Assembly (NCBI GenBank): GCA_006969905.1
Contig: CP030887.1
Location: 2,654,730-2,718,729, forward strand
Reading direction: 5' to 3'
Length of the DNA: 64,000 nt
Source: Balneolaceae bacterium
GTDB lineage: Bacteria; Bacteroidota; Rhodothermia; Balneolales; Balneolaceae
Part shown: piece after piece, positions 1 through 64,000 of the stretch
How positions within the stretch are numbered: position 1 is the stretch's first letter
Layout of the letters: the number at the start of each line of letters is the position of its first letter
The notes under the pieces: generated by a model
What the model was told of the DNA's origin: nothing
What the model saw: only the letters and a program-made list of their open reading frames with translations
Databases searched by the model: none
Made by a program: the position numbers and the translations under genes

Positions 1-1
1 C

Positions 2-316
2 AGTAATTCTGAAAAGCGAAACTTCTTTGGGATTAAATCGGCCAGGAATCTTTTTTTTAATTCAGAAAGGATAAAGATTTTAATAGATCAGAAAACCTTG
101 CTTGATAACGGTCCTTTTTACCAGCGCTTCAAAAGTAATGCCAGAATCAATTACGGAGATAAAGAGTTCTTTTCAGTGGGATTTTCAGAGTATATAAAGC
201 CTTCACGTATTTACTACAAGATTTTTTGGCCGGCTGTAAATATGAGACTCAGATTCAAAAAAAAGAAAGCCCATTGGGTGCAGAACTTCAAGAGTTTGTA
301 TGAATGGACCTGGTAA
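2..316 (+). CDS. C-terminal part of a CrtC-like carotenoid 1,2-hydratase (partial)
   Basis: The frame is open from the first complete codon of the window, so this is the last 104 residues of a gene starting upstream. The tail carries a DNGPFYQRF segment, then SEYIKPSRIYY and a basic MRLRFKKKK stretch. This resembles the end of CrtC/hydroxyneurosporene synthase proteins, which have a (D)TPFYARS segment followed by a basic C-terminus. CrtC adds water to the psi-end 1,2 double bond of carotenoids. It faces an acyltransferase gene tail to tail with 2 bp between the stops, which would suit an acylated carotenoid (glycoside) pathway. The assignment rests on a fragment; another lipocalin-like family remains possible. 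Confidence 0.5.
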   Translation, partial: SNSEKRNFFGIKSARNLFFNSERIKILIDQKTLLDNGPFYQRFKSNARINYGDKEFFSVGFSEYIKPSRIYYKIFWPAVNMRLRFKKKKAHWVQNFKSLYEWTW

Positions 317-318
317 CC

Positions 319-981
319 CTAAAGCTTTTTAAAGCCTTCATCAGTTAATCCTGCTACACTTTCAGTTTTTTGAAGAAGTTTGTGCAAAGCATCTTCAAAC
401 ACTGAAGTTATTTGTTTACGATTTAAACCGTTTTCGATCTTTACGGGCTTTCCCACTTGTAAAAAAAGCTCAGGTTTAGACGCCCTGAATATAGGTGTAT
501 AAATTGCAACAGGCACAAAATCCACCTCATCCAGGTTTTCGTAGAGCCATGCTAAACCGTCTTTAAAAGAAGGCTTATTGGATGAATAAGCTTTTAGCTC
601 ACCTTCCGGATAAATAAATAAACAGCTTTGTTCTCTTTTCATTGAGTCAACGGCGTAACGAAGAGATTGAATAGCAGATTTAGGAGAATCCAGGTCAATG
701 GAAAAAGCACCTATCCGTGAAAAGAAAGCATGTTCTTTCATTTGTTTATGCTCCATAATAGCACGGGCATTTTGATGAAAAAACTTCCGGTTAAGGAAAA
801 GAGGTATCAGGCCATCCCACCAAAGATTGTGATTCAGGAAATAAACGGTTTTTGAACTACTACTTGGAAAATAGCCTTGCTTAATCCATGCGGCATGGAA
901 CCGCCTTGATATAAGAAAACGTGTAACAAGGTCGAAGAACCAAATAAAAAAACGGGATTCTTTAGCAGGAATGAAATTCAA
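319..981 (-). CDS. PlsC-type lysophospholipid/glycerol acyltransferase family protein
   Basis: A 220-residue member of the PlsC acyltransferase superfamily, which transfers acyl groups from acyl-CoA or acyl-ACP to a hydroxyl. The catalytic HX4D motif is visible as NHNLWWDG (H51, D56), and the glycerol-phosphate/substrate block appears as YPEGE (124-128). The N-terminus (11-25) is hydrophobic and aromatic, consistent with membrane association. The length is slightly short but complete for the family. It is convergent with the CrtC-like gene, and in carotenoid clusters of this phylum such acyltransferases can acylate the carotenoid glycoside. A simple phospholipid role (1-acyl-glycerol-3-phosphate) cannot be excluded. 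Confidence 0.8.
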   Translation of the reverse strand: MNFIPAKESRFFIWFFDLVTRFLISRRFHAAWIKQGYFPSSSSKTVYFLNHNLWWDGLIPLFLNRKFFHQNARAIMEHKQMKEHAFFSRIGAFSIDLDSPKSAIQSLRYAVDSMKREQSCLFIYPEGELKAYSSNKPSFKDGLAWLYENLDEVDFVPVAIYTPIFRASKPELFLQVGKPVKIENGLNRKQITSVFEDALHKLLQKTESVAGLTDEGFKKL

Positions 982-1029
982 AAGTGTATTTTTTGGAGAT
1001 AATAGGGTGTAGGATTGTATCTTTCAATC

Positions 1030-1689
1030 ATGAAGAAGCACAGAGGCAAACCAATCGTTCAGATTACCAACCCGGACATTGATGAATATTCGCATAAGCA
1101 CACTACGCCTGAAAGTGAGGATATATCTGAGCTGATCCAATCCAGCGATGAAGCTTTGGAGTATATCGACATGCTCAGTGGCAGGGTGGTAGGCCAGTTC
1201 CTAAAGATGATGGTAAAGATATCGGGTGCCAAACGGATTTTGGAAATAGGTACGTTTACGGGGTATTCTGCACTAATGATGGCAGAAGCTTTACCGGATG
1301 ATGGGGAAGTGATAACCCTGGAAATGAACCTGAAGTTCCAGGAAATTGCACAGGATCATTTTGATAAGTTTAGGGCAGGAGAAAAAGTAAGACTCATAAA
1401 AGGAAATGCACAGCAGTTGATTAAGGAACTAACCGGAGAGTTTGACCTGATTTTCATGGACGGGGATAAACTCAGGTACCCTTTCTACTTTGAAGCCACT
1501 TTACCACTTTTGAAGAAAGGCGGTTTAATGATTGCTGATAATGTTCTTTGGGATGGAACCGTTTTAGCACCGGAAGATGAAAAAGCAAAAAGCATTGCTG
1601 AATTTAATAAGCTGGTTGCCAAAGACGGGCGAGTAGAACAAGTTTTGTTACCTGTCCGGGATGGTGTGAATGTGATTCGGAAATTATAA
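1030..1689 (+). CDS. class I SAM-dependent O-methyltransferase (CCoAOMT/COG4122 family)
   Basis: A small SAM-dependent methyltransferase of the catechol/caffeoyl-CoA O-methyltransferase family. These are usually cytosolic and act on vicinal hydroxyls with a divalent metal. The SAM-binding motif I is ILEIGTFTGYSALM. An acidic strand follows (VITLEMN), then the metal-binding region IFMDGDK and the later IADNVLWDG segment, which is typical of the family. The start is placed at the ATG at 1030; an in-frame TTG at 1015 would add five residues with no homology value. The gene is divergent from the acyltransferase, sharing a short promoter region. The substrate is unknown. Confidence 0.9.
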   Translation: MKKHRGKPIVQITNPDIDEYSHKHTTPESEDISELIQSSDEALEYIDMLSGRVVGQFLKMMVKISGAKRILEIGTFTGYSALMMAEALPDDGEVITLEMNLKFQEIAQDHFDKFRAGEKVRLIKGNAQQLIKELTGEFDLIFMDGDKLRYPFYFEATLPLLKKGGLMIADNVLWDGTVLAPEDEKAKSIAEFNKLVAKDGRVEQVLLPVRDGVNVIRKL

Positions 1690-1701
1690 ACAGTTCTATG
1701 T

Positions 1702-2355
1702 TCATTCCGCTGAAATTACAGGTGCCTTTCCTATAAGATCATCCCTTTTTAATGCTTCAACCATAAAACGGGCTACGCTTAACCGGCTGATGAGCAACTT
1801 CGGAACAGGTTTATTCTCATAGCTTTCTATAATCTTTTGCTTCTTTTTTGAATTGGTTAACCCGGAAGGGCGTACAATAGTCCAGTCTAGATCAGATTTT
1901 CTTAGGAGTTCTTCCTGCCGTTCATGGTCTTTGTATGCAACCCCAATATTACTGTTATCTATAAACCACTGGAACCATCCAGGCAGATCATCTTTGGTTT
2001 CAGCCACGCCCCAGGCAGAACAGACTACTAATCGATTGATATTATGCTTCTCTGCAAGCTTGATTGTTTTCGACATAACTTCGGAAAGGTATTCAGGTGA
2101 GGTTCTTAAACTTGCCCAAGGAAAATCTGACGTTCGGGAGATATTCAATACACTGATAATTGTCTTACAGCCAATCATGGCTTGTTCCAAATCATCAGTA
2201 TTGTTGGGATTCCCACCAAAAACCTGAACTTTATCACTGTTTTTGACTTTTTCAGTATCTCTGACCAGGCAGTTTATTTGGTAATCATTTTCTTTGGCCG
2301 TTTTTAATACAAGTTTTCCGGTTCTTCCTGTTGCCCCGAGTAAAAGTATTTTCAT
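1702..2355 (-). CDS. NAD(P)-binding NmrA/SDR-like protein
   Basis: A 217-residue Rossmann-fold protein of the atypical short-chain dehydrogenase (NmrA-like, NAD(P)H-binding) group. The glycine-rich nucleotide site is at the very N-terminus (GATGRTGK, 7-14) and is followed by the LVRDTEK strand that usually contacts the adenosine phosphate. There is a later VVCSAWG segment and WTIVRPSGLT, both typical of this group. It lacks a clear YxxxK catalytic pair, so it may be a redox sensor or epimerase-like protein rather than a dehydrogenase. It is convergent with the O-methyltransferase (12 bp gap). The substrate is not deducible. Confidence 0.85.
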   Translation of the reverse strand: MKILLLGATGRTGKLVLKTAKENDYQINCLVRDTEKVKNSDKVQVFGGNPNNTDDLEQAMIGCKTIISVLNISRTSDFPWASLRTSPEYLSEVMSKTIKLAEKHNINRLVVCSAWGVAETKDDLPGWFQWFIDNSNIGVAYKDHERQEELLRKSDLDWTIVRPSGLTNSKKKQKIIESYENKPVPKLLISRLSVARFMVEALKRDDLIGKAPVISAE

Positions 2356-2498
2356 TATAAGATGAAGGTAAATGTTAAGATTGTGACAAATCTAAGTGAT
2401 AGGTATTCAACTAGCTAATAAGAGAAGGTATACAAGATGTAAACAAGGCTTTTTTGGTTAACTAACCTTGTATTCAACTACGCTAAAATTAAACAGTT

Positions 2499-3344
2499 TT
2501 ACTCCAGGATAGATCTGCAAATGTAATCGGGGATAATCCCTGAAGAACGGATCTGGAGGTCTACGTTTTCTTCCCTGGTATTCCCGGATAAAACCAGCAT
2601 AGTTTGTACTCCGAATTTATTACCGCCCAAAATATCCGTCTGTAAGGTGTCTCCAACCATCAGGATATCTTTTTTATCAATGGGGCCATTCTCAACTATT
2701 CTCTCATAAGCATACATAAACATCTGAGAATCCGGTTTTCCAAAATGGATAAACTTTTTTCCTAGCATATTTTCTACCAGTTTTGCAATGCCGCCTGTGG
2801 CAACAGCAACATCATACCTGTTTACCGGGTAGAACTTGTCTGAATTTGCCAGAATAACCGGCATATTCTTCCTTCTAAGAAGGTTTACGGTTTTATTGAT
2901 GTCAGAATTCCAATCAAAGCCTTCATCGTCCAGGAAAACAAATGCACTTATATCATCAGTATTTTTTAAATCCACATCCCGGATCGGGATATGCTCCAGG
3001 CCTGATTGCAGGATATAATCTGCTGAATTATCGGTGCCTAAATAAGCAATTTTACCATGGGTAACTTTTTGCTCAAGGAATTGCTTGGCCATCATGCCTG
3101 ATGTAATCATTTCATGCAATTCGATACCAGGGAGTCCTATTTCAATGTATTTTTCAATTTGTTGTCTTGGGCTTCTGGATGCATCATTGGTAAGCACACG
3201 GAAAATCTTATTCTCTCCACGAATAAACTCCATGGTTTGCTGAACCCCCTCAATAAGGCCTTTATGGTTTTTCAACACACCGTAAGAATCCAATAATATG
3301 ACTTTATATTTTTTGGCTATTTCAAAAAAGGAAGGGTAGTCCAT
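2499..3344 (-). CDS. HAD superfamily class IIA hydrolase (TIGR01459-like)
   Basis: A haloacid dehalogenase-fold phosphatase, class IIA (p-nitrophenylphosphatase/NagD type). Motif I is ILLDSYGVL, with the nucleophilic aspartate close to the N-terminus. Motif II is VLTNDAS. The C-terminal motif IV is MVGDTLQTDILGG. I place the start at the ATG at 3344 because motif I then sits about 15 residues in and the gene begins 4 bp after the stop of the upstream kinase; longer in-frame versions would run into that gene. It is the third gene of a tight minus-strand operon with a glutamine-synthetase-like ligase and an APH-like kinase. The physiological substrate is unknown. Confidence 0.88.
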   Translation of the reverse strand: MDYPSFFEIAKKYKVILLDSYGVLKNHKGLIEGVQQTMEFIRGENKIFRVLTNDASRSPRQQIEKYIEIGLPGIELHEMITSGMMAKQFLEQKVTHGKIAYLGTDNSADYILQSGLEHIPIRDVDLKNTDDISAFVFLDDEGFDWNSDINKTVNLLRRKNMPVILANSDKFYPVNRYDVAVATGGIAKLVENMLGKKFIHFGKPDSQMFMYAYERIVENGPIDKKDILMVGDTLQTDILGGNKFGVQTMLVLSGNTREENVDLQIRSSGIIPDYICRSILE

Positions 3345-3348
3345 AGTG

Positions 3349-4389
3349 CTATTTAAGTGCTTCGAGTAAAGGTTTTGGATTGAATTTTTTATCAATAGAA
3401 GGAAGGTGCTTTTCATAAGCTTCTTTTTGCAGTTTGCTGGCAAAAGCCTCTTTAAAAAAGAATTTGCCATACTTAACCACATAAGTAAGTATAAAAAACC
3501 GGTAAGCTTCCTTCAGAAAAAGTATTTCCTGTTCGCTAATAGGGTAAAGCTTATGATATGCTTTCAGGAAAATGAGAAACCTTGGCTCCATCAACACATC
3601 CATGTTGTAAGTAAAAACAGTACGGTCTCCTATATCTGATGAAATGCGGCTGAAGAAGTAAAAGTCGAGCATCCGGGTACTCATTCGGAACCAGTCATAA
3701 TCCCAGCGGGAAAAAAGCCTGAAGGATGGAGTAATAGAAAAATTGCCAATGTTCCAATCCACAAAAACGGGGGTGGTTTCCAGAGCTGAAGCACCAAGAC
3801 TTTCATAATTCTCAAGGAAAATACTGCATTGGTCTTCTATTAAATCCCTGTGAAGTGAATACTGCTGTTTATTTTTATCACTGTCTAATGAAATGAGCAG
3901 ATCATTTACGTCAGTCAGCATCGACTTTGAAGATGGAGGAAGCGTGTGTTTTACCGTATTGCAGGCATTATGAAATGATGCCATTTGATGGGCAAGTTTT
4001 TCAATTTCATTCTCGCTAAAACGTTTTGGAGGTTTATTTTTAATCTTGATAGGCCTGTAAAAAACCACCCAGGCATCCATAGCTTCACTTTTGTACCGGT
4101 GAACAAAAATGGTATTACCTTTCATTAGCGCCCTGGAAAGAAAACCTTCAAAAGGGCTCGGCAGATTATTTGAAAGGGTATTAATAATGGTGTGATCTTC
4201 AACAAAGTGATTAAAAGTGCCAAAAAAAGAGAGCTTTGCTACCACAAAGTTTTTGTCTTTAAGAGTAATGCGGTATACATGATTTGTAGAAACCTTTGCA
4301 CTTATATCTATAATGCGCGCAATTTCCCTTGAAGGATCGTAGCTGCTCCAGGCATCTTCAATAATGGTATTATAATCTATACCTGCCAT
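3349..4389 (-). CDS. APH/choline-kinase-like phosphotransferase
   Basis: A 346-residue protein of the aminoglycoside phosphotransferase/choline kinase fold. The N-lobe has a beta-rich stretch with a probable ATP lysine in NFVVAKLSFF. The C-lobe shows a catalytic-loop-like VFVDWNIGNFS (D and N in the positions of the usual HGDxxxxN) and a following SRWDYDWFRM, equivalent to the metal-binding IDFD. These are divergent from textbook motifs, so the family call is by pattern. It sits 2 bp after a GS-like ligase and 4 bp before a HAD phosphatase. A small-molecule kinase acting in the same pathway is the natural inference. Confidence 0.7.
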   Translation of the reverse strand: MAGIDYNTIIEDAWSSYDPSREIARIIDISAKVSTNHVYRITLKDKNFVVAKLSFFGTFNHFVEDHTIINTLSNNLPSPFEGFLSRALMKGNTIFVHRYKSEAMDAWVVFYRPIKIKNKPPKRFSENEIEKLAHQMASFHNACNTVKHTLPPSSKSMLTDVNDLLISLDSDKNKQQYSLHRDLIEDQCSIFLENYESLGASALETTPVFVDWNIGNFSITPSFRLFSRWDYDWFRMSTRMLDFYFFSRISSDIGDRTVFTYNMDVLMEPRFLIFLKAYHKLYPISEQEILFLKEAYRFFILTYVVKYGKFFFKEAFASKLQKEAYEKHLPSIDKKFNPKPLLEALK

Positions 4390-4391
4390 CG

Positions 4392-5765
4392 TTAAATAAT
4401 TTCAAAGTATCTTTTCATTTCCCAGTTTGATTGTTTTGGATCATATTGTTTCCATTCCCATTCCCTGGTTTTTATGAAGTGATCCACAAATGCCTCACCA
4501 AATAGCTGTTTAGGAATTTCTGAATTTTTCATCACCTGAGTTGCTTCATGTAGATTCTTGGGCAGCTGTTCAGACGTAGTATTTTTGTACTCATTGCCTT
4601 TAGTTGGCTGAATGTTCAATTCCAGCTTATTTTTTATGCCGTACAACCCTGAGGCTAAACTAGCCGCCATAGTAAGGTAAGGGTTTGTATCTGATCCTGG
4701 TACACGGTTCTCAATCCGGGTAGCATCTTTTGAAGGAGTGATGACTCTTAACGCGGTAGTCCGGTTATCAAATCCCCAACTTACACTGGTAGCCGCCCAG
4801 GATCCTTCCACATAACGCTTGTAACTATTAGTAGTCGGGGCATATATAGGCAGTAAAAAAGGGAGGCAATGCAATTGCCCGGCGAGATAATGCTTCATTA
4901 ACGGGCTGATGGCTTTCGATTCAGATTCGTCATAGAAAAGATTCTTTTTTCCTGATAAATCCCATAAGCTTTGATGGATATGGCCACTGCAACCTGGTAA
5001 ATCTTTTGTCCATTTTGCCATGAAAGAAGCCATTAGCTCATGCCTGCTGGCAATTTCTTTTACGGCTGTTTTAAAAAGCACTGCCCTGTCTGCTGCTTCC
5101 AACAGATCACTGTAGTGGATGCAGGCCTCATACACACCATCTCCGGTTTCTGTATGTATTCCTTCAAGAGGAATTCCAAACTCAAGCAGGAGATCAAACA
5201 GATCATTAAAATAGTCTTTATTCTGTGAAGCCCTTAGAACTGAATAGCCAAACATTCCAGGGGTTAGGGGGGTGGGATTAGCGTATTGTTTATCTTTCAG
5301 GCTTTGCGGGGTTTCTTTAAATGTAAACCATTCAAACTCACTTCCGAATTTTGGTAAAAGCCCTAACTCTTTGGCCTGCTTTTGAATATCTATCAAAAGA
5401 TTTCGGGGGCAAACATTTTTCAGCTCTTCGGAATTACTAAAATCAGCCAGGAAAAAGGGAGAGTTGTCATCCCATGGAACTTCCCTAAATGTACTAATAT
5501 CTATGGTAGCAAGAGAGTCAGGGTACCCGGTGTGCCACCCGCTTACTTCTGTGTTATCATAGCAGGCATCATTCATATCCCATCCAAAAATGACGTTACA
5601 AAAACCAATGCCATTGTCTAAAGCTTTTAAAAACTTCTCAAAACTAATCCGTTTCCCCCGAAGTATGCCGTCAATGTCTGTAACTGCAAATTTTATGCTG
5701 GTGGTATTCCGTTCTTTAAGAAATTCGAGTACTTCTTCTTTACTGGTCATAGATGATTTTAACAT
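4392..5765 (-). CDS. glutamine synthetase family protein (gamma-glutamyl ligase-like)
   Basis: A 457-residue protein of the glutamine synthetase superfamily, which uses ATP to join the gamma-carboxylate of glutamate to ammonia or an amine. Recognisable blocks are GSEFEWFTF (metal glutamates), ETGDGVYEA, the GCSGHIHQSLW block (equivalent of GSGMHxH), and the ATP/substrate region PTTNSYKRYVEGSWAATSVS with NRTTALRV. The sequence is closer to the PuuA/GlnT-like subgroup than to ordinary GlnA, and the adenylylation loop tyrosine is not evident. An alternative ATG lies at 5750. The kinase and HAD phosphatase downstream suggest an accessory amine-conjugating pathway rather than central nitrogen assimilation. 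That role is inference. Confidence 0.85.
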   Translation of the reverse strand: MLKSSMTSKEEVLEFLKERNTTSIKFAVTDIDGILRGKRISFEKFLKALDNGIGFCNVIFGWDMNDACYDNTEVSGWHTGYPDSLATIDISTFREVPWDDNSPFFLADFSNSEELKNVCPRNLLIDIQKQAKELGLLPKFGSEFEWFTFKETPQSLKDKQYANPTPLTPGMFGYSVLRASQNKDYFNDLFDLLLEFGIPLEGIHTETGDGVYEACIHYSDLLEAADRAVLFKTAVKEIASRHELMASFMAKWTKDLPGCSGHIHQSLWDLSGKKNLFYDESESKAISPLMKHYLAGQLHCLPFLLPIYAPTTNSYKRYVEGSWAATSVSWGFDNRTTALRVITPSKDATRIENRVPGSDTNPYLTMAASLASGLYGIKNKLELNIQPTKGNEYKNTTSEQLPKNLHEATQVMKNSEIPKQLFGEAFVDHFIKTREWEWKQYDPKQSNWEMKRYFEII

Positions 5766-5870
5766 TCAGCAAGAATATATAAAAGGTCAGCAGATGGTTC
5801 ACTAATTAGTTTTGTATTCAATGTGGATTTGGGATGAAAAACTACACAATGCTCCTAAAGTGATTTTAGA

Positions 5871-5966
5871 GTCATTCCTGCGAAGGCAGGAATCTAGATT
5901 TGAATAAAACGAAATGTATTATTCCTCAAAACCAGTTTAGATTCCGGGCATACGCCGCGGAATGAC
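5871..5966. repeat. intergenic palindromic element, copy 1
   Basis: The 239-bp gap before the GS-like gene contains a two-hairpin element. The first hairpin is a perfect 8-bp stem (ATTCCTGC, GAAG loop, GCAGGAAT) at 5873-5892. The second has 6-bp arms (ATTCCG/CGGAAT). The outer ends GTCATTCC and GGAATGAC are inverted repeats of each other. Similar GTCAT-bounded elements occur at 8615, 10984, 62438 and 63048. Confidence 0.65.
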
Positions 5967-6004
5967 CCAATAGGGTTTTACAGGTGTTTTATTCCGAACT
6001 CACA

Positions 6005-6523
6005 TTATTCAAGTTTGTCATGGTTCAGGATTCCAAAACGATGTTCATCTAAATAGGTGCCATTTTTTATAAAACCCTTTTTAAATATACCTTCCGGTTG
6101 GAATCCTGCTTTTACTAAGGCTTTCATCGAACCGACATTGTTTTCCATAACACTGGCGTAGATCCGTACAATTCCTAATTCGCTAAAGCCATAATCGATG
6201 ATGTGCTTAATCGCAGCCGTAGCTATTCCCTTACCCCAAAAGGGTTCAGCAATCCAGAAACCTGTTTCTGCACTATGGCGATATACATCTTCCTGAAGAA
6301 CTAAGGAGATGCTACCCACAAGTTCATTCTTATAATCAATGGCAAAGTTCTGGGTAGGATCGTCATTTCCGGAGCGTTCAATATGATCGCGCGCATCTTT
6401 CGTGCTATAGGGATGAGGCAAATAATCTCTAAGTTGATCCCAGATTTTTTTGTTATTCAAATACCCGGCCAGTTTAGCCTCATCTGTTTTTTTAAAAGGA
6501 CGGATAGTTACAGATTCTGACAA
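6005..6523 (-). CDS. GNAT family N-acetyltransferase (RimJ/RimL-like)
   Basis: A 172-residue acetyl-CoA-dependent acyltransferase of the RimJ/RimL type, which usually modifies protein N-termini or small amines. The fold is seen from VTIRPFKKTDEAKL at the N-terminus, then ETGFWIAEPFWGKGIATAAIKHI, whose WGKGIATAA is the acetyl-CoA pyrophosphate loop. It ends with NNVGSMKALVKAGFQPEGIFKK, the conserved N-x-S-xxxLxKxGF block. The start is a TTG codon 8 bp after the stop of the upstream TfoX-like gene; no in-frame ATG lies near, and the family fold begins immediately. The substrate is unknown. Confidence 0.88.
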   Translation of the reverse strand: MSESVTIRPFKKTDEAKLAGYLNNKKIWDQLRDYLPHPYSTKDARDHIERSGNDDPTQNFAIDYKNELVGSISLVLQEDVYRHSAETGFWIAEPFWGKGIATAAIKHIIDYGFSELGIVRIYASVMENNVGSMKALVKAGFQPEGIFKKGFIKNGTYLDEHRFGILNHDKLE

Positions 6524-6531
6524 TTTAAAGG

Positions 6532-6891
6532 TTACTTCTTTTTTGTGGGTTTAGGTTTTAAGGATTTTGTGTACTCGTAACTTTTGTATAGATACTCTTT
6601 CATCTTTTCAGTATCCCGGAAAAGATCATTAGGTACCACTACATATTCCTTCATAACAGCACCATAGGAAACCAAAAGCTCAGTATTGTACTCCTCAAGA
6701 AATGCTTCCCGGTCTTCTTTGCCTAAACGTAATCCTAATCCATTTTTTGAAAGTCCGCTGAACATGTGCCCGTTTACTGAGGTGTAGGGATTGCTAGCAC
6801 CTTTTCTTTCTATTTCAGGATGGGTTGCCAGTAGTTTATCGTACAGCTCTACCAGTTCGGCAGGGATATCTTTTGGTGGTTTCTTTCCCAT
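6532..6891 (-). CDS. TfoX N-terminal domain-containing protein
   Basis: A 119-residue protein matching the N-terminal domain of TfoX/Sxy. Visible features are SVNGHMFSGLSKNGLGLRLGKEDREAFL (the MFGG...GLxLRL-type core) and YGAVMKEYVVVP. It ends in a lysine/proline-rich tail. TfoX proteins are known competence regulators in Gammaproteobacteria, but single TfoX-N proteins in this phylum are of unknown function, and no competence genes are nearby. It lies between an amidase and a GNAT gene on the same strand with gaps of 20 and 8 bp, suggesting co-transcription. A regulatory role is not supported by context. Confidence 0.75.
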   Translation of the reverse strand: MGKKPPKDIPAELVELYDKLLATHPEIERKGASNPYTSVNGHMFSGLSKNGLGLRLGKEDREAFLEEYNTELLVSYGAVMKEYVVVPNDLFRDTEKMKEYLYKSYEYTKSLKPKPTKKK

Positions 6892-6911
6892 AAATCTGAA
6901 TTGGTTACTTT

Positions 6912-8480
6912 TTAGAACTCATAATTCCTGAATATTGGAGCTTTTCTCACTTTGGTAAGCTGCTCAAAAGAATAGGCCATTTCAATCATTTCAGGCTCCA
7001 TCCAGGCACCTCCAAAAAAGGTTAAACCGACAGGAAGCCCGTCAACAAAACCCATAGGGACAGTTATGGCAGCATACCCTGCTCTTGCAGCGGGTGAGCT
7101 TGATGATGTTCCGAAATTATCCCCATTGGTATGATCTGTTTTCCATGCGGGGCCGCCTGTAATACCGATGAAACCATCCAAATCATGTTCTTTCATTACC
7201 TTATCAATGCCATTCTCCCGGGTTTCTTTCAGCATTCGCGCACGGGCTTCTTTGTATTCTTCTGAATCGAGATCACCCTTTGCCTGGGCCTGAATAAGGA
7301 TATCATGATCAAATTTCATTGAAACCGAATCGGCTAAAGTCCATTCTATAATTTCTTCCAAATCCTTAACCGTAGCATTTCCACCCAGTGATTCAAGGTA
7401 TTTGTTGACTCCGTCTTTAAATTCATAAAGCAAAACATTATAGGAATCTCTTCCGGCAGTTCTTGCACCTATTTGATCAATTTCCACAAATGTTACTCCT
7501 TGTTCTTCCAGGAAGCGAATAGTTTCATACATCAGGGTATCGGTTTTGTGATCGCTTCCGATAGAAGGAGTGAAGATCCCTAACTTTTTGCCTTCAAGAG
7601 CTCCTTCGTTTAAGAACTGTGTATAATCGGTGTGGTACTTGCCTTCACTTGCATCAGTGTAGGAATCCCGCTCATCAACTCCTACCATAGTTCCCAGCAT
7701 AATGGCTGCATCGGTTACAGTTCTTGCCATTGGGCCGGGTGTGTCTTGTGTTTCTGAAATGGGGATAATACCTGACCGGCTTAATAAACCTACCGTAGGC
7801 TTAATTCCTACTAATCCATTAGCTGAAGAAGGGCAGGTGATAGAGCCATTGGTTTCAGTCCCTATGGCCAGCATGGCAAAGTTAGCAGAAATGGAAGCCC
7901 CTGATCCGGCACTTGATCCACAGGGATTTCGGGTGATATCATACGGGTTTTTGGTTTGTCCACCTAAACCGCTCCAACCACTGGAGGAGTTATTACTATG
8001 AAAGTTAGCCCATTCACTCAGGTTGGCCTTTCCAAGAATGATTGCACCACTTTCTCTCAGCTTTTCCACAATATAACTATCCTGAACGGGCATGGAACCT
8101 TCCATAACGCGGGCCCCGGCAGTATTTGCCATCTTATCCCTGGTATCAATATTGTCTTTCAAAAGAACAGGAATACCATGTAACGGGCCCCGGATATTAC
8201 CTTCAGCCAATTCTTTATCCAGCTGTTCTGCAATAGCAATAGCATCAGGGTTGGTTGTTATTACCGAACTAATTTTCGGGCCATTTTGATCGTACTTCTC
8301 AATGCGTTCTAAATAAGCTTCAACTACGTCTTTGGCTGTATAGGTACCGTTTTTATAGTTTTCATGAAGTTCTGCAATCGTGGCTTCTTCCAGTTGCAGT
8401 TGATCAAATTTGGATTGGGAAGGCTGGCAGGCTATAAATGCTGCCAGTAACAATAAAAGAGCAAAATTATGTATTCTCAT
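6912..8480 (-). CDS. amidase signature family lipoprotein
   Basis: A 522-residue amidase signature hydrolase with a lipoprotein signal (hydrophobic 7-17, then Cys18), so it is likely exported and lipid-anchored. The Ser-cisSer-Lys triad can be placed: K108 in PVLLKDN, S189 in CGSSAGSG, and nucleophile S213 in NGSITCPSS. The surrounding NGLVGIKPTVG and DTPGPMARTV blocks are typical. Such enzymes cleave amides; exported forms in this phylum are annotated only as amidases, so the substrate is unknown. The lipobox (FIAC) is loose, as is common in Bacteroidota. It has TfoX-N and GNAT genes downstream on the same strand. Confidence 0.92.
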   Translation of the reverse strand: MRIHNFALLLLLAAFIACQPSQSKFDQLQLEEATIAELHENYKNGTYTAKDVVEAYLERIEKYDQNGPKISSVITTNPDAIAIAEQLDKELAEGNIRGPLHGIPVLLKDNIDTRDKMANTAGARVMEGSMPVQDSYIVEKLRESGAIILGKANLSEWANFHSNNSSSGWSGLGGQTKNPYDITRNPCGSSAGSGASISANFAMLAIGTETNGSITCPSSANGLVGIKPTVGLLSRSGIIPISETQDTPGPMARTVTDAAIMLGTMVGVDERDSYTDASEGKYHTDYTQFLNEGALEGKKLGIFTPSIGSDHKTDTLMYETIRFLEEQGVTFVEIDQIGARTAGRDSYNVLLYEFKDGVNKYLESLGGNATVKDLEEIIEWTLADSVSMKFDHDILIQAQAKGDLDSEEYKEARARMLKETRENGIDKVMKEHDLDGFIGITGGPAWKTDHTNGDNFGTSSSSPAARAGYAAITVPMGFVDGLPVGLTFFGGAWMEPEMIEMAYSFEQLTKVRKAPIFRNYEF

Positions 8481-8614
8481 TCCGGAGTAGTTAGTTAGAA
8501 ATAATCAGTCTCGGAATATAAAGCAGGAGAGGGGAAAGTGAAGTAAAATGTTTTATGGTTTAATAGTCATCTTTTTAGTAGTCACATAATTCAACACCGA
8601 AACCTGATAAAGCG

Positions 8615-8775
8615 GTCATCCTGAGCGCTAAAATTATAATTGATGATTTATATGATTTCGCGAAGGATATCAAATTAAGAATGTGTCCATAGCTAAGTAA
8701 AAAGCTAATTCCTGGTTTGATACCTTTCGCTTTCAGACCCTTGCCCTATCATTGGTCCGAGGAGCTCAAGGTGAC
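8615..8775. repeat. intergenic palindromic element, copy 2
   Basis: The 355-bp gap between the THUMP methyltransferase and amidase genes holds a nested imperfect palindrome. The outer arms are GTCATCCTGAGCG (8615) and GAGCTCAAGGTGAC (ending 8775). The inner arms are GCGAAGGATATCAAA (8660-8674) and TTTGATACCTTTCGC (8716-8730). No ORF or RNA gene is seen in the rest of the gap. Confidence 0.6.
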
Positions 8776-8835
8776 AACAAAGCTGCTTTTCTAATTCATC
8801 ATCGAATTACTTGAGAGTTAAGTATGATATTTTAA

Positions 8836-9978
8836 TCAATACAACTCATATTCCAATAAGCGGCACTCAATGGTAGAGTTGTACAGCTCAATCCTTCGAC
8901 TGGTTCGAAGGCCTACCTTTTTAGCAAGATCGAAGTTTCCTGTAAATACATAGCCCCATCTGCCACTGCAATCTTTTTTAAAGAAATCACCAATGCTTTT
9001 ATACAGGCTTTCCAGTTCCTGGTCATGGCCAATACGTTCTCCATAAGGCGGATTCAAAACAACCACGCCATCACCATAGGGAATTTCGGTATCGCGGAAA
9101 TCACACACTTTAAATTCAATCAGGTGATCAACTCCTGCTGTTTGGGCATTTTTCTTGGCTGCTTCAATAGCCCTTCGATCTATATCTGTCGCTAATACCC
9201 TTCCTTCAAAATCCTTTTTCCCCTGGTACTTCAATTCAGAACGTAACCCGTTCCATTCACCTACATCAAAACCCAGGATGTGTTTGATACCGTAATTTGG
9301 TCTCAGTAATCCTGCGGGTCGGCCTAGCGCTTTTAAAGCAGCTTCAATGGCGATTGTGCCGCTTCCGCACATGGGATTTATAAAATGTTGTCCCGGTTGC
9401 CATTTACTGGCTTGTATAATTGCAGAGGCAAGAGTTTCCTGCATAGGGGCGGTATGATTCCTGATCCTGTATCCACGACGGGAAATCGATTCCCCGGAAG
9501 TATCAAGGTAAATACTTGCATCGTCATTTTTCCAGAACAAGAAGACTACCGTTTTTCCCAGATCAGAACCTGAATCGGGTCGCGAACCTGTTTTAGCTCG
9601 AATGCGGTCCACAATAGCATCTTTAACCTTCAACTGGGCAAACTGGGTATTGGTAATGGTTTTATTTTTTATAAAAGAGGTAATACTTACATAACCGTGC
9701 TTATCAATATAATCTTCCCAGGCTACATTCATCAATTGCTTATGTAATTCATCAGCGTTTGCAGCCTTGAATGACTTAAGCAAAAAGTGAACCCGGTGCG
9801 CGGTGCTCAGGCAAAGATTCAACTTCATGCAATCATGCAAGCTTCCTTTTATTTCAACTCCGGCAGGGCGTTCTTTTAGCACCGGGAATCCTAATTTTTC
9901 AACTTCCTTCTTCAAAAAAGAAGACATCATTTTAGGACAGGTGATAGAGATAGTAGAGGATTGGTGAAAATCGGCCAT
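8836..9978 (-). CDS. THUMP domain class I SAM-dependent RNA methyltransferase (RlmL/Trm14-like)
   Basis: A 380-residue RNA methyltransferase. The N-terminal third looks like a THUMP RNA-binding region. It is followed by a Rossmann methyltransferase domain with motif I in FINPMCGSGTIAIEAAL, an acidic ATDIDRRAIEAAKKNA strand, and the catalytic NPPYGERIG motif that identifies base N-methylation. Family members make m2G in 23S rRNA or tRNA. The start is taken as the ATG at 9978; an in-frame TTG at 9999 would add seven residues and lie beside a terminator. It is preceded by an FKBP gene on the same strand, but a terminator separates them. Confidence 0.9.
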   Translation of the reverse strand: MADFHQSSTISITCPKMMSSFLKKEVEKLGFPVLKERPAGVEIKGSLHDCMKLNLCLSTAHRVHFLLKSFKAANADELHKQLMNVAWEDYIDKHGYVSITSFIKNKTITNTQFAQLKVKDAIVDRIRAKTGSRPDSGSDLGKTVVFLFWKNDDASIYLDTSGESISRRGYRIRNHTAPMQETLASAIIQASKWQPGQHFINPMCGSGTIAIEAALKALGRPAGLLRPNYGIKHILGFDVGEWNGLRSELKYQGKKDFEGRVLATDIDRRAIEAAKKNAQTAGVDHLIEFKVCDFRDTEIPYGDGVVVLNPPYGERIGHDQELESLYKSIGDFFKKDCSGRWGYVFTGNFDLAKKVGLRTSRRIELYNSTIECRLLEYELY

Positions 9979-9997
9979 AAGAACTTTTACCGGATAC

Positions 9998-10030
9998 AAA
10001 AAAGGCTATGAGGATATCTCACAGCCTTTT
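9998..10030 (-). terminator. rho-independent terminator after the FKBP gene
   Basis: Read on the minus strand, a stem AAAGGCT-x-TGAG pairs across a GATAT-type loop with one A/C mismatch and is followed by a run of six T. It lies 9 bp beyond the stop of the FKBP gene and just before the THUMP methyltransferase start. The two genes are therefore probably separate transcripts. Confidence 0.8.
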
Positions 10031-10038
10031 AAAAATGA

Positions 10039-10467
10039 TTAAGCGATTTCTACTACTTCAATATCGAAGGTAAGATCCTTACCAGCCAAAGGATGATTGG
10101 CATCTAAAGTTACTTTTTCATCTTCTACTTTTGTGATCAATACAGGTATAGCCTGCCCGTTGGGTTGGTTGAGCTGCAATTGAGTGCCTACCTGAGCTTC
10201 TAAATCGGCTGGTAACTGGCTTTTCTCAACCTCCACGATCATTTGTGGATTTGATTCTCCATAAGCTTCTGCACTTGGAATATTGGCTGTTGTAGAGTCG
10301 CCAACTTTTAGGCCTAATACTGCTTTTTCGAAACCGGGAATAAGCTGCCCGGTTCCCATGGTAAATTCTAACGGGTCGCGACCTTCAGAAGAGTCAAAAA
10401 CCTCTCCGTCTTCAAGGGTTCCTTTATAATGTACTTTTACAGTATCTCCGTCTTTAATTACTGACAA
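10039..10467 (-). CDS. FKBP-type peptidyl-prolyl cis-trans isomerase (SlyD-like)
   Basis: A 142-residue FKBP-fold isomerase of the SlyD type, catalysing prolyl cis/trans isomerisation in folding proteins in the cytoplasm. The FKBP core is visible as VKVHYKGTLEDGEVFDSS, with LIPGFEKAVLGLKVGDS, and the insert-in-flap region follows (AEAYGESNPQMIVEV). It ends with FDIEVVEIA, the usual SlyD closing strand. There is no histidine-rich metal-binding tail as in E. coli SlyD. The start is a TTG preceded by AAGGA with 5-nt spacing; no in-frame ATG is available and the family begins exactly here. Confidence 0.93.
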   Translation of the reverse strand: MSVIKDGDTVKVHYKGTLEDGEVFDSSEGRDPLEFTMGTGQLIPGFEKAVLGLKVGDSTTANIPSAEAYGESNPQMIVEVEKSQLPADLEAQVGTQLQLNQPNGQAIPVLITKVEDEKVTLDANHPLAGKDLTFDIEVVEIA

Positions 10468-10557
10468 AACGATCCTTTTGGTTTAGGAATTATTATTCAA
10501 ATTTGAGGCTTTAAATGTAGGAATATTATTTAACAGATATTAGTTAGCTTAGGCAGT

Positions 10558-10980
10558 ATGAAACCTTTTATTACGGATTACAAGACTATTCTCACCGAAG
10601 CAAAAACCATTGCTGTAATAGGTTGTTCTCCTGACCCATACAGGACCAGTAATTATATCGCAGATTTTCTTTTGAAGCATGGTTACAAAGTTATTCCTGT
10701 AAACCCAGGGCATAAAGTCATTCTTGAGCAAAAGTGTTATCCTGCTTTAAATGATATTCCTGATACCGTTAAAGTTGATATTGTGAACATATTTCGCAAT
10801 TCCGAACATACAGCCGGTATACTTAATGAAGTTAAAGAATGGAAAGAAAAAACCGGGCAAAACCCGGTAGTATGGACACAACTGGATGTGTCATCGGTAA
10901 AAGCAGAACAAATTGCCGAGGCTGCAGATATCCCTTACGTAAGAAACCGGTGTATAATGGTAGAGAGGGAGAGGATCTAG
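10558..10980 (+). CDS. CoA-binding domain protein (YccU/COG1832)
   Basis: A 140-residue stand-alone CoA-binding (Rossmann) domain protein. The N-terminus has the typical IAVIGCSPDPYRTSNYIADFL nucleotide-binding segment. It continues with YKVIPVNPGH, and ends with the family motif VRNRCIMVE. These proteins resemble the CoA-binding domain of succinyl-CoA synthetase; their cellular role is not established. The gene is divergent from the FKBP gene with 90 bp between starts. A palindromic intergenic element follows the stop. Confidence 0.88.
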   Translation: MKPFITDYKTILTEAKTIAVIGCSPDPYRTSNYIADFLLKHGYKVIPVNPGHKVILEQKCYPALNDIPDTVKVDIVNIFRNSEHTAGILNEVKEWKEKTGQNPVVWTQLDVSSVKAEQIAEAADIPYVRNRCIMVERERI

Positions 10981-10983
10981 CTA

Positions 10984-11030
10984 GTCATGCTGAACCATGT
11001 GCTGAATTTATTTCAGTATTGGTTCAGCAT
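10984..11030. repeat. intergenic palindromic element, copy 3
   Basis: Immediately after the CoA-binding gene, an 11-bp perfect inverted repeat (ATGCTGAACCA / TGGTTCAGCAT) encloses a second hairpin (CTGAA-TTTAT-TTCAG). It begins with GTCATGCTGAA like other members of the dispersed family. It lies between convergent genes and could also act as a transcription barrier, although no T-run follows directly. Confidence 0.65.
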
Positions 11031-11060
11031 CTGAGATTGCTTCGCTTTGCTCGCAAATGC

Positions 11061-11549
11061 TTACTTCATATTCGTGAACTGTAACGGAACGCCCATATCT
11101 TTTGCTTTCAGGTGCTGAATGATAGATTGTAAATCGTCAATCTTTTTCCCGGTTACCCGAACCTGGTTGTCCTGAATCTGGGGCTGAACTTTCAATTTCA
11201 GGTCTTTGATCTCTTTGACAATCTTTTTTGCATTTTCACGATCAATCCCTTCTTTGAGATGGACATCCATTTTCAGGTGTCCCTGAGAAGTTCCTTCCTC
11301 TGTGCCAAAATCGAGCACTTTTGAATCTATGCCCCGTTTAATGAAATTTCGGATCAGCATCTCTTTAACAGCCTGCATTTTCATGCTTTCTGCAGCAACC
11401 AGGTGTACCCGTTTTTCTTTTTTGTGGTAAGTAACCTCAGTATACAATCCCCGAAAGTCATACCGGCTGCTAATTTCTTTAAGGGTATTATTTACTGCAT
11501 TATCTACTTCCTGCTCATTAATCTCGTTTACAATATCAAAGGATGCCAT
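11061..11549 (-). CDS. yajQ: YajQ family nucleotide-binding protein
   Basis: A 162-residue YajQ protein. The N-terminus MASFDIVNEINEQEVDNAVN is characteristic, as are SSRYDFRG and the end RVTGKKIDDLQSIIQHLK. YajQ proteins have two ferredoxin-like domains and have been reported to bind cyclic di-GMP and act as effectors in Xanthomonas and Pseudomonas. Whether this one does is not shown by sequence. This is relevant because a Pel-like locus with an HD-GYP-like protein lies 20 kb away. It stands alone, convergent with the CoA-binding gene. Confidence 0.93.
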   Translation of the reverse strand: MASFDIVNEINEQEVDNAVNNTLKEISSRYDFRGLYTEVTYHKKEKRVHLVAAESMKMQAVKEMLIRNFIKRGIDSKVLDFGTEEGTSQGHLKMDVHLKEGIDRENAKKIVKEIKDLKLKVQPQIQDNQVRVTGKKIDDLQSIIQHLKAKDMGVPLQFTNMK

Positions 11550-11599
11550 AGTTTATTTAAATCTGTTTTGCTGATTGAATTTGAATATACAAAGAACGT

Positions 11600-12283
11600 T
11601 TAGTCATTTTCCTCATCTTGTTTCTCCAGCATTTTGGTGGCCAGCAGTGTTTCTACTTTCAGGTGATCTTCAGGAGGGATGATTGTTTGGTAGCCCTTAA
11701 TTACCCCTTCAAACTCAAAATCTATTTCAAGTACCTCATCACTGTACCAGCGGTAGGCAAGTACGTCATTCCATTCAATAGACCTGTCCAGTATAATCAA
11801 GCCTTTTCTTCTGAACTCAGGGATAAGCCGCAGGGTAATCCCGAAAAATCCTAGGGCAATCATGGATAATCCCGATGTGATTCGTATAGGGGTAATATTC
11901 AAATCACTTAACAGGGAAGTGCGTGCAATTCCGGCTATTATCAGGGTAAGGGCAATAACATTTGGAAGTATGTCGATCAAAAAAGAACGATTGACATACT
12001 GGATTTCTTTAAACCCTGACTTGATTCGAAATTGTTTAATGGCAGAACCTATGAGAAAACCGGAAACGGAGGCATACATGGACGACATAAAAGCGACTGC
12101 CAGTACTTCATGAAAGTATCCCATATCGTACAACATGCGCAGGATCAAAAAAAGAAAGAGTACAATAATAGCTCCTGTTGCCGAAGAACGGGGAGTGACT
12201 TGATCCAGATGGAGTAACTTTTTGAATCCAACAAAAAGAGTAATTATAAAAGCGAGTATTGAAGAAATAATAATCCAAAGCAT
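11600..12283 (-). CDS. membrane protein of unknown family
   Basis: A 227-residue protein with about five predicted membrane segments (1-18, 41-55, 60-80, 104-122, 133-150) and a C-terminal soluble part of about 70 residues. The soluble part (DRSIEWNDVLAYRWY, then a DFEFEG strand) looks like a small beta-rich PH-like or DUF5673-like sensor domain, but this is not a firm match. It lies 50 bp upstream of yajQ on the same strand. The gene is divergent from the DUF971 gene (36 bp). No function can be assigned. Confidence 0.75.
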   Translation of the reverse strand: MLWIIISSILAFIITLFVGFKKLLHLDQVTPRSSATGAIIVLFLFLILRMLYDMGYFHEVLAVAFMSSMYASVSGFLIGSAIKQFRIKSGFKEIQYVNRSFLIDILPNVIALTLIIAGIARTSLLSDLNITPIRITSGLSMIALGFFGITLRLIPEFRRKGLIILDRSIEWNDVLAYRWYSDEVLEIDFEFEGVIKGYQTIIPPEDHLKVETLLATKMLEKQDEEND

Positions 12284-12319
12284 TTCTTAATTTCAGCATA
12301 AAATCGGCCTAAGTAAACC

Positions 12320-12646
12320 ATGAAAGATTCAATTTTTCCTACCAGCATAGAAGTGAGCAATGGCGACCAGGTCCTGGAAATAACCTGGTCAGATAAGAAG
12401 AAATCTGTATATCCTTTATATGGACTGAGGGTTAATTGCCCTTGTGTAATGTGCAGGGGAGGGCACAGCAATATGGCTAAGTTTGAACCCGAAGCTTTTT
12501 TTGATCCTGATGCTTCTGATATTCACATCCGAAATATTGAGCAGGTGGGCAATCACGCTATTAAAATAACCTGGGCGGATGGGCACAACAGTGGCATGTA
12601 CAGGTGGGAAACCCTTCGCTACCTCGATCCTGATAATCATAAGTAG
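12320..12646 (+). CDS. DUF971 (GBBH-like N-terminal domain) protein
   Basis: A 108-residue DUF971 protein. The family hallmarks are a beta-strand with VLEITWSDKK, then VNCPCVMCRGGH, and WADGHNSGMYRWETLRYL. DUF971 forms the N-terminal zinc-binding domain of gamma-butyrobetaine hydroxylases and also occurs as a stand-alone protein near iron-sulfur cluster genes. The cysteine-rich CPCxxCRGGH probably binds a metal. No Fe-S assembly gene is adjacent here, but an iron-type transporter gene follows. The specific role is unknown. Confidence 0.88.
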   Translation: MKDSIFPTSIEVSNGDQVLEITWSDKKKSVYPLYGLRVNCPCVMCRGGHSNMAKFEPEAFFDPDASDIHIRNIEQVGNHAIKITWADGHNSGMYRWETLRYLDPDNHK

Positions 12647-12756
12647 TAATTACTATTCCTGCAGAAGTCAGACAATTCATTGACAAAACTGATTAACATA
12701 ATTCAAATAATCAGAACAGGTCATCACGGTCAGGTTATTTAAATTTCTTATACTTC

Positions 12757-12777
12757 TATTTAGAATCTTTCTAAATA
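12757..12777. promoter_or_regulatory. 21-bp palindromic operator, Fur/DtxR-like
   Basis: A perfect inverted repeat with 9-bp arms and a 3-bp centre; its core reads ATTTAGAATCTTTCTAAAT. It lies 40 bp upstream of the iron-type substrate-binding gene and just upstream of the -7 element, so a bound protein would block RNA polymerase. Size, AT content and target fit a metal-responsive repressor such as Fur or a DtxR-family protein; which one is inference. Confidence 0.7.
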
Positions 12778-12781
12778 ATCT

Positions 12782-12789
12782 TACCTTTG
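12782..12789 (+). promoter_or_regulatory. Bacteroidota-type -7 promoter element (TACCTTTG)
   Basis: An exact match to TAnnTTTG, the -7 consensus of the Bacteroidota primary sigma factor. It sits 28 bp before the ATG of the substrate-binding lipoprotein gene and 4 bp after the palindromic operator. A -33 element would fall inside the palindrome. Confidence 0.65.
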
Positions 12790-12817
12790 GTCTTTCAAAA
12801 AAACAAAACAGCCAGAC

Positions 12818-13837
12818 ATGAAGACCGCTCTCTTTTCATTATTCACTTACTTGCTCATTATTTCAGCTTGCAGCTCACCCAAAGAGGTAAATGTGTACTC
12901 TGCCCGTCATTATGATACCGATCAGATGTTATATGATGAGTTTACCAAAGAAACAGGTATTACCGTCAATTTGATTGAAGGGGGCTCGGATGAGTTGATT
13001 GAACGCATTAAAAGTGAAGGTATTAACTCTCCGGCTGATGTTTTGATTACGGTTGATGCAGGGCGTGTGTGGAGAGCCGAAGAGGCTGGTATTCTTGCTT
13101 CTGCATCATCAGAATTACTAGAGAGCCGTATTCCGTCTTCATTTCGTCATCCAGATGGATTATGGTATGGTTTAACAAAGCGTGTTAGGGGAATAGTGGT
13201 ACATCCTGATAAAGTGGAGAACCCTGAAACGCTGACTTATGAAGATCTAGCTTCACCTGACTGGAAGGGTAGAGTTTGTATCCGGTCTTCAAATAATATT
13301 TATAATCAATCTTTGGTTGCGTCCATGATTGCGACAATAGGTGCCGAAGCCACTGAAGAATGGGCTAAAGGAATGGTTTCAAATTTTGCTCGCGATCCTC
13401 AGGGGGGAGACCGTGATCAGATTAGAGCAGTTGCTTCCGGTGTATGTGATGCTGCTGTTGTAAATCACTACTATTTAGCTATGATGCTTGCAGGCGATAA
13501 TGAATCTGATAAAACAATTGCTGAAGGATTAACTTTTGTATTTCCAAATCAAATGGAAGAGGATCGGGGTGCTCATGTAAACATCAGTATTGCAGGTATT
13601 TTAGCTAATGCTCCACACAAAAATAATGCGATACGCTTTCTTGAATACCTAACCACTCCTTCGGCTCAACAATACCTGGTAGGAGGGAACAATGAATATC
13701 CCATCAATGATGAAGCTAAATTGAATGATATTATAGCCGGGTTTGGAGAGTTCAGAAGCGATGCGGTAAACCTTTCTGTACTAGGAAAAAACAATCCCGA
13801 AGCTATTCTGATTATGGACAGGGCAGGCTGGAAGTAG
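12818..13837 (+). CDS. iron(III)-type ABC transporter substrate-binding lipoprotein (FutA/FbpA family)
   Basis: A 339-residue periplasmic-binding protein with a lipoprotein signal (hydrophobic segment then SACSS, Cys18). It is a class II ferric-binding protein: VNVYSARHYDTDQ at the first strand, VRGIVVHPD, and VVNHYYLAMM, the paired tyrosines that coordinate Fe3+ in FbpA/FutA. It would deliver ferric iron to an inner-membrane permease. A palindromic operator and TAnnTTTG element precede it. The FbpB-like permease gene is on the opposite strand, its stop codon directly abutting this one. No ATPase gene is within the window. Confidence 0.9.
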   Translation: MKTALFSLFTYLLIISACSSPKEVNVYSARHYDTDQMLYDEFTKETGITVNLIEGGSDELIERIKSEGINSPADVLITVDAGRVWRAEEAGILASASSELLESRIPSSFRHPDGLWYGLTKRVRGIVVHPDKVENPETLTYEDLASPDWKGRVCIRSSNNIYNQSLVASMIATIGAEATEEWAKGMVSNFARDPQGGDRDQIRAVASGVCDAAVVNHYYLAMMLAGDNESDKTIAEGLTFVFPNQMEEDRGAHVNISIAGILANAPHKNNAIRFLEYLTTPSAQQYLVGGNNEYPINDEAKLNDIIAGFGEFRSDAVNLSVLGKNNPEAILIMDRAGWK

Positions 13838-15538
13838 CTATTTAATACTTTCTGTTTTCCTAGAGCGGGTTATTGATTGGCTAATCAGTATTACAGGGAT
13901 AATGCCCACCAGAACAATGGCCAGGGCGGCTCCTGAAGATTCAGCGAGCCGTTCATCTGATGCCAGGCGATAAACCTGTACAGCCAGTGTATCAAAATTG
14001 AAAGGGCGGATTATGATGGTTGCAGGTAGTTCTTTCATTACATCTACAAAAACGAGTAAGAAAGCTGTAAAAAGCCCACCAGATATCATAGGTATGTGTA
14101 CTTTGGATAATATCTGTGAAAATGTATAACCCAGGCCCCTGGAGGCTTCATCCAGGCTGGGCGTTACCTTTTGAAGGCTTGAATTTACCCCATTGTAAGA
14201 AACAGACAAGAACCGAACTACATAAGCAAAGATCAATGCAAACAGGGTTCCGCTTAAAATAAGCCCGGTTGAAAATCCCATATTTTCCCTGAAAAAACCA
14301 TCCACCATATTATCAAACCAACCAAAAGGAATAAGAACCCCAACCGCTATTACAGAGCCGGGGATGGCATATCCAAGAGCCCCGAACTGGTTTAATGCCC
14401 TGATAATCCTCGTTGGATTCAATCTGCTGGAGTATGCCATTAACAACGAAATTAAGACAGTAATAACCCCGGCAATTCCGGCAACCAATAATGTATTAAG
14501 TCCAAATACAATAAACCGGCTGTTCACAAACTCAAGATTTGAGAAAAACATATGCAACAAGAGTAGTACAGGGGCAATAAAGCCAAGAAATACGGGGATA
14601 CCACAGACCATAAATGCAATAAATGACCTGAAACCATTTAGTTTAAACCGCTGAATTCTTTTAAACCGCTGGGTATTTGCCTGGTTACTCTTGATCTTGT
14701 TCCTGGACCAGCGTTCCAGTACCAGCAAAGCGATAATGAATAGTAATAAGAAACCAGCCAGTTGCGCAGCAGCAGGGCGTTCCCCAAGACCAAACCAGGT
14801 GCGGTATATCCCGGTTGTAAATGTTTGTACACCAAAGTATTGAACAGTTCCAAAATCATTAAGGGTTTCCATGAGTGCAAGCGCGAGGCCTGCGGCTATT
14901 CCTGGCCTGGCAATGGGAATCATAACTTTAAAAAAGCTCTGCCATGTGGAGTATCCCATAATCCTGCTGGCTTCCAGGATGGATGTAGATTGTTCAAGGA
15001 AAGCAGTTCTTGCCAGCATGTAAACATAGGGATAGAAAGCCAACGTCATTATCAAAACAGTTCCCCAAAGAGAGCGGATTTCGGGAAACCAATAAGACCC
15101 GATTTCCAGCCCAAAATTGTTACTCAGAAAAAATTGAAGGCTGCCAGCCACTCCCAGAAAATCGGTATAGATATAGGCAAGTAAATAAGCAGGAATAGAA
15201 AAGGGCAGTACGGCTATCCATTCAAAGTGCTTACGCCCGGTAAAATCACACATAGTTATCAGCCAGGCTAAAGAAACCCCTGTAACTACCACTCCGACAG
15301 AAACCCCTATAATCAGCACAAAAGAGTTGATAATGTAATCACTCAGTACAGTATCAACGAGGTGCCCCCAAATCTCCCCGGAAGGAATAAAAAAAGAGGA
15401 AAGTACCGACAATATGGGAATAGATACCAGAAGAGCAATACTCCCCGAAAACAAGGCCCATTTATAAGAAAGGCTTCTTTGCTGGTTAATTGCAGGTTGT
15501 TCTTTTTGCCTGTTAAATATGGAAGAAGCTCTTAGCAT
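13838..15538 (-). CDS. iron ABC transporter permease (FbpB/FutB family)
   Basis: A 566-residue permease with two homologous halves of about six membrane segments each, typical of ferric-iron (FbpB) importers. Each half has an EAA loop for ATPase contact: EASRIMGYSTWQSFFK and EASRGLGYTFSQILSK. It is expected to work with the substrate-binding lipoprotein encoded tail to tail on the other strand. The gene follows the FAD oxidoreductase by 27 bp on the same strand, so it is probably transcribed with it rather than under the operator of its partner. The ATP-binding subunit must be elsewhere. Confidence 0.92.
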   Translation of the reverse strand: MLRASSIFNRQKEQPAINQQRSLSYKWALFSGSIALLVSIPILSVLSSFFIPSGEIWGHLVDTVLSDYIINSFVLIIGVSVGVVVTGVSLAWLITMCDFTGRKHFEWIAVLPFSIPAYLLAYIYTDFLGVAGSLQFFLSNNFGLEIGSYWFPEIRSLWGTVLIMTLAFYPYVYMLARTAFLEQSTSILEASRIMGYSTWQSFFKVMIPIARPGIAAGLALALMETLNDFGTVQYFGVQTFTTGIYRTWFGLGERPAAAQLAGFLLLFIIALLVLERWSRNKIKSNQANTQRFKRIQRFKLNGFRSFIAFMVCGIPVFLGFIAPVLLLLHMFFSNLEFVNSRFIVFGLNTLLVAGIAGVITVLISLLMAYSSRLNPTRIIRALNQFGALGYAIPGSVIAVGVLIPFGWFDNMVDGFFRENMGFSTGLILSGTLFALIFAYVVRFLSVSYNGVNSSLQKVTPSLDEASRGLGYTFSQILSKVHIPMISGGLFTAFLLVFVDVMKELPATIIIRPFNFDTLAVQVYRLASDERLAESSGAALAIVLVGIIPVILISQSITRSRKTESIK

Positions 15539-15565
15539 TGTTTAAAGATAGGTATTTAAAAAATG

Positions 15566-17014
15566 CTAGATATCAATTTTGATTCCGAACTCATTTTTTA
15601 AAACAGACTTTGCAGCATTAAATCCGCACATACCATGTACTCCGCCACCCGGGGGCGTGGAAGAAGAACAAATATATAATTGCTTATAGGGAAGCTTATA
15701 TGGGTTCCACTTCAATACCGGCCTTCCAATCAACTGATTGAAGGTTTGGGCTCCTCCGTTTATGTCACCACCAATATAGTTTGCATTGTATTTCTCGAAC
15801 TGAACGGTATTCATTACAGATTTCGAAATAATGGTATCCTTGAAACCAGGCGCAAAACGCTCAATCTGGTTTTCAATTTCAATACTCATATCCTTGGTAC
15901 TGCCATTCGGGACATGACAGTATGCCCATAAAGTATGTTTGCCTTTTGGTGCTCTTGACGGATCGAAATTGCTTTGTTGTGCGACTAATACATAAGGTTT
16001 CTCAGGATGGTTTCCTTTCCATACTTCTCTCTCAGAATATGCAAGCTCGTTAAAAGTGCCCCCAATGTGAAGAGTTCCTGCTTTGGCGTTTTCAGGGTTC
16101 TCCCACGGAACTTGTTCGGATAATGCAAAGTCTATTTTGAATGACCCTGGTCCATATTTGTAAGCTTTTAGTTTATTGGAAAAAGTTTTTTTGAAATGGA
16201 AACCCGCAATGTCATTGATTTGATGCGGAGTAAGATCAAAGAGTATAGGAACAGAATCGGGCAGCTCTCTTAGATCCCTAATTCGTCTGTTCAATTCAAC
16301 CTCACCGCCCAATTCAGTAAAAAGGTTTACTAAGGCTTCAGATATTTTAATTGAGCCTCCTTTGGCAATGGGCCATCCCACCGAATGAACAGATATTCCT
16401 AAAATCAGGCCAAAAGAAGCTGTAAATGCTTTTTCAAGAGGGAGGATACTATGTGCTGCAAGCCCTGCGAAGTAAGCCCGTAACTCCGGTGTGTCAAAAA
16501 TGGATTGAGAGAGTAGTTTAGCAGAAAACATACCATACCATCCAAACCGGGCCAGAGAAAGAGGATGTTTTGGATTCCTCAACGAACCGAAAATATCTTT
16601 TGCCAAAAACGGCCAGGAGTCAATCATATCTTTTAAAAGATTACGATAGTTTTTAGCATCCTTACCTAGTCGATCAAGGGTTTTATCGAAGGAGCGCTCA
16701 ATAACCACAGTTTGACCATGATCTAATGGATGCGCTACCGGGTAGTCGGGATGTATCCATTCCAGACCGTATTTATTAAGCGATAGGCTGCTCAAAAAGG
16801 GTGAACCCGCAGCAGTGGGGTGAACAGCGGAACATACATCATGAAGAAATCCCGGTTCGGTAAGTTCTTTTGTACGGGTTCCGCCTCCGAAAGAATCTGC
16901 CGCTTCAATTACTTTAACACTTAGCCCATTTTGTGCAAGCACTACCGCTGCCGATAGCCCGTTAGGTCCCGATCCAACAACAATAGCATCAAAATCAGAA
17001 TCCGGGCGACTCAT
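15566..17014 (-). CDS. phytoene dehydrogenase-like FAD oxidoreductase (COG1233)
   Basis: A 482-residue flavoprotein of the carotenoid desaturase/isomerase-like group. The dinucleotide site is AIVVGSGPNGLSAAVVLAQNG at residues 10-30, followed by GGGTRTKEL. The C-terminal PPGGGVHGMCGFNAAKSV is the second FAD-contacting block of this family. The substrate is uncertain: many COG1233 proteins outside carotenoid clusters are retinol saturase-like or of unknown use. Its ATG overlaps the stop of the S8 peptidase gene by one base (TGATG), implying translational coupling. Confidence 0.88.
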   Translation of the reverse strand: MSRPDSDFDAIVVGSGPNGLSAAVVLAQNGLSVKVIEAADSFGGGTRTKELTEPGFLHDVCSAVHPTAAGSPFLSSLSLNKYGLEWIHPDYPVAHPLDHGQTVVIERSFDKTLDRLGKDAKNYRNLLKDMIDSWPFLAKDIFGSLRNPKHPLSLARFGWYGMFSAKLLSQSIFDTPELRAYFAGLAAHSILPLEKAFTASFGLILGISVHSVGWPIAKGGSIKISEALVNLFTELGGEVELNRRIRDLRELPDSVPILFDLTPHQINDIAGFHFKKTFSNKLKAYKYGPGSFKIDFALSEQVPWENPENAKAGTLHIGGTFNELAYSEREVWKGNHPEKPYVLVAQQSNFDPSRAPKGKHTLWAYCHVPNGSTKDMSIEIENQIERFAPGFKDTIISKSVMNTVQFEKYNANYIGGDINGGAQTFNQLIGRPVLKWNPYKLPYKQLYICSSSTPPGGGVHGMCGFNAAKSVLKNEFGIKIDI

Positions 17015-18666
17015 CAGTTGGTTCCTTCAGTTCTTGCTTCAGCCAGCTTTAAAGCATTATATAAGTTCACAATTCCACCTGTAGATGATAGCTCGGAAAA
17101 AAGAATGCCCTCGGTGGAGCCTGGTTTATAAACAACCCTTTCAGGAAATCTGGTAGCTGATTCTAACAGTATAGTTTTTACTTCCGAGGCAGTCAGCTCA
17201 GGATAGTAAGCCATAATAACAGCTGCCACACCGCTTACAACGGGTGCCGCCATACTGGTACCATCATTACTTTCATAATCATCAGAAGGGTAGGTAGAAT
17301 AAATAGCTACACCAGGTGCAAAAATATCTACCTTTTGTCCATAATTAGAGAAGGTTGCGACTAATGAGGAATCAGATTGCCATGACGAAGCTCCTACCGT
17401 AATGTAGTTACTTGCTACCCCACCATCTTCGTAGTATTTAGTAGGGAAATTGTCGGTTACATCAACATTATCGCTTCCATTTCCAGCCCCATGAATAATA
17501 AGCACACCTTGCTCATCTGCAAACTTCACGGCTTCATCGACATATTCTTTTTGAGGAGAATAACCTTTGCCAAAACTCATATTTATGATATCAGCACCAT
17601 TTTCAACAGCATATCGTATTGAATTTGCCACATCCTTATCCCGCTCATCTCCATCAGGTACTGTTCTTAAAATCATAAGCTTAACATCTTCAGCAACCCC
17701 ATCCATACCGAGGCTATTATTACGAACAGCACCCACTATGCCTGCAACATGGGTTCCATGCTCGTTTCTGGGGCCAACTACATCATTGTTGCCGTAGTAC
17801 CGATCAGTAAGATCATTATAATCATCCCCAACTATCAGTCTTGAATCAAAGTCAGGGTTGTAGTGGTAATCACGCCGGGTTATATAATACTGGTACTCAT
17901 CTTCCAGATTTTGCTCATTCAATCCATTTTCTACAAAGAAAGAAATGATCTGCTTGGCTTGTTGTGTAATAGGAGAGTCCGTTGATTTGGGTTCTATATC
18001 TTCTGATTTAACAGAATCAATGGAACTAATGGATAAGTAAGACTTAGCATTATTGAGTGCAATCCTGATTTGCTCCATCTGGCTGGCATTCTGAATGGCT
18101 TTTGTTCGTTCGTTTTTTACTTTGGTTCGGATCTCTTTGAATAATTCAAACTGTTCTGCTTTTTCTCCGCTAAGGTTTAATGAATCACCATCACTGAATA
18201 CTTTTGATAACTTAGCATAGAGCCTTGTTGCTTCGTATGTATCTTCGTTTACATGGCTTCCTTCGGGTCCTCCGATGAAATTCCATCCATGAATGTCATC
18301 TACATAACCATTTCCGTCGTTATCTATACGATCACCGGCTACTTCATCCTCGTTTACCCATATATTTGCTGATAAATCTTCATGCTCTATATCTACCCCG
18401 GAATCAATAATCGCAACAACCACTGTTTTTTTTGGGCTTTTATCAGAAAGGATTTTCTTATAAGCCTTGTCAGATGAAATGCCCTTGGTGTAGGCGCTGT
18501 CTGCAGTAAAATGATGCCATCTCAATGATGGGGTTTCTAAGGCAGTGGGAAGTTCAGAAATTTGTTGTTCGAGAGGGGATTTGGTGGTTACCTCTTTTGA
18601 TGTGGAACAGCCTATAAAGATAATTGGGATAAGAACCCAGTAAAGGGGTTTGCAGAAGATATTCAT
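17014..18666 (-). CDS. S8 (subtilisin-like) serine peptidase lipoprotein
   Basis: An approximately 550-residue exported peptidase. I place the start at the ATG at 18666, which gives a clean lipoprotein signal (hydrophobic 8-19, FIGC with Cys20); the longer reading adds 27 residues without signal character. The triad is D88 (AIIDSGVD), H303 (NEHGTHVAG) and the serine of NDGTSMAAPVVSG. About 215 residues separate Asp and His, far more than in classical subtilisins, because of an acidic, helical insertion of about 150 residues (about 140-290). It is coupled to the downstream FAD oxidoreductase. Role: degrading proteins at the cell envelope. Confidence 0.92.
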   Translation of the reverse strand: MNIFCKPLYWVLIPIIFIGCSTSKEVTTKSPLEQQISELPTALETPSLRWHHFTADSAYTKGISSDKAYKKILSDKSPKKTVVVAIIDSGVDIEHEDLSANIWVNEDEVAGDRIDNDGNGYVDDIHGWNFIGGPEGSHVNEDTYEATRLYAKLSKVFSDGDSLNLSGEKAEQFELFKEIRTKVKNERTKAIQNASQMEQIRIALNNAKSYLSISSIDSVKSEDIEPKSTDSPITQQAKQIISFFVENGLNEQNLEDEYQYYITRRDYHYNPDFDSRLIVGDDYNDLTDRYYGNNDVVGPRNEHGTHVAGIVGAVRNNSLGMDGVAEDVKLMILRTVPDGDERDKDVANSIRYAVENGADIINMSFGKGYSPQKEYVDEAVKFADEQGVLIIHGAGNGSDNVDVTDNFPTKYYEDGGVASNYITVGASSWQSDSSLVATFSNYGQKVDIFAPGVAIYSTYPSDDYESNDGTSMAAPVVSGVAAVIMAYYPELTASEVKTILLESATRFPERVVYKPGSTEGILFSELSSTGGIVNLYNALKLAEARTEGTN

Positions 18667-18769
18667 TAATAATTTGATAGTTATGTAATTGAGCAATTCG
18701 ATTAACCGCAACTGTAAGATAGCATTGAAAACCTTACAAGAACGCAAAAAGTTCTTAAAACAAGCTGTT

Positions 18770-19906
18770 CTAGTTTTTTTGTGAAAGCTTGAGAATAACT
18801 GTGTCCAAAAGAATCACAGATCCGCAAATAATACTGAGTACAATAAGGCTGCCAATAGGTTTCCAAATAATAAAACCTCCCAGTGTTCCCAGTACCGCAC
18901 CTAAAAACTGTATGTATTGCAGTTGATCGTTGCTGGCGTTCTTTATCAGTTTTTCCAGGCGGCTTTCATCATATTCTCTAAGATTATCTTCTACAAGAGA
19001 ATGCACATCCAGTTGATTGACCAGTTTGTGAAGCATGGTAGTAACCAGATTCTCAATCGAATCACTGTGTTCATTTATTTTCTCCGGGAGTTTATCCAGC
19101 CATACATCCAGCTTATCCAGCCCTTTTTCTACACCGCCCGGTAATTTTGTTAAAGCATCTTCCACTAAATCCTGCATTTCCTGGCCTTTGATAAAGCTGT
19201 ATGCTTTTAATGCCACTTTCTCAAATGAGTTTTCTTCGATGTTACCTTCAATTTGTTCAATAATGGAAGCCGCAATATTAGTTCTTACATCTTTTTGGGC
19301 AATCATTTCATCTACATAATCTACGGCCAGTAGCTTAAGATCAGAACGAAAATCAGGGTCGTCAATAATATTCTTGATATAATCAGTTGCCATTTCCCTG
19401 TATTTAGAAATAGCACCCGATTCCTGGATTTTACGCTTTATGATTTCAGGATTAATCAGGTCTTCAGATACTGCCACAGCCAGCCGGTATGCTATTCTTT
19501 CTTTTTGAGCAGGAACAAGCCCCTGGCCAAGAATAGGGCGTCTGTATAACGGCCTGAAAAGCATCGTAATAGCTAACCAGTTGGTAAGAAACCCGATCAG
19601 GCCACTGATGCTTAGTATTCGCATTAATCCTTCGAATGCAATTTGATATCCAAATACCGAAGTGCTTAATCCATTAAAATCCCAGAAAAAGGAAACAACA
19701 AAGGTTATAAGCAACACATAAGGGAATAGAAGAAGCAGCCTCAAAAGTGTTTTTTTCTCAGTTACATTTTTTGGAGGAGCTACCCGTTCAACAGCAGTGA
19801 TATTGTTTTTACTGTGTTTTTCTATCTGGCTTTCGATAAGTCCCCAAAGTTGCTGACCGTATTCTTTGGATTTTTCTTTAAGTAAATTTTTGTCCTGGTT
19901 TGCCAT
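18770..19906 (-). CDS. DUF445 family membrane protein
   Basis: A 378-residue DUF445 protein. There are two membrane segments near residues 55-75 and 90-115 and two at the C-terminus (about 335-370), with a long helical region between. Recognisable family blocks are GFLTNWLAITMLFRPLYRRPILGQGLVPAQKERIA, split here as the FLTNWLAI turn and the GLVPAQKERIA block. The function of the family is not established; it is widespread and associated with the inner membrane. The S8 peptidase gene follows on the same strand after about 100 bp. Confidence 0.9.
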   Translation of the reverse strand: MANQDKNLLKEKSKEYGQQLWGLIESQIEKHSKNNITAVERVAPPKNVTEKKTLLRLLLLFPYVLLITFVVSFFWDFNGLSTSVFGYQIAFEGLMRILSISGLIGFLTNWLAITMLFRPLYRRPILGQGLVPAQKERIAYRLAVAVSEDLINPEIIKRKIQESGAISKYREMATDYIKNIIDDPDFRSDLKLLAVDYVDEMIAQKDVRTNIAASIIEQIEGNIEENSFEKVALKAYSFIKGQEMQDLVEDALTKLPGGVEKGLDKLDVWLDKLPEKINEHSDSIENLVTTMLHKLVNQLDVHSLVEDNLREYDESRLEKLIKNASNDQLQYIQFLGAVLGTLGGFIIWKPIGSLIVLSIICGSVILLDTVILKLSQKN

Positions 19907-19978
19907 CTAAAGTAATATTTGGAGAATGGCTACGAATTAAAAGCCTAAATGTTTAACAGAGTACGCCGGTTATTTTCA

Positions 19979-20413
19979 TTATATCTTGGCTAAATAACTG
20001 TTTTCTAATTCGGTCATCTTCTGTTTTTCTTTTTCGTTTCTGTCATCATAACCAATAAGGTGTAGTAATCCGTGAGTTAGTACTCTTAAAAATTCTTTTT
20101 CTTCAGTTTCATTGAATTCTTTGGATTGTTCAACGATTCTTTCAGCACAACAATAAAGTGTACCTTCTATTTTCTGGTTGGATGCATCATCATCGTACCG
20201 GAAGGAAATGATGTCGGTTACATAATCTCTTTTTAAGAATTCTTTATTTATTGAAACGATTTCATTTTCGCTTACATAAACAAGTTCCACAAACGAAAAT
20301 GATGATTTCTCACCCTTTTCAATGGCTTTTAGCAGTGAAAAAGCGTCTTTCTCTTTAAAAGGAAGGGGAAGGTTAGTTTGATTAAAGATTTCAAGAGGTG
20401 TTGAATTCTTCAA
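19979..20413 (-). CDS. ybeY: endoribonuclease YbeY (rRNA maturation factor)
   Basis: A 144-residue YbeY protein, a zinc-dependent RNase needed for 16S rRNA 3'-end maturation and ribosome quality control. The metal site is LTHGLLHLIGYDD: two histidines as in the canonical HGxLHLxGYDH, with Asp in place of the third His. RDYVTDIISFRY is the second conserved block. Loss of the last histidine is seen in other members of this phylum, so it is not taken as inactivating. The start is a TTG, 9 bp after the preceding stop; no nearby ATG exists in frame. Confidence 0.92.
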   Translation of the reverse strand: MKNSTPLEIFNQTNLPLPFKEKDAFSLLKAIEKGEKSSFSFVELVYVSENEIVSINKEFLKRDYVTDIISFRYDDDASNQKIEGTLYCCAERIVEQSKEFNETEEKEFLRVLTHGLLHLIGYDDRNEKEKQKMTELENSYLAKI

Positions 20414-20422
20414 ACCTAAAAA

Positions 20423-20869
20423 CTAGAAACTGAAATCATCATCCATTGACTCAGTAAGAGAAAGGGCAATACCGCACATCATTAAGTCTTCAGGAAGCTG
20501 GGTAAAATCGCCGGTAAGAATAGACTCATCAACATTAGCATATAAACTGCATCCGGCTGCTTTTTCAACAATAAGGCCTGAAGTTTTATCCCCTGATTTA
20601 CCAAAAAAGGTTACCTGTTGCAGAATGTCACTGGCTACAAAAGCAGTACAATTATGTAACTGGATAAAGGTATTATAAGCGTATACTGAAACCATATTCA
20701 TGATTTCTCCGCCAACTTCAAGGCCCAGGTGAATTTCAAGAGCAATTTTTCGGTTTTCTTCCTCATTTTTTATTTCAATGCGATATACGTCTTTGCCCAA
20801 GGGCTTCGGCTCTGAACCTAATACTTTACCGATTGTAGTAATATTTTCTGAAGTAAATTGATGAATCAT
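20423..20869 (-). CDS. conserved hypothetical protein
   Basis: A 148-residue soluble protein with no family I recognise. It has alternating beta-like strands (KDVYRIEIKN, KIALEIHLGLEVGG, VSVYAYNTFIQL), then a QVTFFGKSGDKTSGLIVEKAAGCSLYANV region and an acidic C-terminus ending DDDFSF. It has no signal peptide or membrane segment. It lies 9 bp upstream of ybeY on the same strand and directly after a terminator, so it begins the ybeY transcript. The fixed linkage to ybeY is the only functional hint. Confidence 0.75.
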   Translation of the reverse strand: MIHQFTSENITTIGKVLGSEPKPLGKDVYRIEIKNEEENRKIALEIHLGLEVGGEIMNMVSVYAYNTFIQLHNCTAFVASDILQQVTFFGKSGDKTSGLIVEKAAGCSLYANVDESILTGDFTQLPEDLMMCGIALSLTESMDDDFSF

Positions 20870-20874
20870 AATGG

Positions 20875-20912
20875 AAAAATTAGCTCCGGGAATATACGGT
20901 ACCCGAAGCTAA
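20875..20912 (-). terminator. rho-independent terminator after the DUF2723 gene
   Basis: On the minus strand, an 11-bp stem (TTAGCTTCGGG / CCCGGAGCTAA, one G-U pair) with an 11-nt loop is followed by five T. It lies 16 bp after the DUF2723 stop and its T-run ends 5 bp before the next ATG. It separates the two transcripts unless read-through occurs. Confidence 0.8.
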
Positions 20913-20927
20913 CTATAAATAAGTGAT

Positions 20928-23918
20928 TTATTCCAGTCCGGCACGTCTTCCGAAATCATAGCTTGCAGCCGAATCAACCGGAATAGCAGGAACACCTGTA
21001 CCGGATAAACGAATATTGATGTTTTCACCAACCTCAACCGCTTTATCCGTATTTCCTGATTTGAAGTATACATACTGGGCAAGCATAACTGTTTGTCGTT
21101 CAGTCATAACCGTACGGGAAATCTGTTCTCCCCGTTCATAAACCGACTGCATTCTTCTGCGCAGCTCCCTCTGAGCCTTTAAGTCGGCATTTCTACGGGC
21201 GCTTTCAAATTGTTCGTTAAGCTCAGTAAGTTCATTCTGGGCCTTGTTATAAGTATCAAGAGCCTCGTACAGATTGTTGGATAATTCCTCAATGGCATTA
21301 TCAAGTATGCGTTGAGCATCTTCATATAAACCCACCCGGCTATACAAATTAGCATAAAGGATGTTGATGCTACTTATTCCTTCATCTGCACGGAATGGAA
21401 TCTTATCTTCGCCAAACTTTAACCAGTAAGCGGCACTATCGGGCTCACCCTGATCAAGGTATGTCTCAGCCAGTTGAACAAAGTTATAGCGGTAGTTACC
21501 TAACATCCTGCGAATATTTTCATCTAAGTAAATACCCGGCCTGTTCCACTCATTAAATTCAAAGCGGCGTAAACGTTCTGCATGAATTTCAGGATTGATG
21601 TATCCGTTAAATTCTGAGCTTCGCTTTTTAGGAACTACACGATAAGCCTTGCCCTCTGTTCTGAAATAGTCTTGCAGGTTTAACTGGCTTTGTCCTGAAA
21701 CTGTGTTTGCAAAATAAACAGGACGTAACCAATTGTTACTTTGCAGTATTTCAAGAATCAACCTGTCCTGTGTTTGCAGGTAATAGATTCCATTTCCATT
21801 TTGATCCTGCCCGTAAAAACGGCCATTTAATCTCCAGCTGATCTGGTCGTCCAGTTCGTCTACCGGAATTTCAAAGTCAGTTCCTTTTTGAAGGATTGGA
21901 AGGGAAGTATCCGGTTTTACACCAATTGCTTCTTTATACTCGTAATCCTCTGAGAATGCTTCTTTCAACATTTCTTTGTCAACAGGTATTACTATGTCCT
22001 GGGGCTGCCATTGACTAATTGAAGAAGTAACAGCTTCTATTTCCTTGTCGCTCATATTAATAGGAAGAGGCGCTGACTCATGCGACCATTGATCCCGCAT
22101 TTGTTTTATATACCAGTCTGTATTCAAAAGGCTTAAACAAACAATACGAACATCGGTTCTTACTCCTTCAACTTCCTGGGCATACCAAAGAGGGAAGGTG
22201 TCGTTATCACCATTAGTAAACACAATGGCATTAGGAGCGAGGGAGTTCAGCAGGTTTTTTGCATAATCGGGAGCAACATACCGGTGGCTTCTGTCATGGT
22301 CATCCCAATTCTGGTAACCCATCCAAACAGGGGAAGCCAACAAACAAATACCGATAACAGCATACGCTGCCATTGAATTCTCTTTTATATAGGTTTTTAA
22401 AAGATCAATTATGCCTGTTACCCCAATCCCAATCCAGATTGAAAAAGCAAAGAAAGAGCCGACATACGCATAATCCCGTTCCCTGGGCTGAAATGGCGGT
22501 TGATTTAAAAATACAATGATTGCCAGCCCGGTAACAACGAAAAGGGCAAGTACTGCAACTGCACGTCTCCAATCCGTAGAGAAATGATAAATCATACCAA
22601 AGAGCCCCAGCAGAAACGGTATATAAAAATAGGCATTACTGGCTGCGTTGCTTGGGTATTTAGGGGGAGAGAAGCCTGACCGCCAACCGGCATCCTGTAT
22701 ATCCGCCTCCCGGCCTATAAAGTTCCAGTTAAAATAGCGGACGTACATATGATTAACCTGGTAGTCCCAAAAGAAATCCCAATCGCTATCATATTGCCCG
22801 TAATACTGAACATGTCTGGGATCCTGAGAATGCCTTCTTGGGAAAAATACCTCGTTGACTTCACCACGGGTAATTTGCCCAGTTACATCATCATAATTAT
22901 TTCCCTTTAGTATAGGGGTTGAACCGTATTGTTCTCGCTTCAGGTAAGAAATAAAAGCCTCAATAGTTTCCGGATCATTTTCATCAATGGGAGGATCCGC
23001 AATAGATCGAATCATAATTACTGAATATGATGAATAACCGATCAGAATCATCATATAGCTGATGATGGCGATATTTGCAAGCCGGTACTTCTTTTTATGG
23101 GTAAAATATATTGCCCATGCAACACCCGCCATAATGAGAATAACAAAAGTAATAGGGCCTATTAATCCATACGTAATATCACCGATTTCTGCTGACATAA
23201 CCGGGATTTTCTGTATGGTGATCGGGTAAATCAAAAAAAATGATATGACTGCGATTCCCCCCATTATTGAAAAGCTTAGCAGCTCAAATTCTTTCTTTTT
23301 GAAATAGATGATCAACGCTACAAAGAATAAAGCTAAAAGGTTAAGCAAGTGCACACCAATGGCCAGTCCAAACATATAGGCAATAAGTACCAACCAACGC
23401 TCGCTGTAATCCTCTTCATGGTTTTCAGACCACTTAAGTGCCAGCCAAACTACTATAGCAGTAAAAAACATGGATAGGGCATATACCTCTGCTTCAACTG
23501 CATTAAACCAAAATGTATCGGTTACCGCAAAAGTCATAGCGCCAACTACAGCGCCCCCGTACATTCCTATTTTATCCATTACTGACATTCCTGAAACTTC
23601 GCCTCGCCATTCCCTGATCAGGCGTACAATAATCAGATATAATAGCATGATGGTTAGCGCAGAAGCCAATGCACTTATGAAATTCACACTCACAGCGATA
23701 TACTCAGTGGGCATAAACATAGAAAATATTCGCCCCAGGATAGAGTAAAACGGTGCTCCGGGTGGATGGTTTACCTGTAGCCCATGGGCAACGGCAATGA
23801 ACTCACCTGCATCCCAAAAACTGGCAGTAGGGGCCATTGTAAGGGAATAAATAATCAGGGAGACAAAGAAAGTTAAAAGGGCTAAATACTTGTTAGTCGT
23901 CTTATGATCTGAAAGCAT
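20928..23918 (-). CDS. DUF2723 membrane protein with C-terminal TPR-like region
   Basis: A 996-residue protein. The N-terminal half has about 12 membrane segments and the DUF2723 signature near the N-terminus (TASFWDAGEF then VNHPPGAPFY), which is related to GT-C O-mannosyltransferases. The acidic loop after the first membrane helix is the expected catalytic position. The C-terminal approximately 400 residues are soluble, with a tyrosine-rich region and helical repeats (LAETYLDQGEPDSAAYWLK, then ANLYSRVGLYEDAQ) resembling TPRs. Members are abundant in Bacteroidota and thought to glycosylate exported proteins or transfer lipid-linked sugars. The substrate is unproven. Confidence 0.88.
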   Translation of the reverse strand: MLSDHKTTNKYLALLTFFVSLIIYSLTMAPTASFWDAGEFIAVAHGLQVNHPPGAPFYSILGRIFSMFMPTEYIAVSVNFISALASALTIMLLYLIIVRLIREWRGEVSGMSVMDKIGMYGGAVVGAMTFAVTDTFWFNAVEAEVYALSMFFTAIVVWLALKWSENHEEDYSERWLVLIAYMFGLAIGVHLLNLLALFFVALIIYFKKKEFELLSFSIMGGIAVISFFLIYPITIQKIPVMSAEIGDITYGLIGPITFVILIMAGVAWAIYFTHKKKYRLANIAIISYMMILIGYSSYSVIMIRSIADPPIDENDPETIEAFISYLKREQYGSTPILKGNNYDDVTGQITRGEVNEVFFPRRHSQDPRHVQYYGQYDSDWDFFWDYQVNHMYVRYFNWNFIGREADIQDAGWRSGFSPPKYPSNAASNAYFYIPFLLGLFGMIYHFSTDWRRAVAVLALFVVTGLAIIVFLNQPPFQPRERDYAYVGSFFAFSIWIGIGVTGIIDLLKTYIKENSMAAYAVIGICLLASPVWMGYQNWDDHDRSHRYVAPDYAKNLLNSLAPNAIVFTNGDNDTFPLWYAQEVEGVRTDVRIVCLSLLNTDWYIKQMRDQWSHESAPLPINMSDKEIEAVTSSISQWQPQDIVIPVDKEMLKEAFSEDYEYKEAIGVKPDTSLPILQKGTDFEIPVDELDDQISWRLNGRFYGQDQNGNGIYYLQTQDRLILEILQSNNWLRPVYFANTVSGQSQLNLQDYFRTEGKAYRVVPKKRSSEFNGYINPEIHAERLRRFEFNEWNRPGIYLDENIRRMLGNYRYNFVQLAETYLDQGEPDSAAYWLKFGEDKIPFRADEGISSINILYANLYSRVGLYEDAQRILDNAIEELSNNLYEALDTYNKAQNELTELNEQFESARRNADLKAQRELRRRMQSVYERGEQISRTVMTERQTVMLAQYVYFKSGNTDKAVEVGENINIRLSGTGVPAIPVDSAASYDFGRRAGLE

Positions 23919-24094
23919 TGATTTTTGCTAAGTAAAAAGTTTGGATAGTCGTTTATTTACCTTATGATAGACCCGCAATTATAGGCATAGCCTGTTTTTA
24001 TTCCAACAAAGAAGGTACAGATTAAGGTAATAATCTTAGGCCGAATAAACGGCAGTAAGTTGCCCGTATTTTTTGGTTAACAATAATTTTCAAT

Positions 24095-25588
24095 ATGGAT
24101 AGTACTAAAGAACGTTTTTCTTCAAAAATTGGCCTGATTCTAAGTGTTTTAGGAATAGCAATTGGAACAGGCAATATTTGGAGATTTCCAAGGATAGCAG
24201 CCCAAAATGGCGGGGAGGAAGGGGCGGGAGCTTTCCTCATAGCATGGCTTGTCTTTTTGTTCTTATGGTCTATCCCTCTGATTATTGCTGAATATGGGAT
24301 GGGTAGAAATGGAAGAAAAGGTGTGGTGGGTTCTTTTGCAGAATTGATAGGAGAGAAGAAAGGTTGGATGGGAGGTTTTGTCGGCTTTGTTGCAACAGCA
24401 ATTATGTTTTATTACAGCGTAGTAGCTGGTTGGTGTTTATACTATCTCGGACAATCGCTTTTTGCGGGATTACCTGAAAATTACAGTCAGGCTATGGGAG
24501 TTTGGAATGGTTTTCAATCTTCAGGCTGGCCTATTTCCCTTCACGCAATTATGATGCTAATTGGGGGCATCATTATCATAAAAGGGATTAGTTCAATAGA
24601 ACGGGTTAATAAAATTCTTATACCTTCCCTGTTACTGGTTCTTGTTGTTTCTCTTTTTAAGGCGCTGTCTTTAGAGGGAAGCGGAATGGGAGTGAAATAC
24701 TTATTTACCCCTGATTGGGGCTCACTAAAAAATCCAAATCTTTGGTTAGAAGCGTTAACTCAAAACGCATGGGACACCGGAGCCGCATGGGGACTCATTC
24801 TAACCTACGCCGCTTATATGAGAAAACAGGACAATATTACGATTAGTGCTTTTCAGACAGGTATTGGTAACAATATGATCTCTTTAATGGCTGCTATCAT
24901 TATTTTCTCAACCGTTTTTGGTACCCTGGGTTCTACCATGAGCAATAATGAGGTTCTGAATGTTATGAAAGAAAGCGGCCCTGCTTCAACCGGCTTAACA
25001 TTTGTCTGGATGCCTCAGTTGTTTGCTTCAATGACGGGAGGAGGTATTTTTTCAATTCTCTTTTTCCTGGGGCTTAGCTTTGCGGCATTCAGTTCACTTA
25101 TATCCATGATAGAACTGGCAGTAAAAGTATTTGTGGATTCGGGAGCTTCTCGCAAAAAAGCCACAATTTTGATTTGTTTAACGGGGTTTGGGTTTGGTGT
25201 TCCATCCGCTTTAAATCTTACTTTTTTTGCAAACCAGGATTTTGTTTGGGGCGTAGGATTGATGGTTTCAGGTGCATTTATCTCGTATGCCGTAATAAAG
25301 TATGGTGCTCATAAGTTCAGAACGGAGCTGGTAAATACAGAAGGAACCACAACAATGCTGGGTTCCTGGTGGGAAGTTATCATCAAATACATTGTACCTG
25401 TAGAAGTGGTTACCCTTTTGGGTTGGTGGATGTATCTGAGTGCTGCAGAATACGCTCCTGATAGCTGGTTTAATCCGTTGAGTGCTTTTTCAGTAGCCAC
25501 CGTATTACTGCAATGGTTACTGGCTTTCAGTTTAGTCTATTTATTCAATCGTAAATTATTGCCTGCTAAAGTTAAGAGCCATCAGTAA
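24095..25588 (+). CDS. sodium-dependent transporter (NSS/SNF family), copy 1
   Basis: A 497-residue neurotransmitter:sodium symporter homologue. Membrane helix 1 contains the sodium/substrate site GIAIGTGNIWRFP, followed by AYGMGRN-type EYGMGRNGRKG. Twelve membrane helices are expected from the length and hydrophobicity. It would import an amino acid or similar solute with Na+. Its 3' end overlaps that of the minus-strand PH-domain gene by 17 bp. A second, shorter NSS gene is at 56154; the two differ in sequence, so they probably have different substrates. Confidence 0.93.
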   Translation: MDSTKERFSSKIGLILSVLGIAIGTGNIWRFPRIAAQNGGEEGAGAFLIAWLVFLFLWSIPLIIAEYGMGRNGRKGVVGSFAELIGEKKGWMGGFVGFVATAIMFYYSVVAGWCLYYLGQSLFAGLPENYSQAMGVWNGFQSSGWPISLHAIMMLIGGIIIIKGISSIERVNKILIPSLLLVLVVSLFKALSLEGSGMGVKYLFTPDWGSLKNPNLWLEALTQNAWDTGAAWGLILTYAAYMRKQDNITISAFQTGIGNNMISLMAAIIIFSTVFGTLGSTMSNNEVLNVMKESGPASTGLTFVWMPQLFASMTGGGIFSILFFLGLSFAAFSSLISMIELAVKVFVDSGASRKKATILICLTGFGFGVPSALNLTFFANQDFVWGVGLMVSGAFISYAVIKYGAHKFRTELVNTEGTTTMLGSWWEVIIKYIVPVEVVTLLGWWMYLSAAEYAPDSWFNPLSAFSVATVLLQWLLAFSLVYLFNRKLLPAKVKSHQ

Positions 25589-26114
25589 GCTTAGATTCGA
25601 TCACTTTGATAGAGTTCCTGATTTCAGATAAAACAGAGATCATGGACTCACTTTCTTTTCCGGATTCGGCTGAAGAGGATTTGCTCTCGGTAACCAAATC
25701 TCTTTGATCTAAAACCTTGTCCCGAAACTCAGAGGCTCCTACAATCCCTATCAGTGTTAAATCAGCAGTACCTTGCCCTGAGTTACCAGCTGTTTCAACT
25801 TTTAAAATACTTAAACCAAAAGCTTTGAGAAGTGGACCTTCTTTAAACGTTAGATCCTGAATTTTATCAAGTGGAATGGTTTTCTCAGTTCTGAAGATAA
25901 ATCCTTTTCCAAATTGCAATGAACGGGTGGTTAATTGGCAATGCAGCCGATCAAAATATTTCCCAATGAAAAACGGAGCTATAATAAGGGCCAGGGGAAT
26001 AATAGGAATAGTAATGAGGCAAAGAAAAAGAATGAGAGTAGTATATAACAGGAGGTAGGTTTTGATTTTTGGATTAAAATCTGCGGTGTACAGAACCTGG
26101 GTTTTGGCGGACAT
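25572..26114 (-). CDS. PH domain-containing membrane protein (bPH2/YdbS-like)
   Basis: A 180-residue protein. Two adjacent membrane segments (about 20-55) precede a bacterial PH domain of the bPH2 type (CQLTTRSLQFGKGFIFRTEKTIPLDKIQDLTF, read here as the start LTTRSLQFGKG and the PLDKIQDL strand). The C-terminal tail is charged and serine-rich. Family members are envelope proteins of unknown role. The gene is convergent with, and overlaps, the NSS gene by 17 bp. Confidence 0.85.
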   Translation of the reverse strand: MSAKTQVLYTADFNPKIKTYLLLYTTLILFLCLITIPIIPLALIIAPFFIGKYFDRLHCQLTTRSLQFGKGFIFRTEKTIPLDKIQDLTFKEGPLLKAFGLSILKVETAGNSGQGTADLTLIGIVGASEFRDKVLDQRDLVTESKSSSAESGKESESMISVLSEIRNSIKVIESKLTDGS

Positions 26115-26184
26115 AATGAGAATATTAAAACAATATAAAGATTTATTAAAACGGCCTTATATAATCAAAAACCAGAAACAATGC

Positions 26185-26748
26185 TTATTTATCTGAAGAG
26201 TTTTCCTCTTTAGGGACAAACTTCATAGCAGCAGAGTTCATACAGTAACGAAGGCCTGTTGGTTCAGGGCCATCGTCAAAAACATGTCCTAAGTGACCTC
26301 CACAATTTGAGCAGACGATTTCTACCCGTTTCATAAACCAACTGTTGTCTTCCTTTTCTTCTACAAATTTTTCATCCAGGGGCCGCCAGAAACTAGGCCA
26401 TCCAGAACCACTTTTATATTTGTGATCAGAGCTATAAAGCCTTTGCCCACAACCTGCACACACATAAAGCCCGGCTTCCTTATTATCATTGTATTTGTTT
26501 ACATACGGTAATTCTGTGCCGCCTTTTCTCAAGATCCTGTACTGTTCTGAAGTGAGTATCTGCTTCCATTCGGCTTCTGTTTTTTTAACAGGATATTCTC
26601 CGGCAGGAAGTGTATCAGAACTTGCAAACTTCATAGTATGTGTTTCATGATTGATGTGGCTATTAGCATCAGCATGATTGCTGTACTTAGCAGATGAGAC
26701 AATAAATAACAAACTAAGCGAGAAGGTAAAAAGAACTGTTTTTTTCAT
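26185..26748 (-). CDS. msrB: exported peptide-methionine (R)-S-oxide reductase
   Basis: A 187-residue MsrB with an N-terminal signal peptide (1-20), so it repairs oxidised methionine in periplasmic proteins. The structural zinc cysteines are in CAGCG and CSNCGGHLGH. The catalytic cysteine is in RYCMNSAAM, and GSGWPSFW is the conserved substrate-binding block. An approximately 35-residue histidine-containing linker separates the signal from the domain. No msrA gene is adjacent. It stands alone with a terminator-poor flank. Confidence 0.95.
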   Translation of the reverse strand: MKKTVLFTFSLSLLFIVSSAKYSNHADANSHINHETHTMKFASSDTLPAGEYPVKKTEAEWKQILTSEQYRILRKGGTELPYVNKYNDNKEAGLYVCAGCGQRLYSSDHKYKSGSGWPSFWRPLDEKFVEEKEDNSWFMKRVEIVCSNCGGHLGHVFDDGPEPTGLRYCMNSAAMKFVPKEENSSDK

Positions 26749-26799
26749 GAGCTACATTATATTAAACGAAACGTTAACTCATAAATGTTTTTTTTAGTA

Positions 26800-28269
26800 T
26801 TACCAATCCCAATCATCTTCCCAATTGTCTAATAACGGAAGGTCTTTCTGCTTAAAGAACCGGATTCCTGCTGTAAAGCCTACCCAGAACCGGTATTGCC
26901 TTCCTTTCCAGGTAGGTGACCATAAGCTGTACCAGGTATAGTCAGCGGCTTCATTAACACGTGTTATCTGGATATTATAAGTTGGGCCACCATAAATAGA
27001 AAAACCATTACCAAAGCGTTTACCAATTAAATAACGGTATGAATAAATGAGGTTTAAATCCCGGCTCCATTCCTCTTCAAAGTTATGAACGACACTTATT
27101 TCCTGGTTTACAAACAAGGTGTTGCTTTCTATCCTTTCAAAAGAATCCTGGATATTTTTTTCCAGTCCAACGGCAATACCTACCCTGTACACATTACGAT
27201 CTAACAAAGTATTATATCCCAAAATACCCAGGTTATAAACTCTGTACGTTCCAAGGTTAAAACCTACTTCAGTGAAGCCTGCATCAGTATAGCGCACATC
27301 AAAGTTTTTGCGGCCGTTTCCGTAGTAGCTGATAAACCCGATCGGCACACCTTCAAATTCTTTCGCATAGTTTATTAGCCCAATCTGTAATCCTTCTCCC
27401 GTTTCTGAATAATTAATAAGAGATGAAAACTGAACTCCCTGAAAGTCTCTGGAGATATTTGCCACTCCAGAAATCATAAGCCCTTCCTGATCGGGTGAAT
27501 AATTAAGCCCACCGGTAACTAATAATCCAGAAGCACTTTCTTTTGCAACATTAAAACCTGTTGATACCATCAATCCTTCAATACTACCCATGCTTATATT
27601 ACCGGCACCTGCTACCTGAAGGCCAGACATATTATTGCCTGCATAGTTAAATACTCCTGAAGCCTGGAGGCCTTCTACGTTGTCCCTGGCGATATTAGCA
27701 ATTCCGGCTCCTTGTAAGCCCGAGATATCATAATCAGCATAGTTGAAAACTGTGGCTGCCTGAAGCCCTTCCATCATATCACGACTTATATTTGCCACAC
27801 CTGCAACTTGTAAACCACTTGTTTCATCCTCTGAAGCATTTACAATACCCGCAACCTGGATACCTTCCAGCTGGTCCTTACTGAAATTTCCAAAACCGGC
27901 TACTTGAATTCCTGACATGTTATCTCCGGAATAGTTTACCAATCCGGCAAGATTAACTCCTTCCATATTACCATTGGTTATATTGGTAAGGCCCGCAATT
28001 TGAAAACCGGATGCATAGTATTTATTGTAATTGAACAGGGTACCCAATTCAAAACCGTCAAGCCCGCCATGATATCCTCCTAAAATATTGATGGAGTATT
28101 TTGCGGTGTAATCAACAGCATTGATGCCATTAGTACTTAAAGGTGGAACTAAGGTAACTCTCCATTTGCGATAGGAGAGATCAGAATCATATCGTTGGGC
28201 AGATATGGTATCAGAAAAAGATAAACTTGTAAAGAGAATTAGCAGGGACGCACTAAAGATTTTTTTCAT
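26800..28269 (-). CDS. LA_2272-type surface repeat protein with 16-residue repeats
   Basis: A 489-residue exported protein (signal 1-24). Residues about 60-330 are made of about 15 tandem units with a strict 16-residue period in the first eleven, then 14-15 residues. The unit pattern is [IVL]QVAGxxNxSxDxxxG, for example IQVAGIVNASEDETSG and LQVAGVANISRDMMEG. This is the LA_2272 surface repeat pattern, probably a beta-solenoid or beta-sheet array. The C-terminal approximately 160 residues are rich in alternating aromatic strands and look like an outer-membrane barrel. It lies 61 bp from the cyclophilin gene. The function is unknown. Confidence 0.85.
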   Translation of the reverse strand: MKKIFSASLLILFTSLSFSDTISAQRYDSDLSYRKWRVTLVPPLSTNGINAVDYTAKYSINILGGYHGGLDGFELGTLFNYNKYYASGFQIAGLTNITNGNMEGVNLAGLVNYSGDNMSGIQVAGFGNFSKDQLEGIQVAGIVNASEDETSGLQVAGVANISRDMMEGLQAATVFNYADYDISGLQGAGIANIARDNVEGLQASGVFNYAGNNMSGLQVAGAGNISMGSIEGLMVSTGFNVAKESASGLLVTGGLNYSPDQEGLMISGVANISRDFQGVQFSSLINYSETGEGLQIGLINYAKEFEGVPIGFISYYGNGRKNFDVRYTDAGFTEVGFNLGTYRVYNLGILGYNTLLDRNVYRVGIAVGLEKNIQDSFERIESNTLFVNQEISVVHNFEEEWSRDLNLIYSYRYLIGKRFGNGFSIYGGPTYNIQITRVNEAADYTWYSLWSPTWKGRQYRFWVGFTAGIRFFKQKDLPLLDNWEDDWDW

Positions 28270-28330
28270 AGCCTGTACTTGAAATTTAGTGCAGCCCTAC
28301 GAAATATGATTCTGTAATGTTTCGAATAGT

Positions 28331-28852
28331 TTAGCTTTTGAGGTGAGGAAAATTTTCGTCCAGCACTTCATTCCATAGCTCTACTTCCTGAACATCATTA
28401 AGTAGCGAATCTATATCGCCTTCCAGTTCAACCTTTGAAATTTCATCACCCTGGGAAATGTTGTTAACAACGTCCTGGTCAGATTCTGATACAACTTTAC
28501 CAAATACTGTATGTTTTCCATCAAGCCAGGAAGTTTCAATATGGGTAATAAAAAACTGGCTGCCATTTGTGCCGGGTCCGGCGTTTGCCATTGATAAAAC
28601 TCCTGGGCCGGTATGCTTTAACTCTGGTGAAAACTCATCTTCAAATCTATAACCGGGACCTCCACGACCATCACCATTTGGGCAGCCTCCCTGAATCATA
28701 AAATCATTAATAACCCTATGGAATTTTAAGCCGTCATAAAATCCTTTTTTGGCAAGGTTTACAAAATTTGCAACTGTTTTTGGTGCTTTATCATCATAAA
28801 GATCAAGATTTATGATTCCTTTTGAAGTATGTAAAGATGCGGTAATAGCCAT
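28331..28852 (-). CDS. cyclophilin-type peptidyl-prolyl cis-trans isomerase
   Basis: A 173-residue single-domain cyclophilin without a signal peptide, hence cytoplasmic. The active-site features are [13 protein letters not shown] (catalytic Arg), [24 protein letters not shown] (split here as the GSQFFIT and the [12 protein letters not shown] motifs), and [11 protein letters not shown]. It catalyses prolyl isomerisation in protein folding. The gene lies 5 bp after the PagL-like gene on the same strand, so the two are probably co-transcribed. Confidence 0.95.
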
Positions 28853-28857
28853 TGAGA

Positions 28858-29469
28858 TTAGTTTATTTGAAAAGTGAAAAATATGAAGTTCGAATCTATT
28901 CCGGGATTTTCCTTTCCGGTTTGTGCATTAGAAATATGATGAAATTTGTAACCCATAACTAACGAAATAGGTTCAACTATTTTGAATTTAAATCCCGGTG
29001 AAATATCAAAAGCGAAATTAAGCTTTCGCCCTTTATCTGTTGGAAATGTGTCTCTCATATACATAAAATAGCCTGAAGTACCACCCAAAAAACTAATAAA
29101 TGAGTTTAGCCCATACTCAAGCTCAAAGCCAACGGGCGAAAAACCAAAGCCGGTAGTTTCGGTAATACGATCTCCGTCGTCTCTTTTGGGATACTTATAA
29201 TAAATGTAAGGGACAATATCAGCAGTGTAATAAATGCGATAGTCCTTTTGCTGATATATTGATTTTTTAGCTCCTATACCGTAAATCCAACCGGATGAGT
29301 TCTCAGTTTTTCCAAGCAGCTTTACTGACTTTTTTGAATAGCCGCCCCATGCTCTGAATGAAATATCTGATGTTTGTTGAGCTTTTTCCTGGCCTTTTAA
29401 TTCATTTAATGGCAGAAAAAAGAGGATTATCATTATTACAAATGATCTGGCCCATTTATCTGGAGGCAT
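28858..29469 (-). CDS. PagL-like acyloxyacyl hydrolase (outer-membrane)
   Basis: A 203-residue exported protein (signal about 8-27) of the PagL lipid A 3-O-deacylase family, an eight-stranded outer-membrane barrel. The catalytic signature is visible near the C-terminus as [19 protein letters not shown], with a His-Ser pair, and the last residues form a membrane strand with an aromatic end. It would remove an acyl chain from lipid A or a related lipid. The next gene is 5 bp downstream (cyclophilin) and the upstream small membrane gene 11 bp away. Barrel topology is inferred from alternating residues. Confidence 0.82.
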
Positions 29470-29480
29470 ATTCTAAAAAC

Positions 29481-29801
29481 TCACTTCTTTTTTGACTTAA
29501 CTACTATCACAACTGAAAGCAGCCAAACTAAAACCCATGCACCTGTTAAATAATACTGTTGGGCCAAAAGAAGAGTCGCTATCGAAAGGGCATAAATGAT
29601 GTGATAAATCCAATCCGGGGTTTCTGTTTTTTGAGCCCTTTTCTGAAGAGAGGGCATAAAAATGGCAAGTATCTTACCAACCAACAGCAGGCCGGTATAA
29701 ACCCAAACAGCACCCAAAAGTATGTTATTATCAAAAAAATAAAGAGCCGATATCGCTCCCAAAGCAATAATGTCAATAATGATATCTTTGATCCAGTTCA
29801 T
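29481..29801 (-). CDS. small membrane protein of unknown function
   Basis: A 106-residue protein with three or four hydrophobic segments, ending VVKSKKK. The start is placed at the ATG at 29801; the longer reading begins with a TTG at 29819. No family is recognised. It sits 11 bp upstream of the PagL-like gene on the same strand, so it is likely co-transcribed and may act in the envelope. Nothing further can be said. Confidence 0.6.
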   Translation of the reverse strand: MNWIKDIIIDIIALGAISALYFFDNNILLGAVWVYTGLLLVGKILAIFMPSLQKRAQKTETPDWIYHIIYALSIATLLLAQQYYLTGAWVLVWLLSVVIVVKSKKK

Positions 29802-29866
29802 TTCAAAATTTTTTGACAATCATACGGGATCAGTAGATATAAAAAAAATATAAATGCTCTTTTTTG

Positions 29867-30451
29867 CTATTTAAGTTGTATTGATGTAACCCAGATGATC
29901 TCGTGCTCAGGTTTGTCTGAGTCAAACAAATCTTTGGAAGTTTCCCACTTCAGGCCTTTTTTATCTCTTACATTAACGAGCAAGCCTTCGATTTTTAAAA
30001 GGTGTCCATCTCTTAGCCTGCCCAGTTCGGATTTAATTTCATCCGTTGAAGGTATTAAGTGCCATAACGCGGTTTGTTCATTTATTTCTTTATGGGTAAC
30101 CGGTAATTGATAGGGTTTTTTGCTGAAAGTGCGTTCGCTTAAGTCAAAGTGGAGATAATCAAGGTTTCTTTGGTCTGATAAATCATTCCACCCGACTAAT
30201 ACATCAATAGGAGAAAAAGAGGACATGCCATCCAAAAAGTAACGCTTTTTAGAAATCACTCTCACTTCTGCTGATACACTGCCTGCCGGCATTAATTCTG
30301 CTTCATTGTAAGAAAATGGTTCTTCTTTGGAGTTATCCACCAAAACAGGGGCTTTATCTGCTTTTACGCCGGGGCCTCTGTCGATGGGTACCATCGACCA
30401 TGCCAGGTAAGCAAGAAAAACGAATGCACCAATTGCTATATACTTGACCAT
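29867..30451 (-). CDS. hypothetical protein with one N-terminal membrane anchor
   Basis: A 194-residue protein with an N-terminal membrane helix (about 3-20) and a periplasmic domain of about 170 residues. The domain has an OB-like or beta-rich character (SAEVRVISKKRYFLDG, LLKIEGLLVNVRDKKG, IIWVTSIQL). The start is the second of two adjacent ATGs: the AAGGAG upstream is 2 nt from the first and 5 nt from the second, favouring 30451. No family is recognised; it is possibly a PepSY- or quinol-oxidase-accessory-like protein, but that is only a guess. Confidence 0.65.
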   Translation of the reverse strand: MVKYIAIGAFVFLAYLAWSMVPIDRGPGVKADKAPVLVDNSKEEPFSYNEAELMPAGSVSAEVRVISKKRYFLDGMSSFSPIDVLVGWNDLSDQRNLDYLHFDLSERTFSKKPYQLPVTHKEINEQTALWHLIPSTDEIKSELGRLRDGHLLKIEGLLVNVRDKKGLKWETSKDLFDSDKPEHEIIWVTSIQLK

Positions 30452-30533
30452 CATTGCTCCTTCGAGAATTTTTCTAAAGGAGTATTCAATCTATATAATC
30501 GTTACAAAAAAGAAGATTTTTTGTCAGATAATA

Positions 30534-31022
30534 TCAGGAAACCAGGCCTTTATAGGTGTGGTAGAACCGTTCTAAGTCTTCTAAATAAAAATTCTTAAGG
30601 GCTTGGTTTCCGTCTGTGTTTAATATGTCTTCGAAAACAAATTCCTTTTTGTCCACATACTTAAAAGTGAGTTTCCCCTGATGGAACGATATGGTCTCGA
30701 TTTCCGAAAAAAGATATTCCAGTTTATTTTCTTTGAGAAGTATCATAGAACCTGGTACAAAAAAACCTTCAGAATCAATAAACTGGTTTGCCTGAAGGTT
30801 ATGTTCTTCTATTAATTCCTGGTTCACATAGTCCTTTACATTTTTATCGAACTTTAAATAGACTGAATTAGAGGTTATGCCCAGGGTTACTTCGCTATAT
30901 TTATCAGTTATTTCAAGGATAGCAAATCGATCTGACTCGGGGCCGTCTGTTTCTGCTGAAAAACCATTATTGACAAATACCAGGATAAAGAAAAAAATAA
31001 GGTTAGTAAGTTTTTTGTTCAT
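30534..31022 (-). CDS. secreted hypothetical protein
   Basis: A 162-residue protein with an N-terminal signal peptide (about 5-22, ending near GFSAETDG). The mature part is acidic with strands (FAILEITDKYSEVTLGIT, SVYLKFDKNVKDYV) and an AGxxD-like helix toward the end. No family is recognised. It is divergent from the Pel-like operon, sharing a 130-bp promoter region with it, so common regulation is conceivable, but its product has no visible link to polysaccharide. Confidence 0.65.
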   Translation of the reverse strand: MNKKLTNLIFFFILVFVNNGFSAETDGPESDRFAILEITDKYSEVTLGITSNSVYLKFDKNVKDYVNQELIEEHNLQANQFIDSEGFFVPGSMILLKENKLEYLFSEIETISFHQGKLTFKYVDKKEFVFEDILNTDGNQALKNFYLEDLERFYHTYKGLVS

Positions 31023-31152
31023 GATAGTGTCAATAATATTGAATATGTTAGAACATGGAACACTTGCTTAACACGTTTGTAATCTGAAATGGTTTCATTT
31101 TTTTACAAGTTCCATAATATACGTATTACGGCATAGCAAACAATTAGAATTC

Positions 31153-32304
31153 GTGATAGCACAAGATTTAAATCCTAAAGAGTTTACCATACTTATTGTA
31201 GACGATGCAGAACCTAATTTGGTTTTGCTTTCTTTTGTATTGAAAGAAGAGGGATTTAATGTTCTTAAGGCGAGAGATGGAGAAGAGGCTATTCAAAAGG
31301 TTCAAAGTCATGAACCTGATTTAATACTTTTGGATATCCTGATGCCCGGAATGAATGGATACGAAGTCAGCAAGAGAATAAAAAGCTCAGAATACGCAGC
31401 TATCCCTATCATTTTTCTTAGTGCACTTAATGAGACAGAAAGTAAAGTAGATGCTTTTGAATCTGGTGGAGTAGATTTTATCAATAAGCCTTTCAAAAAA
31501 GAAGAAGTTATTGCCAGGATTAAAACCCATCTTTTTATCAGAAAGCTTCAAAAGCAAAAAGAAGGGCGCTTACGATTACTCAAGGATCGTGAAATAGAAC
31601 TCAGTAAACTCAATAAAAAGAAAGATGAATTGATAAGGATGGTAAGCCATGATATTAAAAACCCTCTTACGGGTATAATAGGCATGACTCAAATTCTTAT
31701 TGAAGACGAGGATATAGAAGCTGAAGAAAGGAAAGAGATACTAGACCTGGTATATCAAAGCGCTGAAAAGTTATTTGAACTTGTAAAGGAAACACTGGAT
31801 AAAGAATCAAATGATGTACAGGTACAAGACTTAAATATTCAGGAAACGGATATCATTGAATTTTGCAAAAAATCTGCCGAAAAATTTAAAAATAAAGCTT
31901 CCTTAAAGGGCATTGAGCTTAGTGTAAAGCCACATATAGACGAATTGTTAGTACCTTTCGATAATGATAAACTTTCCACGGTGCTGGAAATACTTATTAC
32001 AAATGCAATAAGGTTTACTCTTGACGGAGGCTCCATTGAAATAAGTATTGAAAAGCATAATGATGATCATTGTTTGTTGAAAGTTATGGACACGGGTATC
32101 GGAATCTCATCTGAAATTTTAGATAACTTTATTATACAAACTGAAAATGAAGCCGATAAGGAAAGTACTTTTGACTCAGGGTTAGACCTGGGGCTTGATA
32201 TTGTTCAAAGAAAAATAAAATCGCACAACGGGAATATTTGGGTTAGTTCTGAAGAAGAATCGGGGACTACTTTTTATATAGAACTCCCATTACAAATTAA
32301 ATAA
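31153..32304 (+). CDS. receiver-histidine kinase (REC-HisKA-HATPase), first gene of Pel-like operon
   Basis: A 383-residue soluble signalling protein. Residues 11-125 form a receiver domain with acidic D17/D18, phosphoacceptor D61 and lysine K112. A linker coiled coil leads to the HisKA domain with H166 (MVSHDIKNP), and the HATPase has an N-box ILITNAIRFT, G1 box MDTGIGIS, and a GLDLGLDIV second G-rich region. A receiver preceding the kinase means it takes input from another phosphodonor. The start is GTG (31153); no in-frame ATG is close. It is followed 3 bp later by a receiver-only regulator. No DNA-binding domain is present in either. Confidence 0.9.
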   Translation: MIAQDLNPKEFTILIVDDAEPNLVLLSFVLKEEGFNVLKARDGEEAIQKVQSHEPDLILLDILMPGMNGYEVSKRIKSSEYAAIPIIFLSALNETESKVDAFESGGVDFINKPFKKEEVIARIKTHLFIRKLQKQKEGRLRLLKDREIELSKLNKKKDELIRMVSHDIKNPLTGIIGMTQILIEDEDIEAEERKEILDLVYQSAEKLFELVKETLDKESNDVQVQDLNIQETDIIEFCKKSAEKFKNKASLKGIELSVKPHIDELLVPFDNDKLSTVLEILITNAIRFTLDGGSIEISIEKHNDDHCLLKVMDTGIGISSEILDNFIIQTENEADKESTFDSGLDLGLDIVQRKIKSHNGNIWVSSEEESGTTFYIELPLQIK

Positions 32305-32307
32305 TAG

Positions 32308-33243
32308 ATGAGCTATACGATTTTAGTTATAGATGATGATGAACCCATTCATTTTATGACAAAAAGCATGTTAGGTAAAGAATTCATCCTAAAACATGCC
32401 AGAGATGCACAAGAAGCCATTAATATACTCTCTGAAGGCAGTGTAAACCTGATACTTTCAGACATTCACATGCCGGGACTTTCGGGTCTGGAATTTCTTG
32501 AATCTGTTCGTTTGGATAAAGAAAAAAATCAGATTCCAATCCTTATAATGACCAATCTGCCAACGATTGAAAAAGAAAAAAAGGCTTTTGATTTAGGTGC
32601 TGCTGACTTCATTAAAAAGGAAAGATTTAACAACGACAGAGAAGCAGTAATTGATATAATTCGAATGAAGTTGGTTACGGATATTCATGTTACAGGGCTT
32701 GAAGATGATATTGTTAAAAAGAAAGACCAGCTAGTAATGAAGCTAATGGAAAAAGCCATTAAAGGGTCTTTTGAAGATACAATCCAGGTACTTATATCCG
32801 AACTTAACTCAATTATTGAAACAGATCTTATAGGTTTGTGGGTTGTTGAAGGTAGTGAACCAAAAAATGTGGTATTCTCGGGTAATGAATTACCTGCTGA
32901 TTCTTCACTGGATTCATTCGATACCTCCCAAACTTATCAGTTTTTAAAAAATGAGGGTGAACCGTTTTTAAGTAATCATGTTTTTAATGAGGAATTTGGA
33001 TCCTTTCTCGACTTTTCAAAATTAAACGGGATGCCAGCGGAGATCGGGATTCCCTTGCATTCAGTTAATGAGCGTACGCTACTCATGAATAATATGCAAA
33101 TACCGGACGATGCTGAGATGTTTAGTGTGCTTGTTTTAAAAAGAAAAGTGTTGTTTTCGTCTAAAGAATTTGAATTGGTTTCCAGGTTAGTAACTCAGGC
33201 GGGATCTATTCTTTGGAGGTTATATAAAAAGTCAAACTCCTGA
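32308..33243 (+). CDS. response regulator with C-terminal GAF-like region
   Basis: A 311-residue protein with an N-terminal receiver domain (phosphoacceptor D52 in LILSDIHMPG; KK at about 110). The C-terminal approximately 170 residues follow a helical linker (VKKKDQLVMKLMEKA) and show alternating strands such as LIGLWVVEG and MFSVLVLKRKVLFSSKEFELV, ending with an LVTQAGSILW helix, which look like a degenerate GAF domain. There is no DNA-binding or enzymatic output. Its position between the kinase and the glycosyltransferases suggests that it signals to the synthase by contact, possibly in the place of PelD. That is inference. Confidence 0.8.
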   Translation: MSYTILVIDDDEPIHFMTKSMLGKEFILKHARDAQEAINILSEGSVNLILSDIHMPGLSGLEFLESVRLDKEKNQIPILIMTNLPTIEKEKKAFDLGAADFIKKERFNNDREAVIDIIRMKLVTDIHVTGLEDDIVKKKDQLVMKLMEKAIKGSFEDTIQVLISELNSIIETDLIGLWVVEGSEPKNVVFSGNELPADSSLDSFDTSQTYQFLKNEGEPFLSNHVFNEEFGSFLDFSKLNGMPAEIGIPLHSVNERTLLMNNMQIPDDAEMFSVLVLKRKVLFSSKEFELVSRLVTQAGSILWRLYKKSNS

Positions 33244-33246
33244 TTT

Positions 33247-34443
33247 ATGAGAGAAAGAGTACTGCTGGTTATTGAAGGCACCTATCCATGGTACAGGGGG
33301 GGAGTAAGTGAATGGATATATCAATATCTTCGTTATTTTACTGCCTATGACTTTACAATTCTTCAAATTGCTACTGATGAATTTCAAGGCCTAAACCCTA
33401 ATGAGGCATTGTACCCCTTAACTGAAAATGTAAAGGAGTTTATCAGGGTCAGTCCTCCGGAATTAAGTTTCAATTGGCTTGAAGATTCAGAAAAATGGGT
33501 TTCAGCTATTGATGAAAGTTTAGAGCTGGCATTAACTGATGCTGCAGCAATACATGTAACAAATACTGGTTTTGCCGGTTGGTTGGGGGTATTTTTGAAG
33601 AACACGTCCCAACTTCCTTTAGTGCTGACTGAACATGCCCTGTATTGGAAAGAGGTAGAAAAAGGAGCTATTGCTTTAGAGTGCGGTTATAAAATACCTC
33701 AAAATGGATCAGGCCAGAAATATGTAGCCCGATTGTTTAAAGAGATAGCCTCAGAGGTATATACTGCGTCGGACGAAGTTATCTCCGTTTCCCGGACTAA
33801 TATTCCACTCCAAATTATGTATGGTGCAAGTTCCCCTGTTTATATACCTAATGGTATCCCAATCGACTCTTTGGTAAGCACTAAAAACTCTGTTAAGAAC
33901 CCTACTATAGGCTGGGTTGGAAGGTGCGCGGAAATGAAGAACCCAAACCTGTTTTTAGATGCTGTACAGGAATGGACTCAATCCGGTTTTAAAGCAAACT
34001 ATATGATGCTTTTATGCGATGCTAATGAAAAGGAATTACAAGATCAGATAAAAAAACGACAAAAGGATTTCCCACAGGTTGAATTTATATGGAATAAAGA
34101 AGCTTCATCTTATTATTCAAAAATGGATATGCTTTGCATTTCAAGCCATAATGAATCTCAGCCTTTAGTTATGCTCGAAGGACTGGCAAACAGAGTTTTA
34201 CCAATAGGTTGGGAAGTAGGGGATCTGACCTCTGAGTTTGGTTTTGTAGTGCCAGAAGGTGTAAGTGTACAAACATTTTGTAACCAGGTTGAATCCTTAT
34301 GGAATGATAAAAACAAGTATGCAGAATTAGTAGAAAGCAAATTTGAACATGTTGCTTATAATCACACGTGGGGTATAATTTTTAAAAAATACCACCAATT
34401 ATTATCTCAGCTGCTTGCCAAAGAGAGGTATATGCAGGAATGA
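33247..34443 (+). CDS. PelF-like glycosyltransferase, shorter paralogue (GT4)
   Basis: A 398-residue GT-B glycosyltransferase. The N-terminus EGTYPWYRGGVSEW corresponds to the PelF-specific EGxYPYxxGGVSxW, and a VLTEHALYWKE block parallels the TDHGVYMRER of the next gene. The C-terminal domain has the EX7E motif in SSHNESQPLVMLEG. It is about 110 residues shorter than PelF, lacking much of the N-terminal DUF3492 extension. The first gene of the synthase section, it overlaps the next by 4 bp (ATGA). It may form a heteromer with the longer enzyme or add a different sugar; I cannot tell which. Confidence 0.82.
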   Translation: MRERVLLVIEGTYPWYRGGVSEWIYQYLRYFTAYDFTILQIATDEFQGLNPNEALYPLTENVKEFIRVSPPELSFNWLEDSEKWVSAIDESLELALTDAAAIHVTNTGFAGWLGVFLKNTSQLPLVLTEHALYWKEVEKGAIALECGYKIPQNGSGQKYVARLFKEIASEVYTASDEVISVSRTNIPLQIMYGASSPVYIPNGIPIDSLVSTKNSVKNPTIGWVGRCAEMKNPNLFLDAVQEWTQSGFKANYMMLLCDANEKELQDQIKKRQKDFPQVEFIWNKEASSYYSKMDMLCISSHNESQPLVMLEGLANRVLPIGWEVGDLTSEFGFVVPEGVSVQTFCNQVESLWNDKNKYAELVESKFEHVAYNHTWGIIFKKYHQLLSQLLAKERYMQE

Positions 34444-36029
34444 GTAACAAGCGCCCAACCGTTTTATTCCAAACAGAAGGTTCATACCCATATAGCGGGG
34501 GTGGAGTAAGTACCTGGGCGCATATTCTTTGTACAGAACTGGAAGAAGAAATAGATTTCCAGTTATTTGCTGTTACCGGTAACCCCTTTGTTGAAACGAG
34601 GTACAAACTTCCCGGAAATATAAAAGATATTATTCATGTGCCGCTGTGGGGTGTAGAAGAACCCGTAGAATACTTTGATAATAAGCTCCCTTTTTCATCT
34701 CATGTTTATAGAAAATCCAGAACCACAAAAGCTGTTGTCAAAAAAGTTTTCATGCCTTTGTTCCAGGATTTTATAAAATGCCTGAAGGATCCTTTCGGGG
34801 ATGTTCTCTTCATTAGTGATACCATTTATGGACTTTGGAAGTACTTTCAATGGTACGACTACAAAATTACCATGCGTGAACCTCTTCTTTGGGTGGAATT
34901 TAAAAACTCAATGTCCACACAATTTGAATCGCTCAACATTGAAGAGGTTGGAGCAGAACCGAAAGTTTTTGATATGACCTTTGGTATGCGTTGGCTGTAT
35001 CATTTTATGATGCCTGTTGCATCACCAATTCCAAGAGAGATTGATATTTGCCATGCTACCTTAGCCGGGTTCCCAGCTTTAACATCAATAGCGGCAAAGT
35101 ATGAATATGGAACCCCGGGTATAGTTACTGATCATGGTGTTTATATGAGGGAAAGATTAATTAATGTCGGAAGGTCAGACATGCCTTTCTTTTCCAAGAA
35201 GCTGCTCGTTGATCTCTCCACATTGGTAACCCGTTCTGTTTATTACACAGCCGATCAAATATCACCTGTTACAACGGCTAACCAGGCATGGGAAATGCGT
35301 TTTGAAGCATCTGAAGACAATATACTACCCATTTATAATGGAGTTGATACCGACCTTTTTAAACCTCTTCCCAAACCTAAGCACACAAAAGACAGGCCAA
35401 CCGTAATTGCAGTAGCACAGGTTTTTCCTTTAAAGGATATCGAGACCATGATTAGAAGCTGTAAAGAGGTTCGTAAGACTATACCTGATGTTCAGTATAT
35501 CGTTTATGGAAGCCTTGAAGTAGATAAAGATTATGTACAGAAATGCAGGGATTTAGTCGATGAATTAGGTTTGGGAGATAATTTTACATTTGGGGGCTTT
35601 CACAATCAACCCAACATGATTTTTAACGAGGGTGATATTTCCATTTTAACTTCCATTTCAGAGGGGTTCCCATATACAGTCATAGAATCTATGAGTTGTG
35701 GCCGGCCTGTAGTAGCAACAGATGTTGGAGGGATACGGGACGCACTGGAAGGTTGTGGAATTCTGTGTAAACCCAGGGATCCGGTTGATATTGCAAACGG
35801 GGTAATTAAGCTTCTTGAAGACACCCAACTCCGGTTAGAGTTAGGAAACAAATCCAGGGATAAAGTCCTTCTTAATTTTACTACCGATAAATCAGTAAAA
35901 GCTTATTTAGAGACATATAAAAAGTTGGCTGATAAACCCAGAAAGCCACTTAAAGAACAGGTCAAATCACTAAGTGTGCTGGCTTTGCTTAACCATATAG
36001 AAAGTATGGATTATGAAAAAGCAAGTTGA
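34440..36029 (+). CDS. pelF: PelF-like glycosyltransferase
   Basis: A 529-residue cytoplasmic glycosyltransferase of GT4 type with the PelF (DUF3492) N-terminus: TEGSYPYSGGGVSTW, later GIVTDHGVYMRERLI, and PIYNGVDTDLFKP. The C-terminal donor domain has a TSISEGFPYTVIESMSCGRP EX7E motif. PelF, with UDP-GalNAc or related sugar, makes the polymer of the Pel system in Pseudomonas. Length and motifs agree with PelF (about 500 residues). It overlaps the preceding paralogue by 4 bp and the PelG-like gene by 17 bp, so it is tightly co-translated. The substrate sugar here is unknown. Confidence 0.9.
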   Translation: MSNKRPTVLFQTEGSYPYSGGGVSTWAHILCTELEEEIDFQLFAVTGNPFVETRYKLPGNIKDIIHVPLWGVEEPVEYFDNKLPFSSHVYRKSRTTKAVVKKVFMPLFQDFIKCLKDPFGDVLFISDTIYGLWKYFQWYDYKITMREPLLWVEFKNSMSTQFESLNIEEVGAEPKVFDMTFGMRWLYHFMMPVASPIPREIDICHATLAGFPALTSIAAKYEYGTPGIVTDHGVYMRERLINVGRSDMPFFSKKLLVDLSTLVTRSVYYTADQISPVTTANQAWEMRFEASEDNILPIYNGVDTDLFKPLPKPKHTKDRPTVIAVAQVFPLKDIETMIRSCKEVRKTIPDVQYIVYGSLEVDKDYVQKCRDLVDELGLGDNFTFGGFHNQPNMIFNEGDISILTSISEGFPYTVIESMSCGRPVVATDVGGIRDALEGCGILCKPRDPVDIANGVIKLLEDTQLRLELGNKSRDKVLLNFTTDKSVKAYLETYKKLADKPRKPLKEQVKSLSVLALLNHIESMDYEKAS

Positions 36030-37647
36030 CCTAAACACCGCTTCTGATACTTCTAACCAGGAACGTTTTGAGCAACTGGTGGAGAAAGTATTTGAGTTGA
36101 TTGACAATCCACTGAGCAACTGGGCTGTGGCAGCTACTATTGAATCGCTTGGTGTCAGGGATATTGATGCAAAAACCGATTATGGTTTTGATTCTGTTTT
36201 TGATTTAGCAGATGAAGTTCTCAAAGCTATAAAGAAAAAAATTGCAGACAGATTTGTAGATGAACAGCATAAGGAAAAAATCAAGCTGGGTAATTTTGCT
36301 TCCAGTTCATGGCTATTCATAAAGTATTATGGTGCAGGCCTTGTTTTTTCGTTGCCTATGCTTTCACAGATTGTAGCTATTCTGATTTTTGAATATGCTT
36401 TATGGGCCTGGTTCAAGTTCAATGAAACGCAGGCAACTATGGTTGCGATAGGCACTATTGCCTCTTTTGCTGTTACGGGTGGTTATATACAGGTTTTTGG
36501 ACGGCTCATTTCTAAATACAAAGGGGAGGAGAACTATTACCTGACATGGAAGGCGGCACAAAGGATTCTTATGTCAGCTCTGCCTGTAATAGTGGGCTTT
36601 GCTGCTTTAGCATTCATAATTAACCTGGCGTTACCATTTTATCCTGCCAGGATGATTGTAATTGCTATTGTATACTACCTGTTAATTTCTTTAATGCTGC
36701 TTGCTGCGGCTATTTTATTTGCAAGTGCACAAAGGGCTATTATACTTTTTGGCATCCTTTTTGGAACAGGGGTTGTTATTTTTTGTATGGAGTTTCTTGA
36801 TATGGGAATCTATTTTTCTCAGTGGGTTGGGCTTGCCTCTGCAACATCGGTTCTGGGTTTATATATTTGGGTATACTTCAAGTTCAAAATACGCTCGTTA
36901 AGGCAGCAATTATTTAAACAATCTCTCCCAAACAACGAAGTCAGCTTCTTTAACAACTACCGGTATTTTGTATATGGGTTTTGCTATTTCACTTTCCTGT
37001 TTGTTGATAGAATAATGGCATGGTCTACCGGCAGCCCGCCGCCGCCTTATATTATTTGGTTCAATACTCCCTATGAGTTGGGAATGGATTGGGCACTGAT
37101 AAGCCTGATCATAACTGTTGCCGTACTTGAGTTCAGTATTCAGTTGTTTTCAAAAAAGCTTATACCTGCTCAAAAAAAATCGCCCATTACAAAAATTAAA
37201 TTCTTCAATTCTTATTTCGGCAGGTTTTACTTTTTGCAGGTTTTGCTTTTCTCGGTAGTAAGCATTGTTTCTGTTGCAGCTAGTTACTATGGGGTTCTTT
37301 CTTTGCGCGTATTTGAAGACCAGGTACCAGAAATAAAAGATTTTTTCGCCAACCCTGTAACCTTTAAAGTTTTTTGGATGGGGGCGATAGGATACATCTT
37401 TCTGATCTATGGCTTAATGAATTCATTATTCTTTTTTACCCTAAACAGGCCTGAGTTTGTGATGTATTCGATTGTTCCTTCTCTGATTGTTAATGGAGTT
37501 GTTGGGTATATATGTAGCAGGGTTATTTCATACGAATATGCTACAGTTGGTTTAATTGCCGGTGCTATTACTTTTGCTGTAATTACAGGATTAATTGCAC
37601 GTCAATTTTTTAAACATTTGGATTATTTTTATTACTCTGCATATTGA
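36013..37647 (+). CDS. pelG: PelG-like exopolysaccharide flippase with N-terminal extension
   Basis: A 544-residue polytopic protein, about 90 residues longer than usual PelG. About 12 membrane helices follow residue 95, with PelG-like landmarks: TGGYIQVFGRLISKYK, and LFVDRIMAWSTGSPPPPYIIWFN (read here as DRIMAWSTG and then FNTPYELGMDW). PelG belongs to the MOP flippase superfamily and moves the chain across the inner membrane with PelF. The first approximately 95 residues are soluble, acidic and helical, with no known match. The start ATG is inside the PelF-like gene and overlaps it by 17 bp. The extension could dock the synthase. Confidence 0.88.
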   Translation: MKKQVDLNTASDTSNQERFEQLVEKVFELIDNPLSNWAVAATIESLGVRDIDAKTDYGFDSVFDLADEVLKAIKKKIADRFVDEQHKEKIKLGNFASSSWLFIKYYGAGLVFSLPMLSQIVAILIFEYALWAWFKFNETQATMVAIGTIASFAVTGGYIQVFGRLISKYKGEENYYLTWKAAQRILMSALPVIVGFAALAFIINLALPFYPARMIVIAIVYYLLISLMLLAAAILFASAQRAIILFGILFGTGVVIFCMEFLDMGIYFSQWVGLASATSVLGLYIWVYFKFKIRSLRQQLFKQSLPNNEVSFFNNYRYFVYGFCYFTFLFVDRIMAWSTGSPPPPYIIWFNTPYELGMDWALISLIITVAVLEFSIQLFSKKLIPAQKKSPITKIKFFNSYFGRFYFLQVLLFSVVSIVSVAASYYGVLSLRVFEDQVPEIKDFFANPVTFKVFWMGAIGYIFLIYGLMNSLFFFTLNRPEFVMYSIVPSLIVNGVVGYICSRVISYEYATVGLIAGAITFAVITGLIARQFFKHLDYFYYSAY

Positions 37648-37650
37648 GGT
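37646..37650 (+). promoter_or_regulatory. Shine-Dalgarno (GAGGT) of the HD-GYP-like gene
   Basis: GAGGT lies 6 bp upstream of the ATG at 37657, overlapping the PelG-like stop. Good ribosome binding sites are rare in this window, so it supports this start. Confidence 0.6.
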
Positions 37651-37656
37651 ACATAT

Positions 37657-39213
37657 ATGATTAAGGATGTAAAAGAATACTTAAGTACTGTCGGGAACAG
37701 GCTCAGTAAAGCCTTTTCAGTTGAGGGTTTTGGTACTGAAAAAGAGCTGGAGTTCTGGTCGCTTTCTGCAGAACATATGTCCCGGAAAGAGCCACCCTCT
37801 TTTCCCGATATAGCAAAATGGATAGATATGCTTTACCGGGCACCTGTTCATATAGTGTATCGAAAAGAAGGTGACAACCTCGTATTAAGCAGGCGTCATT
37901 TATTTGTAGAAAACCTGTTAAAAAAAGAGGGCGGCACTTCTGATAAAAAAGACTTTTCTGTAGAAGAAAAACAGTTTATACAGGATTTTGAGAATCAAAT
38001 GGGCAACCTTGAAAAGAAAAGGGCATGGGATGATGATTTTTCTGCTCATGGTATTTCTTCTCATACCATTGGTAACTGTGAGCATATTCCAATTTATGAT
38101 ACAGACGGGGAGAATTGGGGGGTATATGTGGTAGGCCCCTTTATAAAAAGCCCGGATCTGATGGTTCCTAAACTGTCTATTGTAGGGAGAATTCTTGCCA
38201 TTTGGCTTGTCAGGCTGAATGAGGAAGAGGAAATGGCAAGAAACAAATACCAGGAAAGTATCGATGAGGTTGCATCTAATCTTGGAACAGGTGCCCTAAA
38301 TACCGAAGGTATTATGCACCTAATCCTGTCTTATTTAACCAATAAAGTAAATGCTAAATCAGGATTAGTTGTAGAATTAATAGAAGAGAAACCCAAAATA
38401 ATTTCATCCCTGAATATCTCTGGCAAAGAAGCTAAAGAGGTTATCAAGGAAATCACTGATTCCAAAAGAGAACTCTACATCCCATTTAAAGCAGAAAATA
38501 GTAATGGGTTTATTTGGATTGATGTTGATAGTACTAACCCTGATGTGGGTATTGAATCCCTAAAGAAACCACTCTCAGATACAGTTGGGGATTTAATCTC
38601 TTACCGAGAGGATAACCTGGTATTCTCTAATCAATTGTTAGAGACTTATTATAAAATGCTGCGTGCAATAGAGAAATCAAGAGATAAAACACAGTATCAC
38701 ACACCAAGGTTGATAGCATTTGTTGAGCGCTTTGGTATGTTTTTTGGATTAGAAGAGATAGAAATTGATAGAATTAAACTAACAGCCAAACTACATGATA
38801 TTGGCTATGTGGGTGCAACCAGTATTAGTTCCTCTTTCAGTATTGATTCAGAAATGTCTCACCCCATCACCGGTGCAAAAATGGTAAACCAGCTTCCTAT
38901 TCATAAAGATGTAATAAAAGGTATAGAAACACATCACGAGTGGGTTAACGGGCAAGGCACACCTTATGGTTTAGAAGGCGACAAAATACCATGGTCAGGT
39001 AAAATTATAAGTGTATTCGAGTTTATAGTAGACTTTATCGAAACGTATGAGCATTCTGATGCCGGAAAAGAGGAAGAACTGATCCAATTACTAAATAATA
39101 ATTTGATTGAGCGGGCCGATAAGCAGTTTGACATGGTATTAATCCCCACGGTAATCCAACTTATCCAAATGCTTGGATGGGAAGGGTGTAAGTCTTTGGG
39201 AGTTAATGAATAA
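37657..39213 (+). CDS. GAF/HD-GYP-like regulatory protein
   Basis: A 518-residue cytoplasmic protein. Residues about 55-190 and 200-320 look like two sensory domains, the second GAF-like. The C-terminal HD-GYP-type domain has H348 (YHTPR), H380-D381 (KLHDIG), H402 (SHPITG), and H426-H427-E428, all expected metal ligands. The signature GYP is GTP here (GQGTPYGLEG), and the later AD-type metal block reads VFEFIVD, with Glu in place of the first Asp. HD-GYP enzymes cleave cyclic di-GMP; this one may bind rather than hydrolyse it. It fills the position of a PelD-type c-di-GMP sensor in a Pel operon. Confidence 0.85.
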   Translation: MIKDVKEYLSTVGNRLSKAFSVEGFGTEKELEFWSLSAEHMSRKEPPSFPDIAKWIDMLYRAPVHIVYRKEGDNLVLSRRHLFVENLLKKEGGTSDKKDFSVEEKQFIQDFENQMGNLEKKRAWDDDFSAHGISSHTIGNCEHIPIYDTDGENWGVYVVGPFIKSPDLMVPKLSIVGRILAIWLVRLNEEEEMARNKYQESIDEVASNLGTGALNTEGIMHLILSYLTNKVNAKSGLVVELIEEKPKIISSLNISGKEAKEVIKEITDSKRELYIPFKAENSNGFIWIDVDSTNPDVGIESLKKPLSDTVGDLISYREDNLVFSNQLLETYYKMLRAIEKSRDKTQYHTPRLIAFVERFGMFFGLEEIEIDRIKLTAKLHDIGYVGATSISSSFSIDSEMSHPITGAKMVNQLPIHKDVIKGIETHHEWVNGQGTPYGLEGDKIPWSGKIISVFEFIVDFIETYEHSDAGKEEELIQLLNNNLIERADKQFDMVLIPTVIQLIQMLGWEGCKSLGVNE

Positions 39214-39218
39214 TATTA

Positions 39219-40064
39219 ATGAACCACAACCTGATTGTATATCTGCTCATTGTGATTTTATTTAGTCAGTGTTCTTTAGTCAAGGATCAAAAACGGGCAT
39301 CAAAGCAATTTGAATCTTTTGGTATTGTATACTCAAAAATTGAACCTGTACAAGTGAAAGGTTATGACCTTGTAGTAGTAGAAGCAGATTTATACACAAG
39401 GCAGGAAATTGATGCGATGAGAGCTTTTGGTGCAACAATTACAGGGTATTTATCACTGGGAGAGGTGAATAGGTACAGAAATTACTTTCCTACATTAGAA
39501 AAAAGAGGATTATTAGGAAATAATACGGATTGGGGGAGTTTTTACCTCGATCTGAGTGATGATTCTACAAAAGCCATTCTTCTAGGCAGGGCTTCAGAGA
39601 TCATTGAAAAAAATGTTGACGGTTTGTTCCTTGATACCATTGATGCAGTATCACCGAATAGTTCAAGAAACCATCTTATTCCACACATGGTTGAACTCAT
39701 CCAATTGCTTGAACAAAAGCATCCTGATAAAATATTAATCCAAAATGCAGGCCTTTTCTTACTAGACGAAACACAAAATGCTGTAGATGCAGTTACCGTT
39801 GAAGGGATTGCCAGTGGATATGATTTTGGGAAAAAAGAATACAAAGTATTCAGCGGAAATGAGTTTAAAGAACGCATAAAGTGGTTAGATACTTTTCGTG
39901 ATAGCACTAACCTTCCATTTCTGATAGTTGATTTTGCCAACTCGGTGGAAAAAGAAAAACTAATACGTACTTCGCTCGATACACTTGGCATTCCTTACTT
40001 TTTAAGTTCTATTGAATTGGACAAACTCCCTTCAAAAAAATCATCCGGGAAGGGGGGTAAGTAA
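39219..40064 (+). CDS. GH114 lipoprotein, PelA hydrolase-domain-like
   Basis: A 281-residue lipoprotein (hydrophobic 5-15, Cys18 in FSQC). It resembles the GH114 (endo-alpha-1,4-polygalactosaminidase) TIM barrel, which forms the N-terminal part of PelA. Visible are GYLSLGEVNRYR (E82), a GLFLDTIDAV strand (D139), and VTVEGIAS (E195). The catalytic residues cannot be fixed with certainty; an acidic pair near the barrel's C-terminal edge is expected. It would cleave or edit the alpha-1,4-linked galactosaminoglycan in the periplasm. It begins 5 bp after the HD-GYP-like gene and its stop overlaps the next start by 1 bp (TAATG). Confidence 0.87.
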   Translation: MNHNLIVYLLIVILFSQCSLVKDQKRASKQFESFGIVYSKIEPVQVKGYDLVVVEADLYTRQEIDAMRAFGATITGYLSLGEVNRYRNYFPTLEKRGLLGNNTDWGSFYLDLSDDSTKAILLGRASEIIEKNVDGLFLDTIDAVSPNSSRNHLIPHMVELIQLLEQKHPDKILIQNAGLFLLDETQNAVDAVTVEGIASGYDFGKKEYKVFSGNEFKERIKWLDTFRDSTNLPFLIVDFANSVEKEKLIRTSLDTLGIPYFLSSIELDKLPSKKSSGKGGK

Positions 40065-42121
40065 TGCCTTACTATTTACATGTATTGCTTGATGCCCTGA
40101 GGATTGTTGTTTGTTTTGTTGTCATATTTGCCTGGCTGGGGCCAAAGTTTTTACCCCATGCCCGAAAGCAGCATGGAATTGATCGCCTTATTTATTCCTG
40201 TTTAGGCCTTGGTGGCTTAATAATAGTAGCCACCTTTATACTAACCATGCTTAATATTTATGATTTCATCAGCCTTTTTACCTGTCTTATAATACTTCCT
40301 TTTCTGATTCAGCTTTACCATGAATACCGTTCAGGTACTCCTTTCCTCCAGGTTTTTAAAGCCGTAGAAAACCGAGTGGTAGCATCTGCAATTAAAGCTA
40401 TTGAGAAGAGTAAGGAACTTACGTTAGCTTCACTCAAAAAAAAATACCTTAAAAAACCGGGTTTTTTGTTTAAAAAATCTAACTACCTGCTAACAGCAAT
40501 TATAATTGGTGCATGTGCCGGTATTGTAAGGATTATACCGGCTATACAAAGTTCTGCGCCCTCCAGCAGAAACTGGTATTTTGAATTAGAGGCAGTAAAA
40601 AACCTGCGTTTGCAACATTATTTTGGGGATATACCTATGCCAAGGGGTATGCACTCTATCGTGCAGTTGTTCAGCACACTTACCCAGGTTACCCCGGAAA
40701 TGATATTGAACATTTTAGGAGGATTAGTCAGTTTTTTCCTTGCAATACTTATTTACTGGATAATAAGGGAACTCACAAAAGGGAAGCGTAAAATGTCGGC
40801 ACTGTTCGGGATGAGCATTTATGCTTTTCTTCCAACTTTACTGCTGCCCATTTCTTTGGATATTGAAAGTGAGTCAAACATTCTTAAGCTGGCTCTTTGT
40901 TTTGCTTTACCTACTGCTTTTGTATTTCTCAGGAATATAAGAATGAAAGAAAAAGCACCTTGGTTTTACGTTTCAATAGGGGTAATTGCCACAGGTTTAA
41001 TAAATATTTTTGTACTAATCTTTATTCTGCTTCCTTTTTTATTGTTTGGCTTGTTCACTATACCCAGAAAGTTTTTTCTGAAAAACTTTTTAAAGCTATT
41101 CACTTATATCTTGTCTTTATATGTGTTAACACTGGCTCCATACTTTGCATACTTATTTTATAAAGGAGTAGATATTACATCCTTTTTTGAATTGCAGTTT
41201 TATAACACACTGGTATTCAGCTATTTTCCAAATTTGATAACTGACCTGGATATGCTTTCCCTTATTTATTTGGGGATAGGTTTATTTGTGCTACTCGGAT
41301 TCCTTATTAATCATTTTGTTCAAAAGAACAGGTATCTAGGCGACATAGCCATATTTCTGATTATGTTTTGCTGTGTTTCTTTCCTCTACACTCCTTATTT
41401 CAATATTTCTTTTTTGCTAATCGATCCGGATCAACTCAATAGCTTCTATAGTGTAATGATCCCGGTTGTTTTTGGCCTTGTTTTCTATTTTTTCTTCGCA
41501 TTTCTGGAAGATGTTTTGAAGCTGAAAGAATCTTTATCCCTCTATATCCAGCCTTTCATAATGGTAATTCTCATTGCAGGCTCATTAATCGGAACAGGGG
41601 GAATAAAGATGACCGATGAATTACCTCAAACACTACCCAACGGATTTTTTAATGCTTATTACAACATTGTAAATGAGCGATTACCTTACTCATACTCTAC
41701 AGTGGGCCCTGAGATTGATCGCACGCTGGCAATGAACCGGCATTACTTTATGAATTATGAGTTTTTTCTCCAAAACTATGGGGCTATTGACTCTTTGTAT
41801 CAGCAATACCTGACTGTTCCAGTAGAGCAGAGAGAAAGTGAAGAAATACCACCGGCAAGTATTTTTCTTTTTGTTGAAAAGCCTCCTTACAACTCCATTC
41901 AACAAGGTATACTTTACGAATCTTCAACAGTTATGAAAGATATTGAACAATGGATCGCAACTTTCCGGGAATTAGAAAACAGGACTATAGAAGTGTATTA
42001 TGAATCAGAAGATGCTATAGTGTATGAAATCATCAACAGAGCGGACGAATCGAATATTAACAAAGTGCTTTTAAACATGTACCCTAAAGAGGATGGCCGT
42101 GCTTCCAGCTTGTTTAAATAG
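40064..42121 (+). CDS. polytopic inner-membrane protein of unknown family in Pel-like operon
   Basis: A 685-residue protein with about 13 membrane helices (first at 4-22 and 43-63; others to about 512) and a C-terminal periplasmic tail of about 170 residues. A large loop between helices 4 and 5 contains SRNWYFELEAVKNLR and PMPRGMHSIVQL, a pattern that resembles GT-C transferases, but no known motif is certain. It does not match PelE or PelD, which have TPR or GAF/GGDEF domains. Candidate roles are a GT-C transferase or a second transporter. It is co-translated with its neighbours (1 bp and 29 bp overlaps). Confidence 0.75.
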   Translation: MPYYLHVLLDALRIVVCFVVIFAWLGPKFLPHARKQHGIDRLIYSCLGLGGLIIVATFILTMLNIYDFISLFTCLIILPFLIQLYHEYRSGTPFLQVFKAVENRVVASAIKAIEKSKELTLASLKKKYLKKPGFLFKKSNYLLTAIIIGACAGIVRIIPAIQSSAPSSRNWYFELEAVKNLRLQHYFGDIPMPRGMHSIVQLFSTLTQVTPEMILNILGGLVSFFLAILIYWIIRELTKGKRKMSALFGMSIYAFLPTLLLPISLDIESESNILKLALCFALPTAFVFLRNIRMKEKAPWFYVSIGVIATGLINIFVLIFILLPFLLFGLFTIPRKFFLKNFLKLFTYILSLYVLTLAPYFAYLFYKGVDITSFFELQFYNTLVFSYFPNLITDLDMLSLIYLGIGLFVLLGFLINHFVQKNRYLGDIAIFLIMFCCVSFLYTPYFNISFLLIDPDQLNSFYSVMIPVVFGLVFYFFFAFLEDVLKLKESLSLYIQPFIMVILIAGSLIGTGGIKMTDELPQTLPNGFFNAYYNIVNERLPYSYSTVGPEIDRTLAMNRHYFMNYEFFLQNYGAIDSLYQQYLTVPVEQRESEEIPPASIFLFVEKPPYNSIQQGILYESSTVMKDIEQWIATFRELENRTIEVYYESEDAIVYEIINRADESNINKVLLNMYPKEDGRASSLFK

Positions 42122-45100
42122 AGTGCTATATGTACTTCTTCTTTCCTTTTTGGCTATAAGCTGCAGAGAGAAAAAGGAAGTATTTGAAAATGAAGAAACA
42201 TTTCTTGAACAGGAACCTTTAGTACTACTAATTAAAAACAGGAATGACGTTTATGCGGATGAAGTATCAGAGCAAGTAATAAAAGCGTTGGATTATTCGA
42301 AATTTCCTTACCAAACCTATGATTCAGGTATCATTTCGGGAGGGTTTAATATCCCTAAATCAGTAAGAGTTGTAGTTAATACCAGTTATTTGATAAGCGA
42401 TAGCAATCAAGATGATATAGACAAGCTTGTAGAGTTTACCGCAAGGGGAGGTCATTTGGTTTTTGTAGGCCCTGTAGCTTATGATGAGTTCGAATACCTG
42501 CAAGGTTTTAAGTACGATACTGACTTTATAATGGGTGCTTCAAAGATTGGTTACAGAATGGTAGGTAAAGCCTTTCCAAATCAAACTGATTCAAAATTGA
42601 TTTTTGGTTTTAGTGATGCTCATGATGGTTATTCACTGGATAATTTCAGAGATGATGTTAAGGTTTATGTAACTGCCGCAAACGATACTACTTACCCTAT
42701 AGTAATTAGTAATAAAGTCGGCCTTGGGGAAGTCATAACTATAAATAGTACTACTTTAGAAGAAAAGGATCATAGAGGTTTAATTTTTTCTACTATCGTA
42801 AAAGGTTTACAGGGTATTCCTTATAGCGTAGCCAATGTAAGTACAATTTTTTTGGATGATTTTCCTGCTCCGCTGTACAATGAGAAGATTGAACCCATAG
42901 CCTCTGAATACAATGTGGAGCAGGCCGAATTTGTTGTGGATATCTGGTGGCCAGATATGAAAGCTCTTGCTGATTCTTTTGATATGGACTATTCCGCAAT
43001 GACGGCCTTTAATTATAATGCCAACGTAGTGCCACCTTTTGATTTCAGAGAGTGGGAATCCGGAAAGTTAATTAAAAATGGCAGGGAAGTTGAAGCCAGT
43101 ATATATGTGGCACAAGATGTTGCAAGTACAAGGCATGAAATGGCTTTTCACGGATATAACCACTTTTCTCTATGGTTAGAAGACTGGGATAACATCAATT
43201 TTATGGCTGCTTCCTTGCAATCCAGTAGAAAGAGATGGAGAATTGACGACCTTGGTAAGTTACCTGTCAGCTACGTTCCGCCAACTAACTACATTGATTC
43301 TACCGGTATACAAGCTTTGACAAAAGGACTTCCCTCAATCAAAATATTAAGCTCTCTTTATCTTGGAGATACCGAAGACGGAGGAAACAGGGAGTTCGAT
43401 ATTGATCCGTATAGTGAGCGACTTTTCAATTATCCCCGGATTTCAAGTGGGTTTACCATGTCGGATGAAACCATTTTCAATCAGCATGGAATGCAAATTG
43501 TAACGGGTATATGGAATCACTTCATCCATCCAGATGATGTATTTCAAATATCACAGCGTGCAGAGGATAGTTTTAAAAGCAGGAACCCGCTGGGATTGGG
43601 GTGGAAAACCTCGGAAGACAGGAACTACGGATTATACCAGGTTTTTGTACAGCGTTTAGACTATACGCTTTCACATTACCCTTTAACAAGGTTTGTTAGC
43701 GCGAAAGAAGGAGCTGCCATCGCCCAGGATTGGGTAAACAAGTGGGCACGATATGAATTAGAAGAAAACCTGTATACAGTTAAAACAAAGTATGCGTCAA
43801 ACTATGAACGTAAAAATCCCAAACCCGAAAACAATCAGTGGTTTTTATATGTAGCTGAATCTGAGGTGGATTCTGTATTTTCTCATCTATCGAACCAGGT
43901 TAACAGGATTGAAAAATCAAATTATTGGGATGGGGTTCTTGTACAGTTTCATACATTCAGAGACAGTATTTCTATTCCAAACTTTACTCCCGGCTTTGAT
44001 ACCAACGAAGAGACAGTTGATGCAATAGTAGCACAGGTTTTTGAAGAATATCGAAATTATCAAACCCCGCCTGAGGATGAGTTTTTTGCTGAGGATCGGC
44101 CGGACACTCGCTACCAGGATGCACTTCGTCAATACCTTGCTAACCCTTCTTCATTTGAAGTGCAGGAACAGTTGATTGAATTAGCCATTGAGTTTCAGGA
44201 AGTGCCCAGGGCAATCTCAATTCTTGAGAACAGGATACTGAGAACCCCGGATTGGAGAGAAGCAGACCAAGAAAAGCTCATCAGGTATTATGGCTGGGAA
44301 AATGTTCCGGATCAGGCCATCGAATACCTGGAAAAATTATGGCTGCGATATGGAAATGAGCGGGTAATAACATTTAAAGATTCAACACAGGCTAACCTGG
44401 ATGTGTACTCCCCGGATTTTGCTCAGCGATGGTACGAACGCGAAGTAATGCTTCAACCCGATAACGAAGCACTTGTACTGGAATATTTAAGAAGTGTGGA
44501 GAATGCTGAGTATTGGCCGGAAATAAAGAAAGAGCTTCTCAGACTTATTGGCAATAATCCCGGTTCAGATAGTCTTTATGTATATACCTTGCAACGTTCT
44601 TTCTTTTATGATTCATTAAGGGCTTCTATAAAACTTTTAGAAGAATTCCCGGAATACTCTCATACTCAAATCACACCCCTGGCAGCGAACATAGCCAATG
44701 TTTATGGATACGAGTTTAAAGAATATGATAAGGCGCTATACTGGGCTGAAAAAGCTCTGGACTTCTCAATTCAGGCTAAATTAGACTGGATGGCACAAAA
44801 GAAAGATTTCGATGCTTTTTACACAACCGCAAAAAAACACCTGGGAAGTACACCTCAGGATGACAGCATCCGGGTTTTTTCGGGTACCATACTTTTTTAC
44901 CAGGGATATAAAGAAAAAGGTTATGAAATCATGTACCCGCTTTTTCAAAAAGATAAAACAGGTACTACGGACGCACATAAACTCAAAAATACAGAAATCT
45001 CTTTTATGAGCCTGGAAGACCGTTTGGATCTGTACAGCCGGTATCCTGAGTTTTTTAATGACAAGGAGCAAAAACGATTGGCACAAAACTACAGGAGTGA

Positions 45101-45989
45101 AAGGGGTGTGAAAGGATCTGCATTTGGTGAATACTATTCGGATAACTTTGATAACACCAGCGCCCGTGGGGGTATTTCGGTTCAAATTGGTAACCGAAGA
45201 GACCAGACCCATACATTCAGGCTTGAAGATATTTACGCCTCCAGTGCAATAAACAACCAGGTGCCTTCTTCAAATTATGCGGGCCTGGGCTATGAATTTG
45301 AAGATCGCACGTTGGACTATAAATGGATTTTTAAAGCGGGAGGAGGGATTTTTGCAGGAACAGATGGTATAATCGGGGAGCTGTCCACTACTCTTTCGTA
45401 CAGTTATGATTCGACGTTTGCTTCAGGGGAACTTTCCCTTGAGCCTATACTTACTCAGGCAGGTATCGATCAAAATATATACAAATCACAATTATCAATA
45501 TATCGCGAAGACTTTTGGGCTAAAGATTTACTCCTCACCACTTTTTCTGGAGGAGCAAAGTATTACACAAACAGTGTTTTTGAGTATGACGCGACAGGGC
45601 GTGTATACTTTCAACCCCGTAATAATGAATTCCGGGTTCGTGCTATCAGTGAGCTTTTTTATGCGGATGCTTCTGAAACATTTCAATCAGGTATTCCCTT
45701 CTTTACCCCCGAAAATCTATTCGTAAAAGGGCTTGGGATTGACTTCAGGTACAGAGAACCAAATGACTTCAGCTATTTTACGTTAGCGGAACTGGAAATA
45801 ATGGGTAAGCATGAAACAACGGACGGTTTTTTTGTGACGGGCAGGGCATCGCTGGAAAAAAAGCTGAAAAGCTTCTGGGAGTTCAAAATCGGTACGGAAA
45901 TATCTACTAGTGAAGTATACAGGTCAAACCGGGTATTTTTTACTATTTCACATATATTCAACCGCAGAATTTTACAGAAACAAGATTAG
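42093..45989 (+). CDS. PelA-like deacetylase fused to TPR and outer-membrane barrel (PelB-like) lipoprotein
   Basis: A 1298-residue exported lipoprotein (Cys24 in AISC). Residues about 45-245 form an alpha/beta (glutamine-amidotransferase-like) domain. Residues about 250-490 are a DUF2194/PelA-type polysaccharide deacetylase: D255-D256 in LDDFPAP, H353 and H357 in HGYNH, YVPPTNY, and H476 with HPDD (479-482), the metal and catalytic residues of PelA deacetylases. Residues about 680-1010 are TPR-like. The last approximately 280 residues alternate polar and aromatic strands like an outer-membrane barrel, as in PelB. PelA and PelB are separate in Pseudomonas; here deacetylase, TPR and barrel are one chain. 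It overlaps the upstream gene by 29 bp. Confidence 0.85.
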   Translation: MAVLPACLNRVLYVLLLSFLAISCREKKEVFENEETFLEQEPLVLLIKNRNDVYADEVSEQVIKALDYSKFPYQTYDSGIISGGFNIPKSVRVVVNTSYLISDSNQDDIDKLVEFTARGGHLVFVGPVAYDEFEYLQGFKYDTDFIMGASKIGYRMVGKAFPNQTDSKLIFGFSDAHDGYSLDNFRDDVKVYVTAANDTTYPIVISNKVGLGEVITINSTTLEEKDHRGLIFSTIVKGLQGIPYSVANVSTIFLDDFPAPLYNEKIEPIASEYNVEQAEFVVDIWWPDMKALADSFDMDYSAMTAFNYNANVVPPFDFREWESGKLIKNGREVEASIYVAQDVASTRHEMAFHGYNHFSLWLEDWDNINFMAASLQSSRKRWRIDDLGKLPVSYVPPTNYIDSTGIQALTKGLPSIKILSSLYLGDTEDGGNREFDIDPYSERLFNYPRISSGFTMSDETIFNQHGMQIVTGIWNHFIHPDDVFQISQRAEDSFKSRNPLGLGWKTSEDRNYGLYQVFVQRLDYTLSHYPLTRFVSAKEGAAIAQDWVNKWARYELEENLYTVKTKYASNYERKNPKPENNQWFLYVAESEVDSVFSHLSNQVNRIEKSNYWDGVLVQFHTFRDSISIPNFTPGFDTNEETVDAIVAQVFEEYRNYQTPPEDEFFAEDRPDTRYQDALRQYLANPSSFEVQEQLIELAIEFQEVPRAISILENRILRTPDWREADQEKLIRYYGWENVPDQAIEYLEKLWLRYGNERVITFKDSTQANLDVYSPDFAQRWYEREVMLQPDNEALVLEYLRSVENAEYWPEIKKELLRLIGNNPGSDSLYVYTLQRSFFYDSLRASIKLLEEFPEYSHTQITPLAANIANVYGYEFKEYDKALYWAEKALDFSIQAKLDWMAQKKDFDAFYTTAKKHLGSTPQDDSIRVFSGTILFYQGYKEKGYEIMYPLFQKDKTGTTDAHKLKNTEISFMSLEDRLDLYSRYPEFFNDKEQKRLAQNYRSERGVKGSAFGEYYSDNFDNTSARGGISVQIGNRRDQTHTFRLEDIYASSAINNQVPSSNYAGLGYEFEDRTLDYKWIFKAGGGIFAGTDGIIGELSTTLSYSYDSTFASGELSLEPILTQAGIDQNIYKSQLSIYREDFWAKDLLLTTFSGGAKYYTNSVFEYDATGRVYFQPRNNEFRVRAISELFYADASETFQSGIPFFTPENLFVKGLGIDFRYREPNDFSYFTLAELEIMGKHETTDGFFVTGRASLEKKLKSFWEFKIGTEISTSEVYRSNRVFFTISHIFNRRILQKQD

Positions 45990-46010
45990 TAGTATTTCGT
46001 AGCTTACTGC

Positions 46011-46331
46011 ATGAAAAAAATTCGTCCTCATATTGAATGGATGGCTTTCTTTTTTGGATTGATCCTGATGGCCACCTTGAATCCTTACATTGAAGGGACC
46101 AGTTTTTGTATATATGAGCTTGCAGGCATTACTTTTTGTCCCGGAGATGGCCTGGGGCACTCTATTGCCTTTTTGTTTAGAGGAGAGTTTTCTGAGGCAA
46201 TGGAGGCGAATCTTTTCGGGCCATTGGCCGTACTTGTTTTGAGTTTAAGAATATTGAGTATTTGGAAGAGAATGATTGTTGATAAAAATAAAACTAACAC
46301 TATCGGAGTAGAAGATGGCAAAAGTTATTGA
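46011..46331 (+). CDS. DUF2752 membrane protein
   Basis: A 106-residue DUF2752 protein. It has an N-terminal hydrophobic segment, a conserved cysteine pair in CIYELAGITFCPGDGLGHS, and a second membrane helix around residues 65-90. The family is usually found beside TM2-domain genes, as here. Its role is unknown. It begins 21 bp after the large fused lipoprotein gene and overlaps the TM2 gene by 17 bp, so it belongs to the operon physically, though not obviously to polysaccharide synthesis. Confidence 0.85.
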   Translation: MKKIRPHIEWMAFFFGLILMATLNPYIEGTSFCIYELAGITFCPGDGLGHSIAFLFRGEFSEAMEANLFGPLAVLVLSLRILSIWKRMIVDKNKTNTIGVEDGKSY

Positions 46332-46656
46332 TCACGTACCTGCAGCAGAAGGGGATGAAGCTCTTTATCTGAACAAGTTGTTTTCAGATTTAAGCGATGA
46401 AGATGCCGGCAAGTTTGCTAATATTTATAATGCCAGAAGAAAAGACCCTCAAATTATACTTATAACCTGCTTGATTGGCTTCCTGGGAATTGCCGGAGTT
46501 CACAGGTTCTTATTAAATCAGGTGGGCATGGGAATCCTTTATTTGTTCACTGGAGGGCTTTGTATAATTGGTATCATTGTAGATTTAATTAACTACAAAG
46601 ACTTAACCTTCCAGTACAATAGGCAGGTAGCTCAGGAGATTAAAAATTTTCTTTAA
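46315..46656 (+). CDS. TM2 domain-containing protein
   Basis: A 113-residue protein. The N-terminal approximately 45 residues are soluble and helical. The TM2 domain follows: an IILITCLIGFLGIAGVHRF segment with the conserved GxxGxHRFxL-type core, then GMGILYLFTGGLCIIGIIVDL. TM2 proteins have unknown bacterial roles. It overlaps the DUF2752 gene by 17 bp and is the last gene of the operon, followed by a terminator. Confidence 0.9.
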   Translation: MAKVIDHVPAAEGDEALYLNKLFSDLSDEDAGKFANIYNARRKDPQIILITCLIGFLGIAGVHRFLLNQVGMGILYLFTGGLCIIGIIVDLINYKDLTFQYNRQVAQEIKNFL

Positions 46657-46667
46657 TGACTAAACCA

Positions 46668-46689
46668 AAGAGGCACAAAAGTGCCTCTT
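46668..46689. terminator. bidirectional hairpin terminator between TM2 and DUF5777 genes
   Basis: A perfect 9-bp stem (AAGAGGCAC / GTGCCTCTT) with an AAAA loop lies between the two convergent stops, 12 bp after the TM2 gene. T-rich tracts are weak on both sides, but its location ends the Pel-like operon. Confidence 0.75.
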
Positions 46690-46690
46690 A

Positions 46691-47554
46691 CTATTTCAGC
46701 AGCCCGAATACCCGGTTAATGTTGAAACCCAACCGGAAGTCTCCGGCAAAAAAGTCTATCTCATTTTGAGCAAGTAAGTGCTGTTCTGTAAACATTCTTC
46801 CCGACATAAGGAACATCTGGAATACATGGCCTCCGGTTTCAATTTCATAACCAATTGCCGCGTGATTAATAACATCATCATTTTGGTTGATCAGGGCCGG
46901 GAGGTATTCAAAAGTGATCGATTTACGTTCATCCAGCTTTATACGTCCGCCCAAACCTATACCAACCGTGGTGTTATTCAGTTTTTCATTTACACCCGGA
47001 AAGACAGTATTAAAATGAGCTACCATTGGAGTGACCTGTAAACTGAATTTATCCTCGAATTTTCTTGCCACCATTAGAGCCCCCAGATAATTTAACCGCT
47101 CAATAAAAGAAAGGTCGTAAGCTTTTTCAGTAGTGATTCCCATATTGCCTTTCAGTACAATAGTTACGGGCACTTTACCTGATTCCATCTGTCTCAATAA
47201 TGCATATTTTGCCGTCAAATCCACATTATCCTCAACGCTTGTACGGCCAATTCCAATGCTAAGGTTATCGCTCAGGCCATAGTCAAAAGCTAACCGCACA
47301 TTTGCGCCCTGGTCAATCCCGAAAAAATCATCGATACCGGTAGAAACCTCACCAAAATTATGCATGATCATAAAGTTTAAATCCCCCTTGCCAAGCATGG
47401 TAACAGTTTCTAATCCTGCAATCCGTGAAGTAAGAAATATTTCTTCTACCGGGCGATCGGATACCGCACGTTGGCGTTGCATTTGTGCCATTGTAATCTG
47501 ACTTACCAGCAGCATGACAAGTAAAGGGACAAGCGTAGTTTTTAAAAGTCTCAT
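46691..47554 (-). CDS. DUF5777 outer-membrane beta-barrel protein
   Basis: A 287-residue exported protein (signal about 5-24) of the DUF5777 family, expected to form an outer-membrane barrel. Typical blocks are RPVEEIFLTSRIAGLETV, then GKGDLNFMIMHNFGEVSTG, with repeated strands such as LAFDYGLSDNLSIGIGRTS. It is the last of three co-oriented genes after YceI-like and cytochrome-like genes, gaps 6 and 5 bp. In this phylum these genes often occur together; a link to respiration or redox is suggested but unproven. Confidence 0.88.
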   Translation of the reverse strand: MRLLKTTLVPLLVMLLVSQITMAQMQRQRAVSDRPVEEIFLTSRIAGLETVTMLGKGDLNFMIMHNFGEVSTGIDDFFGIDQGANVRLAFDYGLSDNLSIGIGRTSVEDNVDLTAKYALLRQMESGKVPVTIVLKGNMGITTEKAYDLSFIERLNYLGALMVARKFEDKFSLQVTPMVAHFNTVFPGVNEKLNNTTVGIGLGGRIKLDERKSITFEYLPALINQNDDVINHAAIGYEIETGGHVFQMFLMSGRMFTEQHLLAQNEIDFFAGDFRLGFNINRVFGLLK

Positions 47555-47560
47555 AAGCTT

Positions 47561-48109
47561 TTAGTTTGATTCCTTAGGGGTTAGCAGGGCATTAATGTTT
47601 ATTTCCTGTTCTTCATCCACTTTGATGATAAGGAGCCTGGGAGGCTTAATTGCATAATCTTCAAGATTCAGGATCCATCCGGCTTTAAGTAAAATACCTT
47701 CATCCATCATTTGGAGAGTACCGTCAATCTCAACCTCTTTTTCTTTTCCATGAATCTTAAACACTCCCTCAACTTTGGCAGCTTGTATTTCTGAGGAAGT
47801 GGTATCAAAGTCTGAAACCAGCTTTCCGAAAAATTCACCAAAAGGAAATTTTTTAGTCTCAAGGGTAAGCCGCATATCTTTATCACGCTTACCATTGCCG
47901 GTATCCAGTGTTTCCAAATCCAGGTAAAAATCTACTGTTTTATCTTCCAGGTTTATTAAGCCTACCAATTGATCTGAACTTCCTTCAAAATCATGGAGAG
48001 GTACTTTTGAAAGAAAAACTGCTTTTCCTGATTCTGTTTTATAAATCTGTGCATGTAAACCGAATGAGAAAACAAACAGGATAAATAGAGAGTTTAAAAT
48101 TTGTTTCAT
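47561..48109 (-). CDS. YceI family protein
   Basis: A 182-residue exported protein (signal about 1-21). The YceI lipocalin-like fold is seen in KAVFLSKVPLHDFEGSSDQLVG and DKDMRLTLETKKFPFGEF (the KRDxHL-type block) and FKIHGKEKEVEIDGTLQ. YceI proteins bind isoprenoid quinone-like lipids in a barrel. It lies between a cytochrome-like lipoprotein (5 bp) and DUF5777 (6 bp), so the three are one operon. The ligand is unknown. Confidence 0.85.
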   Translation of the reverse strand: MKQILNSLFILFVFSFGLHAQIYKTESGKAVFLSKVPLHDFEGSSDQLVGLINLEDKTVDFYLDLETLDTGNGKRDKDMRLTLETKKFPFGEFFGKLVSDFDTTSSEIQAAKVEGVFKIHGKEKEVEIDGTLQMMDEGILLKAGWILNLEDYAIKPPRLLIIKVDEEQEININALLTPKESN

Positions 48110-48114
48110 AAGAC

Positions 48115-48495
48115 TTAGTTATCTTCTGCGCCCTGATCTATCCAGGCGCGAATTTTTGCTATTTGATTTTGTGACAACGGACCAGTTGTAGGCATTCTAT
48201 CGTTATGTTGTGGATTAGGCTCTATTTTGTCTACAAGGGGACTTCCATCAGCATTTCCCGGTACAACATGCGGTCCTCCATAATTTGGGCTTGTACTTGC
48301 CATTACAGCCTGGTATGAACTTGAGTTAAAATTGTTCTGTCCGGCACTATGGCAACTATTACAACTATTTGTAAAAATAGGCTGGATTTCGGCTGAATAA
48401 CTTACGTCTTCAGTAATGATTTCCGGTTCAACAGAATTATTGGTACAGCCTGAAATCAAAAGAAGTACGGCTGCGAAAAGAAAGAGGTTTTTCAT
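48115..48495 (-). CDS. small c-type cytochrome lipoprotein
   Basis: A 126-residue lipoprotein (SGC lipobox, Cys17) with one haem-binding CNSCH and a likely axial methionine in DRMPTTGPLS, both typical of the short cytochrome domain found in PSCyt1-like proteins. It ends in a helix with RAWIDQGAE, the usual closing motif. It would transfer electrons in the periplasm. It is the first gene of the cytochrome-YceI-DUF5777 operon. Confidence 0.88.
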   Translation of the reverse strand: MKNLFLFAAVLLLISGCTNNSVEPEIITEDVSYSAEIQPIFTNSCNSCHSAGQNNFNSSSYQAVMASTSPNYGGPHVVPGNADGSPLVDKIEPNPQHNDRMPTTGPLSQNQIAKIRAWIDQGAEDN

Positions 48496-48827
48496 GGTTG
48501 AATAGTTTCTGAATAGAATTTTGGTCCATTGAAATAATACGGTGGCGTTTATTTAAATAGTATTTTAGAAAAGTGTTCAAAAAGTAAACAATAGAAGCGA
48601 AGATCAAAAAACCTTTTGAAGCGGGTAAACATCAGGTATACGATAAAAAAGGAAGGGAATTGCAGGGTATATAACTAAAAAAAGAAACCCGAGCCTTTCA
48701 AAGCCCGGGTTTTTTCTTTAGGGCATTTGGTGCTTATGCAGCATCCAAAAGCTCGATTGCTCTTCGTGAAGGCGACTACGATTGCTTAACTTGTTAGTTT
48801 CATTATCGGTGAAGTATTTTAAAAAAT
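48496..48827. other. unannotated 332-bp intergenic region with unexplained open stretch
   Basis: A divergent gap between the cytochrome operon and mltG. It holds a strong bidirectional terminator (48685-48716). On the minus strand, a frame lacking stops extends 43 codons and ends in TAA at 48720-48718, directly before that terminator, yet contains no ATG, GTG or TTG at its 5' end. No tRNA or tmRNA signature was found. It could be a small RNA, a decayed gene or chance. Confidence 0.4.
48685..48716. terminator. bidirectional rho-independent terminator
   Basis: A 10-bp stem (AAACCCGAGC / GCCCGGGTTT, one mismatch) with an 8-nt loop and T-runs on both strands. No known gene ends here in either direction, which is unusual; it implies an unseen transcript in the gap. 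Confidence 0.8.
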
Positions 48828-48893
48828 GTGATACAAAATGGGTTTCTATTTAAAGGTGTGTATCTTTTGCTAATGATATTGAAAGAATACTTT

Positions 48894-49958
48894 ATGATTG
48901 ATTTGAGGGAATGGGTAATTGCTGCCTTAGTTTTTATAGTCAGCTTTACGTCTGTTTTTGTGTCCAGAGAATCCCGGTTATCTTCTTCCGGTTCTGTTTC
49001 TTCTGCCGATACGGTTTCGCTGTACCTTCATACCAAAACTGACATTGATGAACTCCTGTCAAAGTTAACAGAACAAGGCGTTCACTTGGATGAAAAAGAA
49101 GCTTTATGGGCTGCTAGGCTACTAGGCTGGAGAACTTTCAGAAAAGGACATTATTCTCTTTCAGGTGATTATTCTTACGATCAGCTCTTTACAAAATTTG
49201 CGTTAGGTAACCAGGATCCGGTTTCTGTAACAGTTTTGCCCGGAATAAACCAGTCCAGGTTTTCAAGGAATCTTTCACTTATTATGCATTTTGACAGCTC
49301 AGAGGTAGAAAGTGTTTTTGAAGACTCTGTATTTCTTGCAAAAGCAGGGTTTAATAAAGAAGAACTTTTTGGGAGAATGCTCCCCGAAACCTATAGCATA
49401 TATTGGACCTCATCTCCTGAGGCTGTTGTTACGAGGATTCTTGAGGAATTTGAGCGCAAGGTTACAGATCAATATGCTGAACGGTTAAAAGAAGATAATT
49501 TAACTGTAGATGACATTGTAACGATGGCTTCCATTGTAGAGTGGGAAGCAGCTTTTGAAGAGGAAAAACCAAGAATAAGCGGATTGTACTGGAACAGGTT
49601 AAAAAGAGGAATGCTGCTACAAGCCGATCCAACGGTAAACTATGCTATTGGCGAGCGCAGACGGTTATTGTTTGAGGATTATGCCTTTGAGCATCCTTTT
49701 AATACCTACCTTAATAAAGGATTACCACCTGCACCCATCACTAATCCTAGTTTGAGCAGTATAGAGGCTACCATCAACCCTGAAGAGCATGATTTTTTAT
49801 ATATGGTCGCAAACCCGGAGCGAGGGCATATTTTCACCCGCACGTTTGCTGAACACCAGGTAGAAAGTGAGAAATGGAGACGCTGGTTACGGCAGCAGTA
49901 TAGGATTAAAAGGCAGAGAGAAGCTGCTGAAGCAGCACAGAGTAACAGTAGTAATTAA
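48894..49958 (+). CDS. mltG: endolytic transglycosylase MltG
   Basis: A 354-residue inner-membrane lytic transglycosylase that trims nascent peptidoglycan strands. An N-terminal membrane helix (WVIAALVFIVSF) is followed by a LysM-like region and the YceG domain with MASIVEWEAAFEEEKPRISG (split here as ASIVEWEA, whose Glu is the catalytic one, and RISGLYWNRL), then LQADPTVNYAIG and PFNTYLNKGLPPAPITNPS-type GLPPAPITNP. The start is chosen at the ATG at 48894 because the membrane helix begins there; in-frame GTG (48828) and ATG (48873) alternatives exist. Confidence 0.93.
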   Translation: MIDLREWVIAALVFIVSFTSVFVSRESRLSSSGSVSSADTVSLYLHTKTDIDELLSKLTEQGVHLDEKEALWAARLLGWRTFRKGHYSLSGDYSYDQLFTKFALGNQDPVSVTVLPGINQSRFSRNLSLIMHFDSSEVESVFEDSVFLAKAGFNKEELFGRMLPETYSIYWTSSPEAVVTRILEEFERKVTDQYAERLKEDNLTVDDIVTMASIVEWEAAFEEEKPRISGLYWNRLKRGMLLQADPTVNYAIGERRRLLFEDYAFEHPFNTYLNKGLPPAPITNPSLSSIEATINPEEHDFLYMVANPERGHIFTRTFAEHQVESEKWRRWLRQQYRIKRQREAAEAAQSNSSN

Positions 49959-49970
49959 TGCATTATTTTT

Positions 49971-51686
49971 CTACTTCTCAGCATCCTGAATAATCGAGTT
50001 TATGATGATATTCTGGTTTACATGCTCTCCTGAGAACCTTACCCTTGAAGTAAGGCCCCGGTAATTAGAAAGATTCCTGAGGCCTTCTTTAATATATGCG
50101 GGGTTTTCAACTCGTTCAATCACAGAAAAAAGCATGTTAGCCACATCATAACCTATAAAAGCAAATTGATTTGGTTCAGCCTGGAAGCGTAATCTGAACC
50201 GTGAACTGAAATCCTCTGCCAGTGTACTCTCATAATTTATATCAAAACTCTGAGTATAATAGATAGAAGCTTCAGGAAGTCTTCTCGCGGCTAAATCTGT
50301 ATTTTTCCACTCTTCAGAGCCCAGAAGCACATAATTGCTTCTTGAGGCCTCCAGGTCGGTTAATAGCGCGGAAATAAGTGCGGGGGCTACAGCCCCGGTA
50401 AAAGGTGCATAAATCCCTTTTAAACCTTTTGCGGGTTCCAGTGTATCTGACTGGGAAAAAAAGTTAGTGTATTCAAGAATGGAATAACCGGTACTTTCAA
50501 GGTCTTCAACGAAAAAGTATTTAATAAAAGCGCCCAGTTCTTCGGCTTCATTTCTAAAAGCCCTTGCTGAAGCTTCACCTAATGAATTCTTTTCAGCAAG
50601 TATAGCCAAAGTATCCAGGCCCAAAGTATTTACTGCATACTGAGCCATTCTCTTGCCTCTTACAGAAAAAGTAGGATTAAACTGGAATACATATTTATTG
50701 TCCAGGTTTAAGGCATCTGAGTTGGCAAGAGGAGTGATCATCGGCACTTCGTACTGTTCGGCCAGGCTTGAAAAAACAATAGCGGTCTCAGAAAAAAGAG
50801 GGCCAATTACAGCATCTACGTTGTCTTGCCAAACCAATTGATCAAATAAGTTTTCAGCCTGCTCCTGAAGAGAATTCGTATTCTTATATTTTAGAAATAT
50901 CTTTTTTGACCTGTTCTCTTCGTTAAAACCCTCAACGGCCAGCTGGATACCAAAATAGAGATGCTGGGATATTTCATACTCTTCTTCCTCTATATCAAAT
51001 TCGGGTAAAGCAACACCAATATTATAGGTCATTCCATAGGGGGCTTCAAAGTATTTTGTGGGCACTACCTGTTGCCCATAGGCAATAGAGTCACTTAAGG
51101 CTCTTTCTATCTGTGTTAACCGGGTTGGATTATAGGAAACCACAGATGATTTATATTTATTAAGGATGGTAAGTGCCTGGGAGTAACTGAATTTTCCAAT
51201 AGATGAGGTAAGAAGGTCAAATCGGATGTCGTCATATAAAGTTTCCTGGAACACCTCAAACACCTGTCCTAAACTTAAATAGCTTAGGATCTGGTTGTAC
51301 ATTGATTCAGAACGGGATACAAATACAGAGCCTGAACCAAGTCCTTTTATCTCAAAAAATTCTTCCAGGCTTGAAGTGTAGTCCTTTAACTGGAAATCAT
51401 TCAACGCTTTTGTATAGCGGGCTTCAAGGATTAAAGCATCATTCCCGGTCGTGTTGATCGCATTATTAAGATGATGCCGGGCTTTTAAAAATTCGCCTAA
51501 AGCAAAATAACTTTTACCAGTAAAAAGAATTGCTTCCTGCGAATTCAACTGTTCAAAAATTCTGGCAGCACGTTGATAATCACCTTCCTGGTATAGTTGT
51601 TTGGCTAAGTCTATATTTTGGGAAGAAGCGGACACCCAAAAGAAAAGTGCAATAAGTATTGTGCAAAAACCGGATTTTCTCATCAT
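49971..51686 (-). CDS. TPR plus periplasmic-binding (type I) protein, LpoA-like
   Basis: A 571-residue exported protein (signal about 8-22). Residues about 25-200 are TPR-like helical repeats (LYQEGDYQRAARIFEQLNS). Residues about 215-571 form a type I periplasmic-binding fold (VGIA-type YNIGVALPEFD, DAVIGPLFSETAIVFSSLA, PMITPLANSDALN). This TPR-plus-binding arrangement is that of LpoA-like penicillin-binding-protein activators and also amino-acid ABC binding proteins. mltG is convergent and 12 bp away, supporting a cell-wall role, but the choice between the two is open. Two adjacent ATGs (51686, 51683) are possible starts. Confidence 0.8.
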   Translation of the reverse strand: MMRKSGFCTILIALFFWVSASSQNIDLAKQLYQEGDYQRAARIFEQLNSQEAILFTGKSYFALGEFLKARHHLNNAINTTGNDALILEARYTKALNDFQLKDYTSSLEEFFEIKGLGSGSVFVSRSESMYNQILSYLSLGQVFEVFQETLYDDIRFDLLTSSIGKFSYSQALTILNKYKSSVVSYNPTRLTQIERALSDSIAYGQQVVPTKYFEAPYGMTYNIGVALPEFDIEEEEYEISQHLYFGIQLAVEGFNEENRSKKIFLKYKNTNSLQEQAENLFDQLVWQDNVDAVIGPLFSETAIVFSSLAEQYEVPMITPLANSDALNLDNKYVFQFNPTFSVRGKRMAQYAVNTLGLDTLAILAEKNSLGEASARAFRNEAEELGAFIKYFFVEDLESTGYSILEYTNFFSQSDTLEPAKGLKGIYAPFTGAVAPALISALLTDLEASRSNYVLLGSEEWKNTDLAARRLPEASIYYTQSFDINYESTLAEDFSSRFRLRFQAEPNQFAFIGYDVANMLFSVIERVENPAYIKEGLRNLSNYRGLTSRVRFSGEHVNQNIIINSIIQDAEK

Positions 51687-51700
51687 ATAATTATTTTATG

Positions 51701-51715
51701 TGCAGTATAACTGCA
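51701..51715. repeat. small perfect inverted repeat before the LpoA-like gene
   Basis: TGCAGT and ACTGCA flank an ATA centre in the 50-bp gap between guaA and the LpoA-like gene. No T-run follows, so a terminator is unlikely; a protein-binding site is possible. Confidence 0.35.
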
Positions 51716-51736
51716 ATTGCCCTAAAAAGTTCTGGA

Positions 51737-53284
51737 TCATTCCCATTCTATAGTTGCAGGCGGCTTTGAGCTGATATCGTAAACCACACGATTGATCCCC
51801 TTTATTTCATTAATAATACGATTTGAAACATGGGCCAAAAAAGTATTTGGCAGGTGAGCCCAATCTGCTGTCATTCCATCAACACTGGTAACTGCCCTTA
51901 TTGCTACCGTAAATTCATAGGTTCTTTCATCACCCATAACGCCCACGCTTTGTATTGGTAAAAGCACTACTAAAGCCTGCCATACATCGTGATAAAGCTC
52001 CTGCTTTTTCAATTCTTCTATGAAAATGGCGTCTGCTTCCCGGAGTAAATCGAGACGGTCTTTGCTTAACTCTCCCAGTACACGAATTCCAAGTCCCGGG
52101 CCCGGGAAAGGATGGCGTGAGATAAAATGATCAGGAATCCCCAGTTCCCGTCCCACTTCACGAACTTCATCTTTAAAAAGCTCTCGAACTGGTTCAATTA
52201 AGTCAAGTTTCATCTTTTCAGGAAGTCCGCCCACATTATGGTGAGACTTTATAGTTGCAGAAGGGCCTTTAAAGGATACACTTTCAATAACATCAGGATA
52301 TAAGGTTCCCTGTGCCAGGTATTTAAAACCGGAATCTGTACCAATTTCTTTTTCAAATACATCAATAAAAGAGATACCTATGATCTTTCTTTTTTCTTCC
52401 GGGTCAGATATACCCTCCAGCCTGGATAGAAACAGGTCAGAAGCATTTACTCCTCGCACGGGGAGGTGTAAATCTTTGATGTACAGATCTAAAACTTCAT
52501 TGAATTCATTCTTTCGGAGAAGGCCGTTATCCACGAATACACATTCCAGCTGATCGCCAATAGCTTTGTGAATAAGTGTTGCCACCACAGTAGAATCTAC
52601 ACCCCCTGAAAGGGCGCAAAGTACTTTATGCTTACCTACTTTCTTCCTGATGTATTGAACCTGTTCATCAATGAAGGATGCAGCTGTCCAGTCACCTGAA
52701 AGCCCACAAATATCCAGTGCAAAATTTTTAAGAACCTGCTTGCCACATTCGGTATGAGCTACTTCAGGATGAAATTGAACACCATATACATGATTCTCTT
52801 TGTGGCGAACTGCGGCTACTTTTGCATTACTTGTATGTGCAATTATTTCATAAGAGGAGGGAAGTTCATGAATATGATCTCCATGACTCATCCAAACCAC
52901 GGATTCATCCTTAACATCTTTGAGCAAGTCCTCCGAATTATCGACCTTAAGATGCGCTCTTCCAAACTCCCTTTTTTCGGCTTGTTCCACGCTTCCGGGA
53001 ATCTCAGTATGCGCCAAAAGCTGCAATCCATAGCATACTCCTAAAACAGGAGCATTCCACTTAAAAATATCTTTTTGAAGGTAGGGGGCATCAATCTCGT
53101 TTACACTTTTTGGCCCGCCTGAAAGAATTACTCCTTTTGGAACAGGGATGGATACTTCTTCAAGATTTACATTGAAGGGGTGTATTTCACAATAAATATT
53201 AAACTCACGGAGCCGACGAGCAATAAGCTGGGTAAATTGTGAACCGTAGTCAAGGATTAGGATCCATTCGTTATGTCGACTCAT
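51737..53284 (-). CDS. guaA: GMP synthase (glutamine-hydrolysing)
   Basis: A 515-residue GuaA that aminates XMP to GMP with ATP and glutamine. The N-terminal class I amidotransferase has nucleophile C84 ([10 protein letters not shown]) and the HPE site [12 protein letters not shown]. The ATP-pyrophosphatase P-loop is [11 protein letters not shown]. The C-terminal dimerisation domain has [11 protein letters not shown] and ends KPPATIEWE, as expected. The full length is intact. It is upstream of the LpoA-like gene and downstream of gcvH (14 bp) on the same strand. Confidence 0.97.
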
Positions 53285-53298
53285 TTATTTCAGGAGAG

Positions 53299-53679
53299 TT
53301 AGGCAGTAATTTCTTTGTAATCGTCAGCACTTAAGAGCGAATCAAGCTGAGATGGATTAGTAAGTTTAATTTTAACCATCCAACCTTCACCATAAGGATC
53401 TTCATTCACCAGTTCAGGGTTGTCTTCCAGTTCTTCGTTTATCTCTGCAATTTCCCCGTCAACCGGTGCAAAAAGCTCAGATACAGTTTTAACCGCTTCG
53501 ACATTACCGAACGCCTCATCTTGGGAAAATGTAAATCCAACATCTTCAATTTCCACAAAAACGATATCGCCAAGTTCGCTTTGGGCAAAATCTGTTATAC
53601 CAATAGTGGCAGTACCATCACCATTGTCTTTAATCCATTCATGCTCGCGTGTATATTTCAGGTTATCAGGTGTGCTCAT
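53299..53679 (-). CDS. gcvH: glycine cleavage system H protein
   Basis: A 126-residue lipoyl carrier protein of the glycine cleavage system. The lipoylated lysine is K64 in NVEAVKTVSELF; the motif EHEWIK and GDIVFVEIEDVG are typical. It shuttles the methylamine group between P and T proteins. No gcvT or gcvP is in the window. Its ATG overlaps the accC stop by one base (TAATG), so it belongs to the accC operon. Confidence 0.95.
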   Translation of the reverse strand: MSTPDNLKYTREHEWIKDNGDGTATIGITDFAQSELGDIVFVEIEDVGFTFSQDEAFGNVEAVKTVSELFAPVDGEIAEINEELEDNPELVNEDPYGEGWMVKIKLTNPSQLDSLLSADDYKEITA

Positions 53680-55031
53680 TAATTCTTCTCCGGTAGAAAT
53701 TTGAATTCTTCTTCTAAATATTTGGTGGTGAATGTTCCTTTTTTGAAATTCGGGTCATCCATTAATTGAATATGGTAAGGAATAGTTGTTTTAATGCCTT
53801 CAATAACAAATTCCTGTAAAGATCGCTTCATTTTTTTAATAGCATCTTCTCGGGTAGGGGCTGATACGATTAGCTTAGCAATCATAGAGTCATAATTTGG
53901 CGGGATTTTATACCCTGAATATGCATGAGTATCTAATCTTACACCGTGGCCACCGGGAGGGTGAAAAACGGTAATTTCACCAGCAGATGGCCTGAAATTA
54001 TGTTCAGGATCCTCAGCATTAATCCTGCATTCAATAGCATGGCCTTTTAGTTCTACCTCTTTGGTAGTGATTTTTTCGCCCGCAGCAATCCTGATTTGCT
54101 CTTCAATAAGATCGTAACCTGTAACTTCTTCGGTAACGGGGTGTTCAACTTGTATACGGGTATTCATTTCCATGAAATAGAAATTCTTGTCATCATCTAC
54201 GAGGAATTCTACTGTGCCCGCTCCTTCATAATCAACTGATTTGGCAGCATTCACAGCAGCCTCACCCATTCTGGCTCTGAGTTCAGGGGTCATGAGTGGG
54301 GAAGGGGCTTCTTCCAATATTTTTTGGTGTCTTCGCTGTAGTGAGCAATCTCTTTCTCCAAGATGAACTGCATTACCATGTTGATCCGCAAAAACCTGTA
54401 TTTCAACATGATGAGGATTTTTTACAAATCGTTCTATATACACTTCAGGATTGTTAAAGGCAGTGCTTGCCTCATTCCGGCACATTTCATAGTTCTTTTT
54501 AAGCTCACTTTCTTCAAGAACCACGCGCATTCCCCGGCCACCACCACCGGCCGATGCTTTGATGATTACCGGAAAACCGATTTCATCACAAACCTTTTTA
54601 GCATCTTCATAGCTATCTACTACACCATCACTACCAGGTACAACCGGTACATTATTCTTGATCATGGTTGCTTTAGCTACTGCTTTATTACCCATAGAGT
54701 TAATAGCATGAGGAGAAGGGCCTATGAACTTAATATCATGCTCTGTACATATCCTGGAGAACTCTGCATTTTCTGCTAAAAAACCATAACCCGGATGAAT
54801 AGCTTCTGCGTTTGTGATTTCTGCAGCCGCTAAAATACTGGGTATTTTTAAGTAGCTATCTTTACTGGGGGCTGGCCCTATGCAAACTGCTTCATCTGCA
54901 AACTTAACATGAAGGCTGTCTTTATCTACCGTAGAGTAAACAGCAACTGTATTAATACCCATCTCCCGGCAGGTACGAATAATGCGTAGTGCAATCTCTC
55001 CACGGTTAGCGATTAAAATCTTATTAAACAT
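53679..55031 (-). CDS. accC: acetyl-CoA carboxylase biotin carboxylase subunit
   Basis: A 450-residue ATP-grasp biotin carboxylase that carboxylates biotin on BCCP with bicarbonate in fatty-acid synthesis. It begins [17 protein letters not shown], has the glycine-rich ATP loop [14 protein letters not shown], and [14 protein letters not shown] with the catalytic Glu/Arg. It is preceded by accB at 6 bp and followed by gcvH with a 1-bp overlap. Length is normal. Confidence 0.97.
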
Positions 55032-55037
55032 GAAGAC

Positions 55038-55514
55038 TTAGTCTTTTTTGATAATGAATAAAGGCTGGTCATACTCTATCGGCTGGCCATCTTCGACCAG
55101 TATTTCCTCGATAGTACCACCAAATTCTGCTTCAATTTCATTCATAATCTTCATTGCTTCTACAATGCAGAGGGTTTGTCCTTTGGATACCTTGTCTCCA
55201 ACTTTTACAAAAGGATCAGAGTCAGGAGAGGGGGCTTTATAATAGGTACCTACTATAGGTGATTTCAATGTATCTCCGGAAGGAGCAGGTTTAGCTTCTT
55301 CTTTAGGTTCACCGGAAGCAGGGGCCGCGGTAGGTTGAGAAGGAGCAGCCGGGGCTGCAACAGGTGCAGGAGCCGCAGGTTGAGTGTAAGTAACCTGCTC
55401 TACAGTTCCCGTTTTCTTTACCTTGATTTTAAAATCACCTTCTTCGATAGAAACTTCATCTACATCGCTTTCAGAGATAAGGTTTAATATGTTTTTTATC
55501 AGTTTTAAATCCAT
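55038..55514 (-). CDS. accB: acetyl-CoA carboxylase biotin carboxyl carrier protein
   Basis: A 158-residue BCCP. The N-terminal region (1-35) is the usual helix/strand segment, the middle 40-80 is an alanine/proline-rich linker, and the C-terminal biotinyl domain carries biotinylated K122 in [10 protein letters not shown]. It presents biotin to accC. It is 6 bp downstream of efp on the same strand and 6 bp before accC. Confidence 0.97.
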
Positions 55515-55520
55515 AATTTC

Positions 55521-56090
55521 TTATTTAGCTCGTTCAATATAGGTTCCTGTTCTAGTGTCTACTCTGATTTGTTCTCCTTCATTAATAAATAAGGGAACAC
55601 TTACCACTGCTCCTGATTCCAGCGTAGCAGGTTTACTTCCTCCCTGGGCAGTATCACCTTTAACACCAGGATCAGTTTGGCTCACAGTTAAGATGAGATG
55701 ATCAGGTGGCTCTGCATAAAGTACTTGTTCGTCATCAGCGTTGAAGAGTACGTTGCAGTTTTGTCCTTCTATCAGGTAATCTTTTCGTTCTACCTGGTTA
55801 GGCTGGATAGGAATCTGTTCATACGTATCATTATTCATGAAATAGTACATATTCCCATCATTGTATAAGTACTGGTATTCCCGGTTTTCCACCCGAACTG
55901 CTTCTGTATTTTCACCAGATCTCCAGGTCTTGTCAATATTTTTACCATTGACAATTCCTTTCAGCTTGGTACGAACAAAAGCGGGGCCTTTACCGGGCTT
56001 AACATGCTGAAATTCGCTGATCGAGTATAATTCACCGTCCAGATTCAGAACAAGTCCATTCCTGAAATCTGAAGTAGATACTTTTGCCAT
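55521..56090 (-). CDS. efp: elongation factor P
   Basis: A 189-residue EF-P, which relieves stalling at proline runs. The tip residue K34 is in KPGKGPAF, the position that is modified in many bacteria; the modification enzymes are not in the window. The C-terminal OB-fold block is DPGVKGDTAQGGSKPATLESG (read here as DPGVKGDT and KPATLESG). The order efp-accB-accC is a widely conserved gene cluster. A clear promoter precedes it (56118-56149). Confidence 0.97.
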   Translation of the reverse strand: MAKVSTSDFRNGLVLNLDGELYSISEFQHVKPGKGPAFVRTKLKGIVNGKNIDKTWRSGENTEAVRVENREYQYLYNDGNMYYFMNNDTYEQIPIQPNQVERKDYLIEGQNCNVLFNADDEQVLYAEPPDHLILTVSQTDPGVKGDTAQGGSKPATLESGAVVSVPLFINEGEQIRVDTRTGTYIERAK

Positions 56091-56117
56091 TAAAGAAGAT
56101 CTCCGTTTTTAGTTGCG

Positions 56118-56149
56118 CAAAAATACTACTCGGTGGTTTGGATAACAAG
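56118..56149 (-). promoter_or_regulatory. Bacteroidota-type promoter for efp-accB-accC-gcvH
   Basis: On the minus strand a TATTTTTG (exact TAnnTTTG -7 element) lies 28 bp before the efp ATG, with a CTTG -33-like element 20 bp upstream. Spacing and sequence agree with the Bacteroidota primary sigma consensus. Confidence 0.65.
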
Positions 56150-56153
56150 TAAT

Positions 56154-57500
56154 TTAAACGAAATTACGAATGATGTTATACAAAATAGCTGCAGGACAGA
56201 TTACCCGGATAAAAAACGGCCATACTTTTACAAAAATAGTTTGTCTTATACCGGCAAAACCAAATTCCATTTCGGTAATAGCTGAGTCAGTTTTCCACAC
56301 ATACGTAATAAATATACAGGTCATTAATCCACCAATAGGTAGTCCAAGATTATTAAATATATAATCGAATGTGCCTATTAAAGAGGTATTGAAAGCCACA
56401 ATTATTGAAACTACCAGAACCCCGAGACCTACACTCCATGCCGCCTTTTTTCGTTTAACTCTGTATTCATCAATAACAAATGAAACAGGCACTTCCAGTA
56501 GTGAAATGGTGGAAGTTAAAGCTGCTATACTTAGCAGCAGAAAGAAAACTACTCCTAAAATCAATCCTATTGCACCGCCAATGCTATGAAAAAGAGCGGG
56601 AAGAATCTGGAATACCAGATCTGTACTGGAGGCAAGCTGATCACCTACAAAAATCTCAATCCCGGCGTTTTTTGCCACATACATAGCGGGCAATATTAAT
56701 AAACCTGCAAGGAATGCAATGCCCACATCTGCAATAGTAACTAAAGCAGCAGCCTGGGGTATGTTCTCTTTTTTATTCAGATATGAACCATAGGTAATTA
56801 ATGCACCCATCCCTAAAGAAAGGGAGAAGAAGGCCTGGCCCATTGCTGAAAAAATTAATGTGGTATTGATTTTTGAAAAATCAGGAAGCAAATATTCCCT
56901 GACACCTTCTGAAGCACCAGGCTGGGTAAGTACATAACCAATCATAATTACCATGATTCCAATAAGCAAGGGCATCATAGTTTTGGTGGCTTTTTCAATT
57001 CCGTCACTTACGCCACCAGTGATGATTTTTATAGTACCCAACATAAACACAGAAGCAATCAAAGCATTTTTAGGCCCGTTTCCGGTATCTGTAAGCCAAT
57101 TAGCAGCGTCCATCCAACCGAAGTAATAGAAGATTTCTTCAAAAGCGAAACCAAAAGCCCAGCCTGCAATTACCGTATAAAAAGAGAGGATCATAACCCC
57201 ACAAATAACACCCCAAAGCCCTACTAAGGGAAAGAATTTATTAGAGGACAGTGCCTTGAAAGCACCTACGGGGTTTTTCCTTGCCTTTCTGCCAATAGAT
57301 AGTTCAGCTACCATTACAGGGAAACCTATCAAAAAAGTACAGATGAGGTAAACAACCAGGTAAGCAGCGCCTCCCTCAGTAGCTACTTTAGTTGGAAAGC
57401 CCCAGATATTACCAAGCCCTACTGCTGATCCTGCAGCCGCCAGGATAAAACCCAGCTTTGAATTCCATGAACCACGGTCGTTTGTTGATGCTACAGCCAA
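56154..57500 (-). CDS. sodium-dependent transporter (NSS family), copy 2
   Basis: A 448-residue NSS transporter with about 11 membrane helices. Helix 1 has the sodium site AAAGSAVGLGNIWGFP; MVAELSIGRKARKNPVGAF follows. It imports an amino acid or related solute with Na+; the substrate is unknown. The start is a TTG supported by a strong Shine-Dalgarno (GAGGAGGA, 6 bp away). It is 45 bp downstream of the GH13 gene on the same strand. The other NSS gene (24095) differs at its helix 1, GTGNIWRFP against GLGNIWGFP. Confidence 0.93.
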   Translation of the reverse strand: MAVASTNDRGSWNSKLGFILAAAGSAVGLGNIWGFPTKVATEGGAAYLVVYLICTFLIGFPVMVAELSIGRKARKNPVGAFKALSSNKFFPLVGLWGVICGVMILSFYTVIAGWAFGFAFEEIFYYFGWMDAANWLTDTGNGPKNALIASVFMLGTIKIITGGVSDGIEKATKTMMPLLIGIMVIMIGYVLTQPGASEGVREYLLPDFSKINTTLIFSAMGQAFFSLSLGMGALITYGSYLNKKENIPQAAALVTIADVGIAFLAGLLILPAMYVAKNAGIEIFVGDQLASSTDLVFQILPALFHSIGGAIGLILGVVFFLLLSIAALTSTISLLEVPVSFVIDEYRVKRKKAAWSVGLGVLVVSIIVAFNTSLIGTFDYIFNNLGLPIGGLMTCIFITYVWKTDSAITEMEFGFAGIRQTIFVKVWPFFIRVICPAAILYNIIRNFV

Positions 57501-57506
57501 AAGATG

Positions 57507-57514
57507 TCCTCCTC
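57507..57514 (-). promoter_or_regulatory. strong Shine-Dalgarno fixing a TTG start
   Basis: GAGGAGGA on the minus strand, 6 bp before the TTG at 57500. This is the best ribosome binding site seen and supports the non-ATG start of the NSS gene. Confidence 0.75.
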
Positions 57515-57545
57515 AAAATGATTAAATTTCAGGCGGTAAAATATT

Positions 57546-59579
57546 TTAAGCTTTGCTCACACGCAACCTTCTAAGCACAATACCTGAGGTGGGAGGGAGT
57601 GTGTACACGCTTTGTATACTCCTTTGAGTAGTAAATGAGGCTTTTTCGTGATCAATGATTACTTCCCAATAACCATCGGGGAGTACAATATCATGTTTTT
57701 GTTGCGGATTTCCGTTCAGTGAAATGAAATATTCATAAGGTTCATCTTCTAATTCTGCGCATATTGAGAATGTAATGTGCACCGGATCATGGTAAACTTT
57801 GAATTCTATTTCTTCCGGTTTGGCTTTTCTAAGGGCAGGAGATTTTAAACGCACATCAACTAAACCTTTGTAATATTCAAAAAGCGATTTATTGATCTCA
57901 ATTTCAGTGAAGTTTAGCCAGTTCGTCTCATTGTCCTTGTTGTAAGAATCCCGGTCAAGCTTGCCTGTATTTGGATCTTTGCTGTTGTAATTTGCGATTA
58001 CTTTGGATCTGGCCCATTCCTGCCCCGAATGGATCATGGCCGATCCCTGGCTTACAAAAAGGGTTAAGGCACCAAATTTTGCATGAGCAAGCTCTTTTCT
58101 GGACAATTTTGTTACATAGGCTTTATTCCTAAAATGCTTTTCTGCATTCTTTGGGTTTAAAGCAATTCGGATATAATCACCAAATGTATATCCGTCATGG
58201 GACTCAATATAATTTACAGTATGCTCAGAGGTATTAAAAAGCCCATGATCTCTGCCTTTTAGCGTTCCCCTGATATAATTTTCAAGGCCAAACCGGGAAG
58301 TACCCCCAGACCATCCTCCGAAAATCAAACCCTTCTCCTGAAGCGGGTCGTAGCCTTTAAATCCGTTTCTAAGCCTGTCATTCCATGATGCCCATCCATG
58401 ATTTGAAAAGCCGGCGGATTTATATTCGCCTCCCCAGGGTTCCGCAATAAGAATTACATTGGGGTTTATTTTTTCGGCCTCTTTCTTAATCAGGTCAACC
58501 GTTTCCCAATCGATGATACCTGCCAAATCAAACCTAAATCCATCAATATGGTATTCCTTCATCCAATGAAGAATTGAATCGACAATAAGCTTGCGTGAAT
58601 AATCAGAACTTGTTTTGATATCATTACCCGTCCAGCTGTCATTTTTAAACCCACCTAGTTCATTGAGTCTGAAATAATGATCTTTGGCAAGATACTTAAG
58701 GGGGTTGAGGTCATAATTGGAGGCGTGATTATAAACCACGTCCATTATCACAGCTATATCCTCTTTATGAAGTTCGTTAACCAGTTTTTTTAATTCGGTT
58801 TCAGCATGGGTACTGCTACCGATAACGGCATTTTCTGTTAAATTTCCATCTGAGGCATAGATAGTTTCAGGAGCAAGAAAAAAGGAAGTCATGTAGCCCC
58901 AGTAATTCCGTGAGTAATGATTCCATGTATTCCTGACTCCTTCTGAAGTAGGAATATCAAAAGGAGGTTCAAAGTAAGCAAACTTTTGAAGAGGTAAGAA
59001 TTCTACAGCGTTAACTCCCAGACGTTTAAGGTGTTTAATCCCGCCAACTTCTGCTTCCCGGAAATCATTATAAATTCCTTGTACATACGTTTTGGCAGAA
59101 GGGTGGGCCACCATATCTTTAATATGGGTTTCGTAAATCACTAAATCCCTGATATCGTCCGGGGTTTCAAACTCCTGGTCTTCCCATTCAAACTCCGGTT
59201 TCCCAATAATTTTGGTTTTAGGGAATCCCAAATAGTGATTAACTGAGGTAACATGAGTGCCCCATGGATCTGCAATTAAATGCTGTGTGGGTATAAAATA
59301 TTCGGTTTCGGGTGTGGGAGGGGTGACGCGGTAGGCATACCAATAATCGGTTAAATCTTCATTTATATGCCCAAACCAAATGCCTGATTCATCTTTTTGC
59401 AATTGAAGGGTATGCGATTCAATGCCCTGGAAATCCCTGAAACAAATTACTTCTATACTTCCAGCCTTAGGAGAAAAAACCTTGAATGTGGTTGTGCCGT
59501 CTTTTACATGATTTCCCATCGGATAGTCTTCGGGAATCAATGCTGTAGTTTCTAGATCCAAAGTTTGTTCTTTGTTCAT
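57546..59579 (-). CDS. GH13 glycogen-debranching enzyme (pullulanase/isoamylase type)
   Basis: A 677-residue alpha-glucan debranching enzyme. An N-terminal CBM48-like domain (about 15-130) is followed by the GH13 barrel: DVVYNHAS, GFRFDLAGIID (nucleophile Asp), ILIAEPWGG (acid Glu), and NYIESHDG (third Asp). NYWGYMTSFFLAPE matches isoamylase/GlgX- and pullulanase-type enzymes. It hydrolyses alpha-1,6 branches in glycogen or pullulan. No signal peptide is present, so it acts in the cytoplasm. Pullulanase and isoamylase cannot be separated from sequence reading. It overlaps the metG stop by one base. Confidence 0.9.
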   Translation of the reverse strand: MNKEQTLDLETTALIPEDYPMGNHVKDGTTTFKVFSPKAGSIEVICFRDFQGIESHTLQLQKDESGIWFGHINEDLTDYWYAYRVTPPTPETEYFIPTQHLIADPWGTHVTSVNHYLGFPKTKIIGKPEFEWEDQEFETPDDIRDLVIYETHIKDMVAHPSAKTYVQGIYNDFREAEVGGIKHLKRLGVNAVEFLPLQKFAYFEPPFDIPTSEGVRNTWNHYSRNYWGYMTSFFLAPETIYASDGNLTENAVIGSSTHAETELKKLVNELHKEDIAVIMDVVYNHASNYDLNPLKYLAKDHYFRLNELGGFKNDSWTGNDIKTSSDYSRKLIVDSILHWMKEYHIDGFRFDLAGIIDWETVDLIKKEAEKINPNVILIAEPWGGEYKSAGFSNHGWASWNDRLRNGFKGYDPLQEKGLIFGGWSGGTSRFGLENYIRGTLKGRDHGLFNTSEHTVNYIESHDGYTFGDYIRIALNPKNAEKHFRNKAYVTKLSRKELAHAKFGALTLFVSQGSAMIHSGQEWARSKVIANYNSKDPNTGKLDRDSYNKDNETNWLNFTEIEINKSLFEYYKGLVDVRLKSPALRKAKPEEIEFKVYHDPVHITFSICAELEDEPYEYFISLNGNPQQKHDIVLPDGYWEVIIDHEKASFTTQRSIQSVYTLPPTSGIVLRRLRVSKA

Positions 59580-61612
59580 CAGGTAATAGTACTTCCCGGT
59601 TCGGCTTCTGTTTCAGCAAACTTAAGGTTTCCTTCACTGTCTTCTGCCATCAGGATCATTCCCTGGCTTTCCACTCCCATAAGCTTTTTAGGGGCCAGGT
59701 TGGCTACAACACATACTTTTTGATCTTTTAAAGCATCTATATCAACATGTTTAGCTATACCCGAAACAATGGTTCTTTTTTCAATGCCTAAATCAACTTG
59801 TAATTTTAAGAGCTTATTGGATTTTTCAATTTTCTCAGCACTCAAAATTTTCCCTGCTCTGATATCGAGCTTCATGAAGTCATCAAACTCAATATTATCT
59901 TTTAAAGCAGGAAAGTCTGAAACAGGAGTATCAACTGCTGCGCGTTCTTCCAGTCGCTTTATTTGAGCTTCAATAGCTTCGTCCTCTACTTTATTGAATA
60001 ACACCTTACCGGGATGTATAGCAGAGCCTGCTGAAAGCATCGCATCAGATACAGAATCCCAATCTACCTTTCCGGTATATCCTAATTGACTTCTGAGCGT
60101 TTTCATTGCATCCGGAAGTATGGGTTCCATCAAAACAGAAAGTGCTGCACAAATTTGCAGGCTCACATGCAAAGAATTGGCACAGGCTTGCGGGTTATCG
60201 TTTCGTGTTTTCCAAGGTTCTGTTTCTGTGAAGTACTTATTTCCAATACGAGCTAACTGAAGGCTTTCCTGGATAGCTTCCTTAAAGCGGAAAGCTTCAT
60301 AAGAAGAGGTGATCTTCTCTTTTTGACTATCTATAGCTTTTAAAGCCTCTACATCAGTACCTGCAGGATCAACTAATTCAGGAACTACTCCATCTGCAAA
60401 TTTTGAGGTGAAAGAGAGAGACCGGAATACAAAATTGCCTAATACAGCTGCCAGCTCATTATTTACCCGTGCCTGGAATTCCTTCCATGAAAAATCAGAA
60501 TCTTTGGTTTCAGGAAGAGTGGCACCTAAGGCATACCTTAGCAAATCGGGTTCGAAATCTTCGAGATATTCGTGCAGCCAAACCGCCCAACCACGGGAAG
60601 TGGAAAGCTTTTTGCCCTCCAGGTTCAGGAATTCATTGGCAGGTACATTTTCAGGAAGTACGTAATCTCCGTGTTCCATTAACACCACCGGGAACATAAT
60701 GCAATGGAAAACGATGTTATCCTTTCCTATAAAATGATAAAGTTGGGTTTGCTCATCCTGCCAGTATTTTTTCCAGGCATCTGCATCGCCTAGTTGAAGA
60801 GCCCATTCTTTAGTTGCCGAAACATAGCCAATAGGTGCATCGAACCATACATAAAGTACTTTTCCTTTGGCTTCCGGTAAAGGAACAGGTACTCCCCAGC
60901 TTAAGTCACGGGTTGCCGCTCGATCCGCTAAACCATCCTTGAGCCAGCTTTTAACCTGACCCATTACGTTTGGCTTCCAGTTTTTCCGGGTATCCAACCA
61001 TTTTTCGAATTTGGGTTGTACATCGCCGAGAGGCATATACCAATGTTCGGTTTCTTTAAGTTCCGGCTTTTCCCCGGTAAGTGCGCTTACGGGATTTTCT
61101 AATTCGGTGGGTGAGAGGGAGGTGCCACAATTTTCACACTGGTCTCCATAAGCTTCTTCAAACCCGCAATTCGGACAGGTTCCTTTAACATAGCGATCTG
61201 GTAAAAACATATCCGCTTTAGGATCATACAATTGCTGCTCGGTTTTCTTTTTGAAAAAACCTTTTTCATTTAGGGTAGTAAAGAATTCCTGTGAAGTTTC
61301 ATGATGTACCCTTGAGCTGGTTCTGCCATAGTAATCAAAGGAAATACCGAAATCTTCGAATACTTTTTTATTCTTTTCATGATACCGGTCTACAATATCC
61401 TGGGGGTTTACTCCTTCTTTTTCAGCTGCGATAGTTATGGGAACACCATGCTCATCAGAGCCGCAAATAAAAGCTACATCTGCACCGGTTAAACGTTTAT
61501 AGCGTACATAAAAATCAGCGGTAAGGTAAGCACCCGCAAGATGACCAAGATGAAGGGGGCCGTTTGCATAGGGGAGTGCTGAAGTGACTAAAATTCTTTT
61601 CTGTTCAGACAT
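59579..61612 (-). CDS. metG: methionyl-tRNA synthetase
   Basis: A 677-residue MetRS with the class I HIGH-type motif PYANGPLHLGHLAGA, a zinc knuckle (CPNCGFEEAYGDQCENCG, two CxxC pairs), and the KMSKS equivalent GKKLSTSRGW. The C-terminal approximately 110 residues form a tRNA-binding (Trbp111/OB) domain: KLDIRAGKILSAEKI. It charges initiator and elongator tRNAMet. Its stop overlaps the GH13 start by one base (TGATG), indicating co-translation with a debranching enzyme, an unusual pairing. Confidence 0.97.
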   Translation of the reverse strand: MSEQKRILVTSALPYANGPLHLGHLAGAYLTADFYVRYKRLTGADVAFICGSDEHGVPITIAAEKEGVNPQDIVDRYHEKNKKVFEDFGISFDYYGRTSSRVHHETSQEFFTTLNEKGFFKKKTEQQLYDPKADMFLPDRYVKGTCPNCGFEEAYGDQCENCGTSLSPTELENPVSALTGEKPELKETEHWYMPLGDVQPKFEKWLDTRKNWKPNVMGQVKSWLKDGLADRAATRDLSWGVPVPLPEAKGKVLYVWFDAPIGYVSATKEWALQLGDADAWKKYWQDEQTQLYHFIGKDNIVFHCIMFPVVLMEHGDYVLPENVPANEFLNLEGKKLSTSRGWAVWLHEYLEDFEPDLLRYALGATLPETKDSDFSWKEFQARVNNELAAVLGNFVFRSLSFTSKFADGVVPELVDPAGTDVEALKAIDSQKEKITSSYEAFRFKEAIQESLQLARIGNKYFTETEPWKTRNDNPQACANSLHVSLQICAALSVLMEPILPDAMKTLRSQLGYTGKVDWDSVSDAMLSAGSAIHPGKVLFNKVEDEAIEAQIKRLEERAAVDTPVSDFPALKDNIEFDDFMKLDIRAGKILSAEKIEKSNKLLKLQVDLGIEKRTIVSGIAKHVDIDALKDQKVCVVANLAPKKLMGVESQGMILMAEDSEGNLKFAETEAEPGSTIT

Positions 61613-61692
61613 TAAAGAGATGAATGATTTTTTATCAGTACAAGATAAAGAATGCTATGAGGAATTATGAATTAATAATTGCTGAATGATGG

Positions 61693-62085
61693 TTAATCTT
61701 TTTTAAACAGATCAAAATTGAGATGGGCTTTCATAAGCTCAAAATGTTTATCGAATGAAAACAAAGAGATTTTTTCAGAAATGACCTGTTGAAGTATAAT
61801 CAAATCAGGAACACCAACCTTATTGATCCCATTTTTTAAGTTGATAAGTTGATAGTCCCTAACAATTGACCAGTCAATGTTCAGTGGTATCAGCTCTAAT
61901 GCATTCAACTCTTCGGCTGTTTCTTTATGGCCATGATGTATTAGAAATGGAACTAATTCAGTTAAAATGATTTCGTTTATACATACTAGATCTTCTTCAA
62001 TCAGACGATCAAGAACATGAATATTTCCATTTTTAAAATATTTGATCCAGACTGAGCTGTCCACTAAAACTTTGTAATTCGACAT
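61693..62085 (-). CDS. PIN domain toxin (VapC family)
   Basis: A 130-residue PIN-domain protein. The acidic quartet typical of the family is visible: D9 (LVDSSVW), E44 (LTELVPF), D94 (VGVPDLIIL), and D112 (SFDKHF). VapC toxins are Mg2+-dependent RNases that cut tRNA or rRNA. It overlaps the RHH antitoxin gene by one base (TGATG), the standard antitoxin-first order. Confidence 0.9.
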   Translation of the reverse strand: MSNYKVLVDSSVWIKYFKNGNIHVLDRLIEEDLVCINEIILTELVPFLIHHGHKETAEELNALELIPLNIDWSIVRDYQLINLKNGINKVGVPDLIILQQVISEKISLFSFDKHFELMKAHLNFDLFKKD

Positions 62086-62279
62086 CAGGTTCGATTTCTC
62101 ATTGAATTAAGATCAATATTCAAGTCTATTGTGCCTTTTTTAGTAATCAATCGTTTTCTCTTGGCCAACTTAATTTGATTGGTGAGTGCATCTTTAATTA
62201 ATTGACTCTTTGTTTTTGCACCCGTCAATTCCATGGCTTCAGTTACTAATTTTTCAGGAAGATCTAGCGTAGTTCTCAT
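62085..62279 (-). CDS. ribbon-helix-helix antitoxin (VapB/DUF2191 family)
   Basis: A 64-residue protein starting MRTTLDLPEKLVTEAMELTG, the ribbon-helix-helix pattern of DUF2191/VapB antitoxins, followed by SQLIKDALTNQI and a toxin-binding tail with basic KRKR residues. It should neutralise the downstream PIN toxin and repress its own promoter. Upstream, TATGCATA is a small palindrome (62295-62302) that could be an operator, but is not proven. Confidence 0.88.
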   Translation of the reverse strand: MRTTLDLPEKLVTEAMELTGAKTKSQLIKDALTNQIKLAKRKRLITKKGTIDLNIDLNSMRNRT

Positions 62280-62437
62280 AAATTTTTATGTTTGTATGCA
62301 TAATTAATGATGTATTATAAGAAATATTGCTTTTAAATAATATGAGCAAACAAAAATATCTTATCTAACCCTTAGCCCTTCCAGATGAGGTGTGAATCCG
62401 GAGTTGGATCATCGTGTGGTGTTTCTATTTAATTTCA

Positions 62438-62462
62438 GATCCCTGTCTTAGCAGGAATGACT
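62438..62462. repeat. intergenic palindromic element, partial copy 4
   Basis: A half element with imperfect arms (ATCCCTG / CAGGAAT) ending AATGAC lies in the 204-bp gap between the antitoxin and SpoU genes. It matches the right end of the 5871 element. Nothing else is seen in the gap. Confidence 0.5.
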
Positions 62463-62483
62463 TTGATGAAAACCAACATGAGT

Positions 62484-63020
62484 TCAGCGATCTGTAAGCT
62501 TTTCCAGTAAAGCATATAATACCACGGCTGTGGCAACCGAAACATTCAAGGAGTGCTTATGCCCAAACTGGGGAATGCTCACAAAATGATCTATCTCAGG
62601 AAGTATCTCATCATCAATACCGGTTACTTCATTACCCATTACCAGGCATAGCTTATCAAAGCTTGAAGGATTAAACTTAGTTAATGGAATGCTTTCAGCA
62701 GTTTGCTCCAGTCCAATAATGGTATAGTCATTTTGCTTAAGGGAATTAAAAATATCCACGGGGTTTTCCCAGTAGCTCCATTTAACAAATTCCTCTGCCC
62801 TTATAGCTGTTTTAGTAATCTCAGATCGGGGAGGAGTGGGTGTGTAGCCCGAAAGTAAGAGTTCTGAAATACCAAACGCATCGCAAGATCGAAAAACGGA
62901 ACCTACATTATATAAGCTCCGGATGTTATGTAATACCACTTTAACCTGGCGGAGTTTTTCGGGAGCCTGCTGTGCAAGATTTTGTTCAAGGATTTGCTTA
63001 GTGGTGAGTTTTTGCGGCAT
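62484..63020 (-). CDS. SpoU/TrmH family RNA methyltransferase
   Basis: A 178-residue SPOUT (trefoil knot) methyltransferase, probably methylating a ribose 2'-OH in tRNA or rRNA. Motif 1 is VLHNIRSLYNVGSVFRSCDAFG (starts NIRSLYNVG), motif 2 LVMGNEVTGIDDE, and motif 3 SIPQFGHKHSLNVSVATAVV. It lacks the N-terminal substrate-binding extension of RlmB, so it is a minimal catalytic unit. The target is unknown. Confidence 0.92.
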   Translation of the reverse strand: MPQKLTTKQILEQNLAQQAPEKLRQVKVVLHNIRSLYNVGSVFRSCDAFGISELLLSGYTPTPPRSEITKTAIRAEEFVKWSYWENPVDIFNSLKQNDYTIIGLEQTAESIPLTKFNPSSFDKLCLVMGNEVTGIDDEILPEIDHFVSIPQFGHKHSLNVSVATAVVLYALLEKLTDR

Positions 63021-63047
63021 TGCTTGACTTAAATTTTATAAAAGATA

Positions 63048-63122
63048 GTCATTCTGAGCGAAAGCGAAGAACCTGCGCAAACAACTAATTTGTATATCCT
63101 CCGGAAACGCCCTCAAGATGAC
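63048..63122. repeat. intergenic palindromic element, copy 5
   Basis: Outer arms GTCATTCTGAGCG (63048) and CCCTCAAGATGAC (ends 63122) are imperfect inverted repeats, in the 174-bp gap between the divergent SpoU and MFS genes. It is the same family as the 8615 element. Confidence 0.6.
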
Positions 63123-63194
63123 TTAAGCAAACGAAATTTATTCCTTTCAATCCCTTCTAAATACTCCTATCATTGTACTTTAATAAAGTGGTAG

Positions 63195-64000
63195 ATGGCT
63201 AAAGAACCCCGAAAGGCAGCGCTTGCTTTTATTTTTGTGACTGTACTGGTAGATGTAATCGGCCTGGGGATTATTATACCAGTAGTGCCGGATTTGATTA
63301 TGGAGCTAACAGGCGAGGGTATCAGTAAAGCAGCCCTTTATGGAGGTTGGCTTACCTTTGTATATGCCTTTACCCAGTTTATTTTTGCTCCTGTTATCGG
63401 GGGATTAAGCGATCGCTTTGGGCGGAGACCTGTTTTGCTGCTTTCCCTCACTGGCTTTGGTATTGATTATATACTTACAGGGTTTGCTCCCAGTATTACC
63501 TGGCTATTTATTGCCCGTATCTTAGCCGGAGTAACCGGAGCAAGTATCACAACAGCAAGTGCTTATATCGCAGATATCAGCTCGCCTGAAAAAAGGGCCC
63601 AGAATTTTGGAATGATCGGTGCTGCCTTTGGGCTCGGCTTTATCATTGGCCCGGTAATTGGGGGGCTTTTAGGCGAGTTTGGTTCCCGTGTACCATTTTT
63701 TGCTGCGGCTGCTTTAACCCTGCTTAATGTAGTATATGGTTTTTTCGTATTGCCGGAATCTCTCTCCAAAGAAAACAGGAGGGAGTTCGACTGGAAACGA
63801 GCTAATCCCCTTGGATCACTCAAGCAAATTAAAAAGTTTCCGGCAATTACCGGGTTAGTAGGTGTGTTTTTCCTCATATACTTATCGAGCCATGCTACAC
63901 AAAGCACCTGGACTTATTACACCATGCAAAAATTTGAATGGGATGCGGCAATGGTAGGTATCTCATTAGGTGTAGTTGGCTTTTTTGTAGCTATTGTTCA
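63195..64000 (+). CDS. TetA-like MFS transporter (N-terminal part, cut by window end)
   Basis: The frame starts at an ATG at 63195 and stays open to the end of the window: about 268 residues of a longer protein. It is a major facilitator of the TCR/Tet (DHA1) type: [17 protein letters not shown] in helix 1, the motif A loop [17 protein letters not shown], and motif [17 protein letters not shown]-type segment [12 protein letters not shown]. Such proteins export drugs or metabolites by proton antiport. Resistance is not implied by sequence alone; many homologues have other substrates. Confidence 0.9.

Follow-up and report, generated by a model that had tools for sequence, protein, structure and literature searches.

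A probable compact Pel-type exopolysaccharide operon of Balneolota and Bacteroidota with a predicted GT-C-fold membrane protein and a deacetylase fused to a predicted porin

Pel is a model synthase-dependent biofilm polymer and is known mainly from Proteobacteria and Gram-positives. The PelB barrel is formed by 16 strands (PMC12141448), coupling between PelA and PelB has been reported in Pseudomonas (PMC12022489), the structure of the Pel deacetylase PelA_DA has been solved (PDB 9zau; PMC13254593), and a streptococcal PelD devoid of GGDEF provides a known precedent (PMC7112168). Searches of an openly licensed subset of the literature, limited to published papers, listed no description of Pel in Bacteroidota or Balneolota, and the pel genes referred to in the relevant part of a Sphingobacterium study belong to P. 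aeruginosa (PMC8305213). Here, a 64,000-nucleotide stretch from a Balneolaceae bacterium (the window) was analysed, and a compact Pel-type exopolysaccharide operon of Balneolota/Bacteroidota is, with high probability, the best full explanation for one of its gene clusters. A first-pass annotation had already proposed a variant Pel system at this site, a proposal borne out by PelF profile matches, by orthologues matching PelG and by a gene order conserved beyond one genome.

Eleven plus-strand open reading frames, A to K, span positions 31153..46656 (Table 1). Their successive intergenic spacings are 3, 3, -4, -17, 9, 5, -1, -29, 21 and -17 bp, in exact agreement with the earlier description (overlaps, or gaps not exceeding 21 bp). 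As for the eleven-gene system then envisaged, the variant Pel operon stands, but the conserved unit comprises only five genes, namely and in this order pelF (D), pelG (E), hydrolase (G), H and deacetylase/porin (I). Such core order, D-E-(F)-G-H-I, is kept in 68 of 80 named loci (80 of the 154 relatives found, the other 74 being outside the counts), which rules out chance adjacency of the genes; the remaining 12 are either interrupted by contig ends (11) or rearranged (1). Of the other genes, B, C, F, J and K are missing from 52 of the same 80 loci; they belong to a long form encountered in Balneolaceae and in a small number of relatives. Since the named loci extend 10 kb upstream of I at most, gene A is not countable in them. 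The complete A-K order occurs in 15 of the 26 regions of a second locus set, which overlaps that of the named loci, the two counts not being additive. The arrangement therefore reaches far beyond a single genome.

Table 1. Features of the operon, with positions counted from the first nucleotide of the window
Feature	Position	Strand	Length or residues	Description
Gene A	31153..32304	+	383 aa	Receiver + histidine kinase (HisKA, HATPase_c), presumed regulator
Gene B	32308..33243	+	311 aa	Receiver domain + further C-terminal half, presumed regulator
Gene C	33247..34443	+	398 aa	Second PelF-like GT4 glycosyltransferase, long form only
Gene D	34440..36029	+	529 aa	PelF glycosyltransferase (GT4), core
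Gene E	36013..37647	+	544 aa	PelG-like exporter, core
Gene F	37657..39213	+	518 aa	HD-domain (HD-GYP-like) protein, presumed regulator
Gene G	39219..40064	+	281 aa	PelA-hydrolase-like (GH114/GH166-type) likely lipoprotein, core
Gene H	40064..42121	+	685 aa	Membrane protein, predicted GT-C glycosyltransferase fold, core
Part of H aligned with GT-C enzymes	40466..42043	+	135-660	Predicted-model ranges
Gene I	42093..45989	+	1298 aa	PelA_DA deacetylase fused to predicted TPR + 16-strand porin, core
Deacetylase domain of I	42798..43742	+	about 236-550	CE26-type
Helical repeats of I	44007..45104	+	639-1004	TPR-like; helices = model 404-769
Beta-barrel of I	45108..45959	+	1006-1289	Predicted 16-strand porin; strands = model 771-1054
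Gene J	46011..46331	+		DUF2752 small protein (Pfam 36.8 bits), long-form accessory
Gene K	46315..46656	+		TM2-domain small membrane protein (Pfam 48.9 bits), long-form accessory

Two PelF-like glycosyltransferases had been announced, and both are recovered: D (154.4 bits) and C (102.0 bits) exceed the cut-off of 100 of the NCBIfam PelF profile (NF038011), C also matching DUF3492 with 106.5 bits. The EX7E motif residues of D, E408 and E416, are present in 32/32 rows of its alignment (49/69 rows kept after removal of near-duplicate, short and long sequences, 31 of these 49 being aligned together with the window row). The adjoining E, with 11 hydrophobic segments and an additional conserved soluble N-terminus of ~100 aa, is, as judged from its sequence, a remote PelG homologue whose assignment to PelG is reached via orthologues only. 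The copy in the window gave no match to Pfam PelG (PF16933), even at E 10, while 15 of the 51 members of the E alignment match it at E<=0.001 (50/69 rows kept after the same removal, all 50 aligned plus the window row), the best of the orthologues near full length (23-452 of 452). In the phylum draw, a PelG-profile match at the operon was obtained in only 7 system genomes, 5 of them above the cut-off. When compared using hhalign, the E alignment is colinear with seven canonical PelGs over 411 columns, a weak result (E 0.0094, Prob 4), and comparisons with single PelG sequences were negative. The E profile recovered no canonical PelG from loci L169-L171, and across 12 plasmid pelF loci it produced one match, an unnamed Streptomyces protein adjoining pelF (16.6 bits, E 7e-5). 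Thus, the profile check suggested by the first-pass annotation succeeds with PelF for C and D, whereas its PelG-like flippase finds profile matches among part of the orthologues and not in E of the window itself.

G is a GH114-type hydrolase according to its Pfam profile, with PelA (5tcb) as its best match in the PDB (E 1.8e-28) and its closest relative there among natural proteins. Its E195 aligns with the position occupied by Glu in 5tcb and by Ala in 5tsy; this catalytic Glu is kept in 18/18 rows and a loose lipobox pattern in 15/18, in agreement with the PelA-hydrolase-like lipoprotein anticipated for this gene. The likewise anticipated deacetylase-TPR-barrel protein corresponds to I, which combines a DUF2194 profile match (229.9 bits) with predicted TPR and 16-strand barrel regions. 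The first 570 residues of I match 9zau (E 3.6e-74), an alignment in which the catalytic D, D, H, H, H and D at the BcPelA_DA positions are all present, and residues D255, D256, H353, H357, H476, H479, D481 and D482 are invariant in 58/58 rows (67/77 rows kept after the same removal, 57/67 aligned plus the window row).

The structure model of I, covering residues 236-1298, showed a VIA Z score of 18.4 with the polysaccharide deacetylases 3qbu and 3rxz; 9zau and PelA are absent from its top VIA rows, which carries no weight. PDB sequence matches to residues 639-1004 are mostly TPR proteins. The five top VIA matches of the model are exopolysaccharide porins, namely PgaA, BcsC (three) and PelB, with scores of 23.7 for 4y25 (which we take to be PgaA), 23.2 for BcsC and 21.6 for PelB, the next porin being at 15.8; since PelB is one of three similarly scoring porins, membership of PelB as such cannot be assigned from them. 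In the predicted model, the barrel of I shows an exopolysaccharide-type TPR-porin fold as a fused domain.

H is the most novel component of the locus. It contains 12 hydrophobic segments, and the copy in the window has no match in Pfam, 66 homologues giving scattered weak matches only (the alignment holds all 65 of the 75 rows kept after the same removal, plus the window row). Its structure model (pLDDT 86.8) predicts a GT-C fold: VIA Z scores are 20.8 to AglB and 20.0 to yeast OST, and the top 27 rows are all GT-C enzymes, with Z from 15.5 to 20.8. Strong matches to H appear in 22/292 genomes, all of them within the 23/296 carrying fused I, and its profiles had no match in the 12 plasmid pelF loci; a plasmid search with H likewise gave none. 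H suggests some extra chemistry. An identity of H as PelD or another named family was discarded, no such profile match being observed with Pfam. Proteins of ~700 aa in pelF loci of Deinococcus, Thermus and Actinomycetota were also rejected as H relatives, as they show one hydrophobic segment at most and no H profile match; those of Thermus, Kocuria and Deinococcus match Agd3-type deacetylase profiles.

The GT-C superfamily is characterised by an acidic residue in the first extracytoplasmic loop (EL1). The presumed catalytic Asp of this loop, placed at position 163 by reference to the helices of the H model, is replaced by Ser in the window copy; Asp is found in 52/66 rows, and Asn or His in 13 rows besides the window copy. 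The Asp is missing from 14 rows, 13 of which come from loci that have a second PelF, the other (L089) being truncated ahead of this position; H of L094 keeps the Asp despite a nearby C homologue on the other strand. In the tree, Asp loss and second PelF fall essentially in one clade, L094 and L039 being located on long, unsure branches, and their coincidence is therefore no evidence of a causal link.

Kinase, receiver and HD-GYP-like regulators had also been described, and the domains are indeed present in A (Pfam Response_reg 110, HisKA 52 and HATPase_c 82.9 bits), B (Response_reg 68.6 bits at 5-105, with a C-terminal half resembling a GAF domain by eye only) and F (HD_5 49 bits, the sole HD_5 match in the genome). 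HD-GYP c-di-GMP phosphodiesterases carry HD, HHE, GYP and Asp motifs. In F, HD is conserved in 14/14 rows and the second His of HHE in 12/14, the GYP position reads GTP or GSP in 10/14 and GYP in L039 only, and E455, invariant in 14/14, occupies the position of the Asp of canonical HD-GYP proteins. The altered motif, together with searches for GGDEF and EAL giving no match in this genome (controls worked), led us to reject F as an ordinary c-di-GMP phosphodiesterase; the HD-GYP-like protein is thus not readable as ordinary c-di-GMP control. Alignments A1, A2, A3, A4 and A7 contain, respectively, 15/22, 16/22, 16/22, 17/23 and 13/20 references plus the window row. Most gene functions in the first-pass annotation were identified, none having been named there for H, J (DUF2752) and K (TM2).

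Pel is normally switched on by c-di-GMP, which is made by GGDEF proteins. Of 54 genomes with the system, 51, among them the present one, gave no GGDEF match: it is positive in 3/23 system genomes and in 0/31 flavobacterial-side hosts, the latter being a selection of mostly named isolates of unstated genome completeness, with controls matched in 8/14. The PelD profile PF16963 had no match in the operon or the genome and none in any control genome, so PelD is not excludable by that search alone. General library scans (Pfam for A-K and NCBIfam for A-I) gave no PelC-named match. Altogether, PelC, PelD and PelE are unrecognised in the operon, for PelC and PelE by general library scans only.

For sugar identity, direction of flow, trimming, role of H and regulation, we infer the following scheme. 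PelF (D) would polymerise an N-acetylated aminosugar in the cytoplasm, most likely GalNAc from UDP-GalNAc, and the PelG-like E would carry the chain across the inner membrane. At this inner-membrane step, H may transfer a sugar from a lipid carrier on the periplasmic side; alternatively, the present copy may be a scaffold that replaces PelD/PelE. Once in the periplasm, the chain would be partly deacetylated by the CE26 domain of I, whose TPRs would deliver the now cationic chain to the porin in the same polypeptide, with the likely lipoprotein hydrolase G trimming it. In the long form, control may lie with F, the HD protein, and with a phosphorelay made up of A and B, and not with PelD/c-di-GMP. 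To judge from the encoded proteins, the product would be a cationic, partly deacetylated aminosugar polymer. Counting against the Pel-type assignment are the failure of E itself to match PelG together with the weak or negative PelG comparisons, the unrecognised PelC, PelD and PelE, the extra chemistry suggested by H and its lack of matches in the plasmid pelF loci, and the Ser at the presumed catalytic position of H in the window.

Several of these features also fit other readings. The place of H in the conserved core, its predicted GT-C fold, the EL1 Asp in most of its rows and the concentration of Asp-less rows in second-PelF loci (all except the truncated L089) are as expected for a Pel-derived machine producing a different, mixed polymer, in which the backbone made by PelF receives a second sugar from an active H (in the long form, alternatively from C), the result being branched or alternating and nearer galactosaminogalactan than Pel. 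We regard such a product as rather unlikely, considering that (i) homology suggests that both deacetylase and hydrolase are alpha-1,4-GalNAc enzymes, (ii) Asp loss and extra PelF, being essentially confined to one clade, may not be linked, and (iii) L094 combines a retained Asp with a neighbouring C homologue. The GT-C matches of H include, moreover, oligosaccharyltransferases and ArnT, and a Roseburia pel locus is described within a larger capsule/teichoic-acid-like cluster (PMC7112168), both compatible with a cell-attached capsule or surface polymer, not secreted, for which H would be the ligase moving the chain to lipid or protein. On the contrary, fused TPRs and a 16-strand barrel make up the architecture of a secreted-polymer porin, and a cell-attached glycan appears improbable.

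An ordinary Pel system, having PelC, PelD and PelE elsewhere in the genome and c-di-GMP control intact, would be consistent with the PF16963 result, as this profile failed in the control genomes too. It is nonetheless already disfavoured and, in our opinion, very improbable, this genome lacking GGDEF/EAL matches where controls worked and GGDEF being absent from nearly all tested hosts. Retaining the compact Pel-type operon as the preferred explanation, we tentatively go one step further and raise the possibility of a second, c-di-GMP-independent Pel lineage in Bacteroidota/Balneolota, where the new GT-C family H might replace the PelD/PelE portion of the inner-membrane synthase and add a lipid-carried sugar to the growing chain wherever the loop Asp is kept, and where one polypeptide would both deacetylate and export.

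Flavobacteria and balneolas are abundant aquatic bacteria. The five-gene form would extend Pel to both, and the second lineage, if true, would represent a so far undescribed polymer factory in a very abundant aquatic group. The natural deacetylase-porin fusion offers independent genetic support for PelA-PelB coupling and makes it possible to study modification jointly with export in a single protein, I. Furthermore, the near-absence of GGDEF in the tested hosts provides a clear test of running Pel without c-di-GMP.

Regarding individual proteins of known systems, the GT-C enzymes AglB, STT3, PglB, ArnT, PMT and DPY19 have a fold similar to that predicted for residues 135-660 of H, but they share no common sequence family with it, and H of the window lacks the EL1 acid. 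The PgaA and BcsC porins share with I the 16-strand barrel, BcsC matching also its TPRs, while their matched chains, unlike I, contain no CE26 deacetylase.

Among complete operons, pelABCDEFG of Pseudomonas aeruginosa and relatives, compared through the example on a Paraburkholderia graminis plasmid (L169), shares with the present locus adjoining PelF and PelG, a PelA-type hydrolase, a deacetylase and a protein with TPRs and a 16-strand barrel. Here, however, the gene order is different, hydrolase and deacetylase lie in distinct proteins, the latter joined to the porin, PelC, PelD and PelE are not recognised, and the predicted GT-C-fold H, not found in L169, is added. The pelDEA_DAFG operon of Bacillus cereus, which possesses PelD and PelE (not recognised here) and lacks a porin, and for which the passages describing it name no H-like protein, has in common a stand-alone PelA_DA-type DUF2194/CE26 deacetylase, a separate hydrolase and the PelF-PelG pair (PMC7112168, PMC13254593). 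Finally, the pel operon of Cetobacterium somerae (L176), whose stretch gave no H match and which differs in that its DUF2194 protein (609 aa) is unfused and that it has a GAF protein in a PelD-like position, shares in one run polygalactosaminidase, DUF2194, pelF and pelG.

Eleven consecutive plus-strand genes, here designated A to K, were delimited by ORF calling in the window, with spacings in order of 3, 3, -4, -17, 9, 5, -1, -29, 21 and -17 bp, in agreement with the first-pass annotation, which had described eleven genes following each other with gaps of at most 21 bp or overlaps. The source genome consists of a single contig of 3,489,855 bp, and the tree of the membrane protein H places Balneolaceae as its closest relatives.

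Coordinates of the operon and of related features within the window
Feature	Start	End	Strand	Description
Operon A-K	31153	46656	plus	Eleven ORFs
N-terminus of E	36013	36330		Extra conserved soluble stretch of ~100 aa ahead of the membrane part; motif-like IESLGIRD.D...DYGF; no Pfam match
Operon and upstream neighbour	28001	44000		G+C 0.36-0.38, vs 0.39-0.41 elsewhere in the window
J and K	46011	46656		Small DUF2752 and TM2 proteins ending the operon in its long form; missing from core-only loci

Gene order is conserved beyond this one genome, a point that the first-pass annotation had proposed to check. The full A-K order is found in 15 of 26 regions (among them L057, with G split into two ORFs and a short E), most of it in five others (L047, L049, L055, L056 and, in a different order, L039), and D-E-G-H-I alone in two, while four regions with weak or borderline DUF2194 matches, including G196 at 30.8 bits, just above the cut-off, show no operon. 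Searching named genomes yielded 154 relatives of the deacetylase-porin protein I, and in 68 of the 80 loci examined D-E-(F)-G-H-I lie on one strand, 11 of the 80 ending at contig borders. The core stands alone, with none of B, C, F, J and K, in 52 of these 80 loci, whose record titles are mostly Flavobacteriaceae, with Roseivirga and Balneolaceae also represented. One locus, L094, displays the order G-D-E-H-I; it is the second of two copies (the first being L089) in Fodinibius sediminis DSM 21194 and has an I of 1586 aa. A locus filed under a Limnohabitans (Pseudomonadota) MAG, L146, groups with Bacteroidota rows on a long branch of the tree, and is possibly a misbinned contig.

DUF2194 was detected in 37 of 296 genomes of the same phylum, 24 of them above the cut-off and 23 of those as the long fused form of I. 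Strong H matches occur in 22 of 292 genomes, all belonging to these 23, and therefore H and fused I co-occur; the 23rd fusion genome (G293) is not among the H matches listed, yet H is present in its locus L058, and one additional weak match (20.5 bits) was recorded in G035. As for controls, Thermotoga maritima matched both the DUF2194 and PelG profiles and Methanocaldococcus jannaschii matched DUF2194, just one of the two DUF2194 controls exceeding the cut-off.

Several components were recognized as the first-pass annotation had proposed. Its two PelF-like glycosyltransferases, C and D, score 102.0 and 154.4 bits against the curated PelF profile (cut-off, 100 bits), all other matches in the source genome falling under it; both contain the Pfam DUF3492 domain, and the EX7E glutamates of D are kept in 32 of 32 aligned rows. 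For the PelA-hydrolase-like G, PelA chains are the top PDB matches by sequence (E 1.8e-28, 1.1e-27 and 4.1e-27), with weaker matches to an AI-designed TIM barrel (3.9e-16) and to proteins of the TM1410 type (2e-13). E195 of G, kept in 18 of 18 rows, aligns to a Glu in 5tcb and to an Ala in 5tsy, which we take to be the catalytic E218A mutant.

The proposed PelG-like flippase, E, stood through its orthologues and not through the window copy, which gave no significant match in a Pfam search. Pfam PelG matches at E<=0.001 were found for 15 of the 51 sequences in the E alignment. In a draw of 292 genomes, some orthologues match the profile nearly full length (up to 37.5 bits, positions 23-452 of 452); matches occur in 12 genomes, seven of them at an operon of the A-K kind, and are absent from most system genomes, the source genome included. 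The E alignment is colinear with seven canonical PelGs over 411 columns in a weak profile-profile match (E 0.0094, Prob 4); set against PelGs one at a time, it gave no match. E is accepted as a remote PelG. The canonical PelG of locus L169 has only ~25 residues in place of the soluble N-terminus of E.

Over residues 32-567, I matches PDB 9zau (E 3.6e-74). This structure is Bacillus cereus PelA_DA, founder of CE26 and CBM114, which de-N-acetylates alpha-1,4-GalNAc oligomers (PMC13254593). Its base (D262), metal ligands (D263, H350, H354) and acid (H488), together with D491, correspond by the order of aligned motifs to D255, D256, H353, H357, H479 and D482 in I, each of which is kept in all 58 rows. 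The model of residues 236-1298 (pLDDT 88.5) predicts a CE fold, a long series of TPR-like helices and 16 terminal beta strands, the relative domain placement not being predicted given the low pTM of 0.47. The closest structures to the barrel are 4y25, presumably PgaA (Z 23.7), BcsC (23.2, 22.9 and 22.6) and PelB (21.6), the first porin after these standing at Z 15.8. The PelB barrel also has 16 strands (PMC12141448). The 9zau match and the modelled helices and strands bear out the deacetylase-TPR-barrel protein of the first-pass annotation.

For H (685 residues), the window copy has no Pfam match, 66 homologues show only scattered weak ones, each in one or two members, and the PDB gave nothing significant by sequence (one match, E 0.74). 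Its model (pLDDT 86.8, pTM 0.88) yielded seven Foldseek matches at E<=0.001, namely PglB, oligosaccharyltransferase complexes and DPY19 (best E 4.7e-5, TM ~0.37), with ArnT next at 6.3e-3. In VIA, AglB (Z 20.8) and yeast oligosaccharyltransferase (Z 20.0) are among rows 1-38, all GT-C enzymes, after which Z falls from 9.1 to 7.3. Since r.m.s.d. values are high (4-12 A), the modelled likeness is to the GT-C superfamily fold rather than to a family. GT-C enzymes keep a catalytic acid directly after the first core helix; there H has Asp in 52 of its 66 rows, and the others show Asn (10), His (three) or, in the window copy alone, Ser. E114, W171 and D576 are kept in 66 of 66 and D454 in 65 of 66. 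The chances that the flavobacterial form is an active transferase appear about even, and the window copy is rather unlikely to be one because of Ser163. Because the rows without this Asp and those with C as a second PelF belong essentially to a single clade of the tree, their coincidence was not used as evidence. A search of 12 plasmid-borne pelF loci from other phyla gave no H. On plasmids of Deinococcus aquaticus (L170), Thermus brockianus (L173) and Kocuria rosea (L179), pelF loci adjoin polygalactosaminidase genes and encode ~700-aa proteins matching Agd3_CE/CBM87, profiles of fungal galactosaminogalactan deacetylase, possibly representing a further bacterial system related to Pel/GAG synthesis. 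In a Streptomyces pelF locus (L172), the 715-aa protein has no Pfam match.

Regarding regulation, profile searches of the source genome matched neither GGDEF (controls positive in 8 of 14 genomes) nor EAL (6 of 14). GGDEF proteins occur in three of 23 genomes carrying the system and in none of 31 additional hosts chosen from flavobacterial-side loci, whose genome completeness is not given, being hence absent from 51 of 54 hosts. The HD of F, the sole HD_5 match in the source genome, is intact, but Glu stands in 14 of 14 rows at what we take to be the metal-ligand Asp position of HD-GYP enzymes; GYP is replaced by GTP or GSP in 10 of 14 rows and retained in L039 only. Since the 52 core-only loci lack both F and the receiver protein B, neither can be the general switch of the system. 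Streptococcal PelD has lost its GGDEF part, that of S. thermophilus JIM8232 retaining the membrane and GAF parts (PMC7112168), whereas here PelD was not found by a profile search in which no control genome gave a match either.

A search of open-licence literature found no description of this compact form. A survey of pel operons by Bundalovic-Torma et al. reports large diversity, Thermotogae included, its main text being free of the words Bacteroidetes or Balneol- (PMC7112194); PelA homologues are reported from 16 phyla, Bacteroidota not being among those named in the text section on them (PMC12022489). The tests for Pel returned PelF, PelG (via orthologues), hydrolase and deacetylase, and the operon is probably a Pel-type system that would work like Pel. 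It does not qualify as a canonical pelABCDEFG operon: PelC, PelD and PelE were not recognized in scans against general profile libraries, no GGDEF protein was found in most tested hosts, and its parts are divided and joined differently. PelA and PelB of Pseudomonas are two distinct polypeptides whose interaction raises deacetylation (PMC12022489), whereas here deacetylase and porin are united in the single chain of I.
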